64,000 nt of DNA from Salminus brasiliensis (lineage: Eukaryota; Chordata; Actinopteri; Characiformes; Bryconidae): NCBI RefSeq assembly GCF_030463535.1, contig NW_027326711.1:1-64000 (forward strand), read 5' to 3'. Shown one piece after another: positions 1 through 64,000 of the stretch. Each line of letters starts with the position of its first letter. The stretch's first letter is position 1. The translations under genes and the position numbers were made by a program. The notes below the pieces were generated by a model. That model had not been told where the DNA came from and made no database searches. It worked only from the letters and a program-made list of their open reading frames with translations.

Positions 1-107
1 TTTGCCTTTTTCACCCACAAGCCAAAAACGCAACATGGCAAAGAAATCAGAATCTAAATCAGCGTGTAAAGTAGAAGGCGTGAGCGAAGATCTCGAGGAA
101 GTTTCAT

Positions 108-410
108 ACCATCGGTCGCATTTCCAATGAGGAGATTCACCATCGATCGGTCACTCACCTTCTCAACAACATTGTGACTGAGCACCGCTTATGATTTGCT
201 GGCCACGTCCTCCAACAACCACTACCACTCGCGAAAGCTGGCCCTATATGGACACCACCAAGCCGGAAACGGAAACAAGGCCGTCCCTGGACAACGCAGC
301 GTCCAACCTTTATTAAAGATCTATGAGCCACGAGTGATCGAACTCACAGCCTGCAGCCTAATGCACCGGCCGGCAGGTCACTACCTGATTTGGTTTCGCT
401 ACTGAAAATG
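108..410 (+). pseudogene. Degraded non-LTR retrotransposon reverse-transcriptase C-terminal fragment
   Basis: Reading from about 108 in one frame gives a peptide of the type at the C-terminal end of LINE reverse transcriptases: RISNEEIHHRSVTHLL, then FAGHVLQQPLPLAKAG, then WTPPSRKRKQGRPW. The series 'R-rich/GHVL ... WTP..GKRKRGRP' is the usual tail of such proteins in animals. The reading is interrupted by in-frame TGA codons near 192 and near 325, so it is a dead copy. No upstream RT palm motif lies in the window, so it is either truncated or continues to the left. Which LINE clade it belongs to cannot be said from this piece. The call is by eye and moderate. Confidence 0.45.
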
Positions 411-1137
411 CTCCAGCGTTGTGATTAGCGGCCGGTTTAGCTAGCTCTCTCGAAGTAAGAACACAGCAGCAGCGTTTATAAACGCCGTGATTCCAGCCTG
501 TATCTCATTTATCCGTGAACCACGTCGCTTGTTTAGTGAAACAGTTTTAGACTCACTGATGCTACAAGGTGAGGATCTCCTGACCGGTCCTGACGGAGTC
601 AGCTAGCGTCATTTTAGCGGTCTAAAGCTGATCACAGACACTTTACAGGTAATTAAGATCTCCTCAGATCTTCAGAGTTAAGGTCTGGAGTGAAGTTAGT
701 CCGGCCGTTTGGGGGTGTCCAGTCCAGGCGGTTCACATCCGTAAACGCGCCACGGCTAATTTCGGTAAGGTCTGTTTTAAGCCACGCCCACTTTATCAAG
801 CTAATTACTTCAAGCCACGCCCACTTTCAGTGCTTGTCTGTAATAAACGTTATATAACATTATTTGCAGAGAACTGTATGTTTATTCTTTCAAACTTCAA
901 AAGTCTGGTTCGAGTCTGAAAACCTAAAATTCTACAATTGTAAAACAGTTCACTTCAAACCCGATTCTGATTCACTGATTCAGATTGTTCAGGTTTTTCC
1001 CTTTTAATTTGTTTTTCTAAATGTGTGAGACTGTGATTAATTTCCAGTAAAAATAAAAACTGCAGATAAATAAATACAAACACGCCTCGACTTACTGATC
1101 CTCAGCTGCTTATGATCAGTGATCTCTAGGGAACAGT
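411..1137. other. Non-coding stretch, no gene seen
   Basis: This is ordinary AT/GC-mixed DNA without a convincing reading frame. The 15-bp word AGCCACGCCCACTTT occurs twice (near 780 and 814); the CCACGCCC core resembles KLF/Sp-type binding sites, but that is the only structure I noticed. It probably lies in the first intron of the minus-strand G protein gene or in an intergenic spacer. Confidence 0.4.
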
Positions 1138-1545
1138 TATCACCCTATCCCCTCCCCACCCTAACCCCTCCCATCCTCACCCTAACCCCTCCCATCCCAA
1201 TCACTCCCCATCCTCACCCTAACCCCTCCCATCCTCACCCTAACCCCTCCCATCCTAATCACTCCCCATCCTCACCCTAACCCCTCCCATCCTAACCCCT
1301 CCCATTCTCACCCTAACCCCTCCCATCCTCACCCTAACCCCTCCCATCCCAATCACTCCTCATACCACCCTAACCCCTCCCATTCTCACCCTAACCCCTC
1401 CCATCCTCACCCTAACCCCTCCCATCCCAATCACTCCTCATACCACCCTAACCCCTCCCATTCTCACCCTAACCCCTCCCATCCTCACCCTAACCCCTCC
1501 CATCCCAATCACTCCCCATACCACCCTAACCCCTCCCCTAACAAT
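1138..1545. repeat. C-rich minisatellite carrying CCCTAACCCC
   Basis: About 400 bp of a roughly 21-23 bp unit of the form CACCCTAACCCCTCCCATCCT, with variants containing CCCAATCACTCC. Each unit holds CCCTAACCC, which equals one and a half telomeric CCCTAA hexamers. The strand is strongly C-rich and could form i-motif structures, with G-quadruplexes on the other strand. Copies differ by small insertions, so the array is not freshly homogenised. Confidence 0.85.
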
Positions 1546-1792
1546 GCATACTACTACCCCCACACTAAGACTCCACTGTGCTCACCCTCACCATATGTGA
1601 CACAGTCAACCACAGTCACTGGAGGAGCCACGGGTCTAGCAGGTGGGCTGCAGGACTGGAACCGTGAGTGAGTGAGTTTTCTCTCCCTGATAGAGTCCCA
1701 AAGCTTTAACAGTGGGACCACTCAGCAAGCGCCTGAGGACTACAGAGAATCACACATTATATAAAGCAGAGAAGAAAAGAGAGCCGTGATCC

Positions 1793-2031
1793 AGTGTTCT
1801 AGTGTTCCAGTGTTCAGTGTTCTAGTGTTCCAGTGTTCTAGTGTTCCAGTGTTCCAGTGTTCAGTGTTCTAGTGTTCTAGTGTTCCAGTGTTCCAGTGTT
1901 CTAGTGTTCTAGTGTTCCAGTGTTCCAGTGTTCTAGTGTTCTAGTGTTCCAGTGTTCTAGTGTTCTAGTGTTCCAGTGTTCTAGTGTTCCAGTGTTCTAG
2001 TGTTCTAGTGTTCCAGTGTTCCAGTGTTCTA
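1793..2031. repeat. TGTTCTAG/TGTTCCAG minisatellite
   Basis: Some 24 tandem copies of a 10-bp word alternating between TGTTCTAG-type and TGTTCCAG-type (AGTGTTCTAG and AGTGTTCCAG). The variants are interspersed, so higher-order units may exist. No coding potential is credited. Confidence 0.85.
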
Positions 2032-2351
2032 GGACACAGAGTTCCAGGAATCAGGAACTGCTGGTTGCACTGGGGGTTTCAGGGGAGATCAGAGTAAATT
2101 ACAGCCTCTGCTCCTCAGAACCTCAGTTTACTGACAGGATCCCACCACAGAGACCCCCTCACACCCCCAAATTCTACCTTCACATCATTACAGATACCAT
2201 CAAGCCAAAAGTTTGAGTACTGAGAGGAGGTCAGTCCTCTAGGTGCAGGTGTCAGGTAAAAGTTCTCCTTTTTGCACCTGATACCTGCTGCTGCAGCCTC
2301 GGCCACTCCACCTGCAAAACAGGTCATAAACTGGAGGCTTCTACTGGTCGA

Positions 2352-2967
2352 AAACACACACACACACTCACACACACACACTCACACACACTCACACTCA
2401 CACACACACACACTCACACACACACACTCACACACACACTCACACACACACTCACACTCACACACACACACACTCACACACACACACTCACACACACACA
2501 CACACACACACACACTTACACTCACACACTGACTCACACTCACACACTCTCACACTCTCACACACACACACACACACACCACTCACACACTCACACACAC
2601 TCACACACACACTCACACACACACTCACACACACTCACACACGCACACACTCACACACGCACACTGACACTCACACACACTCACACACTCTCACTCACAC
2701 ACACTCACACACACACACTCACACACACACACTGACACACACACTGACACTCACACACTGACACTCACACACACTCTCACACACACACTCTCACACACAC
2801 ACTCTCACACACACTCTCACACTCACACACACACTCACACACACTCACACACACACTCACACACACACTCACACACACTCACACACGCACACACTCACAC
2901 ACACACTGACACACACACTCACACTCACTCACACACACACTCACTCACACTCTCACTCACTCACACT
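2352..2967. repeat. Long interrupted CA microsatellite
   Basis: About 600 bp of CA repeats interrupted by CT (ACTCACAC) and GA steps. It ends directly beside the GC island of the G protein exon, so it lies at the start of that gene's first intron, within about 100 bp of the splice donor at 3051. The long His-Thr and Cys-Val frames across it are low-complexity artefacts. Confidence 0.9.
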
Positions 2968-3051
2968 CGCGGGGTGTGGGTAGGGGGTTATGGTCGCAGG
3001 GGCGCTAGCTCGGGCGGAGGGGAGAGGCCGGGGTGGTGGTGCGGCTCTTAC

Positions 3052-3309
3052 CGAGCAGCAGGAGCCTGTGGGTCTGCTTGTACTCCCTCTTCTCCGCTTC
3101 AGGCTCTTGTCGATGTTTCTGCTCCGTTTGTTCTCGGCTTTAAGTCGGGCTCTCTCCTCCACTCTCCTCTGCTCACGGAGCTGCGGGTCGGAGCTGTCCA
3201 GCGGTCCGGACTCCCCGTCCAGCCCGGGGTTGGCGGTGCGGCCGCCCGTGTAGCTGATAGCAGAGCGCGGTCCCAGCAGCCTGGAGCGCAGGCTGTGGCA
3301 CATCCCCAT
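3052..3309 (-). CDS. G protein alpha subunit (Gs/Golf class, gnal/gnas-like), first coding exon, apparent frame break
   Basis: The exon starts at ATG 3309 with MGMCHSLRSRLL, resembling the start of the long Golf-alpha form. It ends in a helix, ERARLKAENKRSRNIDKSLK, like the N-terminal alpha helix that precedes the first GTP-binding loop of Gs and Golf alpha. In Gs-class genes exon 1 ends in codons for THRLLLLG, split after the first base of the glycine codon and followed by GT. Here the bases for EKREYKQTHRLLLLG and a donor GTAAGAG at 3051 are present, but in a different frame from the upstream part. One base appears to be missing near 3095-3105, between the codons for SLK and EKRE. The GTPase exons lie beyond the left edge. 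Synteny with the other genes points to gnas, while the N-terminal residues look more like gnal, so I leave the symbol open. The break may be an assembly error or a real lesion. Confidence 0.65.
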
Positions 3310-3760
3310 GGCTAACGGCGGACAGGCTAACGGAGCGGCTACTCCTCCTCCGGCATGTTTAATCCGGGTCAGGCGGACGGCGCTACACCTCGCCCCGCTG
3401 CCCGCTCTGCTGCTCCTCCCGCTGCTCCTCCCGCTGCTCCTCCCGCTGCTCCTCCGGCTGACCCGCGGCTCCGTCCGGAATGTAAACACTACTTTTCTAG
3501 CGCCTCAAATTCGCACGCGCCGCTCGGCCGCTCCGCACAAGTTTCCGTCTCAGGCTGACCCGGGATCAGCCCCGGGGGCGGGGCGGGACGGGGCGGGGCG
3601 GGACGGGGCGGGGCGGGACGGGTCAAGTGGAGGTTCAGGCTGGTCTGAGGTCAGTGTTAAAGCGCAGGTTCGGCTCCGCCTGACAGCGTTAAAATTTCAC
3701 AAGCAGGGAGGGGAGGGGGAGGGGGAGGGGGAGGGGGAGGGGAGGGGTGCTCTGACGTCA
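3310..3760. promoter_or_regulatory. GC-rich island upstream of the G protein exon
   Basis: The region upstream of the minus-strand start codon is GC- and CpG-rich. It holds a 12-bp repeat (CTCCCGCTGCTC, about three copies, 3414-3455), a cluster of GGGGCGGGAC/GGGGCGGGGC words at 3575-3621 that are ideal Sp/KLF sites, and a GGGGGA run at 3707-3747 that could fold into G-quadruplexes. This is typical of a TATA-less vertebrate promoter and probably drives the G protein gene. The small frames here are by-products of GC content. Confidence 0.55.
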
Positions 3761-4560
3761 CGAGCGCAGATATGTAACAATGATTTACAGCAGGTGGCGG
3801 AGAGCGCGTGCAAGCCCAGTCCAGGACAGGTAGAGGAGGAACGCTCACCTGCTTCTGCCAGATTCAGCAGCCTGGACACATTTACAGCATCATTTCCCCC
3901 AAATATTGATTTAAGATCCCACAGTTATTGTCTCTATTGCATTTGATCAATTATTAAAATGTTTTCTTTTTTAAACTTTTAGATTATATCTTTTTAAAGA
4001 TTTACTTCTTTATTATGTTACATATTGAATGTAGTTCGATTTGTTGGTTCTTTTTCTCTATATTTAGATTTGTGTGAGTTTTACTTGTCACCAAAATGCG
4101 TCACCAAAATGATTTTGGTAAATTTACAGGAGATATGAAGTTTATTATTATTATTATTATTATTATATTTGTAAAATAAATGTATTGACATGGTCTACAT
4201 TACACTTAATATGTCCGCCAGTATGACATAAAATCTGTTTTGTAATTTGTAATATTTTATTTAATGTTGAATCAACGGGGTGTATTATCAGTACTAATAA
4301 TCTGAATATGAACTGAGTTACAGAGTAAATGATAACACTCCTTTTAAATGAAGGTTCAGATCAGCAGATTTAGTTTCTTAATGATTGTTTTTATTCGTAT
4401 TACGGTAATAACAGGTTTATCCACTAGAGGGCATCACTGTAAACAAAAACACACCGCTAGTGTCTTCACTGTCCCACACACTGAGCTGACCAGCTGGGAG
4501 AAATCACTCATCTCCCTGATAGTGAAGAGACCAGTCCTAATGACACTGAGCCTTTCTGTA
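3761..4560. other. Non-coding stretch, no gene seen
   Basis: AT-rich DNA with an (ATT)n run at about 4143-4167. No reading frame with recognisable similarity was found on either strand. Confidence 0.4.
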
Positions 4561-5153
4561 GCGAGAGAGAGACAGATAGGTAGATAGACAGACAGAGAGA
4601 GAGACAGATATACAGACAGAGAGAGAGACAGATAGGTAGATAGACAGACAGAGAGAGAGACAGATAGGTAGATAGACAGACAGAGAGAGAGAGACAGATA
4701 GGTAGATAGACAGACAGAGAGAGAGACAGATAGGTAGATAGACAGACAGAGAGAGAGAGACAGATAGGTAGATAGACAGACAGAGAGAGAGAGACAGATA
4801 TACAGACAGAGAGAGAGACAGATAGGTAGATAGACAGACAGAGAGAGAGACAGATAGGTAGATAGACAGACAGAGAGAGAGAGACAGATAGGTAGATAGA
4901 CAGACAGAGAGAGAGAGACAGATATACAGACAGAGAGAGAGACAGATAGGTAGATAGACAGACAGAGAGAGAGACAGATAGGTAGATAGACAGACAGAGA
5001 GAGAGAGACAGATATACAGACAGAGAGAGAGACAGATAGGTAGATAGACAGACAGAGAGAGAGACAGATAGGTAGATAGACAGACAGAGAGAGAGACAGA
5101 TAGGTAGATAGACAGACAGAGAGAGAGAGACAGATATACAGACAGACAGACAG
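4561..5153. repeat. GATA/GACA compound minisatellite
   Basis: Nearly 600 bp of a roughly 34-38 bp unit built from GACAGATAGGTAGATAGACA and GA-rich runs, with a shorter variant containing GATATACAGACA. It mixes GATA and GACA tetramers. The minus-strand frames of Ser-Leu-Cys-Val type over it are artefacts of the repeat. Confidence 0.9.
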
Positions 5154-5394
5154 AGCTGCACTTCCTCCTTCACTGCCCAAAGTTAAACATGATCAGAGAA
5201 AACTATCCAAACATTGACTGAAGGACAGTGAGTGACATCATCACACATACTCCACCCACACCCTATAAAACCCCACCCACCCTAATAAAACTACTGTAAA
5301 TAAGAATGTAAATAAATATAATCTTCTATTATTTTACAGTTTTAATGAAAAACTGAAAGATTTTATTTTATTTGTTTACATTTATAGCTATATA
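5154..5394. other. Spacer, no gene seen
   Basis: AT-rich sequence between the GATA/GACA array and the Tc1-like element. It contains TATAAAA and AATAAAA words but nothing that indicates a gene. Confidence 0.35.
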
Positions 5395-6772
5395 CACTGC
5401 TCAAAAAAAATAAAGTGAACACTCAAATAACACATCCTAGATCTGAATGAATGAAATATTGTCATTGAAGACTTTGTTCTGTACAAAGCTGAATGTGCTG
5501 ACAACAAAATCACACAAAAATCATCAATGGAAATCCAATTTATTAACCAATGGAGGCCTGGGTTTGGAGTCGCACACAAAATGAAAGTGTAAAAACACAC
5601 TACAGGCTGATCCACCTTTAAAGCAAAGTCCTTAAACAAGTCAGAATGAGGCTCAGTATTGTGTGTGTGGCCTCCACGAGCCTGTATGACCTCCCTACAA
5701 CGCCTGGGCATGTTCCTGATGAGGATCTCCTCCCAGACCTGGACTAAAGCATCCGCCAACTCCTGGACAGTCTGTGGTGCAACGTGACGTTGGTGGATGG
5801 AGCAAGACATGATGTCCCAGATGTGCTCAATAGGATTCAGGTCTGGGGAACGGGCGGGACAGTCCATAGCTTCAATGCCTTCATCTTGCAGGACCTGCTG
5901 ACACAGTCCAGCCACATGAGGTCTAGCATTGTCCTGCTTTCGGAGGAACCCAGGCACAACCGCACCAGCGTATGGTCTCACAAGGGGTCTGAGGATCTCT
6001 CTCGGTACCTAATGGCAGTCAGGCTACCTCTGGCGAGCACATGGAGGGCTGTGCGGCCATCCAAAGAAATGCCACCCCACACCATTACTGACCCACTGCC
6101 AAACCGGTCATGCTGAAGGATGTTGCAGGCAGCAGATCGCTCTCCACGGCGTCTCCAGACTCTGTCACGTCTGTCACATGTGCTCAGTGTGAACCTGCTT
6201 TCATCTGTGAAGAGCACAGGGCGCCAGTGGTGAATTTACCAATCCTGGTGTTCTCTGGCAAATGCCAAGCGTCCTGCACGGTGTTGTGGGCTGTGAGCAT
6301 TTACATTTACATTTACGGCATTTAGCAGACGCTCTTATCCAGAGCGACTTACAAAGTGCTTTGCTATTTACCCAAGAAAACCTTGAGCACAACCCCCATC
6401 TGTGGACGCCAGGCCCTCATACCATCCTCATGGAGTCGGTTTCTAACCGTTTGTGCAGACACTGCTGGAGGTCATTTTGCAGGGCTCTGGCAGTGCTCCG
6501 CCTGTTCCTCCTTGCACAAAGGCGGAGGTAGCGGTCCTGCTGCTGGGTTGTTGCCCTCCTACGGCCTCTTCCACGTCTCCTGGTGTACTGGCCTGGTAGC
6601 GCCTCCAGCCTCTGGATACTACGCTGACAGACACAGCAAACCTTCCTGCCACAGCTCGCATTGATGTGCCATCCTGGCACTGTGTTATTTCTGGGTTTGT
6701 TTGTGGTCTGTTTTGTAACTCCTTTTCTGAGTTCCCTCTGCTCTACCGGAGGCCACACACACACACACTGGC
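5395..6772 (-). mobile_element. Tc1/mariner element, broken transposase on the minus strand
   Basis: The left end (CACTGCTCAAAA at 5395, preceded by TATA) looks like a Tc1-type terminal inverted repeat. Minus-strand peptides give the transposase in pieces: a helix-turn-helix part near 6550-6700, the tract [16 protein letters not shown] near 6500-6560, LFTDESRFTLST near 6180-6217 (first catalytic Asp), GSVMVWGGISLDGRT near 6060-6100, and KQDNARPH followed by [12 protein letters not shown] at 5830-5940. The spacing from the second Asp to the Glu is 34 residues, the DD34E signature of Tc1. Frame changes near 5980-6000 and 6400-6560 and an 84-bp insertion make it inactive. I could not find the matching terminal repeat on the right, so that end appears lost. 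Confidence 0.85.
6300..6383. mobile_element. Short nested insertion in the Tc1 copy, flanked by a 6-bp direct repeat
   Basis: The Tc1 sequence is interrupted by 84 bp that begin with TTTACATTTACATTTACGGC and contain GCAGACGCTCTTATCC followed by AGAGCGACTTACA. This last stretch is a word I associate with repeats found widely in teleost genomes, probably SINE-derived. The insertion is bounded by TGAGCA at 6294-6299 and again at 6384-6389, as expected for a target-site duplication. The Tc1 sequence reads on normally across the junction when the insert is ignored. Confidence 0.6.
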
Positions 6773-6944
6773 CTAAATTAAGGCCTAAATTAATGAAAGG
6801 CTTCTTTGTGGATACACATCTGATAGTGTCAGACTCTGTTCTAAATTTACTCTCTCTCTCTCTCTCCTGGTTCCTGGAAGGTTGAATAACTATCTCTCGT
6901 CCTCAGTTATGTTTCAGAGCCTAGTCAGTAAAAGTAGAGCAGAG

Positions 6945-7025
6945 ATCTGATCCTCAGCTCGGATTCAAGTTTGAGTCCCAGATCTGCTACACAACGTCTG
7001 CTACAGACCACCAGCTGTCAACGGG
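6945..7025 (+). mobile_element. tRNA-derived SINE head fragment (copy 1)
   Basis: The segment containing GATCCTCAGCTCGGATTCAA and GTTTGAGTCCCAGATCTGC has a B-box-like GTTTGAGTCCC. The same segment recurs at about 7681-7761, where it is preceded by an A-box-like GGCTCAGCGG. Here the A-box part is missing. It directly borders the GGGTATAG array. Confidence 0.5.
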
Positions 7026-7649
7026 TATCAGTGTGGGTATAGATGGATATAGTTGGGTATAGATGGGTAGAGTTGGGTAGGGATAGGTATAGTTGGATAT
7101 AGTTAGTTGGGTATAGATAGGTGTGGTTGGGTAGGGATGGGTATAGTTGGGTATAAATTGGTAAAGTTGTTATAGTTGGGTAGGGATGGGTATAGATAGG
7201 TATAAATTGGTATAGTTGGGTAAAGATGGGTATAAATTGGTATAGTGGAGTAGGGATGGGTATAGTTGGGTATAGATGGTATAAATTGGTATAGTTGGGT
7301 AGGGATGGGTATAGATGGTATAATTGGGTATAGTTGGGTAAAGATGGTATAGTTGGGTATAGATGGATATAGATGTGTATAGTTGGGTAAGGATGGGTAT
7401 AATTGGGTAGGGATGCGTATAGGTGGGTATAGATAAGTATTAATGGGTATAGTCGGGTATAGATGGGTATAGATAGATATAGTTGGGTATAAATGGGTAG
7501 GGATGGGTATACTTGGGTATAGATGGTATAAATGTGTATAGTTGAGTAAGAATGAGTATAGTTGGGTAGGGATGGGTATATATGGGAATAGTTGGGTATA
7601 GTTGGGTAAAGATGGGTATAAATTGGTATAGTTGGGTAAGGATGGGTAG

Positions 7650-7760
7650 TGGTGGCAGTGGGGCTCAGCGGTTAGAGCACCGATCTGATCCTCAGCTCGG
7701 ATTCAAGTTTGAGTCCCAGATCTGCTACACAACGTCTGCTACAGACCACCAGCTGTCAAC
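7650..7760 (+). mobile_element. tRNA-derived SINE head fragment (copy 2)
   Basis: It begins GGCAGTGGGGCTCAGCGG, giving an A-box-like TGGGGCTCAGCGG, followed about 40 bp on by the B-box-like GTTTGAGTCCC. Such spacing is typical of the RNA polymerase III promoter in tRNA-derived SINEs. The last 80 bp are the same as at 6945-7025, and both copies run into the same array sequence, so the SINE piece was duplicated together with the array. Confidence 0.55.
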
Positions 7761-8710
7761 GGGTATCAGTGTGGGTATAGATGGATATAGTTGGGTATAG
7801 ATGGGTAGAGTTGGGTATAGATGGGTAGAGTTGGGTAGGGATAGGTATAGTTGGATATAGTTAGTTGGGTATAGATAGGTGTGGTTGGGTAGGGATGGGT
7901 ATAGTTGGGTATAAATTGGTATAGTGGAGTAGGGATGGGTATAGTTGGGTAGGGATGGGTATAGTTGGGTATAGATGGGTATAAATTGGTATAGTTGGGT
8001 AGGGATGGGTATAGATGGTATAAATGGGTATAATTGGGTATAGTTGGGTAAAGATGGGTAGGGATAGGTATAGTTGGATATAGTTGGGTATAGATGGGTA
8101 TAGTTGGGTATAGATAGGTATAGTTGGGTATAAATTGGCATAGTTGGGTAGGGATGGGTATAGATGGGTATAAATTGGTAAAGTTTGGTAGGGATGGGTA
8201 TAGTTGGGTAAAGATGGATATAAATTGGTATAGTGGAGTAGGGATGGGTATAGTTGGGTATAGATAGGTGTGGTTGGGTAGGGATGGGTATAGTTGGGTA
8301 TAAATTGGTAAAGTTGTTATAGTTGGGTAGGGATGGGTATAGATGGGTATAAATTGGTATAGTTGGGTAAAGATGGGTATAAATTGGTATAGTGGAGTAG
8401 GGATGGGTATAGTTGGGTATAGATGGTATAAATTGGTATAGTTGGGTAGGGATGGGTATAGATGGTATAATTGGGTAGGGATGCGTATAGGTGGGTATAG
8501 ATAAGTATTAATGGGTATAGTCGGGTATAGATGGGTATAGATAGATATAGTTGGGTATAAATGGGTAGGGATGGGTATACTTGGGTATAGATGGTATAAA
8601 TGTGTATAGTTGAGTAAGAATGAGTATAGTTGGGTAGGGATGGGTATATATGGGAATAGTTGGGTATAGTTGGGTAAAGATGGGTATAAATTGGTATAGT
8701 TGGGTAAGGA

Positions 8711-9008
8711 TGGGTAGTGGTGGCAGTGGGGCTCAGCGGTTAGAGCACCGGGATATCGATAACAGGGTTGTGGGTTGTATACCCGGGCTCGGCAAGCTGC
8801 CACTGTTGGGTCCTTGAGCAAGGCCCTTTACCCTCTCTGCTCCCCGGGTGCTGGAGTTGGCTGCCCACCGCTCTGGGTGTGTGTGTACTCACTGCCCCTA
8901 GCTCACTAGTGTGTGTGTGAGTGTGTGTTCACTACCAGATGGGTTAAATGCGGAGGACACATTTAGCTATACAGTGACAAATACGTGCACCTTTACCTTT
9001 ACCTTTAA
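8711..9008 (+). mobile_element. tRNA-derived SINE, near full length
   Basis: It starts GTGGCAGTGGGGCTCAGCGG (A box), has a B-box-like GTTGTATACCC about 45 bp later, then a body with CACTGTTGGGTCCTTGAGCA and AGGCCCTTTACCCTCTCTGC. That body is familiar from fish tRNA-derived SINEs. It ends in a short tandem tail of TTTACC. It sits inside the GGGTATAG array, which resumes immediately after it. Confidence 0.75.
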
Positions 9009-10672
9009 ATGGGTATAATTGGATATAGTTGGGTAAAGATGGGTATAAATTGATATAGATAGGTATAGTTGGGTATAGATGGATATTAATGGGTATAGTT
9101 GGGTAAAGATGATATAGATGGGTATAGATGGGTATAAATTGGTATAATTGGTAGGTATGGGTATAGTTGGGTATAGATGGCTATAGCTGGGTATAAATGG
9201 ATATAAATGGGTATAGATGGGTATAGTTTGGTAGGGATGGTATAGTTGGGTAGGGATGGGTATAGATGGGTATAGTTTGGTAGGGATGGGAATATTAGGG
9301 TAGGGATAGGTATAGATAGGTATAAATGGGTATAGTTGGGTAAAGATGGGTATACATTTGTATAGTTGGGTAGGGATGGATATAATTGGGTAGGGATGGG
9401 TATAGATAGGTATAAATGGGTATAGATGGTATAGTTGGGTAGGGATGGGTATAGATAGGTATAAATAGGTATAAATTTGTATATTTGGGTAGGGATGGAT
9501 ATAGTTGGGTATAGATGGATATAGTTGGGTATAGATGGGTAATGATGGGTATACATTTGTATAGTTGGGTAGGGATGGATATAGTTGGTGGGGATGAGAA
9601 TAGATGGGTATAGGTGGGTAGGGATGGGTATAATTGGGTAGGGATGGGTATAGATAGGTATAAATGGGTATAGTTGGGTAAAGATGGGTATAGTATGGTA
9701 GAGATGGGTATAGATGGATATAAATGGGTATAGATGGGTAAAGTTCGGTATGGATGGGTATTATTGGGTAGGGATGGTATAGATAGGTATAAATGGGTAT
9801 AGTTGGGTAAAGATGGTTATAGATGGGTATAGTTGGGTATAGATGGGTATAAATGTGTATAGTTGGGTAAAGATGGGTATAGATGGGTATAGTTGGGTAG
9901 GGATGGGTATTATTGGGTAGGGATAGGTATAGATAGGTATAAATGGGTATAGTTGGGTAAATATGGGTATAGTTGGGTATTGCTGGGTATAAATGTGTAT
10001 AGTTGGGTAAAGATGGGTACAGTTGGGTATAGATGGGTATAAATGGGTATAGATGGGTAGGGGTGGGTATAGTTGGGTAGGGATGGGTTTAATTGGGTAG
10101 GGATGGGTATAGATGGGTATAAATAGGTATAGATGGTATAGTTGGGTATAGATGGGTATAGTGTGGTAGGGATGAGTATAGATGGGTATAGTTGGGTAGG
10201 GATAGGTATAATTGGGTAGGGATGTGTATAGATGTGTATAAATGGGTATAGTCGGGTAAAGATCGTATAGATAAGTATAGTTGGATAAAGATGGGTATAG
10301 TTGGGTATAAATTGGCATAGTTGGGTAGGGATGGGTATAGATGGGTGTAAATGTGTATAGTGGGTAAAGATGGGTATAGTTGGATAGGGATGGGTATAAA
10401 TTGGTGTAGTTGGGTAAGGATGGGTATATATAAGTAGAAATGGGTATAAATTTGTAGAGTTGGGTATAGATGGATATAAATGGGTATAGTTGGGTAGGGA
10501 CTGGTATAAATGGGTATAGTTGGGTATAAATGGGTATAGTTGGGTAGGGATGGATATAGATGGGTATAAATGGGTAGGGATGGGTATAATTGGGTAGGGA
10601 TGCGTATAGATGGGTATTAATGGGTATAGTCGGGTAAAGATGGACATAGATAGGTATAGTTGGGTATATAAC

Positions 10673-11087
10673 AGTATAAATTGGCCTCCACTGTCCACTA
10701 CCAGCTTTTTCTTCTTCATTTGTTCAGTTGTTTATTCTTGTCTTAATCCTGTAGTTTGTCACAGTAACAGGAGTACAGGTTTACAGCCACAGTTACCACC
10801 ACAGTCCCACAGTGAGCTCTGGGAGAGGAGTGGGAGAAGATTTGAGCGGAGTGGCAGTTGGGCTCCTCCAGTAAGTCACTCAGAGCCGCTATAAATAAGG
10901 AAAACATGAACAGGAGTTCCCGTAACGCTCAGCATGCCGCCTGGTCGCAAATAAAGTCCAGCCATGAGACAGAAGAGCCAATCAGGTTACTGGTCATAGA
11001 TAAAGGCCTGCCCTTAAACAAAGAGAGCCAATCAGCTTGCTGGTTACACCATTAACAGAGGAGGGTTGACGTGGCCCTGCCCAGAAA
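10673..11087. other. Spacer, no gene seen
   Basis: Unique-looking sequence between two repeat arrays. I see no splice-site-bounded exon and no convincing frame. Confidence 0.35.
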
Positions 11088-11572
11088 ACTCACCATCATC
11101 ATCATCATCATGAGGACCATCACCATCATCATCATCATCACCAAAACGTCATCACCATCATCACTTTCATCATCACCTTCATCATCATCATCATCATCAT
11201 TATCATCAAAACGTCACCACCATTAACACCTTTATCATCACCTTCATCATCATCATCATCATCATCATCATTACTATCACCAAAACATCATCACCATCAT
11301 CATCATCATCATCAAAACGTCATCACCATTAACACCTTTATCATCACCTTCATCATCATCATCATCATCATCATCACTATCACCAAAACGTCATCACCAT
11401 CATCACCTTCATCATCATTATCACCAAAACGTCATCACCATCAACACCTTTATCATCACCTTCATAATCATCATCACCATCATAACCAAAACTTCATCAT
11501 CACCATCATCATCATCATCGCTATCATCAAAACGTCTTCATCATAATCATCATCACCATCATAACCAAAACT

Positions 11573-11603
<31 letters not shown>

Positions 11604-11835
11604 CATCGCTATCATCAAAACGTCTTCATCATAATCATCATCACCATCATAACCAAAACTTCATCATCACCATCATCATCATCTTCATCATCACCATTAC
11701 CATCACATCATCATTATCACCATTACCATCACATCATCATCATCATCATCATCACTATCCCCATAATTCACCGAAACTTCATCATCACCATCATCATCAT
11801 CGTCATCATCACCAAAACTTCATAATCATCATCCT
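11088..11835. repeat. CAT/ATC trinucleotide array with AAAACGTC interruptions
   Basis: About 750 bp dominated by CATCAT triplets, regularly interrupted by CAAAACGTCATCACC and CACCTTTATCATCACC words. This suggests that a longer unit of roughly 75-90 bp was amplified secondarily. It lies about 650 bp upstream of tubb1. Confidence 0.88.
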
Positions 11836-12120
11836 TATCACAATGTCTCTAGTGTCTGTGTGTGTTAAGACTATCTGTAACAGTCAGTCTGTAACTTCAT
11901 CATCACTAAAACGTCATCATCATCATCATAATCACTAAAGCTTAATTTTGTTTACAGTTTGATATTAGTTCTGAATCAGTGAATCAGTGGGAGGAGCTCA
12001 GATTGACCCTCCTGCACTGCACTGTCCCTGAAAACAGTGGATGTCGTGTTCACTGAGAAAACATAAACCATCATCATCTACACTCTTCATAAACACATTA
12101 GTGTTCTTTTCTCACTCTAC

Positions 12121-12255
12121 TTCCACTCACCCTTCACTGCTCACCCTACACCCTACACTACACCCTTACCACTCACCCTACACCCTACACTACACCCTTA
12201 CCACTCACACTATAGACTACACTACACCCTTACCACTCACACTATAGACTACACT
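12121..12255. repeat. Short CACCCTACACTACACCCTTA minisatellite
   Basis: Three to four copies of a unit of about 40 bp containing CTACACTACACCCTTACC and ACTCACACTATAGACT, upstream of tubb1. A (GT)n run of roughly 28 bp follows at 12343-12370. Confidence 0.7.
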
Positions 12256-12339
12256 TGTGATTCTCTTTTAAAATAATTGGTATTGATGCATGTACCTGCC
12301 CACTGGAACTAATAATAACTACCATTCTAATCTACAGTT

Positions 12340-12370
<31 letters not shown>

Positions 12371-12398
12371 ACGTGGTACTGAGGGTGACTCCCTCATT

Positions 12399-12419
12399 CT
12401 GACATCAGCAGAAAGATAA
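12399..12419. promoter_or_regulatory. Maf-recognition-like site next to a GATA motif upstream of tubb1
   Basis: CTGACATCAGCA (12399-12410) reads on the minus strand as TGCTGATGTCAG, close to the CRE-type Maf recognition element TGCTGACGTCAGCA. AGATAA (12414-12419) is a GATA-factor core. They lie 59-79 bp before the start codon. In mammals TUBB1 is an NF-E2 and GATA-1 dependent gene of the megakaryocyte lineage, so the pair fits a thrombocyte promoter. Whether the site binds is inference. Confidence 0.4.
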
Positions 12420-12477
12420 ACCCCCAGCAGAACAACTCTTGGAGGGTTATCCTGTTTGTGAGCTCCAACTGGTCACC

Positions 12478-15400
12478 ATGCGTGAGATCGTTCACCTGCA
12501 GATCGGACAGTGCGGGAATCAGATTGGATCAAAGGTACCAGAGATCAGACTGTATTTTTTGACACATTGTAATACATGTTCTAAATTGTTTCTAATGTTC
12601 TGTTTAGATTATGAGTGGAGTACAGTATTATAACTGTGCTTTTAAAGACAGAACACACAGCTAAGTACCGGGTAACTGCTCCACCATTTAAGGTAGAACA
12701 GACAGGTCTAATGAGAAGCTCACTTCACCACTGCTGCAGAAATTCTTCTGCACTGTTCAGTAAAGAGTTTGAGTAAGAATGAGCCAAATCACAAGACACT
12801 TGTGTTTATGAATGCAGCTGAAATAATAATAATGATCATAAGAGTGTAGGTGTAGTGCTAAACGCTGGAGAGTGCTGCAGAGTGAAAGGGTGTTTCCCCT
12901 CTTTCCAGTCCACTGAGAGATAAAGTTTGAGGAAGAGGACGGTAAGGGTGGGGTGTTTTTATCATGCTGAAGGGCTGCGTGGGCATGCAGATGCAGCACG
13001 TTCAAAAAGCAAGCAAGTCGCTTCATAATGAACGTTTAACTAAAGTCTGTTTATCAGAGAAACACAAAAGACCTCCAGAGAGACTGACCATCACTCTGAG
13101 GGCAGATTGAGGTTCGAGTTCTAGCCTGAAACTGATCATGTTTGTGATTAAAGTTTTTTTTTTCTCTTCTTGCAGTTCTGGGAAGTGATCAGTGATGAAC
13201 ATGGCATCAATGCAGTGGGAGGATATGAGGGGGACATGGACCTGCAGTTGGAGAGGGTCAACGTCTACTTCAACGAAGCCCATGGTGAGAAGGTTTAGGT
13301 GAACTAGATCTTAGTGCCTCTGCAGCAGCACTACTTAAACACCCTGAACACCTTCATTTTATTTTCCTTCTGTCCGAAGCAGACCCACCTAATCACATCA
13401 GAGTATCTCATCCAAATACTTCTGTAATGTCATCCAAATATATCAGAGAAAAGAGGCTGCTGTCAAACAGTATCCATTTATTTTACACCACAAAGTAGAA
13501 CAGGAGATCTCAGCCCCATCAAACTTAACTATACCTTATTACCATCACATCTACAGTACGCTCCTGACTGACCTATCATCACATCTACAGTACACTCCTG
13601 ACAGACCTACCATCATATCTACAGTACGCTCCTGACTGACCTACCGTCACATCTACAGTACGCTCCTGACTGACCTACCATCACATCTACAGTACGCTCC
13701 TGACTGACCTACCATCATATCTACAGTACGCTCCTGACTGACCTACCATCACATCTACAGTACACTCCTGACAGACCTACCATCATATCTACAGTACGCT
13801 CCTGACTGACCTACCGTCACATCTACAGTACGCTCCTGACTGACCTACCATCACATCTACAGTACACTCCTGACCCACCATCACATCTACAGTACACTCC
13901 TGACTGACCCACCATCTCATCTACAGTACACTCCTGACTGACCCACCATCTCATCTACAGTACACTCCTGACTGACTCACCATCACATCTACAGTACACT
14001 CCTGACTGACCCACCATCACATCTACAGTACACTCCTAACTGACTCACCATCACATCTACAGTACACTCCTGACTGACCCACCATCACATCTACAGTACA
14101 CTCCTGACCCACCATCACATCTACAGTACACTCCTAACTGACTCACCATCACATCTACAGTACACTCCTGACTGACCCACCATCACATCTACAGTACACT
14201 CCTGACCCACCATCACATCTACAGTACACTCCTGACTGACCCACCATTACATCTACAGTACACTCCTGACTGACCCACCATCACATCTACAGTACGCTCC
14301 TGACCCACCATCACATCTACAGGACATTCCTGACTGACCCACCATCACATCTACAGTACGCTCCTGACCCACAATCACATCTACAGGACATTCCTGACTG
14401 ACCCACCATCACATCTACAGTACACTCCTGACTGACCCACCATCTCATCTACAGTACACTCCTGACTGCCTCACCATCTCATCTACAGTACACTCCTGAC
14501 TGACCCACCATCTCATCTACAGTACACTCCTGACTGCCTCACCATCACATCTACTATTTTTGGCAATTCCTTTTTAAATTCTAAGTTCTGACGCTACATC
14601 TTTCTCTCTGTCGTCTGTCAGGAGGGAAGTATGTTCCCCGGGCTCTGCTGGTGGATCTGGAACCAGGAACTATGGACAGTGTGAGAGGAAGTCGTATAGG
14701 ACAGCTCTTCAGACCGGATAACTTCATCCATGGTGAGATCCAGAGAAGACATCAGTCATTTCATTTCGGCAGCCAGAAGAACCAGTAACAGTAGTTCTAG
14801 ATTCAGCAGCTACTGTTTTCTCGCATCACATCCCATTCACCAGTCTAGTGCACCTCCTTGCGTATCTTGTGACCCATGTTTTTATTAAGAAACATATTTA
14901 CACCGCGTTCCAAATTATTATGCAAATGATATTTGGTCAATGCAAATAACCAGTATAATTTTCAAGTCTTCACCCGAATTGTCAAATCCCCATTGATAAC
15001 AGTATTTTCATCAGAAATAAAAACACTTAAAATGCACGGTTGAAATTATTCTGCACAACGAAAATTTTACAGGTTGTAAAGAACTGAAAATGCTCATTTG
15101 TTGAATCTGCAGCATTTTGGAAAATTTGAGTTTTTCAGAGTTTCTGCTTGGATGTCAGAAGAGCATCCTAGAGCTTCTTTTGTGATGGGAATTGCCTCCC
15201 ACCTTCATAGATCTTTTGCTTGAGGATTCTCCAAAGGTTCTCAATAGGGTTGAGGTCAGGGGAGGTTTTTCTCTTTTTATGCCCATAGCAGAGGTATTCT
15301 TTGCAGCATGAGATGACCAATCATCATCCCACCAATCATCCACTACCCCATCCATCTGGGCCATTAGGGTTGTACGGCACTCATCAGTAAACAAGACTGA

Positions 15401-17366
15401 TGTACTTCTTGTATGTCTGGAACCACTGCCACTGTTTCTGCTTGTGAGCGCTGGTTAGCTCACCAAATAGAAGGTTTATGCACAACTGCAAGCCTCCGGA
15501 CTCCAGAGGCACCAGCAGCTTCAAATACCTGTTTGTTGCTTTGCAAAGGCATTTAAGCAGCTGCTCTCTTAATCCTATGAATTTGTCTGGCTGAAACCTT
15601 TCTCATTACGCCTTTATCTGCACGAAACCGCCTGTGCTCTGAATCGGCCACAAATCTCTTCACAGTACGATGATCAGGCCTAAGTTTAGTGAAATATTGA
15701 ATGTTTTTACACTTCGTTCAGAGCACTGCACTATTTGAGGCTTAGGATTGATAATGTCGAACGTCCTTCTTGAGTAGACTTTCTTTAATTGGGTTTACCT
15801 GGCAACCCACTCATCACAGGGGTCTGAGATTGGTTCCATCCATGATCCAAAAATAACAATTTAATCTTTATGACACTTAAATCCAGTTTGCATAAAAAAA
15901 GTATCTGGACATCACTGCGTGACTGCATTGAGCTGTGGAGCAGTGGAACTGTGTTCTCTGGAATGATGAAGCTCCATACAATACTTTTGGGATGATTGGA
16001 GTGTCTTCCAACATTAGAACCTGACCTCACTTATGTAGGGCTGAGTGCAATCAAATCTTCATCACAACAATGTTCCAATATCTAGTGTAAAGTCTTCCCA
16101 AGAGAGTTGAGGCTGTTACTGCAGTAAAGGGGACAAACCCCCAGCTAATACTCCTGATTTCAGAAGAAGAGTGTCAACAGTGGTTTGGTTAGTTAGCATG
16201 GCCCTGACTGCCTGCGCTTTTTGTCTTTACTAACAGGGAATTCTGGAGCTGGGAACAACTGGGCCAAAGGTCACTACACTGAGGGCGCAGAGCTGGTGGA
16301 GCAGGTGGTAGATCGCGTCCGTAACGAAGCTGAGAGTTGCGACTGTTTGCAGGGGTTTCAGTTCGTTCACTCTCTTGGGGGAGGCACTGGTTCAGGCATG
16401 GGCACCCTGATCATCAACAAGATCCGGGAGGAGTATCCGGACCGGATCATGAACAGCTTCAGCATCATGCCATCACCAAAAGTGTCAGACACAGTCGTAG
16501 AGCCGTATAACGCCACGCTGTCCATCCACCAGCTGATAGAGAACACGGATGAGACGTACTGCATCGACAACGAAGCACTGTACGATATCTGCTTCCGAAC
16601 GCTGAAGCTCACCACGCCAACCTACGGTGATCTCAACCACCTTGTGTCACTGACCATGAGCGGGGTCACCACTTCCCTGCGCTTCCCTGGTCAACTCAAC
16701 GCTGACCTCCGCAAGCTGGCCGTTAACATGGTGCCGTTTCCACGCCTTCACTTTTTCATGCCTGGCTTTGCTCCCCTGACAGCGCGGGGTAGTCAGCAGT
16801 ACCGCGCCCTCACTGTTCCTGAACTCACCCAGCAGATGTTCGACGCCCGGAACATGATGACGGCGTGCGACCCCCGGCGCGGGCGCTACCTCACCGTGGC
16901 GGGGGTTTTCCGCGGTCGGATGTCTACCAAAGAGGTCGACGAGCAAATGCTGGCCATTCAGCAGAAAAACAGTAACTACTTTGTGGACTGGATCCCTCAC
17001 AACGTCAAAGTAGCCGTCTGCGACATCCCGCCACGGGGCCTGAAAATGGCCTCCACCTTTATCGGAAACAACACCGCCATCCAGGAGATATTCCGCCGAG
17101 TAGGGGAGCAGTTCGCCATGATGTTCCGCCGCAAGGCCTTCCTGCACTGGTACACGGGAGAAGGCATGGATGAGATGGAGTTCACAGAAGCGGAGAACAA
17201 CCTCAACGACCTGGTGTCCGAGTACCAGCAGTACCAGGACGCCACGGCCGATCAGGAGTGGGAGCCTGAGGAGGAGCTGACGGAAGTGGAGGGACCCTCT
17301 TCAACAGCGACGAGCACCAGAGTAGAGATAACGGCTGAAACAGTGACGGAGACCACCGCAGAGTGA
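12478..17366 (+). CDS. tubb1: Beta-tubulin, class VI type (tubb1), 4 exons, 468 aa
   Basis: Beta-tubulin pairs with alpha-tubulin to build microtubules; the class VI isotype forms the marginal band of thrombocytes/platelets. Exons: 12478-12534, 13176-13284, 14622-14732, 16237-17366. All introns are GT-AG, the joined length is 1407 bases, and the intron after codon 19 is at the usual tubulin site. The protein starts with MREI, the tetrapeptide used in tubulin mRNA autoregulation. It contains [11 protein letters not shown] (GTP-binding loop), [23 protein letters not shown] and the DEMEFTEAE helix near the end. The C-terminal tail after [13 protein letters not shown] is long and rich in Ser, Thr and Val, unlike the acidic EGEF-type tail of common isotypes. 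That divergence and the neighbouring atp5f1e, nelfcd and ctsz genes support tubb1 over tubb4/tubb6. Intron 2 holds a minisatellite and intron 3 mobile-element relics. AATAAA signals lie at 18146 and 18160. Confidence 0.93.
13545..14555. repeat. 33-34 bp minisatellite in tubb1 intron 2
   Basis: About 30 copies of a unit beginning CATCTACAGTACACTCCTGA, followed by CTGACCCACCATCA. Variants include CTACAGTACGCTCC, shorter units lacking CTGACTGA, and units with CTAACTGACT. It ends only about 60 bp before exon 3. The same unit occurs in intron 14 of nelfcd. Confidence 0.9.
14901..15895 (-). mobile_element. Decayed Tc1/mariner copy in tubb1 intron 3
   Basis: The left end reads CACCGCGTTCCAAATTATTA followed by TGCAAATGATA, and the right end has ACACTTAAATCCAGTTTGCA, a form familiar from a fish Tc1-like family whose termini carry 'CCAAATTATTATGCAAAT'. 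On the minus strand a fragment at 15155-15394 begins [11 protein letters not shown], like the first catalytic-Asp block of the transposase, and later shows [10 protein letters not shown]. Downstream DD34E parts are lost or rearranged. The right terminal repeat breaks off after TTTGCATA. It is non-functional. Confidence 0.65.
15899..16190 (+). mobile_element. Fragment of a non-autonomous fish DNA element (right part)
   Basis: The words GCATTGAGCTGTGGAGCAGT, GAACTGTGTTCTCTGGAATG and CCTGACCTCACTTATGTAGG, and AGTCTTCCCAAGAGAGTTGA followed by GGCTGTTACTGCAGTAAAGG, are parts of a repeat I recognise as common in fish genomes. The part at 28556-28800 looks like the opposite end of the same family. 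Family name not certain. It abuts the Tc1 copy and lies within 50 bp of tubb1 exon 4. Confidence 0.5.
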
Positions 17367-18170
17367 GGCGCGGTCATTAGCGCCAACCAAGGCCGACTGA
17401 AGTGTCCGGACGCGTCGCAACGAATCTTGAATTCATTTATTTTCCTATTATTCGCATAAAGTTCTTAAAGACACGAGAACAACTGTGCAGCGTAGAAACG
17501 TATTTACATTTTCAGTGTCGTAGTGCTTAGCTTGCTTTTTTCTTCTTCTGCTAAATTAGTGTTAGTGTTAGTTTATCGGGTTCAGAGAGCAGTTGTACTG
17601 ACGTACGAGTGGAAATTTCATTAAACCCAATCTCATTTCTATTTCTTTGTGCTGAGGACAGAAAACATCTTCAAAACACTGAACACGCTACGCGCCAACA
17701 CCCTGAAGAAAAACTGTTAAGCCACCAGAAGCCCTTCAGAGCTGGCACGTCACCCTCGCCCGGCCTGAGAGGACATGATTAAACTCAGGCAGCTCTGCAG
17801 AAACTGATAAGCAGCTCAGAGACGAGCGTCCCTCAACCGCAGTCCTGCTGCAGCTAAATTAACCCCAAGTTCATCACAGTGTTCAAACACACACACACAC
17901 ACACACACACACTCTGCACAGTTCCATTCAGTTTGCAAAAGTATGTCATATTCATACAGATCATCAATAACGGACTGTTCCTCACGGTGTTATTAAATAC
18001 CGGTCTGTTTTTAATGTTGAGATTTATTATTTATCAGCAGATCTTTATAAACTTATCTTTTAAATCTGCTGACGTCAAATATTTTATTAATTCCGTTTTT
18101 TTGCACCTGTAAGTTTGGTGACTTTCACGTATAAAAGGTGCTATAAATAAACTTGTATAAATAAACAGAA
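17367..18170 (+). other. Probable tubb1 3' untranslated region
   Basis: Sequence from the tubb1 stop codon to two close poly(A) signals (AATAAA at 18146-18151 and 18160-18165). It contains a (CA)n run at about 17886-17912. If both signals are used, the 3' UTR is about 800 bases. An earlier, weaker ATTAAA occurs near 17621. Confidence 0.5.
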
Positions 18171-19825
18171 GCAGTATTTGCCTCCTTCCCTCCTCCAGCG
18201 CTGTAGCTGTTCAGAGACATCAGCCTTATTAAGCCTGAGGAGCTGAAAGGGTCTGTCCAGAATTCTGCTGGTGTTGGGACTTTTCTCTGCAGTGTTTTTA
18301 ACTGTGACCCTCATTAAGATTAAACCTCTCAGCGTCCAGCAGGGGGGGCTGTCAGTGCTGCTCTAATCCCACTTGTATTTGGGCAGTTTCTATGGGACAG
18401 ATTTTCAGGATGGTTGGGGTCAGGGACTGCAGAATGCTTCTCCACAGCCTTCGGTGAATGTAAACACTGCTGCAGCGTCCGCAGCCCAGAACCAGCATTC
18501 CCCACGAACTGCGGCACCTGCTGGTGAAGCCAGGAACTGCTGGTCTGAAAGACTCCTTTTATATGAATTTTACAAGTTACTATCTAAACTAAATGGCCGT
18601 TCTTGGTTTTCCCCCAGTGCTGAAAGTTGGATTGGAGCAAAACCCTGGACCGCTGTAGGTTCCTGAGGACCTGTTCAACACCCAAATTCAGGCAGGGTGA
18701 ATCTTATCTGCCTCAGCAGACACTCGTCACTCGAAGCGCTTCTGGAGGGGGGATTTGCCTGCAGTACAGCACACAAAAGCCAGGGGCCGCCAATTCCCCA
18801 TGGAAGTATAAAAGGACATCCGACACCAACTATTATTTTACACCACGTGCCCAAATGTTTCCTTTTATGTTTGTTTCAATGACTTCATAGATATATACAC
18901 GCCATTACTTTAGAAAATGCCACATTTGTTTTGCAGTGTTTAAATGCAAAAACACTAAACCGTAATCAAGCTTCAGACATGTTTAAACTTTTTATTTAGA
19001 GAAATCAATCATTCAACGAAAGGTGCTGAAACGCCTGATTTTTGTGATTGTTTTAATAACGCACTATAATAATAATAATAATAATAATAATAATGCAGAA
19101 CTGATAGGAGTGGTTTCTGCTCGTGTGTCGGTACAGCTGAAAATATCTTTCAGCCAATCAGATTTCAGAATCTGTGTAGTGATAAACATAAAAAAAAACT
19201 AATTCTGTCGGGCAGAACACAGATCACTGACCACCGGACTGGATGTTTGAGGTTTTAGGGGCGGAGTCAAATACATGCTTTTAACTGATGGTTTTTGAAA
19301 TTATTAACATTCTTCTACTTGAATTACTTCATTATTTACAGAGTTCGACTGCTTTTGATAAACTCGCCCCAGTTGGTTTCGGTCTTTCAGTTGCTGCTGT
19401 GTTTTGGAATAAAACCAGGAGCCATGTTAGCCCTTGGTGCTCTAACAGAACTGGTTTAGGTGGTCATCTTGACCAGGCCAGTCAACAAGCAAGACTAAGC
19501 TGGTCAGGCGCTAAGATTACAGAGATGGATTTTCCTCAACAGGAAACCCTTCCCTCTTAACGACTTCTGCCGGCCATGAATAAGAAAGGAGACACCAGTA
19601 TGAGAGAGTTTGAGGGTCGTCATAATTTATTATCAAAAGGGAAAGTCTGTGGTAAATTCCATAAGGGGGTTCTATGTGAAGTCGCTGGAAACGTCCATCA
19701 GGATCTTTTGAGACCTGCAAACAAGTTGATGCAGATGGGATTAGACTCAAACTAATTATATCAAATGCTGATAGACAACATTTATACCTAGACTAGAAGT
19801 AAAATGACAGAAGTCATATCCCACC

Positions 19826-19857
<32 letters not shown>

Positions 19858-20254
19858 GACAGCTCAATACATGTTCTAAAGTTCATTAAATCAGGACTGT
19901 GCAGGTAAGTGTAGGGCTGCACAATAGATCACTAACATCATAATCACAAGGTCAGCGTGCACAATAACCTTACAGGATAAGCACGTTAATGTAACAAATT
20001 TATTCAAATGTACAACTGTTCTGATCTTCCATATCAGATCTACCAGTTCCATGTTGGATCAGAACTTCTGGTGCTGAATTTAATCACAGAGAGAAAACAG
20101 TGAGACTCTCAGTTCCACCTTAAATGAGGCGCTAGAACGCAGCAGCCGCAACATTTAAGGAGGAACGGAGAGCTGAAAGGCCTGATTCTCTGTTCTTCTG
20201 TTAAGGTGGAATGAATCGTTTCAGTCTGAATAAGCGGGACTTAAACCCTCACCT
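18171..20254. other. Intergenic region, no gene seen
   Basis: It lies between the tubb1 3' end and atp5f1e. Simple (AAT)n and (TAA)n runs sit at about 19069-19095 and 19826-19858. Several frames up to 97 residues cross the region but none shows a known domain or splice-bounded structure. The inverted repeat at 20112-20166 is listed separately. Confidence 0.4.
20112..20166. repeat. Short inverted repeat with GTTCCACCTTAAAT arms (copy A)
   Basis: GTTCCACCTTAAAT at 20112-20125 faces ATTTAAGGAGGAAC at 20153-20166, a perfect palindrome but for one base. A further half-site TTAAGGTGGAAT lies at 20201-20212. The same arms occur at 21229-21287 and 23553-23631 and, as a single arm, at 12686-12699. 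Confidence 0.65.
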
Positions 20255-20617
20255 TCAGGCTGTTTTCACTTTAGTGACCCGGACACTGGACTCGGCGTTT
20301 TTCACCGCTTCTACCTTGAACTCGGGCTTCAGAGCCGCCCGGACCGCCCGGGCGCAGATAGCAGAGTACCTGATGTAGCTGAACCAGGAGAAAGAGCAGT
20401 TATTCACAAGCTGAGGAGGAGAACACCACCACCACCACCACCACCCGCAGACGAGCTGCCACGGCCCTGCTCAGGGTCACTCAGTCAGTTAGCCCTAAAG
20501 CTAAAGCTAACAAACCGACCTCCTCACAAAAACACAGGATTTCACCCCAGCACTAAACCATCACAATTTGACATCCTTTCCGTACCTGAATCCAGCCTGC
20601 CTCCAGTATGCAACCAT
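20255..20617 (-). CDS. atp5f1e: ATP synthase F1 subunit epsilon, mitochondrial (atp5f1e), 2 exons, 51 aa
   Basis: This small subunit belongs to the central stalk of mitochondrial F1-ATPase. Exon 1 (20586-20617) encodes [10 protein letters not shown] plus two bases, followed by a GT donor. Exon 2 (20255-20378) follows an AG acceptor and encodes [18 protein letters not shown] and [10 protein letters not shown] up to TGA. The 156 joined bases give 51 residues, the same length as the human subunit, and the N-terminus MVAYWRQAG with SYIRYS is the family hallmark. The tail [11 protein letters not shown] replaces the usual NVKIVKVKKE-like end. The 207-bp intron carries a CAC run at about 20426-20451. 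It is divergent from nelfcd, so the two probably share promoter DNA. It is too short and too split to appear as one long frame. Confidence 0.93.
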
Positions 20618-21133
20618 CTTTAAACTTCTGCTCGGGTTCTGCTTGTAGAAGAACCTCAAACGCCGAGAACCAAGGACGAACGCAGGGCCTGTCGCAAGCG
20701 GAAACGACGTCAGCCCTCAAGCTGCCTTCTTATTGGCTGATCCTCATGTCTGTCATCCGTTAAGTGACCAACGAGCAGAGCCTGGAGACCCGCCAGTGAG
20801 AGATGAATGGGTTCTTGTGTAGCACAGGGCGCATGAAAAAAGATAGAATTCTCTTTATTTAAACTTTTATTACATTATGTAATACATTTTAATGTAATAT
20901 GTTTATATAAGATTTCATATATATTTATCATTATTATTATATAATTTCTTAGTTTCTTAGCAGTGTAGTCTGAGCTCCTCCAGGACAGCAGGTGGCAGCA
21001 GCACCGTATCAGTGTGTTTAGTGACGCCTGCAGCGGCGCTGTGCGGCTGGATTCCAGCGCGTTTTGTAAACAAACGTGATTAGAGAACAATCTCTCCAAT
21101 AAACGCGGATTCGAACACAGATTAAAGTCGATA
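20618..21133. promoter_or_regulatory. Divergent promoter region between atp5f1e and nelfcd
   Basis: This 516-bp interval lies between opposed start codons. Near the atp5f1e side, AACGACGTCAG (about 20702-20712) contains TGACGTC on the minus strand, an ATF/CREB core. No TATA box stands out at the expected distance from either start. An AT-rich stretch (20830-20950) separates the two sides, so there may be two promoters rather than one. Confidence 0.5.
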
Positions 21134-22263
21134 ATGGATGAAGAGTATTACAGTGGATCGGGGGATTGGGATGGAAACGTGGTGAGAAACAATACGAGGC
21201 TGAATTTAGCGTCTTGTCGGAACTCGCCGCTCCACCTTAAATGGCGCGGGCGCCTGAGTGAAACTGCTCCACTATTTAAGGTGGAACGGAGAGTTCCAAA
21301 AATGAGCGGTCTCTCTTCTGTTTAAATGTACCGTTAGGATCTTTTATTCACAGTGTATTCTAAAAACACATTCACCTCAAACATTAGAGCCAGTTTAGGA
21401 CGTGTATCAAAGAGAATGAAGGTATGTATGTGTTTGGAAATAAGGACGGGTACATCGATGCAGAAGCTAATGGGAAAGTCCAGGAGGACTGCCTGCAGAA
21501 GTTTTCCAGCAGAGACTACATCATGGAACCTACAGTGTTCAACACCCTGAAAACGTGAGTACTGTAGAGCATGTTTAAAAAGACTACTGTTTATTCAGTC
21601 ATCCAGAGCTCACACATGGACACAAGCACTAAGTTCACCCTGTATTTCCACAGCTACTTCCAGGCAGGTGGTTCACCTGAGCATGTCATCCAGCTCCTGT
21701 CGGAGAATTACTCAGCTGTGGCGCAGACGGTCAACCTGCTGGCTGAGTGGCTCATTCAGATGGGTGAGACGGTATTGCTGTAATACAGTTATGGGGTAAA
21801 GGGACAACCACCCATGGGGGGATGCATGCAAACAGTGCAAAGCAGACAGAATGGAGTATAATTAAGCACTTCGTTATGATGGGGGTTCAGGGGGGTGTTG
21901 GTGTCATCGGGAGCTGTTGATGAGATGGAGTGAAAGAAGCTGTCCCTAGGGGTTAGCTGAGCGCTGAGGAAATGGCATCCTCAGTTGACTTATTGGGTCT
22001 ATGGGCAAACTGAAGGGGGTCCAACGTTGAGGGCAGGGTGGGAGATTTTTAGGTGGGAGAGGACCACTCTTTCAAAGCGACAGATTGAAAATGTCAGGAA
22101 ACGCTTCTGTCATATTAGTGCAGAATCCTGTAGTATTACTCTACCCCCTCAGTCCACATGCCTCTCCATCTTCAGATGCTGCTTCTCCAGAAATACACGT
22201 GTACAGCTGTCCTCAAGAGGGCGAGATTTGTTTTTACTGTAGAAATGTGGCATATATGGCAAA

Positions 22264-22333
<70 letters not shown>

Positions 22334-25170
22334 GTGTGGAACCAGCTCAGGTGCAAGAACGAGTAGAGAACCATCTGAAGAGCCTCCTGATCAAACACTT
22401 CGACCCTCAGAAAGCTGACTCCATCTTCACTGTAGAGGGAGAGGTGACCTGTTTATTTCACACTTTTAAGGGAAAAAAAGTGACAAAACTTCTATGTTTT
22501 AATTCAATATCTGCTGTTATTTTTGTACTGTCTAACTCCAGGATGAGCTGGATAGTGTGACTGGGTTTTATTATTATTGGAATTAAAAATATAAATGTAA
22601 TTTTAATAAATCTCTAAAATCTGGCAGTGATGTCTACCTGTGCTGTATATTATTCTGTACTGAAGCTCAGATTTGTGTGTGTGTGTGTGTGTGTGTGTGT
22701 ATTTCAGACACCAGCCTGGCTGGAGCAGATGATCGCTCACACTACGTGGAGAGATCTCTTCTACAAACTGGCTGAGGCTCATCCAGACTGTCTGATGCTC
22801 AACTTCACTGTCAAGGTGAACAGTGACTGTCCAGCCACCCAATCACAACACAGAGGGAGATTGGCTTAGTAAAAGTGGGAGGGGCTTTCAGTTACAACAC
22901 TGGTGTTTACTTGAGACACCAGATCACTCCATACGGGTGTGAACAGAGTTTGAGTGTCCAGTCTCTCTTTTCTGTCTGATCAGCTAATCTCAGACGCGGG
23001 GTATCAGGGGGAGATCACCAGCGTCTCTACAGCATGTCAGCAGCTGGAGGTTTTCTCCCGAGTCCTGCGGACATCACTGTCCACCTTGCTGGATGGGGGA
23101 GAGCAGAACCTGGAGAAGAACCTTCCTGAGTTCGCTGTGAGTTCATGTGTTCATGTTTCACATTTCCTTCTGTGTCACAGTTATCATTCTTAATGTGTGT
23201 GTGTGTGTGTGTGTGTGTGTTGAGCAGAAGATGGTGTGTCATGGTGAGCACACATACCTGTTCGCTCAGGCAATGATGTCCATTCTGGCGCAGGAGGAGC
23301 AGGGAGGCTCGGCTGTGCGCCGCATTGGACAGGAAGTGCAAAAATGTGCCCTTCAGAGGTGCGACATCCAACAAACACCCGTTACAGTCGGACGGCTCTG
23401 CAATCGAACACCGCTGCTTACACTCCATGTTAAAGAGTGCTTCAAGTGTTCAGATCAGACACTGGTGTTGATCAGCTGTGTTTGATAGGTTCTCACTTCT
23501 TTTTTGGTGGAGAACCAGAACCAACTGGATCTGAGCAACAAAACAATGTAAGGTCCACCTTAAATAGACCAGCAATATTGAAAACGTTCTCAAATGCCAG
23601 AATCTAATTACTGGACTTTTTAAGGTGGAACAGATAATTGGAATAAGGAGTCAATTGTGGCCTCATTCATTATGATGGTATGACAGAGCAGTGTGTGAGA
23701 CGCTGGTCAAGACCAGAGGAAAAGCAGCGCAATCCTGAACACACTCTTCCTGTATTCTTTAGTAAACCTTAGTGTTTTTGTTTTTTGTCAGAAATATCTG
23801 AGCAGCTCTTCTGTCTGATAATGTTTTATAACTGTGTCTCAAGGTTTTAAGAACTTTTATGGTCGGATATTTTGAATTTTGAACATAAACTCTTCTGTGT
23901 TGATGATTCCAGTGGTCACGATGCCAGCCAGATCACGTTGGCACTGGGCACCGCTGCAGCATACCCACGGGCGTGCCAGGCTCTCGGTGCCATGCTGTCA
24001 AAAGGAGCTCTGAACCCGGCTGACATTACCGTCCTCTTCAAGATGTTCAGCAGTATGGACCCTCCTCCTGTAGAACTGGTCAGTCTGCATGGACACAAGC
24101 ATGAGTCCCAAACGATTCCTAAGCAGAGTACCGTTATGTTCCATACACATCGAGCGCAGGGTGTTGGAGAGTTGATTAAATGCCTTTATTCTAAATATTC
24201 TGCACGTCATCAAACAAACGACCACACACTTTTCAGTAGACATACAATGACTGATGGGTAAACTTTCCTGCAACTGCAGGAAACTGCAGTTCTACAACTT
24301 ACCATTTAAGGAGCTGGAAGGGGCTCGTCTCCTCAGTGTTGTTAACCAGCACCTCTGGGTTCTGTCTGTAGATTCGTGTTCCAGCGTTCCTGGATCTCTT
24401 CATGCAGTCTCTGTTTAAACCCGGAGCCAAAATCAACCAAGACCACAAACACAAGTACATCCACATCCTGGCGTACGCTGCCAGTGTGGTGGAGACCTGG
24501 AAGAAGGTACGACTCTTCATTCTCTCTCCATTCAACCCTAAACTCCTAAACCCTAACCCTGACTCTACCCTAAACCACCCTAACCTACCCCTACCCTGTA
24601 CTGTGTATGGAAATTTGGTTGCTGCTGATTCTTTAGAATGATGTTCTGTGTGTGTGGATGTTCTGTGTTGAGGAACTATGTGTGTTTTGTTTGATCTAGA
24701 ACAAGCGTGTCAGCATAAATAAAGATGAGCTGAAGTCCACCTCCAAAGCCATCGACACCGTCCACAACCTCTGCTGTAATGAAAACAAAGGAGCTACAGA
24801 ACTTATAGCAGAACTGGGCACCCTGTACCAGTGTATCAGGTGCTCTTGCGCTCTCACTTGCGCGCTCTCTCTCTCTGATCAGTGATTACACTATAGGGAC
24901 AACAGGATGTGAAAATCTCGCCTAAATATTGAGTCCAGGTGTGTCAGCCACACACACGCTCACTGAGCTCATTATAACTAACCGTGGCAACGTTTACATG
25001 GCTGCACTTCCCCACGTGTCATCGTTCTTTATTTAAGCTTGAGTTTCCATTGAAGGCGACTCTAATGTAAGTGTAGTTGCAAGCTGCAGATTAACACTGA
25101 CCCAGACTGGAGACAAAAATACTAAAATACCTTCTCTACCTCAAAGTCTGCATAACTATAAATAATAAAT

Positions 25171-25201
<31 letters not shown>

Positions 25202-25330
25202 GGTTTCCAGTAGTAGCGATGGGAGTGCTGAAGTGGGTGGACTGGACTGTGTCAGAGCCACGTTATTTCCAGCTGCAGACTGACCACACCCCTGTCCACT
25301 TGGCGCTGCTGGATGAGGTAAAACAGTGGC

Positions 25331-25373
<43 letters not shown>

Positions 25374-27473
25374 TGAATTAAAGGGCTGTTGTTTCCTTCT
25401 CAGATCAGTACGTGTCATCAGCTCCTCCACCCTCAGGTTCTGCAGCTGCTTGTCAAACTGTTCGAAACGGAGCACTCTCAGCTCGATGTTATGGAGCAGG
25501 TATATACACACACACACACACGCGCACACACACACACAATCAATAACAGGATAAACAGCATCTCTCATTTACTCTGTGTGTGTAGCTGGAGCTCAAGAAG
25601 ACGCTGCTGGACCGGATGGTTCACCTGTTGAGTCGAGGGTATGTCCTGCCGGTGGTCAGTTATATCCGGAAGTGTCTGGAGAAGCTAAACACGGACATTT
25701 CACTCATCAGATACTTTGTTACTGAGGTGAGCTTAAGATCCACTTCACATCACACGGCTTCTGGATCGTGGAGCGCTGAGCTGAGAGAATTTTAGTTAAA
25801 GTCTTGTGATTTCTGGAGAATGTTTACTGGTGTGCAGATCAGCAGATGGGTATTGTGTTTCTCAGGTTCTGGACGTGATCGCTCCTCCCTACACTTCTGA
25901 CTTTGTTCAGCTGTTTCTACCAATCCTGGAGAATGACAGCATTGCAGGAACCATCCGTACTGAGGGAGAACACGACCCTGTGGCTGAATTCATTGGTGAG
26001 TGAATTACAGTCATTTATACACTGTTTGAAGCAGACCAGCTTTCTCCACCAATACACATCAGAATAGCCACTATCACATCTACAGTGCACTCCTGACTGA
26101 CCCACCATCACATCTACAGTACATTCCTAACCAACCATCACATCTACAGTGCACTCCTGACTGATCCACCATCACATCTACAGTACATTCCTAACCAACC
26201 ATCACATCTACAGTACACTCCTGACTGACCCACCATCACATCCGCAGTACACTCCTGACTGACCCACTATCACATCTACAGTACACTCCTGACTGACCCA
26301 CTATCACATCTACAGTACACTCCTGACTGACCCACCATCACATCTACAGTACACTCCTGACTGACCCACCATCACATCTACAGTACACTCCTGACTGACC
26401 CACCATCACATCTACAGTACACTCTTGAGTATTAAAAAAAGACACTTGCTGTCAGTGTAGGGTGTCACTGTTTACTTACACACTGTTTAGTTACAGTAGC
26501 AGTGTGAACCTACCACCACCATGTTTGGAAGCTGGATTTAAGCCTGGCTAGCTCTCACTGTGAGCTGAAGTTTAACGGTGCTCTATTACGCCCCCAAGAG
26601 GAGATCCTGATAATATAGGAGTGAATTCTGGGAATTCTAAACACACCTCACTCATAACACACACACTCACCATGAACACACACACTGTTATGGTTCAAAA
26701 AGATAATGAACAACATTAATTTAAAAGGTCTATTTGGTCTGATTGGTGAGAGCTAAAAAGGAGTTGTCTAAAAGCTGGTCATGCAGGAACCAGTCAACCT
26801 GCGTTTTGTTGTAACTAGTTCAGTCAAGTCAAGTGGGTTTTATTGTCATTTCAACTACATACAGAGTACACAGTGAAACGAAACGTTTCTCCAGGACCAT
26901 GGTGCAATCTTTGTTTGATCCTGATTAATAAATGTCAAATTATTGATTTATTTTTGTTTGTTGTTTCTTTATTTGTTTCTAGGGAACTTATAATATATAA
27001 TCTAATTGAACACAAAAAGAACCATCTGAATGAAAGTAAACATTTAAATAAAAGAAGGGCGTTTCAGGCAAATACACATTTTCCACTTCTCCCAAATTTC
27101 CTAAAATTTGTTGTCTTGAAGTCTAAAGAAGAAGGTTTTACTTTTCATAGCCAAGTTTCATTAATTGTCAGACCAGTTCTCAGCCAAGCCATTTCGTTCT
27201 TTCTTCTCAATATCAAGTTCTGCAATTTTCAATATCAATTTGATCCAGTATTTCACAGTGAAACATGAAGGTAGGTGCTGTGCTGGACTCATTAAGACCA
27301 GCAAAGAACATTTTTAGTGATTTACTATTTTAGGGTTCATTGATCTGTACTGGGTACTGATGTGGTTTACAGACCACTGGAGGTCCTTCAACCCTCCTTT
27401 CTCACAATCCTCTCATGGTCCTCCTGTTTGTGTTTCAGCGCACTGCAAATCCAACTTCATCATGATGAACTGA
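21134..27473 (+). CDS. nelfcd: Negative elongation factor C/D (nelfcd/TH1), 15 exons, about 594 aa
   Basis: NELF-C/D is the core subunit of the nuclear NELF complex that holds RNA polymerase II in the promoter-proximal pause. Exons: 21134-21181; about 21388-21554; 21654-21763; 22334-22443; 22708-22815; 22984-23136; 23228-23358; 23913-24078; 24372-24506; 24700-24839; 25203-25317; 25404-25499; 25586-25726; 25866-25995; 27439-27473. Blocks such as [124 protein letters not shown] and KSNFIMMN match the human protein nearly residue for residue. All junction phases agree. The start of exon 2 is uncertain (21388, 21415 or 21445 all keep frame). The acidic N-terminal stretch of the human protein is shorter here. 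A poly(A) signal AATAAA lies at 27901. Confidence 0.95.
21229..21287. repeat. Short inverted repeat with TCCACCTTAAAT arms (copy B), nelfcd intron 1
   Basis: GCTCCACCTTAAAT at 21229-21242 faces ATTTAAGGTGGAAC at 21274-21287. The loop is GC-rich (GGCGCGGGCGCC). It lies less than 50 bp after exon 1 of nelfcd. Confidence 0.65.
22265..22333 (+). repeat. (TG)n array running directly into the nelfcd exon 4 splice acceptor
   Basis: About 33 TG units end in the acceptor TAG at 22331-22333. No conventional pyrimidine tract lies between the array and the exon, so the (TG)n itself occupies that position. Four other nelfcd acceptors and three ctsz acceptors show the same layout. Confidence 0.9.
23553..23631. 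repeat. Short inverted repeat with TCCACCTTAAAT arms (copy C), nelfcd intron 7
   Basis: GTCCACCTTAAAT at 23553-23565 faces TTTTTAAGGTGGAAC at 23617-23631. The arms match copies A and B while the interior differs. Confidence 0.6.
26065..26427. repeat. 33-34 bp minisatellite in nelfcd intron 14
   Basis: About ten copies of the unit beginning CATCTACAGTACACTCCTGA, the same as in tubb1 intron 2 about 12 kb to the left. The sequence before it, GAAGCAGACC followed by ACACATCAGA, also resembles the flank at 13376-13400 in tubb1. Confidence 0.88.
26820..26915 (+). mobile_element. Dispersed fish repeat fragment in nelfcd intron 14
   Basis: CAGTCAAGTCAAGTGGGTTT, TATTGTCATTTCAACTACAT and ACACAGTGAAACGAAACG followed by TTTCTCCAGGACCATGGTGC form a sequence I recognise as a common interspersed repeat end in fish genomes. 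I cannot name the family. Confidence 0.4.
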
Positions 27474-28260
27474 GACCTGACTTCCTCTTTAAGCCAGCAA
27501 ATGCAGAACCTGCCAGAACCATGGCGTAGACCCAGGACCCATATATCTTATGTGACCAGAGCAAGGGGTACTCTACACCAGTGAGCCTCAGCTCTGCTCC
27601 TGGAGCTCCACCCCATCATCTAATTGCTGCCTTGAGTTCTGATTGGCTAAATGTTGGTGTGGAGGAAGGTGGATGTTTAAGAAGGAGGGGAGAGGGGTGG
27701 GCAAGGTCAATGACCACTGATCTAGGATCAGTATTTATCCTTCTCCACTAAAGATGGTTTGATGGATTGAAACTGAAGACTGATGTGAGGTCAGAGTGGT
27801 TTTCACAGGTCATGTGACAGTGAGGAGCTGGTGTTTGGGTGTAGGTCTGTTCTGCATAACTCCTTCCTTTTTGTATGATAGTGTTTATGTTGTTTTTTTA
27901 AATAAAATATAACTGTCAATCAGGCTGTTTTATTATATCCACAATAAAAAACAAACACTGGGGGGCAAAACACACACACACACACACACACCTTTAAGTA
28001 ATTGAAATTAAAAGTTCATTGACTGGCACTTTAAAATCAGAAGATGCTCGCGTCCGGCCGTCCACAGAAGGCCAAACAAGCTGATTAAGAGGAAAAATTC
28101 CTGAGAGAAGATTAAAAACTTTGTTCTAAAACTAACTGATCAGAGAAGCTCTTTGGTTTCAGCTGCAGCTCCGAGAGGATAAAGCAGAGTGTGAACGAAA
28201 TTTAGACTGGACTCGGATGAACACGGCACTGCAGCTCCGAGCCCGATTTAGCCTCAGCGT
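27474..28260. other. Convergent 3' UTRs of nelfcd and ctsz
   Basis: The nelfcd 3' UTR runs from 27474 to its AATAAA at 27901-27906. On the minus strand, AATAAA (plus-strand TTTATT at 27928-27933) would end the ctsz transcript about 330 bases after its stop. A (CA)n run lies at about 27968-27992. The two transcripts probably overlap at their ends. Confidence 0.5.
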
Positions 28261-29251
28261 TCACATGTAGCTCTGAGGAAGGATCGGATCACCGTACATG
28301 CAGTCCTCCTCCAGAGCCAGGTTATAGTGGCTCCCGCTGCCGCCCTTATACGCACTGGTGACGATCCTCAGCCAGCCCTTCTCCCCCTGCAGAGGAAAGA
28401 GACGGTCACAACAGTGTAAACACTGAACAGGCGTAAAGACTATTGGAACCGGGCAGCCAGTCAGGGTTCTCGCGGTACTCCCATAGAAGAGGTCTCGGTG
28501 TGACGCAATTCATCAGGAAAATTTAACCTCTACAGCGCCCTCTACAATACTGTAACTACACAATGTCCAAATGTTTGTGGACATCCCTTCTAATAAATGC
28601 ATTCAGCTACTTTAAGCTGCACCATTGCTGACACAGATGTGCAAATGCACACACACAGCTTGTCTAGTCCCTGTAGAGAAGAAGTACTGCCAATAGAATA
28701 GGACTCTGGAGCAGATCAACATCATGACCCTATTGGCTCCATGCTGCCTAAAACCAGGCGTGGGCTAGAGGGGGATAAAGCCCTCCAGCATTGGCCTCTT
28801 ACACAACATTCAATCAGTTTTAGCTGCAGCTCATTTACTCAGCTCCTAAACCGAGGCTGAGCTCAGTGAGGACTGTTGAGCGGACGGAGATGCAGAAGTG
28901 AAAAATGCGAGTTAGAACTTCAGGCTAAACCAAGTTGCATTAACTGAAGCGCTGTAACTCAGTTACTGTGTCAGATTATGTTGGTCTGACCAGTCAGTGT
29001 GTAGAAAAACAATCAACTCAACCAACAATCAATCAACAATCAACTTATTAGATCAGATGATCTGCTCATATCTGACTGTGCTTACCCAGGGTTCTCCCCA
29101 CGAGTTCCTCACCACCCAGAACTCCACTCCACTCTCATCCACGCCCCAACCAGCCACCGACACGATGTGATTGATGTAGGGATTGTCCACATACTCAGAG
29201 TACAGACCACCGGTGTATGCATCCAGCTTATCAGTTGCCATGATTCCACAG

Positions 29252-29305
<54 letters not shown>

Positions 29306-29656
29306 AAGTAACTGCAGAACTATTATTAACTATTATTATGAACTCCATTACTGAAATAAAACATTTTCACAGCGGTTAAGTGTTCTTAACCCCCCCCCCC
29401 TTCCTCTCTTCTCCTCTCCTTCCCCTCCTCCTCCTCCTCCTCCTCCTCCTCCTCTCTACCCTCTAAATGTTTACAGCCTCTCCTCCGCTCCGAGTTGGTA
29501 CCTGATGGGTCCTCTAGCGTAGAGCTCAGCCTTCATCTTCTCCAGACCGCTGACCTGCCCGTAATCTCCCACCTTCCACAGGGTGTAATTCTTCACCACG
29601 TTACACTGACCGAATGTAGTGCATGTCCCACACTCGTTAAAAGGTTTACACTCTGT

Positions 29657-29697
<41 letters not shown>

Positions 29698-31211
29698 TTA
29701 AATACATATTTAGAGAGAATCCCTCGATTAACTTCCCCGAATAAACACACCAAACACTCCAAACACCTCCATTAAACCAAACCAGCAATAAAAACCTGCT
29801 GGTTGACAGAAACAGACCAGTTAAACCCTAAACACTCCAGTTTCTCTACTGGGCTGCACTCCATGACCTACTACTGTCACACACTCCCCATTACCTATAA
29901 GTCACCTCCCTCTAACGATCACCCAAAAGTCATCACTTTCACCATCGTCACACTCTAAACTGACCCTGCAGTCACTCTCAGTAATGATCACTGATCTACA
30001 TCTAGATTTTATTTACATGCAGATGAATACAGAAGCTGCCCTAGTCGTGTGTAAAGGAGAACCCCCTTCCCTCCCCTCCCCTCCCCTCCCCTGAGGGTCA
30101 CTGTGCAGTTCTGCTAATCTCCACTGTAACACGGCAGTTTCCTTCAGGGTCAGGATTCTCTGTCTGACCTCTGGTCAGGTGGTGGTCTTACTCTGGTCTT
30201 TGGCCTGGTAGTTGTTGCAAGTCTCGTCCGGAATGCCGTGGGTGTTGGCGTACTCCCACACTCCGGAGTGATCCCCACCATGGCAGGATCCAGCCCCTGC
30301 GCAGTCGACGACGTTCTGGACAGAGAGGTAGGCCGAGGGCCACGCCCCCTTCCGCTTGATGTTGATCCGATCTGAAACAAACTGGAGATCAGATTCAGTT
30401 CCACTCACGTTTGCAGAACCAAAAACCCGAGCAGTAAAACAGGTGCCGACCCGCTGGCCACTAGCTCTGGTTCTGAGCTAAACTACTCTAAGGAACTAAT
30501 GGAGCTGGGATTATGAGATGCTGTAGGAACCTTGAGCTCTGCCAGGTCAGGTTATAGTCAAATGCTGAATGACCCTTGTAAACATATCAGTCAGGCGTTC
30601 TTCACAAGAACGCAGGCGATTCAGCACCTCAGAACCAGGTGATCGGTAAAGCTAGACTTTCACCAGAGGAGGTCCGGGAGCGTTCTGAAAGATCTGATTG
30701 ATCTAGCATTGATAAAAATCACATTGCTCACACTGGGTGATTGGGGAGAGGGAGAAGATACTGACAGATGACTGGGGCATCACCAGGGGTCGACCCTGCG
30801 ACCTCTTGATGACAGGGCAAAGTCCTGAGCCATTTGAGTTGCTGAAAAAGAGGCACTACTGTCTGTTAGCAGGTTGTTATGGTCACTGTGAGGCTGATCT
30901 GAAAAGAACCGCTGTGGAATCGGCTCTGATCCAGCTGTGACCTGCAGAGTCACACTGGGATCAAATTACAGACCTCGGCGACTACAGCCGACACTTGCGC
31001 AACTCCGAATGAGTAGAGATCAGCGGGACTGAGCCATACCTGCAAGAGCGCTGGTGCTGCCATGAGCCCAGCAGGACCCACAGTACTGAGGGATGTGCTG
31101 GTTCCGAGTCGTGCTCACAAAGTTGGTGCCATTGATGTTTCTCCAGTCCCAGGCTTTGGGCAGCTCTGCAACGTTTAGGTACTCATGTGGACGAGGTATA
31201 GTCCTGAGGAC

Positions 31212-31254
<43 letters not shown>

Positions 31255-32374
31255 AGATAATTAAACAGAAGCAAAAGCAAATCAAGTTCTGGACTGCAAA
31301 TCCACCAGCATGCAGTTTGGGGAACTTTAGTCTCTGCAGGTTCTCGTGGGTTCTGGTACCTGTTCCGCACCCACGGGTGTTTCTCTCTTAATGATTTCAA
31401 CCTCCAAATTGCTGCAACATGAGACGCCTCCGAAACACTGGAGCACCAGAACCAGACATGAGAGACTTTGTCAGACACAAAATCTCAAAATAGACTCGGG
31501 GGGTCCAGACTTGGGGTCTAGACTCTTCTGCTGTTTTTAAAGCGGAGCTCTGTGTGGATCTGATTTCTGATCAGTTTCTAATCTGCTGTTTTAATTTATT
31601 TACTGTTCGGAGCGGTTCTTCCAACAGGACACTGAAGGTCACTGGAGTTCCTGAATAAAGCCGTGTTAGTTTCCTCGTTCTTCTCGGTTTTCTAGTTTTG
31701 GTGAATCTAGAACCTTCCGTTTAAATCAGTATTCTGATCCCTGTGAGTCAGACACTACAGTCCACAATAACCTCAAATATTCAGAACCTCACAGATCCCA
31801 TTAAACAGGTACCAACATCACCACCACCACCACCACCACCTACACCACCACCACCTACACCACCACCACCACCTACACAGTAGAACACAGTCGATCTGGA
31901 AATCGATGAAGCTCCAGCCTTTAGAAAGAGCTCCAACAGACACCAGCTCGGTTCTGAAGAACTCAGCTAGTGGAGCTGGACTGACTCGGCTCGGTTCTGA
32001 GCGCTCTGGACTTTTTCCAACTAGTTGCGCAATTTGCGTAGTTTTCCGCTGCGCTGCGGTTCCGGTTTATCAGATGCACGAGCCTCATATGAAAATCATA
32101 TTTCAACACAGATTTTAAAAGACAAAAGACTCGAATCTGATCACTTAAAATCTAAATCTGTTCAAATCAGACACCTGAAGCTCGAGCTGCAGTTACAGTC
32201 TTTAGCTATCATCTTTATCGATCAGCTTGATCAGAAATAAGGAGTGAGTTCAGACCTGAGGCCGATCCGGTCTCTCCGCGGTAACGGTCTGAAACACGGC
32301 TGATCCGGACTAAAATACCGACCAGCGGAAACTCCGGACAGAGACACCAGACACAACAACAGCGCGAGCGCCAT
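28261..32374 (-). CDS. ctsz: Cathepsin Z/X, papain-family cysteine carboxypeptidase (ctsz), 6 exons, 301 aa
   Basis: Cathepsin Z is a lysosomal, partly secreted cysteine protease that removes single residues from C-termini. Exons in coding order: 32256-32374, 31040-31203, 30192-30371, 29502-29652, 29086-29251, 28261-28386, with GT-AG introns and matching phases (906 bases). Exon 1 gives a signal peptide ([18 protein letters not shown]) and a short propeptide. Exon 2 has [16 protein letters not shown], with the catalytic Cys and the HIP insertion that marks cathepsin Z. Exon 3 has [11 protein letters not shown] and [15 protein letters not shown]; exon 5 has [12 protein letters not shown] (catalytic His) and [10 protein letters not shown] (Asn). 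The human propeptide has an RGD motif; here the place reads RRD. Length is two residues below human. Intron acceptors of exons 2, 4 and 5 adjoin (TG)n arrays. Confidence 0.95.
28556..28800 (+). mobile_element. Fragment of a non-autonomous fish DNA element (left part), ctsz intron 5
   Basis: It starts ACACAATGTCCAAATGTTTG, TGGACATCCCTTCTAATAAA, then TGCACCATTGCTGACACAGA, ACAGCTTGTCTAGTCCCTGT and CCAGGCGTGGGCTAGAGGGG. This is a terminal part of a repeat widely seen in fish, whose other part I believe is at 15899-16190. It breaks off at CCAGCATTGGCC, close to where the other fragment begins (GCATTGAGCTG). Confidence 0.55.
29253..29302 (-). repeat. (TG)n array running into the ctsz exon 5 acceptor
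   Basis: Read on the coding strand, about 25 TG units end in TGTAG followed by exon 5. Similar arrays lie before exon 4 (29660-29694) and exon 2 (31213-31252), where 7-9 other bases come between array and exon. Confidence 0.9.
29380..29455. repeat. Pyrimidine tract with (CCT)n in ctsz intron 4
   Basis: An uninterrupted pyrimidine run with C10, TTCCTCTCTTCTCC and about ten CCT units. A second CCCCT-rich run is at about 30062-30093 in intron 3. Such mirror-like tracts can adopt triplex structures. Confidence 0.7.
30740..31010 (-). mobile_element. Possible tRNA-derived SINE in ctsz intron 2
   Basis: On the minus strand TGGCTCAGGACTTTGCCCTG (A-box-like) is followed after about 30 bp by GGTCGCAGGGTCGACCCC (B-box-like). 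A second, weaker A/B-like pair lies upstream (GTTGCGCAAGTG, then ATTTGATCCCA). Ends and direct repeats were not defined, so this is tentative. Confidence 0.35.
31260..32255 (-). other. ctsz intron 1, no other gene seen
   Basis: The intron between the signal-peptide exon and exon 2. It contains a CAC-rich trinucleotide run at about 31818-31878 (CACCACCACCTACA units). Frames up to 71 residues on either strand show no recognisable domain. Confidence 0.5.
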
Positions 32375-32445
32375 GCTGACAGGCCGGTCATATGACTTCC
32401 CGCCCGGCTCGGTGTCTTATACAGGCGGGGGGCGGGGCTTACAGC
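32375..32445 (-). promoter_or_regulatory. ctsz core promoter
   Basis: On the coding strand TATAAG (plus-strand 32416-32421) lies about 42 bp before the ctsz start codon. Just upstream is a GC box, plus-strand GGGGGGCGGGGC (about 32426-32437). CTCGGTG and CCCGCC words complete a short GC-rich promoter. The 5' UTR would be very short if this TATA-like box is used. Confidence 0.45.
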
Positions 32446-33654
32446 GGAACTCGGCTGCCTGTTAACCAGCAACAACTACAAACTCATGTTTATTCATATG
32501 TTTACTGTGTGTGAAGAACCCCCACAAACCCAAACACTTAGTCTGAGTGTTACAGGCTGAGAGTTTACAGGGTTAAAGACTGAGAGTTTACAGGGTTACA
32601 GGCTGAGTGTTTACACGGTTACAGACTGAGAGTTTACAGGGTTACAGACGGAGAGTTTACAGGGTTACAGGCTGAGTGTTTACAGGGTTACAGGCTGAGA
32701 GTTTACAGGGTTACAGGCTGAGAGTTTACAGGGTTACAGGCTGAGGGTTTACAGGGTTACAGGCTGAGTGTTTACAGGGTTACAGGCTGAGAGTTTACAG
32801 GGTTACAGGCTGAGAGTTTACAGGGTTACAGGCTGAGGGTTTACAGGGTTACAGACTGAGAGTTTACAGGGTTACAGGCTGAGTGCTTACAGGGTTACAG
32901 ACTGAGAGTTTACAGGGTTACAGGCTGAGAGTTTACAGGGTTACAGGCTGAGTGTTTACAGGGTTACAGGCTGAGAGTTTACAGGGTTACAGGCTGAGAG
33001 TTTACAGGGTTACAGGCTGAGGGTTTACAGGGTTACAGACTGAGAGTTTACAGGGTTACAGGCTGAGTGTTTACAGGGTTACAGGCTGAGAGTTTACAGG
33101 GTTACAGGCTGAGAGTTTACAGGGTTACAGGCTGAGGGTTTACAGGGTTACAGACTGAGAGTTTACAGGGTTACAGGCTGAGTGCTTACAGGGTTACAGA
33201 CTGAGAGTTTACAGGGTTACAGGCTGAGTGTTTACACGGTTACAGGCTGAGTGTTTACAGGGTTACAGGCTGAGAGTTTACAGGGTTACAGGCTGAGTGT
33301 TTACAGGGTTACAGACTGAGAGTTTACAGGGTTACAGACTGAGAGTTTACAGGGTTACAGGCTGAGTGTTTACCGACTGAGTGTTTACAGGGTTACAGGC
33401 TGAGTGTTTACAGGGTTACAGACTGAGAGTTTACAGGGTTACAGACTGAGAGTTTACAGGGTTACAGGCTGAGTGTTTACAGACTGAGTGTTTACAGGGT
33501 TACAGGCTGAGTGTTTACACGGTTACAGACTGAGAGTTTACAGGGTTACAGACTGAGAGTTTACACGGTTACAGACTGAGAGTTTACAGGGTTACAGACT
33601 GAGAGTTTACAGGGTTACAGGCTGAGTGTTTACACGGTTACAGGCTGAGTGTTT

Positions 33655-36600
33655 ACAGACTGAGTGTTTACAGGGTTACAGGCTGAGAGTTTACAGGGTT
33701 ACAGGCTGAGAGTTTACACGGTTACAGACTGAGAGTTTACAGGGTTACAGGCTGAGAGTTTACAGGGTTACAGGCTGAGGGTTTACAGGGTTACAGACTG
33801 AGAGTTTACAGGGTTACAGGCTGAGTGCTTACAGGGTTACAGACTGAGAGTTTACAGGGTTACAGACTGAGAGTTTACAGGGTTACAGGCTGAGTGTTTA
33901 CAGGGTTACAGACTGAGAGTTTACAGGGTTACAGACTGAGAGTTTACAGGGTTACAGGCTGAGTGTTTACAGGGTTACAGACTGAGAGTTTACAGGGTTA
34001 CAGGCTGAGTGTTTACCGACTGAGTGTTTACAGGGTTACAGGCTGAGTGTTTACAGGGTTACAGACTGAGAGTTTACAGGGTTACAGACTGAGAGTTTAC
34101 AGGGTTACAGGCTGAGTGTTTACAGACTGAGTGTTTACAGGGTTACAGGCTGAGTGTTTACACGGTTACAGACTGAGAGTTTACAGGGTTACAGACTGAG
34201 AGTTTACACGGTTACAGGCTGAGTGTTTACACGGTTACAGACTGAGAGTTTACAGGGTTACACACTGAGAGTTTACAGGGTTACAGGCTGAGTGTTTACA
34301 GGGTTACAGACTGAGAGTTTACAGGGTTACAGACTGAGAGTTTACAGGGTTACAGGCTGAGTGTTACAGGCTGAGTGTTTACAGGGTTACAGGCTGAGAG
34401 TTTACAGGGTTACAGACTGAGAGTTTACAGGGTTACAGACTGAGAGTTTACAGGGTTACAGGCTGAGTGTTTACACGGTTACAGGCTGAGTGTTTACAGA
34501 CTGAGTGTTTACAGGGTTACAGGCTGAGTGTTTACACGGTTACAGGCTGAGTGTTTACAGACTGAGTGTTTACAGGGTTACAGGCTGAGTGTTTACAGGG
34601 TTACAGGCTGAGTGTTTACACGGTTACAGACTGAGAGTTTACAGGGTTACAGACTGAGTGTTTACAGGGTTACAGGCTGAGTGTTTACACGGTTACAGGC
34701 TGAGTGTTTACAGACTGAGTGTTTACACGGTTACAGGCTGAGTGTTTACAGACTGAGTGTTTACAGGGTTACAGGCTGAGTGTTTACAGACTATTTACAG
34801 GCTGAGTGTTTACAGGGTTACAGGCTGAGTGTTTACACGGCTACAGGCTGAGTTTACAGGGTTACAGGCTGAGTGTTTACACGGTTACAGGCTGAGAGTT
34901 TACAGGGTTACAGATTGAGAGTTTACAGGGTTACAGGCTGAGTGTTTACAGGGTTACAGACTGAGAGTTTACAGGGTTACAGACTGAGAGTTTACAGGGT
35001 TACAGGCTGAGTGTTACAGGCTGAGAGTTTACAGGGTTACAGACTGAGAGTTTACAGGGTTACAGACTGAGAGTTTACAGGGTTACAGGCTGAGTGTTTA
35101 CAGGGTTACAGACTGAGAGTTTACAGGGTTACAGACTGAGAGTTTACAGGGTTACAGGCTGAGTGTTTACACGGTTACAGGCTGAGTGTTTACAGACTGA
35201 GTGTTTACAGGGTTACAGGCTGAGTGTTTACACGGTTACAGACTGAGAGTTTACAGGGTTACAGACAGAGTTTACAGGGTTACAGACTGAGAGTTTACAG
35301 GGTTACAGGCTGAGTGTTTACAGGGTTACAGACTGAGAGTTTACAGGGTTACAGACTGAGAGTTTACACGGTTACAGGCTGAGTGTTTACAGACTGAGTG
35401 TTTACAGGGTTACAGGCTGAGTGTTTACAGGGTTACAGGCTGAGTGTTTACAGGGTTACAGACTGAGAGTTTACAGGGTTACAGACTGAGAGTTTACAGG
35501 GTTACAGGCTGAGTGTTTACAGACTGAGTGTTTACAGGGTTACAGGCTGAGTGTTTACACGGTTACAGACTGAGAGTTTACAGGGTTACAGACTGAGAGT
35601 TTACACGGTTACAGACTGAGAGTTTACAGGGTTACAGACTGAGAGTTTACAGGGTTACAGGCTGAGTGTTTACACGGTTACAGGCTGAGTGTTTACAGAC
35701 TGAGTGTTTACAGGGTTACAGGCTGAGTGTTTACACGGTTACAGACTGAGAGTTTACAGGGTTAAAGACTGAGAGTTTACAGGGTTACAGGCTGAGTGTT
35801 TACAGGGTTACAGGCTGAGAGTTTACAGGGTTACAGGCTGAGAGTTTACACGGTTACAGACTGAGAGTTTACAGGGTTACAGGCTGAGAGTTTACAGGGT
35901 TACAGGCTGAGAGTTTACAGGGTTACAGGCTGAGAGTTTACAGGGTTACAGGCTGAGGGTTTACAGGGTTACAGACTGAGAGTTTACAGGGTTACAGGCT
36001 GAGTGCTTACAGGGTTACAGACTGAGAGTTTACAGGGTTACAGACTGAGAGTTTACAGGGTTACAGGCTGATTGTTTACAGGGTTACAGACTGAGAGTTT
36101 ACAGGGTTACAGACTGAGAGTTTACAGGGTTACAGGCTGAGTGTTTACAGGGTTACAGACTGAGAGTTTACAGGGTTACAGACTGAGAGTTTACAGGGTT
36201 ACAGGCTGAGTGTTTACCGACTGAGTGTTTACAGGGTTACAGGCTGAGTGTTTACAAGGTTACAGACTGAGAGTTTACAGGGTTACAGACTGAGAGTTTA
36301 CAGGGTTACAGGCTGAGTGTTTACAGACTGAGTGTTTACAGGGTTACAGGCTGAGTGTTTACACGGTTACAGACTGAGAGTTTACAGGGTTACAGACTGA
36401 GAGTTTACACAGTTACAGACTGAGAGTTTACAGGGTTACAGACTGAGAGTTTACAGGGTTACAGGCTGAGTGTTTACACGGTTACAGGCTGAGTGTTTAC
36501 AGACTGAGTGTTTACAGGGTTACAGGCTGAGTGTTTACACGGTTACAGACTGAGAGTTTACAGGGTTACACACTGAGAGTTTACAGGGTTACAGGCTGAG

Positions 36601-39600
36601 TGTTTACAGGGTTACAGACTGAGAGTTTACAGGGTTACAGACTGAGAGTTTACAGGGTTACAGGCTGAGTGTTACAGGCTGAGTGTTTACAGACTGAGTG
36701 TTTACAGGGTTACAGGCTGAGTGTTTACACGGTTACAGGCTGAGTGTTTACAGACTGAGTGTTTACAGGGTTACAGGCTGAGTGTTTACAGGGTTACAGG
36801 CTGAGTGTTTACAGACTGAGTGTTTACAGGGTTACAGGCTGAGTGTTTACACGGTTACAGACTGAGAGTTTACAGGGTTACAGACTGAGTGTTTACAGGG
36901 TTACAGGCTGAGTGTTTACACGGTTACAGGCTGAGTGTTTACAGACTGAGTGTTTACACGGTTACAGGCTGAGTGTTTACAGACTGAGTGTTTACAGGGT
37001 TACAGGCTGAGTGTTTACAGACTATTTACAGGCTGAGTGTTTACAGGGTTACAGGCTGAGTGTTTACACGGTTACAGGCTGAGTTTACAGGGTTACAGGC
37101 TGAGTGTTTACACGGTTACAGGCTGAGAGTTTACAGGGTTACAGATTGAGAGTTTACAGGGTTACAGGCTGAGTGTTTACAGGGTTACAGACTGAGAGTT
37201 TACAGGGTTACAGACTGAGAGTTTACAGGGTTACAGGCTGAGAGTTACAGGCTGAGAGTTTACAGGGTTACAGACTGAGAGTTTACAGGGTTACAGACTG
37301 AGAGTTTACAGGGTTACAGGCTGAGTGTTTACAGGGTTACAGACTGAGAGTTTACAGGGTTACAGACTGAGAGTTTACAGGGTTACAGGCTGAGTGTTTA
37401 CACGGTTACAGGCTGAGTGTTTACAGACTGAGTGTTTACAGGGTTACAGGCTGAGTGTTTACACGGTTACAGACTGAGAGTTTACAGGGTTACAGACAGA
37501 GTTTACAGGGTTACAGACTGAGAGTTTACAGGGTTACAGGCTGAGTGTTTACAGGGTTACAGACTGAGAGTTTACAGGGTTACAGACTGAGAGTTTACAG
37601 GGTTACAGGCTGAGTTTTTACACGGTTACAGGCTGAGTGTTTACAGACTGAGTGTTTACAGGGTTACAGGCTGAGTGTTTACACGGTTACAGACTGAGAG
37701 TTTACAGGGTTACAGGCTGAGTGTTTACAGGGTTACAGGCTGAGTGTTTACAGGGTTACAGGCTGAGTGTTTACACGGTTACAGGCTGAGTGTTTACAGG
37801 GTTACAGGCTGAGTGTTTACAGACTGAGTGTTTACAGGGTTACAGGCTGAGTGTTTACAGGGTTACAGGCTGAGTGTTTACACGGTTACAGACTGAGAGT
37901 TTACAGGGTTACAGACTGAGAGTTTACAGGGTTACAGGCTGAGTGTTTACACGGTTACAGGCTGAGTGTTTACAGACTGAGTGTTTACAGGGTTACAGGC
38001 TGAGTGTTTACACGGTTACAGGCTGAGTGTTTACAGACTGAGTGTTTACAGGGTTACAGGCTGAGTGTTTACAGGGTTACAGGCTGAGTGTTTACAGACT
38101 GAGTGTTTACAGGGTTACAGGCTGAGTGTTTACACGGTTACAGACTGAGAGTTTACAGGGTTACAGACTGAGTGTTTACAGGGTTACAGGCTGAGTGTTT
38201 ACACGGTTACAGGCTGAGTGTTTACACGGTTACAGGCTGAGTGTTTACAGACTGAGTGTTTACAGGGTTACAGGCTGAGTGTTTACAGACTGAGTGTTTA
38301 CAGGGTTACAGGCTGAGTGTTTACAGACTATTTACAGGCTGAGTGTTTACACGGTTACAGGCTGAGTGTTTACACGGTTACAGGCTGAGTGTTTACAGAC
38401 TGAGTATTTACAGGGTTACAGGCTGAGTGTTTACAGACTATTTACAGGCTGAGTGTTTACAGGGTTACAGGCTGAGTGTTTACACGGTTACAGGCTGAGT
38501 TTACAGGGTTACAGGCTGAGTGTTTACACGGTTACAGGCTGAGAGTTTACAGGGTTACAGATTGAGAGTTTACAGGGTTACAGGCTGAGTGTTTACAGGG
38601 TTACAGACTGAGAGTTTACAGGGTTACAGACTGAGAGTTTACAGGGTTACAGGCTGAGTGTTACAGGCTGAGTGTTTACACGGTTACAGACTGAGAGTTT
38701 ACAGGGTTACAGACTGAGAGTTTACAGGGTTACAGGCTGAGTGTTTACAGGGTTACAGGCTGAGTGTTTACACGGTTACAGGCTGAGTTTACAGGGTTAC
38801 AGGCTGAGTGTTTACACGGTTACAGGCTGAGAGTTTACAGGGTTACAGATTGAGAGTTTACAGGGTTACAGGCTGAGTGTTTACAGGGTTACAGACTGAG
38901 AGTTTACAGGGTTACAGACTGAGAGTTTACAGGGTTACAGGCTGAGTGTTACAGGCTGAGAGTTTACAGGGTTACAGACTGAGAGTTTACAGGGTTACAG
39001 GCTGAGTGTTTACACGGTTACAGGCTGAGTGTTTACAGACTGAGTGTTTACAGGGTTACAGGCTGAGTGTTTACACGGTTACAGACTGAGAGTTTACAGG
39101 GTTACAGACAGAGTTTACAGGGTTACAGACTGAGAGTTTACAGGGTTACAGGCTGAGTGTTTACAGGGTTACAGACTGAGAGTTTACAGGGTTACAGACT
39201 GAGAGTTTACAGGGTTACAGGCTGAGTGTTACAGGCTGAGAGTTTACAGGGTTACAGACTGAGAGTTTACAGGGTTACAGGCTGAGTGTTTACACGGTTA
39301 CAGGCTGAGTGGTTACAGACTGAGTGTTTACAGGGTTACAGGCTGAGTGTTTACACGGTTACAGACTGAGAGTTTACAGGGTTACAGACAGAGTTTACAG
39401 GGTTACAGACTGAGAGTTTACAGGGTTACAGGCTGAGTGTTTACAGGGTTACAGACTGAGAGTTTACAGGGTTACAGACTGAGAGTTTACAGGGTTACAG
39501 GCTGAGTTTTTACACGGTTACAGGCTGAGTGTTTACAGACTGAGTGTTTACAGGGTTACAGGCTGAGTGTTTACACGGTTACAGACTGAGAGTTTACAGG

Positions 39601-40805
39601 GTTACAGGCTGAGTGTTTACAGGGTTACAGGCTGAGTGTTTACAGGGTTACAGGCTGAGTGTTTACACGGTTACAGGCTGAGTGTTTACAGGGTTACAGG
39701 CTGAGTGTTTACAGACTGAGTGTTTACAGGGTTACAGGCTGAGTGTTTACACGGTTACAGGCTGAGTGTTTACAGACTGAGTGTTTACAGGGTTACAGGC
39801 TGAGTGTTTACAGGGTTACAGGCTGAGTGTTTACAGGGTTACAGGCTGAGAGTTTACATGGTTACAGACTGAGAGTTTACAGGGTTACAGACTGAGAGTT
39901 TACAGGGTTACAGGCTGAGTGTTTACACGGTTACAGGCTGAGTGTTTACAGACTGAGTGTTTACAGGGTTACAGGCTGAGTGTTTACAGGGTTACAGGCT
40001 GAGTGTTTACAGACTGAGTGTTTACAGGGTTACAGGCTGAGTGTTTACACGGTTACAGACTGAGAGTTTACAGGGTTACAGACTGAGTGTTTACAGGGTT
40101 ACAGGCTGAGTGTTTACACGGTTACAGGCTGAGTGTTTACACGGTTACAGGCTGAGTGTTTACAGACTGAGTGTTTACAGGGTTACAGGCTGAGTGTTTA
40201 CAGACTATTTACAGGCTGAGTGTTTACACGGTTACAGGCTGAGTGTTTACACGGTTACAGGCTGAGTGTTTACAGACTGAGTGTTTACAGGGTTACAGGC
40301 TGAGTGTTTACAGACTATTTACAGGCTGAGTGTTTACAGGGTTACAGGCTGAGTGTTTACACGGTTACAGGCTGAGTTTACAGGGTTACAGGCTGAGTGT
40401 TTACACGGTTACAGGCTGAGAGTTTACAGGGTTACAGATTGAGAGTTTACAGGGTTACAGGCTGAGTGTTTACAGGGTTACAGACTGAGAGTTTACAGGG
40501 TTACAGACTGAGAGTTTACAGGGTTACAGGCTGAGTGTTACAGGCTGAGTGTTTACACGGTTACAGACTGAGAGTTTACAGGGTTACAGACTGAGAGTTT
40601 ACAGGGTTACAGGCTGAGTGTTTACAGGGTTACAGGCTGAGTGTTTACAGGGTTACAGGCTGAGTGTTTACACGGTTACAGGCTGAGTGTTTACACGGTT
40701 ACAGGCTGAGTGTTTACAGACTGAGTGTTTACAGGGTTACAGGCTGAGTGTTTACAGACTATTTACAGGCTGAGTGTTTACAGGGTTACAGGCTGAGTGT
40801 TTACA
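33655..40805. repeat. 7.1 kb higher-order block, copy 1
   Basis: Rare variants inside the satellite fix the block: CTGATTGTTT (36068), TGTTTACAAGG (36249), TTTACACAGTT (36403), ACACGGCTACAGG (34836), GAGTATTT (38402) and TTTACATGG (39853). Each recurs exactly 15188 bp later. Left and right borders were placed where line-by-line comparison stops agreeing. Confidence 0.85.
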
Positions 40806-43800
40806 GGGTTACAGGCTGAGAGTTTACAGGGTTACAGGCTGAGTGTTTACAGGGTTACAGGCTGAGAGTTTACAGGGTTACAGGCTGAGAGTTTACAGGG
40901 TTACAGGCTGAGGGTTTACAGGGTTACAGACTGAGAGTTTACAGGGTTACAGGCTGAGTGTTTACAGGGTTACAGGCTGAGAGTTTACAGGGTTACAGGC
41001 TGAGAGTTTACAGGGTTACAGGCTGAGGGTTTACAGGGTTACAGACTGAGAGTTTACAGGGTTACAGGCTGAGTGCTTACAGGGTTACAGACTGAGAGTT
41101 TACAGGGTTACAGGCTGAGTGTTTACACGGTTACAGGCTGAGTGTTTACAGGGTTACAGGCTGAGAGTTTACAGGGTTACAGGCTGAGTGTTTACAGGGT
41201 TACAGACTGAGAGTTTACAGGGTTACAGACTGAGAGTTTACAGGGTTACAGGCTGAGTGTTTACCGACTGAGTGTTTACAGGGTTACAGGCTGAGTGTTT
41301 ACAGGGTTACAGACTGAGAGTTTACAGGGTTACAGACTGAGAGTTTACAGGGTTACAGGCTGAGTGTTTACAGACTGAGTGTTTACAGGGTTACAGGCTG
41401 AGTGTTTACACGGTTACAGACTGAGAGTTTACAGGGTTACAGACTGAGAGTTTACACGGTTACAGACTGAGAGTTTACAGGGTTACAGACTGAGAGTTTA
41501 CAGGGTTACAGGCTGAGTGTTTACACGGTTACAGGCTGAGTGTTTACAGACTGAGTGTTTACAGGGTTACAGGCTGAGTGTTTACACGGTTACAGACTGA
41601 GAGTTTACAGGGTTAAAGACTGAGAGTTTACAGGGTTACAGGCTGAGTGTTTACAGGGTTACAGGCTGAGAGTTTACAGGGTTACAGGCTGAGAGTTTAC
41701 ACGGTTACAGACTGAGAGTTTACAGGGTTACAGGCTGAGAGTTTACAGGGTTACAGGCTGAGGGTTTACAGGGTTACAGACTGAGAGTTTACAGGGTTAC
41801 AGGCTGAGTGCTTACAGGGTTACAGACTGAGAGTTTACAGGGTTACAGACTGAGAGTTTACAGGGTTACAGGCTGAGTGTTTACAGGGTTACAGACTGAG
41901 AGTTTACAGGGTTACAGACTGAGAGTTTACAGGGTTACAGGCTGAGTGTTTACAGGGTTACAGACTGAGAGTTTACAGGGTTACAGGCTGAGTGTTTACC
42001 GACTGAGTGTTTACAGGGTTACAGGCTGAGTGTTTACAGGGTTACAGACTGAGAGTTTACAGGGTTACAGACTGAGAGTTTACAGGGTTACAGGCTGAGT
42101 GTTTACAGACTGAGTGTTTACAGGGTTACAGGCTGAGTGTTTACACGGTTACAGACTGAGAGTTTACAGGGTTACAGACTGAGAGTTTACACGGTTACAG
42201 GCTGAGTGTTTACACGGTTACAGACTGAGAGTTTACAGGGTTACACACTGAGAGTTTACAGGGTTACAGGCTGAGTGTTTACAGGGTTACAGACTGAGAG
42301 TTTACAGGGTTACAGACTGAGAGTTTACAGGGTTACAGGCTGAGTGTTACAGGCTGAGTGTTTACAGGGTTACAGGCTGAGAGTTTACAGGGTTACAGAC
42401 TGAGAGTTTACAGGGTTACAGACTGAGAGTTTACAGGGTTACAGGCTGAGTGTTTACACGGTTACAGGCTGAGTGTTTACAGACTGAGTGTTTACAGGGT
42501 TACAGGCTGAGTGTTTACACGGTTACAGGCTGAGTGTTTACAGACTGAGTGTTTACAGGGTTACAGGCTGAGTGTTTACAGGGTTACAGGCTGAGTGTTT
42601 ACACGGTTACAGACTGAGAGTTTACAGGGTTACAGACTGAGTGTTTACAGGGTTACAGGCTGAGTGTTTACACGGTTACAGGCTGAGTGTTTACAGACTG
42701 AGTGTTTACACGGTTACAGGCTGAGTGTTTACAGACTGAGTGTTTACAGGGTTACAGGCTGAGTGTTTACAGACTATTTACAGGCTGAGTGTTTACAGGG
42801 TTACAGGCTGAGTGTTTACACGGCTACAGGCTGAGTTTACAGGGTTACAGGCTGAGTGTTTACACGGTTACAGGCTGAGAGTTTACAGGGTTACAGATTG
42901 AGAGTTTACAGGGTTACAGGCTGAGTGTTTACAGGGTTACAGACTGAGAGTTTACAGGGTTACAGACTGAGAGTTTACAGGGTTACAGGCTGAGTGTTAC
43001 AGGCTGAGAGTTTACAGGGTTACAGACTGAGAGTTTACAGGGTTACAGACTGAGAGTTTACAGGGTTACAGGCTGAGTGTTTACAGGGTTACAGACTGAG
43101 AGTTTACAGGGTTACAGACTGAGAGTTTACAGGGTTACAGGCTGAGTGTTTACACGGTTACAGGCTGAGTGTTTACAGACTGAGTGTTTACAGGGTTACA
43201 GGCTGAGTGTTTACACGGTTACAGACTGAGAGTTTACAGGGTTACAGACAGAGTTTACAGGGTTACAGACTGAGAGTTTACAGGGTTACAGGCTGAGTGT
43301 TTACAGGGTTACAGACTGAGAGTTTACAGGGTTACAGACTGAGAGTTTACACGGTTACAGGCTGAGTGTTTACAGACTGAGTGTTTACAGGGTTACAGGC
43401 TGAGTGTTTACAGGGTTACAGGCTGAGTGTTTACAGGGTTACAGACTGAGAGTTTACAGGGTTACAGACTGAGAGTTTACAGGGTTACAGGCTGAGTGTT
43501 TACAGACTGAGTGTTTACAGGGTTACAGGCTGAGTGTTTACACGGTTACAGACTGAGAGTTTACAGGGTTACAGACTGAGAGTTTACACGGTTACAGACT
43601 GAGAGTTTACAGGGTTACAGACTGAGAGTTTACAGGGTTACAGGCTGAGTGTTTACACGGTTACAGGCTGAGTGTTTACAGACTGAGTGTTTACAGGGTT
43701 ACAGGCTGAGTGTTTACACGGTTACAGACTGAGAGTTTACAGGGTTAAAGACTGAGAGTTTACAGGGTTACAGGCTGAGTGTTTACAGGGTTACAGGCTG

Positions 43801-46800
43801 AGAGTTTACAGGGTTACAGACAGAGTTTACAGGGTTACAGACTGAGAGTTTACAGGGTTACAGGCTGAGTGTTTACAGGGTTACAGACTGAGAGTTTACA
43901 GGGTTACAGACTGAGAGTTTACACGGTTACAGGCTGAGTGTTTACAGACTGAGTGTTTACAGGGTTACAGGCTGAGTGTTTACAGGGTTACAGGCTGAGT
44001 GTTTACAGGGTTACAGACTGAGAGTTTACAGGGTTACAGACTGAGAGTTTACAGGGTTACAGGCTGAGTGTTTACAGACTGAGTGTTTACAGGGTTACAG
44101 GCTGAGTGTTTACACGGTTACAGACTGAGAGTTTACAGGGTTACAGACTGAGAGTTTACACGGTTACAGACTGAGAGTTTACAGGGTTACAGACTGAGAG
44201 TTTACAGGGTTACAGGCTGAGTGTTTACACGGTTACAGGCTGAGTGTTTACAGACTGAGTGTTTACAGGGTTACAGGCTGAGTGTTTACACGGTTACAGA
44301 CTGAGAGTTTACAGGGTTAAAGACTGAGAGTTTACAGGGTTACAGGCTGAGTGTTTACAGGGTTACAGGCTGAGAGTTTACAGGGTTACAGGCTGAGAGT
44401 TTACACGGTTACAGACTGAGAGTTTACAGGGTTACAGGCTGAGAGTTTACAGGGTTACAGGCTGAGGGTTTACAGGGTTACAGACTGAGAGTTTACAGGG
44501 TTACAGGCTGAGTGCTTACAGGGTTACAGACTGAGAGTTTACAGGGTTACAGACTGAGAGTTTACAGGGTTACAGGCTGAGTGTTTACAGGGTTACAGAC
44601 TGAGAGTTTACAGGGTTACAGACTGAGAGTTTACAGGGTTACAGGCTGAGTGTTTACAGGGTTACAGACTGAGAGTTTACAGGGTTACAGGCTGAGTGTT
44701 TACCGACTGAGTGTTTACAGGGTTACAGGCTGAGTGTTTACAGGGTTACAGACTGAGAGTTTACAGGGTTACAGACTGAGAGTTTACAGGGTTACAGGCT
44801 GAGTGTTTACAGACTGAGTGTTTACAGGGTTACAGGCTGAGTGTTTACACGGTTACAGACTGAGAGTTTACAGGGTTACAGACTGAGAGTTTACACGGTT
44901 ACAGGCTGAGTGTTTACACGGTTACAGACTGAGAGTTTACAGGGTTACACACTGAGAGTTTACAGGGTTACAGGCTGAGTGTTTACAGGGTTACAGACTG
45001 AGAGTTTACAGGGTTACAGACTGAGAGTTTACAGGGTTACAGGCTGAGTGTTACAGGCTGAGTGTTTACAGGGTTACAGGCTGAGAGTTTACAGGGTTAC
45101 AGACTGAGAGTTTACAGGGTTACAGACTGAGAGTTTACAGGGTTACAGGCTGAGTGTTTACACGGTTACAGGCTGAGTGTTTACAGACTGAGTGTTTACA
45201 GGGTTACAGGCTGAGTGTTTACACGGTTACAGGCTGAGTGTTTACAGACTGAGTGTTTACAGGGTTACAGGCTGAGTGTTTACAGGGTTACAGGCTGAGT
45301 GTTTACACGGTTACAGACTGAGAGTTTACAGGGTTACAGACTGAGTGTTTACAGGGTTACAGGCTGAGTGTTTACACGGTTACAGGCTGAGTGTTTACAG
45401 ACTGAGTGTTTACACGGTTACAGGCTGAGTGTTTACAGACTGAGTGTTTACAGGGTTACAGGCTGAGTGTTTACAGACTATTTACAGGCTGAGTGTTTAC
45501 AGGGTTACAGGCTGAGTGTTTACACGGCTACAGGCTGAGTTTACAGGGTTACAGGCTGAGTGTTTACACGGTTACAGGCTGAGAGTTTACAGGGTTACAG
45601 ATTGAGAGTTTACAGGGTTACAGGCTGAGTGTTTACAGGGTTACAGACTGAGAGTTTACAGGGTTACAGACTGAGAGTTTACAGGGTTACAGGCTGAGTG
45701 TTACAGGCTGAGAGTTTACAGGGTTACAGACTGAGAGTTTACAGGGTTACAGACTGAGAGTTTACAGGGTTACAGGCTGAGTGTTTACAGGGTTACAGAC
45801 TGAGAGTTTACAGGGTTACAGACTGAGAGTTTACAGGGTTACAGGCTGAGTGTTTACACGGTTACAGGCTGAGTGTTTACAGACTGAGTGTTTACAGGGT
45901 TACAGGCTGAGTGTTTACACGGTTACAGACTGAGAGTTTACAGGGTTACAGACAGAGTTTACAGGGTTACAGACTGAGAGTTTACAGGGTTACAGGCTGA
46001 GTGTTTACAGGGTTACAGACTGAGAGTTTACAGGGTTACAGACTGAGAGTTTACACGGTTACAGGCTGAGTGTTTACAGACTGAGTGTTTACAGGGTTAC
46101 AGGCTGAGTGTTTACAGGGTTACAGGCTGAGTGTTTACAGGGTTACAGACTGAGAGTTTACAGGGTTACAGACTGAGAGTTTACAGGGTTACAGGCTGAG
46201 TGTTTACAGACTGAGTGTTTACAGGGTTACAGGCTGAGTGTTTACACGGTTACAGACTGAGAGTTTACAGGGTTACAGACTGAGAGTTTACACGGTTACA
46301 GACTGAGAGTTTACAGGGTTACAGACTGAGAGTTTACAGGGTTACAGGCTGAGTGTTTACACGGTTACAGGCTGAGTGTTTACAGACTGAGTGTTTACAG
46401 GGTTACAGGCTGAGTGTTTACACGGTTACAGACTGAGAGTTTACAGGGTTAAAGACTGAGAGTTTACAGGGTTACAGGCTGAGTGTTTACAGGGTTACAG
46501 GCTGAGAGTTTACAGGGTTACAGGCTGAGAGTTTACACGGTTACAGACTGAGAGTTTACAGGGTTACAGGCTGAGAGTTTACAGGGTTACAGGCTGAGGG
46601 TTTACAGGGTTACAGACTGAGAGTTTACAGGGTTACAGGCTGAGTGCTTACAGGGTTACAGACTGAGAGTTTACAGGGTTACAGACTGAGAGTTTACAGG
46701 GTTACAGGCTGAGTGTTTACAGGGTTACAGACTGAGAGTTTACAGGGTTACAGACTGAGAGTTTACAGGGTTACAGGCTGAGTGTTTACAGGGTTACAGA

Positions 46801-48845
46801 CTGAGAGTTTACAGGGTTACAGGCTGAGTGTTTACCGACTGAGTGTTTACAGGGTTACAGGCTGAGTGTTTACAGGGTTACAGACTGAGAGTTTACAGGG
46901 TTACAGACTGAGAGTTTACAGGGTTACAGGCTGAGTGTTTACAGACTGAGTGTTTACAGGGTTACAGGCTGAGTGTTTACACGGTTACAGACTGAGAGTT
47001 TACAGGGTTACAGACTGAGAGTTTACACGGTTACAGGCTGAGTGTTTACACGGTTACAGACTGAGAGTTTACAGGGTTACACACTGAGAGTTTACAGGGT
47101 TACAGGCTGAGTGTTTACAGGGTTACAGACTGAGAGTTTACAGGGTTACAGACTGAGAGTTTACAGGGTTACAGGCTGAGTGTTACAGGCTGAGTGTTTA
47201 CAGGGTTACAGGCTGAGAGTTTACAGGGTTACAGACTGAGAGTTTACAGGGTTACAGACTGAGAGTTTACAGGGTTACAGGCTGAGTGTTTACACGGTTA
47301 CAGGCTGAGTGTTTACAGACTGAGTGTTTACAGGGTTACAGGCTGAGTGTTTACACGGTTACAGGCTGAGTGTTTACAGACTGAGTGTTTACAGGGTTAC
47401 AGGCTGAGTGTTTACAGGGTTACAGGCTGAGTGTTTACACGGTTACAGACTGAGAGTTTACAGGGTTACAGACTGAGTGTTTACAGGGTTACAGGCTGAG
47501 TGTTTACACGGTTACAGGCTGAGTGTTTACAGACTGAGTGTTTACACGGTTACAGGCTGAGTGTTTACAGACTGAGTGTTTACAGGGTTACAGGCTGAGT
47601 GTTTACAGACTATTTACAGGCTGAGTGTTTACAGGGTTACAGGCTGAGTGTTTACACGGCTACAGGCTGAGTTTACAGGGTTACAGGCTGAGTGTTTACA
47701 CGGTTACAGGCTGAGAGTTTACAGGGTTACAGATTGAGAGTTTACAGGGTTACAGGCTGAGTGTTTACAGGGTTACAGACTGAGAGTTTACAGGGTTACA
47801 GACTGAGAGTTTACAGGGTTACAGGCTGAGTGTTACAGGCTGAGAGTTTACAGGGTTACAGACTGAGAGTTTACAGGGTTACAGACTGAGAGTTTACAGG
47901 GTTACAGGCTGAGTGTTTACAGGGTTACAGACTGAGAGTTTACAGGGTTACAGACTGAGAGTTTACAGGGTTACAGGCTGAGTGTTTACACGGTTACAGG
48001 CTGAGTGTTTACAGACTGAGTGTTTACAGGGTTACAGGCTGAGTGTTTACACGGTTACAGACTGAGAGTTTACAGGGTTACAGACAGAGTTTACAGGGTT
48101 ACAGACTGAGAGTTTACAGGGTTACAGGCTGAGTGTTTACAGGGTTACAGACTGAGAGTTTACAGGGTTACAGACTGAGAGTTTACACGGTTACAGGCTG
48201 AGTGTTTACAGACTGAGTGTTTACAGGGTTACAGGCTGAGTGTTTACAGGGTTACAGGCTGAGTGTTTACAGGGTTACAGACTGAGAGTTTACAGGGTTA
48301 CAGACTGAGAGTTTACAGGGTTACAGGCTGAGTGTTTACAGACTGAGTGTTTACAGGGTTACAGGCTGAGTGTTTACACGGTTACAGACTGAGAGTTTAC
48401 AGGGTTACAGACTGAGAGTTTACACGGTTACAGGCTGAGTGTTTACAGACTGAGTGTTTACAGGGTTACAGGCTGAGTGTTTACAGGGTTACAGGCTGAG
48501 TGTTTACAGGGTTACAGACTGAGAGTTTACAGGGTTACAGACTGAGAGTTTACAGGGTTACAGGCTGAGTGTTTACAGACTGAGTGTTTACAGGGTTACA
48601 GGCTGAGTGTTTACACGGTTACAGACTGAGAGTTTACAGGGTTACAGACTGAGAGTTTACACGGTTACAGACTGAGAGTTTACAGGGTTACAGACTGAGA
48701 GTTTACAGGGTTACAGGCTGAGTGTTTACACGGTTACAGGCTGAGTGTTTACAGACTGAGTGTTTACAGGGTTACAGGCTGAGTGTTTACACGGTTACAG
48801 ACTGAGAGTTTACAGGGTTAAAGACTGAGAGTTTACAGGGTTACA
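40806..48845. repeat. Satellite section with tandem 2.1-2.7 kb higher-order units
   Basis: The markers TTTACCGACTG (41999, 44703, 46835, 49204) and CGGCTACAGG (42821, 45525, 47657, 50026) keep the same spacings of 2704, 2132 and 2369 bp. The units therefore differ by internal insertions or deletions. The 2704-bp unit shows an extra internal copy of about 572 bp (CAGACAGAGTT twice). Confidence 0.75.
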
Positions 48846-51800
48846 GGCTGAGTGTTTACAGGGTTACAGGCTGAGAGTTTACAGGGTTACAGGCTGAGAG
48901 TTTACACGGTTACAGACTGAGAGTTTACAGGGTTACAGGCTGAGAGTTTACAGGGTTACAGGCTGAGGGTTTACAGGGTTACAGACTGAGAGTTTACAGG
49001 GTTACAGGCTGAGTGCTTACAGGGTTACAGACTGAGAGTTTACAGGGTTACAGACTGAGAGTTTACAGGGTTACAGGCTGAGTGTTTACAGGGTTACAGA
49101 CTGAGAGTTTACAGGGTTACAGACTGAGAGTTTACAGGGTTACAGGCTGAGTGTTTACAGGGTTACAGACTGAGAGTTTACAGGGTTACAGGCTGAGTGT
49201 TTACCGACTGAGTGTTTACAGGGTTACAGGCTGAGTGTTTACAGGGTTACAGACTGAGAGTTTACAGGGTTACAGACTGAGAGTTTACAGGGTTACAGGC
49301 TGAGTGTTTACAGACTGAGTGTTTACAGGGTTACAGGCTGAGTGTTTACACGGTTACAGACTGAGAGTTTACAGGGTTACAGACTGAGAGTTTACACGGT
49401 TACAGGCTGAGTGTTTACACGGTTACAGACTGAGAGTTTACAGGGTTACACACTGAGAGTTTACAGGGTTACAGGCTGAGTGTTTACAGGGTTACAGACT
49501 GAGAGTTTACAGGGTTACAGACTGAGAGTTTACAGGGTTACAGGCTGAGTGTTACAGGCTGAGTGTTTACAGGGTTACAGGCTGAGAGTTTACAGGGTTA
49601 CAGACTGAGAGTTTACAGGGTTACAGACTGAGAGTTTACAGGGTTACAGGCTGAGTGTTTACACGGTTACAGGCTGAGTGTTTACAGACTGAGTGTTTAC
49701 AGGGTTACAGGCTGAGTGTTTACACGGTTACAGGCTGAGTGTTTACAGACTGAGTGTTTACAGGGTTACAGGCTGAGTGTTTACAGGGTTACAGGCTGAG
49801 TGTTTACACGGTTACAGACTGAGAGTTTACAGGGTTACAGACTGAGTGTTTACAGGGTTACAGGCTGAGTGTTTACACGGTTACAGGCTGAGTGTTTACA
49901 GACTGAGTGTTTACACGGTTACAGGCTGAGTGTTTACAGACTGAGTGTTTACAGGGTTACAGGCTGAGTGTTTACAGACTATTTACAGGCTGAGTGTTTA
50001 CAGGGTTACAGGCTGAGTGTTTACACGGCTACAGGCTGAGTTTACAGGGTTACAGGCTGAGTGTTTACACGGTTACAGGCTGAGAGTTTACAGGGTTACA
50101 GATTGAGAGTTTACAGGGTTACAGGCTGAGTGTTTACAGGGTTACAGACTGAGAGTTTACAGGGTTACAGACTGAGAGTTTACAGGGTTACAGGCTGAGT
50201 GTTACAGGCTGAGAGTTTACAGGGTTACAGACTGAGAGTTTACAGGGTTACAGACTGAGAGTTTACAGGGTTACAGGCTGAGTGTTTACAGGGTTACAGA
50301 CTGAGAGTTTACAGGGTTACAGACTGAGAGTTTACAGGGTTACAGGCTGAGTGTTTACACGGTTACAGGCTGAGTGTTTACAGACTGAGTGTTTACAGGG
50401 TTACAGGCTGAGTGTTTACACGGTTACAGACTGAGAGTTTACAGGGTTACAGACAGAGTTTACAGGGTTACAGACTGAGAGTTTACAGGGTTACAGGCTG
50501 AGTGTTTACAGGGTTACAGACTGAGAGTTTACAGGGTTACAGACTGAGAGTTTACACGGTTACAGGCTGAGTGTTTACAGACTGAGTGTTTACAGGGTTA
50601 CAGGCTGAGTGTTTACAGGGTTACAGGCTGAGTGTTTACAGGGTTACAGACTGAGAGTTTACAGGGTTACAGACTGAGAGTTTACAGGGTTACAGGCTGA
50701 GTGTTTACAGACTGAGTGTTTACAGGGTTACAGGCTGAGTGTTTACACGGTTACAGACTGAGAGTTTACAGGGTTACAGACTGAGAGTTTACACGGTTAC
50801 AGACTGAGAGTTTACAGGGTTACAGACTGAGAGTTTACAGGGTTACAGGCTGAGTGTTTACACGGTTACAGGCTGAGTGTTTACAGACTGAGTGTTTACA
50901 GGGTTACAGGCTGAGTGTTTACACGGTTACAGACTGAGAGTTTACAGGGTTAAAGACTGAGAGTTTACAGGGTTACAGGCTGAGTGTTTACAGGGTTACA
51001 GGCTGAGAGTTTACAGGGTTACAGGCTGAGAGTTTACACGGTTACAGACTGAGAGTTTACAGGGTTACAGGCTGAGAGTTTACAGGGTTACAGGCTGAGA
51101 GTTTACAGGGTTACAGGCTGAGAGTTTACAGGGTTACAGGCTGAGGGTTTACAGGGTTACAGACTGAGAGTTTACAGGGTTACAGGCTGAGTGCTTACAG
51201 GGTTACAGACTGAGAGTTTACAGGGTTACAGACTGAGAGTTTACAGGGTTACAGGCTGATTGTTTACAGGGTTACAGACTGAGAGTTTACAGGGTTACAG
51301 ACTGAGAGTTTACAGGGTTACAGGCTGAGTGTTTACAGGGTTACAGACTGAGAGTTTACAGGGTTACAGACTGAGAGTTTACAGGGTTACAGGCTGAGTG
51401 TTTACCGACTGAGTGTTTACAGGGTTACAGGCTGAGTGTTTACAAGGTTACAGACTGAGAGTTTACAGGGTTACAGACTGAGAGTTTACAGGGTTACAGG
51501 CTGAGTGTTTACAGACTGAGTGTTTACAGGGTTACAGGCTGAGTGTTTACACGGTTACAGACTGAGAGTTTACAGGGTTACAGACTGAGAGTTTACACAG
51601 TTACAGACTGAGAGTTTACAGGGTTACAGACTGAGAGTTTACAGGGTTACAGGCTGAGTGTTTACACGGTTACAGGCTGAGTGTTTACAGACTGAGTGTT
51701 TACAGGGTTACAGGCTGAGTGTTTACACGGTTACAGACTGAGAGTTTACAGGGTTACACACTGAGAGTTTACAGGGTTACAGGCTGAGTGTTTACAGGGT

Positions 51801-54800
51801 TACAGACTGAGAGTTTACAGGGTTACAGACTGAGAGTTTACAGGGTTACAGGCTGAGTGTTACAGGCTGAGTGTTTACAGACTGAGTGTTTACAGGGTTA
51901 CAGGCTGAGTGTTTACACGGTTACAGGCTGAGTGTTTACAGACTGAGTGTTTACAGGGTTACAGGCTGAGTGTTTACAGGGTTACAGGCTGAGTGTTTAC
52001 AGACTGAGTGTTTACAGGGTTACAGGCTGAGTGTTTACACGGTTACAGACTGAGAGTTTACAGGGTTACAGACTGAGTGTTTACAGGGTTACAGGCTGAG
52101 TGTTTACACGGTTACAGGCTGAGTGTTTACAGACTGAGTGTTTACACGGTTACAGGCTGAGTGTTTACAGACTGAGTGTTTACAGGGTTACAGGCTGAGT
52201 GTTTACAGACTATTTACAGGCTGAGTGTTTACAGGGTTACAGGCTGAGTGTTTACACGGTTACAGGCTGAGTTTACAGGGTTACAGGCTGAGTGTTTACA
52301 CGGTTACAGGCTGAGAGTTTACAGGGTTACAGATTGAGAGTTTACAGGGTTACAGGCTGAGTGTTTACAGGGTTACAGACTGAGAGTTTACAGGGTTACA
52401 GACTGAGAGTTTACAGGGTTACAGGCTGAGAGTTACAGGCTGAGAGTTTACAGGGTTACAGACTGAGAGTTTACAGGGTTACAGACTGAGAGTTTACAGG
52501 GTTACAGGCTGAGTGTTTACAGGGTTACAGACTGAGAGTTTACAGGGTTACAGACTGAGAGTTTACAGGGTTACAGGCTGAGTGTTTACACGGTTACAGG
52601 CTGAGTGTTTACAGACTGAGTGTTTACAGGGTTACAGGCTGAGTGTTTACACGGTTACAGACTGAGAGTTTACAGGGTTACAGACAGAGTTTACAGGGTT
52701 ACAGACTGAGAGTTTACAGGGTTACAGGCTGAGTGTTTACAGGGTTACAGACTGAGAGTTTACAGGGTTACAGACTGAGAGTTTACAGGGTTACAGGCTG
52801 AGTTTTTACACGGTTACAGGCTGAGTGTTTACAGACTGAGTGTTTACAGGGTTACAGGCTGAGTGTTTACACGGTTACAGACTGAGAGTTTACAGGGTTA
52901 CAGGCTGAGTGTTTACAGGGTTACAGGCTGAGTGTTTACAGGGTTACAGGCTGAGTGTTTACACGGTTACAGGCTGAGTGTTTACAGGGTTACAGGCTGA
53001 GTGTTTACAGACTGAGTGTTTACAGGGTTACAGGCTGAGTGTTTACAGGGTTACAGGCTGAGTGTTTACACGGTTACAGACTGAGAGTTTACAGGGTTAC
53101 AGACTGAGAGTTTACAGGGTTACAGGCTGAGTGTTTACACGGTTACAGGCTGAGTGTTTACAGACTGAGTGTTTACAGGGTTACAGGCTGAGTGTTTACA
53201 CGGTTACAGGCTGAGTGTTTACAGACTGAGTGTTTACAGGGTTACAGGCTGAGTGTTTACAGGGTTACAGGCTGAGTGTTTACAGACTGAGTGTTTACAG
53301 GGTTACAGGCTGAGTGTTTACACGGTTACAGACTGAGAGTTTACAGGGTTACAGACTGAGTGTTTACAGGGTTACAGGCTGAGTGTTTACACGGTTACAG
53401 GCTGAGTGTTTACACGGTTACAGGCTGAGTGTTTACAGACTGAGTGTTTACAGGGTTACAGGCTGAGTGTTTACAGACTGAGTGTTTACAGGGTTACAGG
53501 CTGAGTGTTTACAGACTATTTACAGGCTGAGTGTTTACACGGTTACAGGCTGAGTGTTTACACGGTTACAGGCTGAGTGTTTACAGACTGAGTATTTACA
53601 GGGTTACAGGCTGAGTGTTTACAGACTATTTACAGGCTGAGTGTTTACAGGGTTACAGGCTGAGTGTTTACACGGTTACAGGCTGAGTTTACAGGGTTAC
53701 AGGCTGAGTGTTTACACGGTTACAGGCTGAGAGTTTACAGGGTTACAGATTGAGAGTTTACAGGGTTACAGGCTGAGTGTTTACAGGGTTACAGACTGAG
53801 AGTTTACAGGGTTACAGACTGAGAGTTTACAGGGTTACAGGCTGAGTGTTACAGGCTGAGTGTTTACACGGTTACAGACTGAGAGTTTACAGGGTTACAG
53901 ACTGAGAGTTTACAGGGTTACAGGCTGAGTGTTTACAGGGTTACAGGCTGAGTGTTTACACGGTTACAGGCTGAGTTTACAGGGTTACAGGCTGAGTGTT
54001 TACACGGTTACAGGCTGAGAGTTTACAGGGTTACAGATTGAGAGTTTACAGGGTTACAGGCTGAGTGTTTACAGGGTTACAGACTGAGAGTTTACAGGGT
54101 TACAGACTGAGAGTTTACAGGGTTACAGGCTGAGTGTTACAGGCTGAGAGTTTACAGGGTTACAGACTGAGAGTTTACAGGGTTACAGGCTGAGTGTTTA
54201 CACGGTTACAGGCTGAGTGTTTACAGACTGAGTGTTTACAGGGTTACAGGCTGAGTGTTTACACGGTTACAGACTGAGAGTTTACAGGGTTACAGACAGA
54301 GTTTACAGGGTTACAGACTGAGAGTTTACAGGGTTACAGGCTGAGTGTTTACAGGGTTACAGACTGAGAGTTTACAGGGTTACAGACTGAGAGTTTACAG
54401 GGTTACAGGCTGAGTGTTACAGGCTGAGAGTTTACAGGGTTACAGACTGAGAGTTTACAGGGTTACAGGCTGAGTGTTTACACGGTTACAGGCTGAGTGT
54501 TTACAGACTGAGTGTTTACAGGGTTACAGGCTGAGTGTTTACACGGTTACAGACTGAGAGTTTACAGGGTTACAGACAGAGTTTACAGGGTTACAGACTG
54601 AGAGTTTACAGGGTTACAGGCTGAGTGTTTACAGGGTTACAGACTGAGAGTTTACAGGGTTACAGACTGAGAGTTTACAGGGTTACAGGCTGAGTTTTTA
54701 CACGGTTACAGGCTGAGTGTTTACAGACTGAGTGTTTACAGGGTTACAGGCTGAGTGTTTACACGGTTACAGACTGAGAGTTTACAGGGTTACAGGCTGA

Positions 54801-55993
54801 GTGTTTACAGGGTTACAGGCTGAGTGTTTACAGGGTTACAGGCTGAGTGTTTACACGGTTACAGGCTGAGTGTTTACAGGGTTACAGGCTGAGTGTTTAC
54901 AGACTGAGTGTTTACAGGGTTACAGGCTGAGTGTTTACACGGTTACAGGCTGAGTGTTTACAGACTGAGTGTTTACAGGGTTACAGGCTGAGTGTTTACA
55001 GGGTTACAGGCTGAGTGTTTACAGGGTTACAGGCTGAGAGTTTACATGGTTACAGACTGAGAGTTTACAGGGTTACAGACTGAGAGTTTACAGGGTTACA
55101 GGCTGAGTGTTTACACGGTTACAGGCTGAGTGTTTACAGACTGAGTGTTTACAGGGTTACAGGCTGAGTGTTTACAGGGTTACAGGCTGAGTGTTTACAG
55201 ACTGAGTGTTTACAGGGTTACAGGCTGAGTGTTTACACGGTTACAGACTGAGAGTTTACAGGGTTACAGACTGAGTGTTTACAGGGTTACAGGCTGAGTG
55301 TTTACACGGTTACAGGCTGAGTGTTTACACGGTTACAGGCTGAGTGTTTACAGACTGAGTGTTTACAGGGTTACAGGCTGAGTGTTTACAGACTATTTAC
55401 AGGCTGAGTGTTTACACGGTTACAGGCTGAGTGTTTACACGGTTACAGGCTGAGTGTTTACAGACTGAGTGTTTACAGGGTTACAGGCTGAGTGTTTACA
55501 GACTATTTACAGGCTGAGTGTTTACAGGGTTACAGGCTGAGTGTTTACACGGTTACAGGCTGAGTTTACAGGGTTACAGGCTGAGTGTTTACACGGTTAC
55601 AGGCTGAGAGTTTACAGGGTTACAGATTGAGAGTTTACAGGGTTACAGGCTGAGTGTTTACAGGGTTACAGACTGAGAGTTTACAGGGTTACAGACTGAG
55701 AGTTTACAGGGTTACAGGCTGAGTGTTACAGGCTGAGTGTTTACACGGTTACAGACTGAGAGTTTACAGGGTTACAGACTGAGAGTTTACAGGGTTACAG
55801 GCTGAGTGTTTACAGGGTTACAGGCTGAGTGTTTACAGGGTTACAGGCTGAGTGTTTACACGGTTACAGGCTGAGTGTTTACACGGTTACAGGCTGAGTG
55901 TTTACAGACTGAGTGTTTACAGGGTTACAGGCTGAGTGTTTACAGACTATTTACAGGCTGAGTGTTTACAGGGTTACAGGCTGAGTGTTTACA
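48846..55993. repeat. 7.1 kb higher-order block, copy 2
   Basis: It repeats 33655-40805 at +15188 with near-perfect identity. The one clear difference I saw is G at 39312 against T at 54500. Confidence 0.85.
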
Positions 55994-58900
55994 CGGTTAC
56001 AGGCTGAGTTTACAGGGTTACAGGCTGAGTGTTTACACGGTTACAGGCTGAGAGTTTACAGGGTTACAGACTGAGTGTTTACAGGGTTACAGGCTGAGTG
56101 TTTACAGACTATTTACAGGCTGAGTGTTTACAGGGTTACAGGCTGAGTGTTTACACGGTTACAGGCTGAGTTTACAGGGTTACAGGCTGAGTGTTTACAC
56201 GGTTACAGGCTGAGAGTTTACAGGGTTACAGATTGAGAGTTTACAGGGTTACAGGCTGAGTGTTTACAGGGTTACAGACTGAGAGTTTACAGGGTTACAG
56301 ACTGAGAGTTTACAGGGTTACAGGCTGAGTGTTACAGGCTGAGTGTTTACAGGGTTACAGGCTGAGTGTTTACAGACTGAGTGTTTACAGGGTTACAGGC
56401 TGAGTGTTTACACGGTTACAGACTGAGAGTTTACAGGGTTACAGACTGAGAGTTTACAGAGTTACAGGCTGAGTGTTTACAGGGTTACAGACTGAGAGTT
56501 TACAGGGTTACAGACTGAGAGTTTACAGGGTTACAGGCTGAGTTTTTACACGGTTACAGGCTGAGTGTTTACAGACTGAGTGTTTACAGGGTTACAGGCT
56601 GAGTGTTTACAGGGTTACAGACTGAGAGTTTACAGGGTTACAGACTGAGAGTTTACAGGGTTACAGGCTGAGTTTTTACACGGTTACAGGCTGAGTGTTT
56701 ACAGACTGAGTGTTTACAGGGTTACAGGCTGAGTGTTTACACGGTTACAGACTGAGAGTTTACAGGGTTACAGGCTGAGTGTTTACAGGGTTACAGGCTG
56801 AGTGTTTACAGGGTTACAGGCTGAGTGTTTACACGGTTACAGGCTGAGTGTTTACAGGGTTACAGGCTGAGTGTTTACAGACTGAGTGTTTACAGGGTTA
56901 CAGGCTGAGTGTTTACAGGGTTACAGGCTGAGTGTTTACACGGTTACAGACTGAGAGTTTACAGGGTTACAGACTGAGAGTTTACAGGGTTACAGGCTGA
57001 GTGTTTACACGGTTACAGGCTGAGTGTTTACAGACTGAGTGTTTACAGGGTTACAGGCTGAGTGTTTACACGGTTACAGGCTGAGTGTTTACAGACTGAG
57101 TGTTTACAGGGTTACAGGCTGAGTGTTTACAGGGTTACAGGCTGAGTGTTTACAGACTGAGTGTTTACAGGGTTACAGGCTGAGTGTTTACACGGTTACA
57201 GACTGAGAGTTTACAGGGTTACAGACTGAGTGTTTACAGGGTTACAGGCTGAGTGTTTACACGGTTACAGGCTGAGTGTTTACACGGTTACAGGCTGAGT
57301 GTTTACAGACTGAGTGTTTACAGGGTTACAGGCTGAGTGTTTACAGACTGAGTGTTTACAGGGTTACAGGCTGAGTGTTTACAGACTATTTACAGGCTGA
57401 GTGTTTACACGGTTACAGGCTGAGTGTTTACACGGTTACAGGCTGAGTGTTTACAGACTGAGTATTTACAGGGTTACAGGCTGAGTGTTTACAGACTATT
57501 TACAGGCTGAGTGTTTACAGGGTTACAGGCTGAGTGTTTACACGGTTACAGGCTGAGTTTACAGGGTTACAGGCTGAGTGTTTACACGGTTACAGGCTGA
57601 GAGTTTACAGGGTTACAGATTGAGAGTTTACAGGGTTACAGGCTGAGTGTTTACAGGGTTACAGACTGAGAGTTTACAGGGTTACAGACTGAGAGTTTAC
57701 AGGGTTACAGGCTGAGTGTTACAGGCTGAGTGTTTACACGGTTACAGACTGAGAGTTTACAGGGTTACAGACTGAGAGTTTACAGGGTTACAGGCTGAGT
57801 GTTTACAGGGTTACAGGCTGAGTGTTTACACGGTTACAGGCTGAGTTTACAGGGTTACAGGCTGAGTGTTTACACGGTTACAGGCTGAGAGTTTACAGGG
57901 TTACAGATTGAGAGTTTACAGGGTTACAGGCTGAGTGTTTACAGGGTTACAGACTGAGAGTTTACAGGGTTACAGACTGAGAGTTTACAGGGTTACAGGC
58001 TGAGTGTTACAGGCTGAGAGTTTACAGGGTTACAGACTGAGAGTTTACAGGGTTACAGGCTGAGTGTTTACACGGTTACAGGCTGAGTGTTTACAGACTG
58101 AGTGTTTACAGGGTTACAGGCTGAGTGTTTACACGGTTACAGACTGAGAGTTTACAGGGTTACAGACAGAGTTTACAGGGTTACAGACTGAGAGTTTACA
58201 GGGTTACAGGCTGAGTGTTTACAGGGTTACAGACTGAGAGTTTACAGGGTTACAGACTGAGAGTTTACAGGGTTACAGGCTGAGTGTTACAGGCTGAGAG
58301 TTTACAGGGTTACAGACTGAGAGTTTACAGGGTTACAGGCTGAGTGTTTACACGGTTACAGGCTGAGTGTTTACAGACTGAGTGTTTACAGGGTTACAGG
58401 CTGAGTGTTTACACGGTTACAGACTGAGAGTTTACAGGGTTACAGACAGAGTTTACAGGGTTACAGACTGAGAGTTTACAGGGTTACAGGCTGAGTGTTT
58501 ACAGGGTTACAGACTGAGAGTTTACAGGGTTACAGACTGAGAGTTTACAGGGTTACAGGCTGAGTTTTTACACGGTTACAGGCTGAGTGTTTACAGACTG
58601 AGTGTTTACAGGGTTACAGGCTGAGTGTTTACACGGTTACAGACTGAGAGTTTACAGGGTTACAGGCTGAGTGTTTACAGGGTTACAGGCTGAGTGTTTA
58701 CAGGGTTACAGGCTGAGTGTTTACACGGTTACAGGCTGAGTGTTTACAGGGTTACAGGCTGAGTGTTTACAGACTGAGTGTTTACAGGGTTACAGGCTGA
58801 GTGTTTACACGGTTACAGGCTGAGTGTTTACAGACTGAGTGTTTACAGGGTTACAGGCTGAGTGTTTACAGGGTTACAGGCTGAGTGTTTACAGGGTTAC

Positions 58901-60481
58901 AGGCTGAGAGTTTACATGGTTACAGACTGAGAGTTTACAGGGTTACAGACTGAGAGTTTACAGGGTTACAGGCTGAGTGTTTACACGGTTACAGGCTGAG
59001 TGTTTACAGACTGAGTGTTTACAGGGTTACAGGCTGAGTGTTTACAGGGTTACAGGCTGAGTGTTTACAGACTGAGTGTTTACAGGGTTACAGGCTGAGT
59101 GTTTACACGGTTACAGACTGAGAGTTTACAGGGTTACAGACTGAGTGTTTACAGGGTTACAGGCTGAGTGTTTACACGGTTACAGGCTGAGTGTTTACAC
59201 GGTTACAGGCTGAGTGTTTACAGACTGAGTGTTTACAGGGTTACAGGCTGAGTGTTTACAGACTATTTACAGGCTGAGTGTTTACACGGTTACAGGCTGA
59301 GTGTTTACACGGTTACAGGCTGAGTGTTTACAGACTGAGTGTTTACAGGGTTACAGGCTGAGTGTTTACAGACTATTTACAGGCTGAGTGTTTACAGGGT
59401 TACAGGCTGAGTGTTTACACGGTTACAGGCTGAGTTTACAGGGTTACAGGCTGAGTGTTTACACGGTTACAGGCTGAGAGTTTACAGGGTTACAGATTGA
59501 GAGTTTACAGGGTTACAGGCTGAGTGTTTACAGGGTTACAGACTGAGAGTTTACAGGGTTACAGACTGAGAGTTTACAGGGTTACAGGCTGAGTGTTACA
59601 GGCTGAGTGTTTACACGGTTACAGACTGAGAGTTTACAGGGTTACAGACTGAGAGTTTACAGGGTTACAGGCTGAGTGTTTACAGGGTTACAGGCTGAGT
59701 GTTTACAGGGTTACAGGCTGAGTGTTTACACGGTTACAGGCTGAGTGTTTACACGGTTACAGGCTGAGTGTTTACAGACTGAGTGTTTACAGGGTTACAG
59801 GCTGAGTGTTTACAGACTATTTACAGGCTGAGTGTTTACAGGGTTACAGGCTGAGTGTTTACACGGTTACAGGCTGAGTTTACAGGGTTACAGGCTGAGT
59901 GTTTACACGGTTACAGGCTGAGAGTTTACAGGGTTACAGACTGAGTGTTTACAGGGTTACAGGCTGAGTGTTTACAGACTATTTACAGGCTGAGTGTTTA
60001 CAGGGTTACAGGCTGAGTGTTTACACGGTTACAGGCTGAGTTTACAGGGTTACAGGCTGAGTGTTTACACGGTTACAGGCTGAGAGTTTACAGGGTTACA
60101 GATTGAGAGTTTACAGGGTTACAGGCTGAGTGTTTACAGGGTTACAGACTGAGAGTTTACAGGGTTACAGACTGAGAGTTTACAGGGTTACAGGCTGAGT
60201 GTTACAGGCTGAGTGTTTACAGGGTTACAGGCTGAGTGTTTACAGACTGAGTGTTTACAGGGTTACAGGCTGAGTGTTTACACGGTTACAGACTGAGAGT
60301 TTACAGGGTTACAGACTGAGAGTTTACAGAGTTACAGGCTGAGTGTTTACAGGGTTACAGACTGAGAGTTTACAGGGTTACAGACTGAGAGTTTACAGGG
60401 TTACAGGCTGAGTTTTTACACGGTTACAGGCTGAGTGTTTACAGACTGAGTGTTTACAGGGTTACAGGCTGAGTGTTTACA
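52712..60481. repeat. Tandem duplication of a 3.9 kb satellite block (offset 3870)
   Basis: 52712-56611 and 56582-60481 agree line by line at an offset of 3870. Markers GAGTATTT (53590, 57460) and TTTACATGG (55041, 58911) confirm it. From about 62400 to the window end a similar sequence recurs at +3287 from the second copy. Confidence 0.8.
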
Positions 60482-63400
60482 CGGTTACAGACTGAGAGTT
60501 TACAGGGTTACAGACTGAGAGTTTACAGGGTTACAGGCTGAGTGTTTACAGGGTTACAGGCTGAGTGTTTACAGGGTTACAGGCTGAGTGTTTACACGGT
60601 TACAGGCTGAGTGTTTACAGACTGAGTGTTTACAGGGTTACAGGCTGAGTGTTTACAGGGTTACAGGCTGAGTGTTTACAGGGTTACAGGCTGAGTGTTT
60701 ACACGGTTACAGACTGAGAGTTTATAGGGTTAAAGACTGAGAGTTTACAGGGTTACAGGCTGAGTGTTTACACGGTTACAGGCTGAGTGTTTACAGACTG
60801 AGTGTTTACAGGGTTACAGGCTGAGTGTTTACACGGTTACAGGCTGAGTGTTTACAGACTGAGTGTTTACAGGGTTACAGGCTGAGTGTTTACAGGGTTA
60901 CAGGCTGAGTGTTTACAGACTGAGTGTTTACAGGGTTACAGGCTGAGTGTTTACACGGTTACAGGCTGAGTGTTTACACGGTTACAGGCTGAGTGTTTAC
61001 AGACTGAGTGTTTACAGGGTTACAGGCTGAGTGTTTACACGGTTACAGGCTGAGTGTTTACAGACTGAGTGTTTACAGGGTTACAGGCTGAGTGTTTACA
61101 GACTATTTACAGGCTAAGTGTTTACAGGGTGAGTGTTTACAGGGTTACAGGCTGAGTGTTTACAGACTATTTACAGGCTGAGTGTTTACAGGGTTACAGG
61201 CTGAGTGTTTACATGGTTACAGGCTGAGTTTACAGGGTTACAGGCTGAGTGTTTACAGGGTTACAGGCTGAGTGTTTACACGGTTACAGGCTGAGTGTTT
61301 ACAGGGTTACAGGCTGAGTGTTTACAGGCTGAGTGTTTATGGGGTTACAGGCTGTTACAGGCTGAGTGTTTAAAGACTGTGTTTACAGACTAAGTGTTTA
61401 CAGGGTGAGTGTTTACAGGGTTACAGACTGAGTGTTTACACGGTTACAGGCTGAGTGTTTACAGGGTTACAGGCTGAGTGTTTACAGACTGAGTGTTTAC
61501 AGGGTTACAGGCTGAGTGTTTACACGGTTACAGGCTGAGTGTTTACAGACTGAGTGTTTACAGGGTTACAGGCTGAGTGTTTACACGGTTACAGACTGAG
61601 TGTTTACAGGGTTACAGGCTGAGTGTTTACACGGTTACAGGCTGAGTGTTTACAGACTGAGTGTTTACAGGGTTACAGGCTGAGTGTTTACACGGTTACA
61701 GGCTGAGTGTTTACAAACTGAGTGTTTACAGGGTTACAGGCTGAGTGTTTACAGACTATTTACAGGCTAAGTGTTTACAGGGTGAGTGTTTACAGGGTTA
61801 CAGGCTGAGTGTTTACAGACTATTTACAGGCTGAGTGTTTACAGGGTTACAGGCTGAGTGTTTACATGGTTACAGGCTGAGTTTACAGGGTTACAGGCTG
61901 AGTGTTTACAGGGTTACAGGCTGAGTGTTTACACAGTTACAGGCTGAGTGTTTACAGGGTTACAGGCTGAGTGTTTACAGGGTTACAGGCTGAGTGTTTA
62001 CAGGCTGAGTGTTTATGGGGTTACAGGCTGTTACAGGCTGAGTGTTTAAAGACTGTGTTTACAGACTAAGTGTTTACAGGGTGAGTGTTTACAGGGTTAC
62101 AGACTGAGTGTTTACACGGTTACAGGCTGAGTGTTTACAGGGTTACAGGCTGAGTGTTTACAGACTATTTACAGGCTAAGTGTTTACAGGGTGAGTGTTT
62201 ACAGGGTTACAGGCTAAGTGTTTACAGGGTTACAGACTGAGTGTTTACAGGGTTACAGGCTGAGTGTTTACACGGTTACAGGCTGAGTGTTTACAGACTG
62301 AGTGTTTACAGGGTTACAGGCTGAGTGTTTACAGGGTTACAGGCTGAGTGTTTACAGACTGAGTGTTTACAGGGTTACAGGCTGAGTGTTTACACGGTTA
62401 CAGACTGAGAGTTTACAGGGTTACAGACTGAGTGTTTACAGGGTTACAGGCTGAGTGTTTACACGGTTACAGGCTGAGTGTTTACACGGTTACAGGCTGA
62501 GTGTTTACAGACTGAGTGTTTACAGGGTTACAGGCTGAGTGTTTACAGACTATTTACAGGCTGAGTGTTTACACGGTTACAGGCTGAGTGTTTACACGGT
62601 TACAGGCTGAGTGTTTACAGACTGAGTGTTTACAGGGTTACAGGCTGAGTGTTTACAGACTATTTACAGGCTGAGTGTTTACAGGGTTACAGGCTGAGTG
62701 TTTACACGGTTACAGGCTGAGTTTACAGGGTTACAGGCTGAGTGTTTACACGGTTACAGGCTGAGAGTTTACAGGGTTACAGATTGAGAGTTTACAGGGT
62801 TACAGGCTGAGTGTTTACAGGGTTACAGACTGAGAGTTTACAGGGTTACAGACTGAGAGTTTACAGGGTTACAGGCTGAGTGTTACAGGCTGAGTGTTTA
62901 CACGGTTACAGACTGAGAGTTTACAGGGTTACAGACTGAGAGTTTACAGGGTTACAGGCTGAGTGTTTACAGGGTTACAGGCTGAGTGTTTACAGGGTTA
63001 CAGGCTGAGTGTTTACACGGTTACAGGCTGAGTGTTTACACGGTTACAGGCTGAGTGTTTACAGACTGAGTGTTTACAGGGTTACAGGCTGAGTGTTTAC
63101 AGACTATTTACAGGCTGAGTGTTTACAGGGTTACAGGCTGAGTGTTTACACGGTTACAGGCTGAGTTTACAGGGTTACAGGCTGAGTGTTTACACGGTTA
63201 CAGGCTGAGAGTTTACAGGGTTACAGACTGAGTGTTTACAGGGTTACAGGCTGAGTGTTTACAGACTATTTACAGGCTGAGTGTTTACAGGGTTACAGGC
63301 TGAGTGTTTACACGGTTACAGGCTGAGTTTACAGGGTTACAGGCTGAGTGTTTACACGGTTACAGGCTGAGAGTTTACAGGGTTACAGATTGAGAGTTTA

Positions 63401-64000
63401 CAGGGTTACAGGCTGAGTGTTTACAGGGTTACAGACTGAGAGTTTACAGGGTTACAGACTGAGAGTTTACAGGGTTACAGGCTGAGTGTTACAGGCTGAG
63501 TGTTTACAGGGTTACAGGCTGAGTGTTTACAGACTGAGTGTTTACAGGGTTACAGGCTGAGTGTTTACACGGTTACAGACTGAGAGTTTACAGGGTTACA
63601 GACTGAGAGTTTACAGAGTTACAGGCTGAGTGTTTACAGGGTTACAGACTGAGAGTTTACAGGGTTACAGACTGAGAGTTTACAGGGTTACAGGCTGAGT
63701 TTTTACACGGTTACAGGCTGAGTGTTTACAGACTGAGTGTTTACAGGGTTACAGGCTGAGTGTTTACAGGGTTACAGACTGAGAGTTTACAGGGTTACAG
63801 ACTGAGAGTTTACAGGGTTACAGGCTGAGTTTTTACACGGTTACAGGCTGAGTGTTTACAGACTGAGTGTTTACAGGGTTACAGGCTGAGTGTTTACACG
63901 GTTACAGACTGAGAGTTTACAGGGTTACAGGCTGAGTGTTTACAGGGTTACAGGCTGAGTGTTTACAGGGTTACAGGCTGAGTGTTTACACGGTTACAGG

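What the first reader, a model, noticed from the sequence alone, without database searches (positions are those of the whole stretch)
32541..64000. A 31 kb satellite with at least three nested levels of organisation beside a single-copy gene
Seen: 23/15-bp monomers, 2.1-2.7 kb units, a 3.9 kb tandem pair and a 7.1 kb block repeated at +15188. It begins about 170 bp upstream of the ctsz start codon and has no mobile-element insertions, unlike the left half. Inference: recent, repeated unequal exchange, as in centromeric or pericentromeric arrays, or a locally expanding minisatellite.
Basis: partly seen in the sequence, partly recalled or inferred. Interest (0 to 1): 0.75.

Follow-up and report, generated by a model that had tools for sequence, protein, structure and literature searches.

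The report
Giant single-locus minisatellite beside ctsz
A 37,000-base block of 23-letter repeats lies between two ordinary fish genes and seems to have grown recently by copying whole multi-kilobase chunks of itself; it is an unusually large example of a known kind of unstable repeat, and probably not a centromere.

Summary
The window is the first 64,000 bases of a small separate contig (77,500 bases) in a 1.07 Gb assembly, by its genes a fish. The array runs from 32,541 to about C101:69,610 (about 37 kb), between ctsz (start codon about 170 bp away) and the 3' end of an M17 aminopeptidase gene (npepl1).

It parses into 1,747 units of 48 types. Six units are unique, five of them within about 250 bp of an end. 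91% of the array lies in exact repeats of 2 kb or more. The largest, partly outside the window, is a 7,150-bp exact tandem copy at offset 7,157. All six large offsets tested are whole numbers of monomers.

The monomer was found only here: 1,329 genome matches with at most one mismatch, and 1,329 in this array alone. That argues against a centromeric satellite. A subtelomeric position is likely but circumstantial.

Proposed mechanism: homology-directed unequal exchange or copying of multi-kilobase, in-register blocks. Assembly error cannot be excluded without reads, and length polymorphism was not testable. Novelty: an unusually large, block-duplicated member of a known kind.

The parts
32541..64000 (+). 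Minisatellite array, 23/15-bp monomers in one orientation; continues outside the window to about C101:69,610 (about 37 kb in all)
33660..40805 (+). 7,146-bp block, copy 1; second copy at 48,848-55,993 (offset 15,188), one mismatch at 39,312/54,500
48848..55993 (+). 7,146-bp block, copy 2
41268..51099 (+). Four successive 2.1-2.7 kb units (offsets 2,704, 2,132, 2,369), exact over 2.4-2.6 kb between neighbours
52712..60481 (+). 3,870-bp exact tandem pair (exact run 3,900 bp, so 30 bp of overlap at the junction)
55086..62235 (+). First copy of a 7,150-bp exact tandem duplication (offset 7,157); the second copy is 62,243-69,392 of the contig, partly outside the window
29053..32374 (-). ctsz (cathepsin Z/X): 3 of 5 pieces scanned match Pfam Peptidase_C1; one matches PDB cathepsin X; ATG at 32,374 with a signal-peptide-like N terminus
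32375..32540 (.). The only non-repeat sequence between the ctsz start codon and the array (166 bp); must hold the ctsz core promoter unless that lies in the array (inference)
28563..28793 (.). About 230-bp dispersed repeat (probably a SINE; label recalled, no call names it) whose best-scored other copies lie near chromosome ends
22243..24261 (+). nelfcd exons (Pfam TH1, 2 of 2 pieces scanned), convergent with ctsz
16197..17366 (+). Tubulin exon (Pfam Tubulin and Tubulin_C; tubb1 by recall)

Best explanation
A locus-specific minisatellite (VNTR-type array) filling the interval between npepl1 and the ctsz promoter in a fish genome, probably in a subtelomeric region. Shown: a 23/15-bp monomer found at one locus only; multi-kb exact duplications in monomer register; a nested order (the 7,157-bp copy contains the junction of the 3,870-bp copy, so is younger); five of six unique units at the edges. 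Inferred: it grew from roughly 10 kb to 37 kb in about six large steps by homology-directed unequal exchange (sister or interallelic crossover, gene conversion, or break-induced copying) between misaligned monomers. Also inferred: it is neutral or only incidentally regulatory for ctsz, and length-polymorphic in the population.
For: Large exact repeats and the fraction of the array they cover; unit census, 1,747 units, 48 types, 6 singletons; 6 of 6 tested offsets in register; greedy stepwise undoing of tandem duplications, 37,084 to 16,544 bp in 20 steps, with a further ~7.1 kb duplication still visible; shuffle controls; single locus, 1,329 matches in the genome and 1,329 in the array; gene flanks; 34 of 36 placeable copies of a neighbouring dispersed repeat within 2 Mb of a chromosome end; human minisatellites map mostly to recombinationally active chromosome ends (PMC2599865, introduction; PMC7608644, abstract and one section).
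Against: No reads or second haplotype were available, so some exact copies could be assembly loops, which would also stay in register; the contig is small, separate and a round 77,500 bases long. GC content is 45%, not the GC-rich type enriched in human subtelomeres. The array is far longer than the minisatellites I know of (recalled). The youngest nested events lie on the npepl1 side, so nothing shows the ctsz promoter end to be the active one. The subtelomeric inference has no control query and rests on 40 scored of 4,808 candidates; the right flank is poor in minisatellites (53 of 7,876 bases).
Confidence: 0.8

Rival explanations
1. Assembly artefact: a shorter minisatellite whose exact multi-kb copies were created by the assembler walking a repeat loop more than once.
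For: Small separate contig of exactly 77,500 bases; copies exact over 7,150, 5,652 and 3,900 bp; the youngest copies are tandem; register is kept, as it also would be in a loop.
Against: Both flanks are present in one contig. The offset-15,188 copies differ by one base and are not adjacent. Blocks are nested, of different sizes and with different neighbours, which a single loop would not give. The two ends differ in monomer composition, though unevenly along the array.
Confidence: 0.13
2. Centromeric or pericentromeric satellite with higher-order repeats.
For: Multi-level exact repeats resemble higher-order organisation.
Against: Monomer found at one locus in 1.066 Gb; only about 37 kb; genes on both sides; irregular block sizes with no fixed higher-order period; a nearby dispersed repeat has chromosome-end relatives.
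Confidence: 0.02
3. A functional element of ctsz or npepl1 (for example an expanded enhancer or a repeat-bearing non-coding RNA) kept long by selection.
For: The array lies about 170 bp from the ctsz ATG and is strand-asymmetric, GC skew 0.38.
Against: One 139-bp stretch folded as DNA is no more stable than shuffles on either strand (z -0.98 for the G-rich strand, +1.42 for the other). Within-array identity is explained by recent duplication. No expression or conservation data were available.
Confidence: 0.05

Closest known systems
Vertebrate minisatellites / VNTRs (definition and MSY1 from PMC2599865, abstract and introduction read)
   Same: Unit length in the 9-100 bp range; tandem, one orientation; variant repeats interspersed; mutation attributed to exchange and conversion; human ones map mostly to recombinationally active chromosome ends
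   Different: About 37 kb and 1,747 units here (MSY1 alleles 48-118 units); inferred duplications of about 98-348 units in one step, whereas the MSY1 length mutants changed by 1-3 units; polymorphism not shown here
Subtelomeric VNTRs of human (PMC7608644, abstract and one section read)
   Same: Repeat pattern over 15 bp, likely subtelomeric, beside genes
   Different: GC 45% here; the human enrichment concerns GC above 60%
Centromeric higher-order-repeat satellites (recalled)
   Same: Blocks of monomers copied as larger units with near-identity
   Different: Single locus, irregular block sizes, between two genes, no centromere evidence

Membership tests
Minisatellite / VNTR | Tandem units of about 9-100 bp | tested here: met
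   23/15 bp units
Minisatellite / VNTR | Locus-specific monomer | tested here: met
   1,329 genome matches with up to 1 mismatch and 1,329 in this array
Minisatellite / VNTR | Signs of unequal exchange between units | tested here: met
   In-register exact duplications, 6 of 6 offsets tested; would also fit an assembly loop
Minisatellite / VNTR | Length polymorphism among individuals | not testable with these tools
   One haplotype only; no reads
Minisatellite / VNTR | Location near a chromosome end (usual, not obligatory) | tested here: inconclusive
   Contig not placed; indirect support from a nearby dispersed repeat
Centromeric satellite | Monomer shared by several centromeres or forming very long arrays (recalled) | tested here: not met
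   One locus of about 37 kb in 1.066 Gb of assembly; unassembled sequence is not covered
Centromeric satellite | CENP-A occupancy | not testable with these tools
   Needs ChIP or CUT&RUN
Centromeric satellite | Regular higher-order period (recalled) | tested here: not met
   Main offsets 2,132, 2,369, 2,704, 3,870, 7,157 and 15,188 bp, not a fixed period

The most novel reading that the evidence does not exclude
A minisatellite that grows mainly by copying blocks of roughly 100-350 monomers at once, perhaps by break-induced or multi-invasion copying seeded at a promoter-associated meiotic break site, rather than by the small steps reported for the human minisatellite MSY1. That would bridge VNTR dynamics and the block homogenisation of centromeric satellites at a locus that occurs once in the genome.
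Probability: 0.12. Interest if true: 0.5.

Novelty: new member of a known kind. Interest (0 to 1): 0.3.

Why it matters
Because the array occurs at one locus, is bounded by non-repeat sequence on both sides and is made of distinguishable monomers, its history can be read step by step. It is a clean place to ask how tandem arrays leap in size. It also suggests that the ctsz upstream region in this species may differ greatly between individuals, which was not tested.

Tried and rejected
Centromeric origin: disfavoured by the single-locus count and gene flanks. Coding or folded-RNA function: the only Rfam match in the window at gathering score is a LINE 3' element outside the array; no listed closed ORF of 80 codons or more starts in the array part of the window; DNA folding of one 139-bp stretch is near shuffles on both strands. 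Presence in viral contigs: no exact match to one 28-mer of the array. [quoted passage not shown] but the most recent nested events (3,870, then 7,157) lie on the npepl1 side, so this is not supported. A shared origin with a 19/22-bp array at C20:669-674 kb (same CAGRCTGAGTGT core with the same A/G variant) is possible but chance was not excluded.

Not achieved: placing the contig through the missing npepl1 exons, a genome-wide search for arrays with the same core, a single-copy check of ctsz free of the dispersed repeat (one search found no second ctsz copy, but its scored list was filled by the repeat), and a minisatellite-density comparison of chromosome ends with interiors. Literature: nine searches listed no paper that I recognised as describing this array; only titles and abstract starts were seen for most, so this is no proof of absence.

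Full report
What was checked. The window is bases 1-64,000 of contig C101 (77,500 bases) of a 1,066,335,885-base, 103-contig assembly. The genes suggest a teleost; the species is not known to me. With the rest of the contig the array runs from 32,541 to about 69,610, where unique sequence resumes. My scripts used 32,541-69,624 (37,084 bases).

Flanks. Left: ctsz on the minus strand. Three of five pieces scanned match Pfam Peptidase_C1 (one of the two misses was read in another frame than the gene), one piece matches PDB cathepsin X at 2.3e-29, and the first exon translates from the ATG at 32,374 to a signal-peptide-like start. The array begins about 170 bp upstream of that ATG. Right: a Peptidase_M17 gene on the minus strand (4 of 5 pieces scanned match; best 3e-17; one below its curated cutoff), named npepl1 by recall and neighbourhood; the array lies beyond its 3' end. 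Further left are nelfcd exons (TH1, 2 of 2 pieces) convergent with ctsz, and a tubulin exon. A paper reports gnas, nelfcd and npepl1 close to ctsz in both zebrafish and human (PMC13225230, one passage read), so this looks like a conserved gene neighbourhood, not centromeric DNA. I did not show gnas here: a candidate first exon at 2,953-3,504 has no Pfam match.

Anatomy. The array parses into 1,747 units of 48 types. The commonest are 23-mers that differ at a few sites and a 15-mer that lacks 8 bp between two TTACAG copies. Six units are unique: five lie within about 250 bp of either end, and one (39,305) holds the single mismatch of the offset-15,188 pair. The two ends differ: CTGAGAG-type units are 48% of the first 100 units and 0% of the last group (from 68,707), and 15-bp units go from 9% to 26%, but the change along the array is uneven and follows the block copies.

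Large copies. Exact runs: 7,150 bp at offset 7,157; 5,652 and 1,493 bp at 15,188; 3,900 at 3,870; 2,552 at 2,704; 2,504 at 2,132; 2,423 at 2,369; and others. 91% of positions lie in an exact repeat of at least 2 kb, and 69% in one of at least 5 kb. Six of six offsets tested are whole numbers of monomers, as homology-directed exchange predicts; an assembly loop would also keep register. Controls: the longest repeated run is 346 units observed, at most 7 in 20 plain shuffles and at most 29 in 20 second-order Markov resamplings. Four other arrays in the window and a 7,460-bp stretch holding the C20 array have no exact repeat longer than 525 bp, but those arrays are much shorter (0.6-4.5 kb), so the comparison is weak.

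Order of events. The 7,157-bp copy includes the junction of the 3,870-bp copy, so it came later. Greedy stepwise removal of intact tandem duplications (run at least 85% of the offset, up to 2 mismatches) shortened the array from 37,084 to 16,544 bp in 20 steps: five large (7,157, 3,870, 2,704 and 2,132 twice) and fifteen of 107-280 bp. A further ~7.1 kb duplication is still visible as two colinear runs at one offset, so an ancestor of roughly 10 kb is plausible. The order found this way is not unique. In the six main copy pairs (about 25.7 kb) there is one substitution, but the runs were chosen for being exact, so this count is biased low. At an assumed 1e-8 per site per generation (recalled) it points to thousands rather than millions of generations, unless gene conversion erased differences.

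One locus. The monomer pattern with up to one mismatch has 1,329 forward and 0 reverse matches in the genome, and the same count, 1,329, inside the array alone. Arrays found by loose similarity at C20 and C26 are 67-69% alike; the C20 one shares a core (CAGRCTGAGTGT) with different spacers, which may be chance.

Position. The contig is not placed. A ~230-bp dispersed repeat at 28,563-28,793 gave 39 other near-full matches (91-95% identity), from 40 scored of 4,808 candidates; ten further rows were short matches to other parts and were left out. For 36 of the 39 the nearest chromosome end could be computed and 3 were dropped for want of contig length: 34 of 36 lie within 2 Mb of an end and 36 of 36 within 3.5 Mb, against 8.8% and 15.3% expected for even placement on the 13 contigs of known length. 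This supports a subtelomeric origin of C101 but has no control query. The left 32.5 kb is itself rich in minisatellites (7,629 of 32,540 bases), the right flank is not (53 of 7,876); no genome baseline was obtained.

Interpretation. Shown: a large, single-locus, homogenised minisatellite with nested in-register duplications, as assembled. Inferred: growth by recent unequal exchange or copying of multi-kb blocks, probably in a recombination-active chromosome end. Not shown: polymorphism, meiotic origin, effect on ctsz. The main remaining doubt is assembly error; nested blocks of different sizes and non-repeat flanks on both sides make a simple loop artefact less likely, but reads are needed.

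Verdict. It is an extreme member of an ordinary kind, hence interest 0.3.

Noticed in passing
window 13541-14554 and 26068-26428: The same 34-bp minisatellite unit (ACCATCACATCTACAGTACACTCCTGACTGACCC, rotated) forms two separate arrays about 12 kb apart, as if carried by a mobile element or copied within the locus.
   Followed up: no
window 28563-28793: A ~230-bp dispersed repeat whose best-scored copies elsewhere cluster within 2 Mb of chromosome ends, 34 of 36 placeable: either a chromosome-end-biased repeat or biased change of copies there.
   Followed up: partly
C20:669,172-673,663 (L001-L008): A 19/22-bp minisatellite about 0.67 Mb from the chromosome end shares the core CAGRCTGAGTGT, with the same A/G variant, with the ctsz array; next to it is a second minisatellite.
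   Followed up: partly
window 7034-10668: A 3.6 kb array of a 10-bp unit (TGGGTATAGA), strongly G-skewed (GC skew 0.80 at 8,001-10,000), with a 287-bp exact internal copy.
   Followed up: no
window 5388-6365: A DDE-type transposase fragment (Pfam DDE_3, minus strand, 5388-6008) near a UnaL2 LINE 3' element at 6312-6365.
   Followed up: no
contig C101, 77,500 bases: The contig length is a round number and only C-terminal npepl1 exons were found on it, which suggests a cut made during scaffolding; the rest of the gene should be elsewhere in the assembly (searches unanswered).
   Followed up: partly
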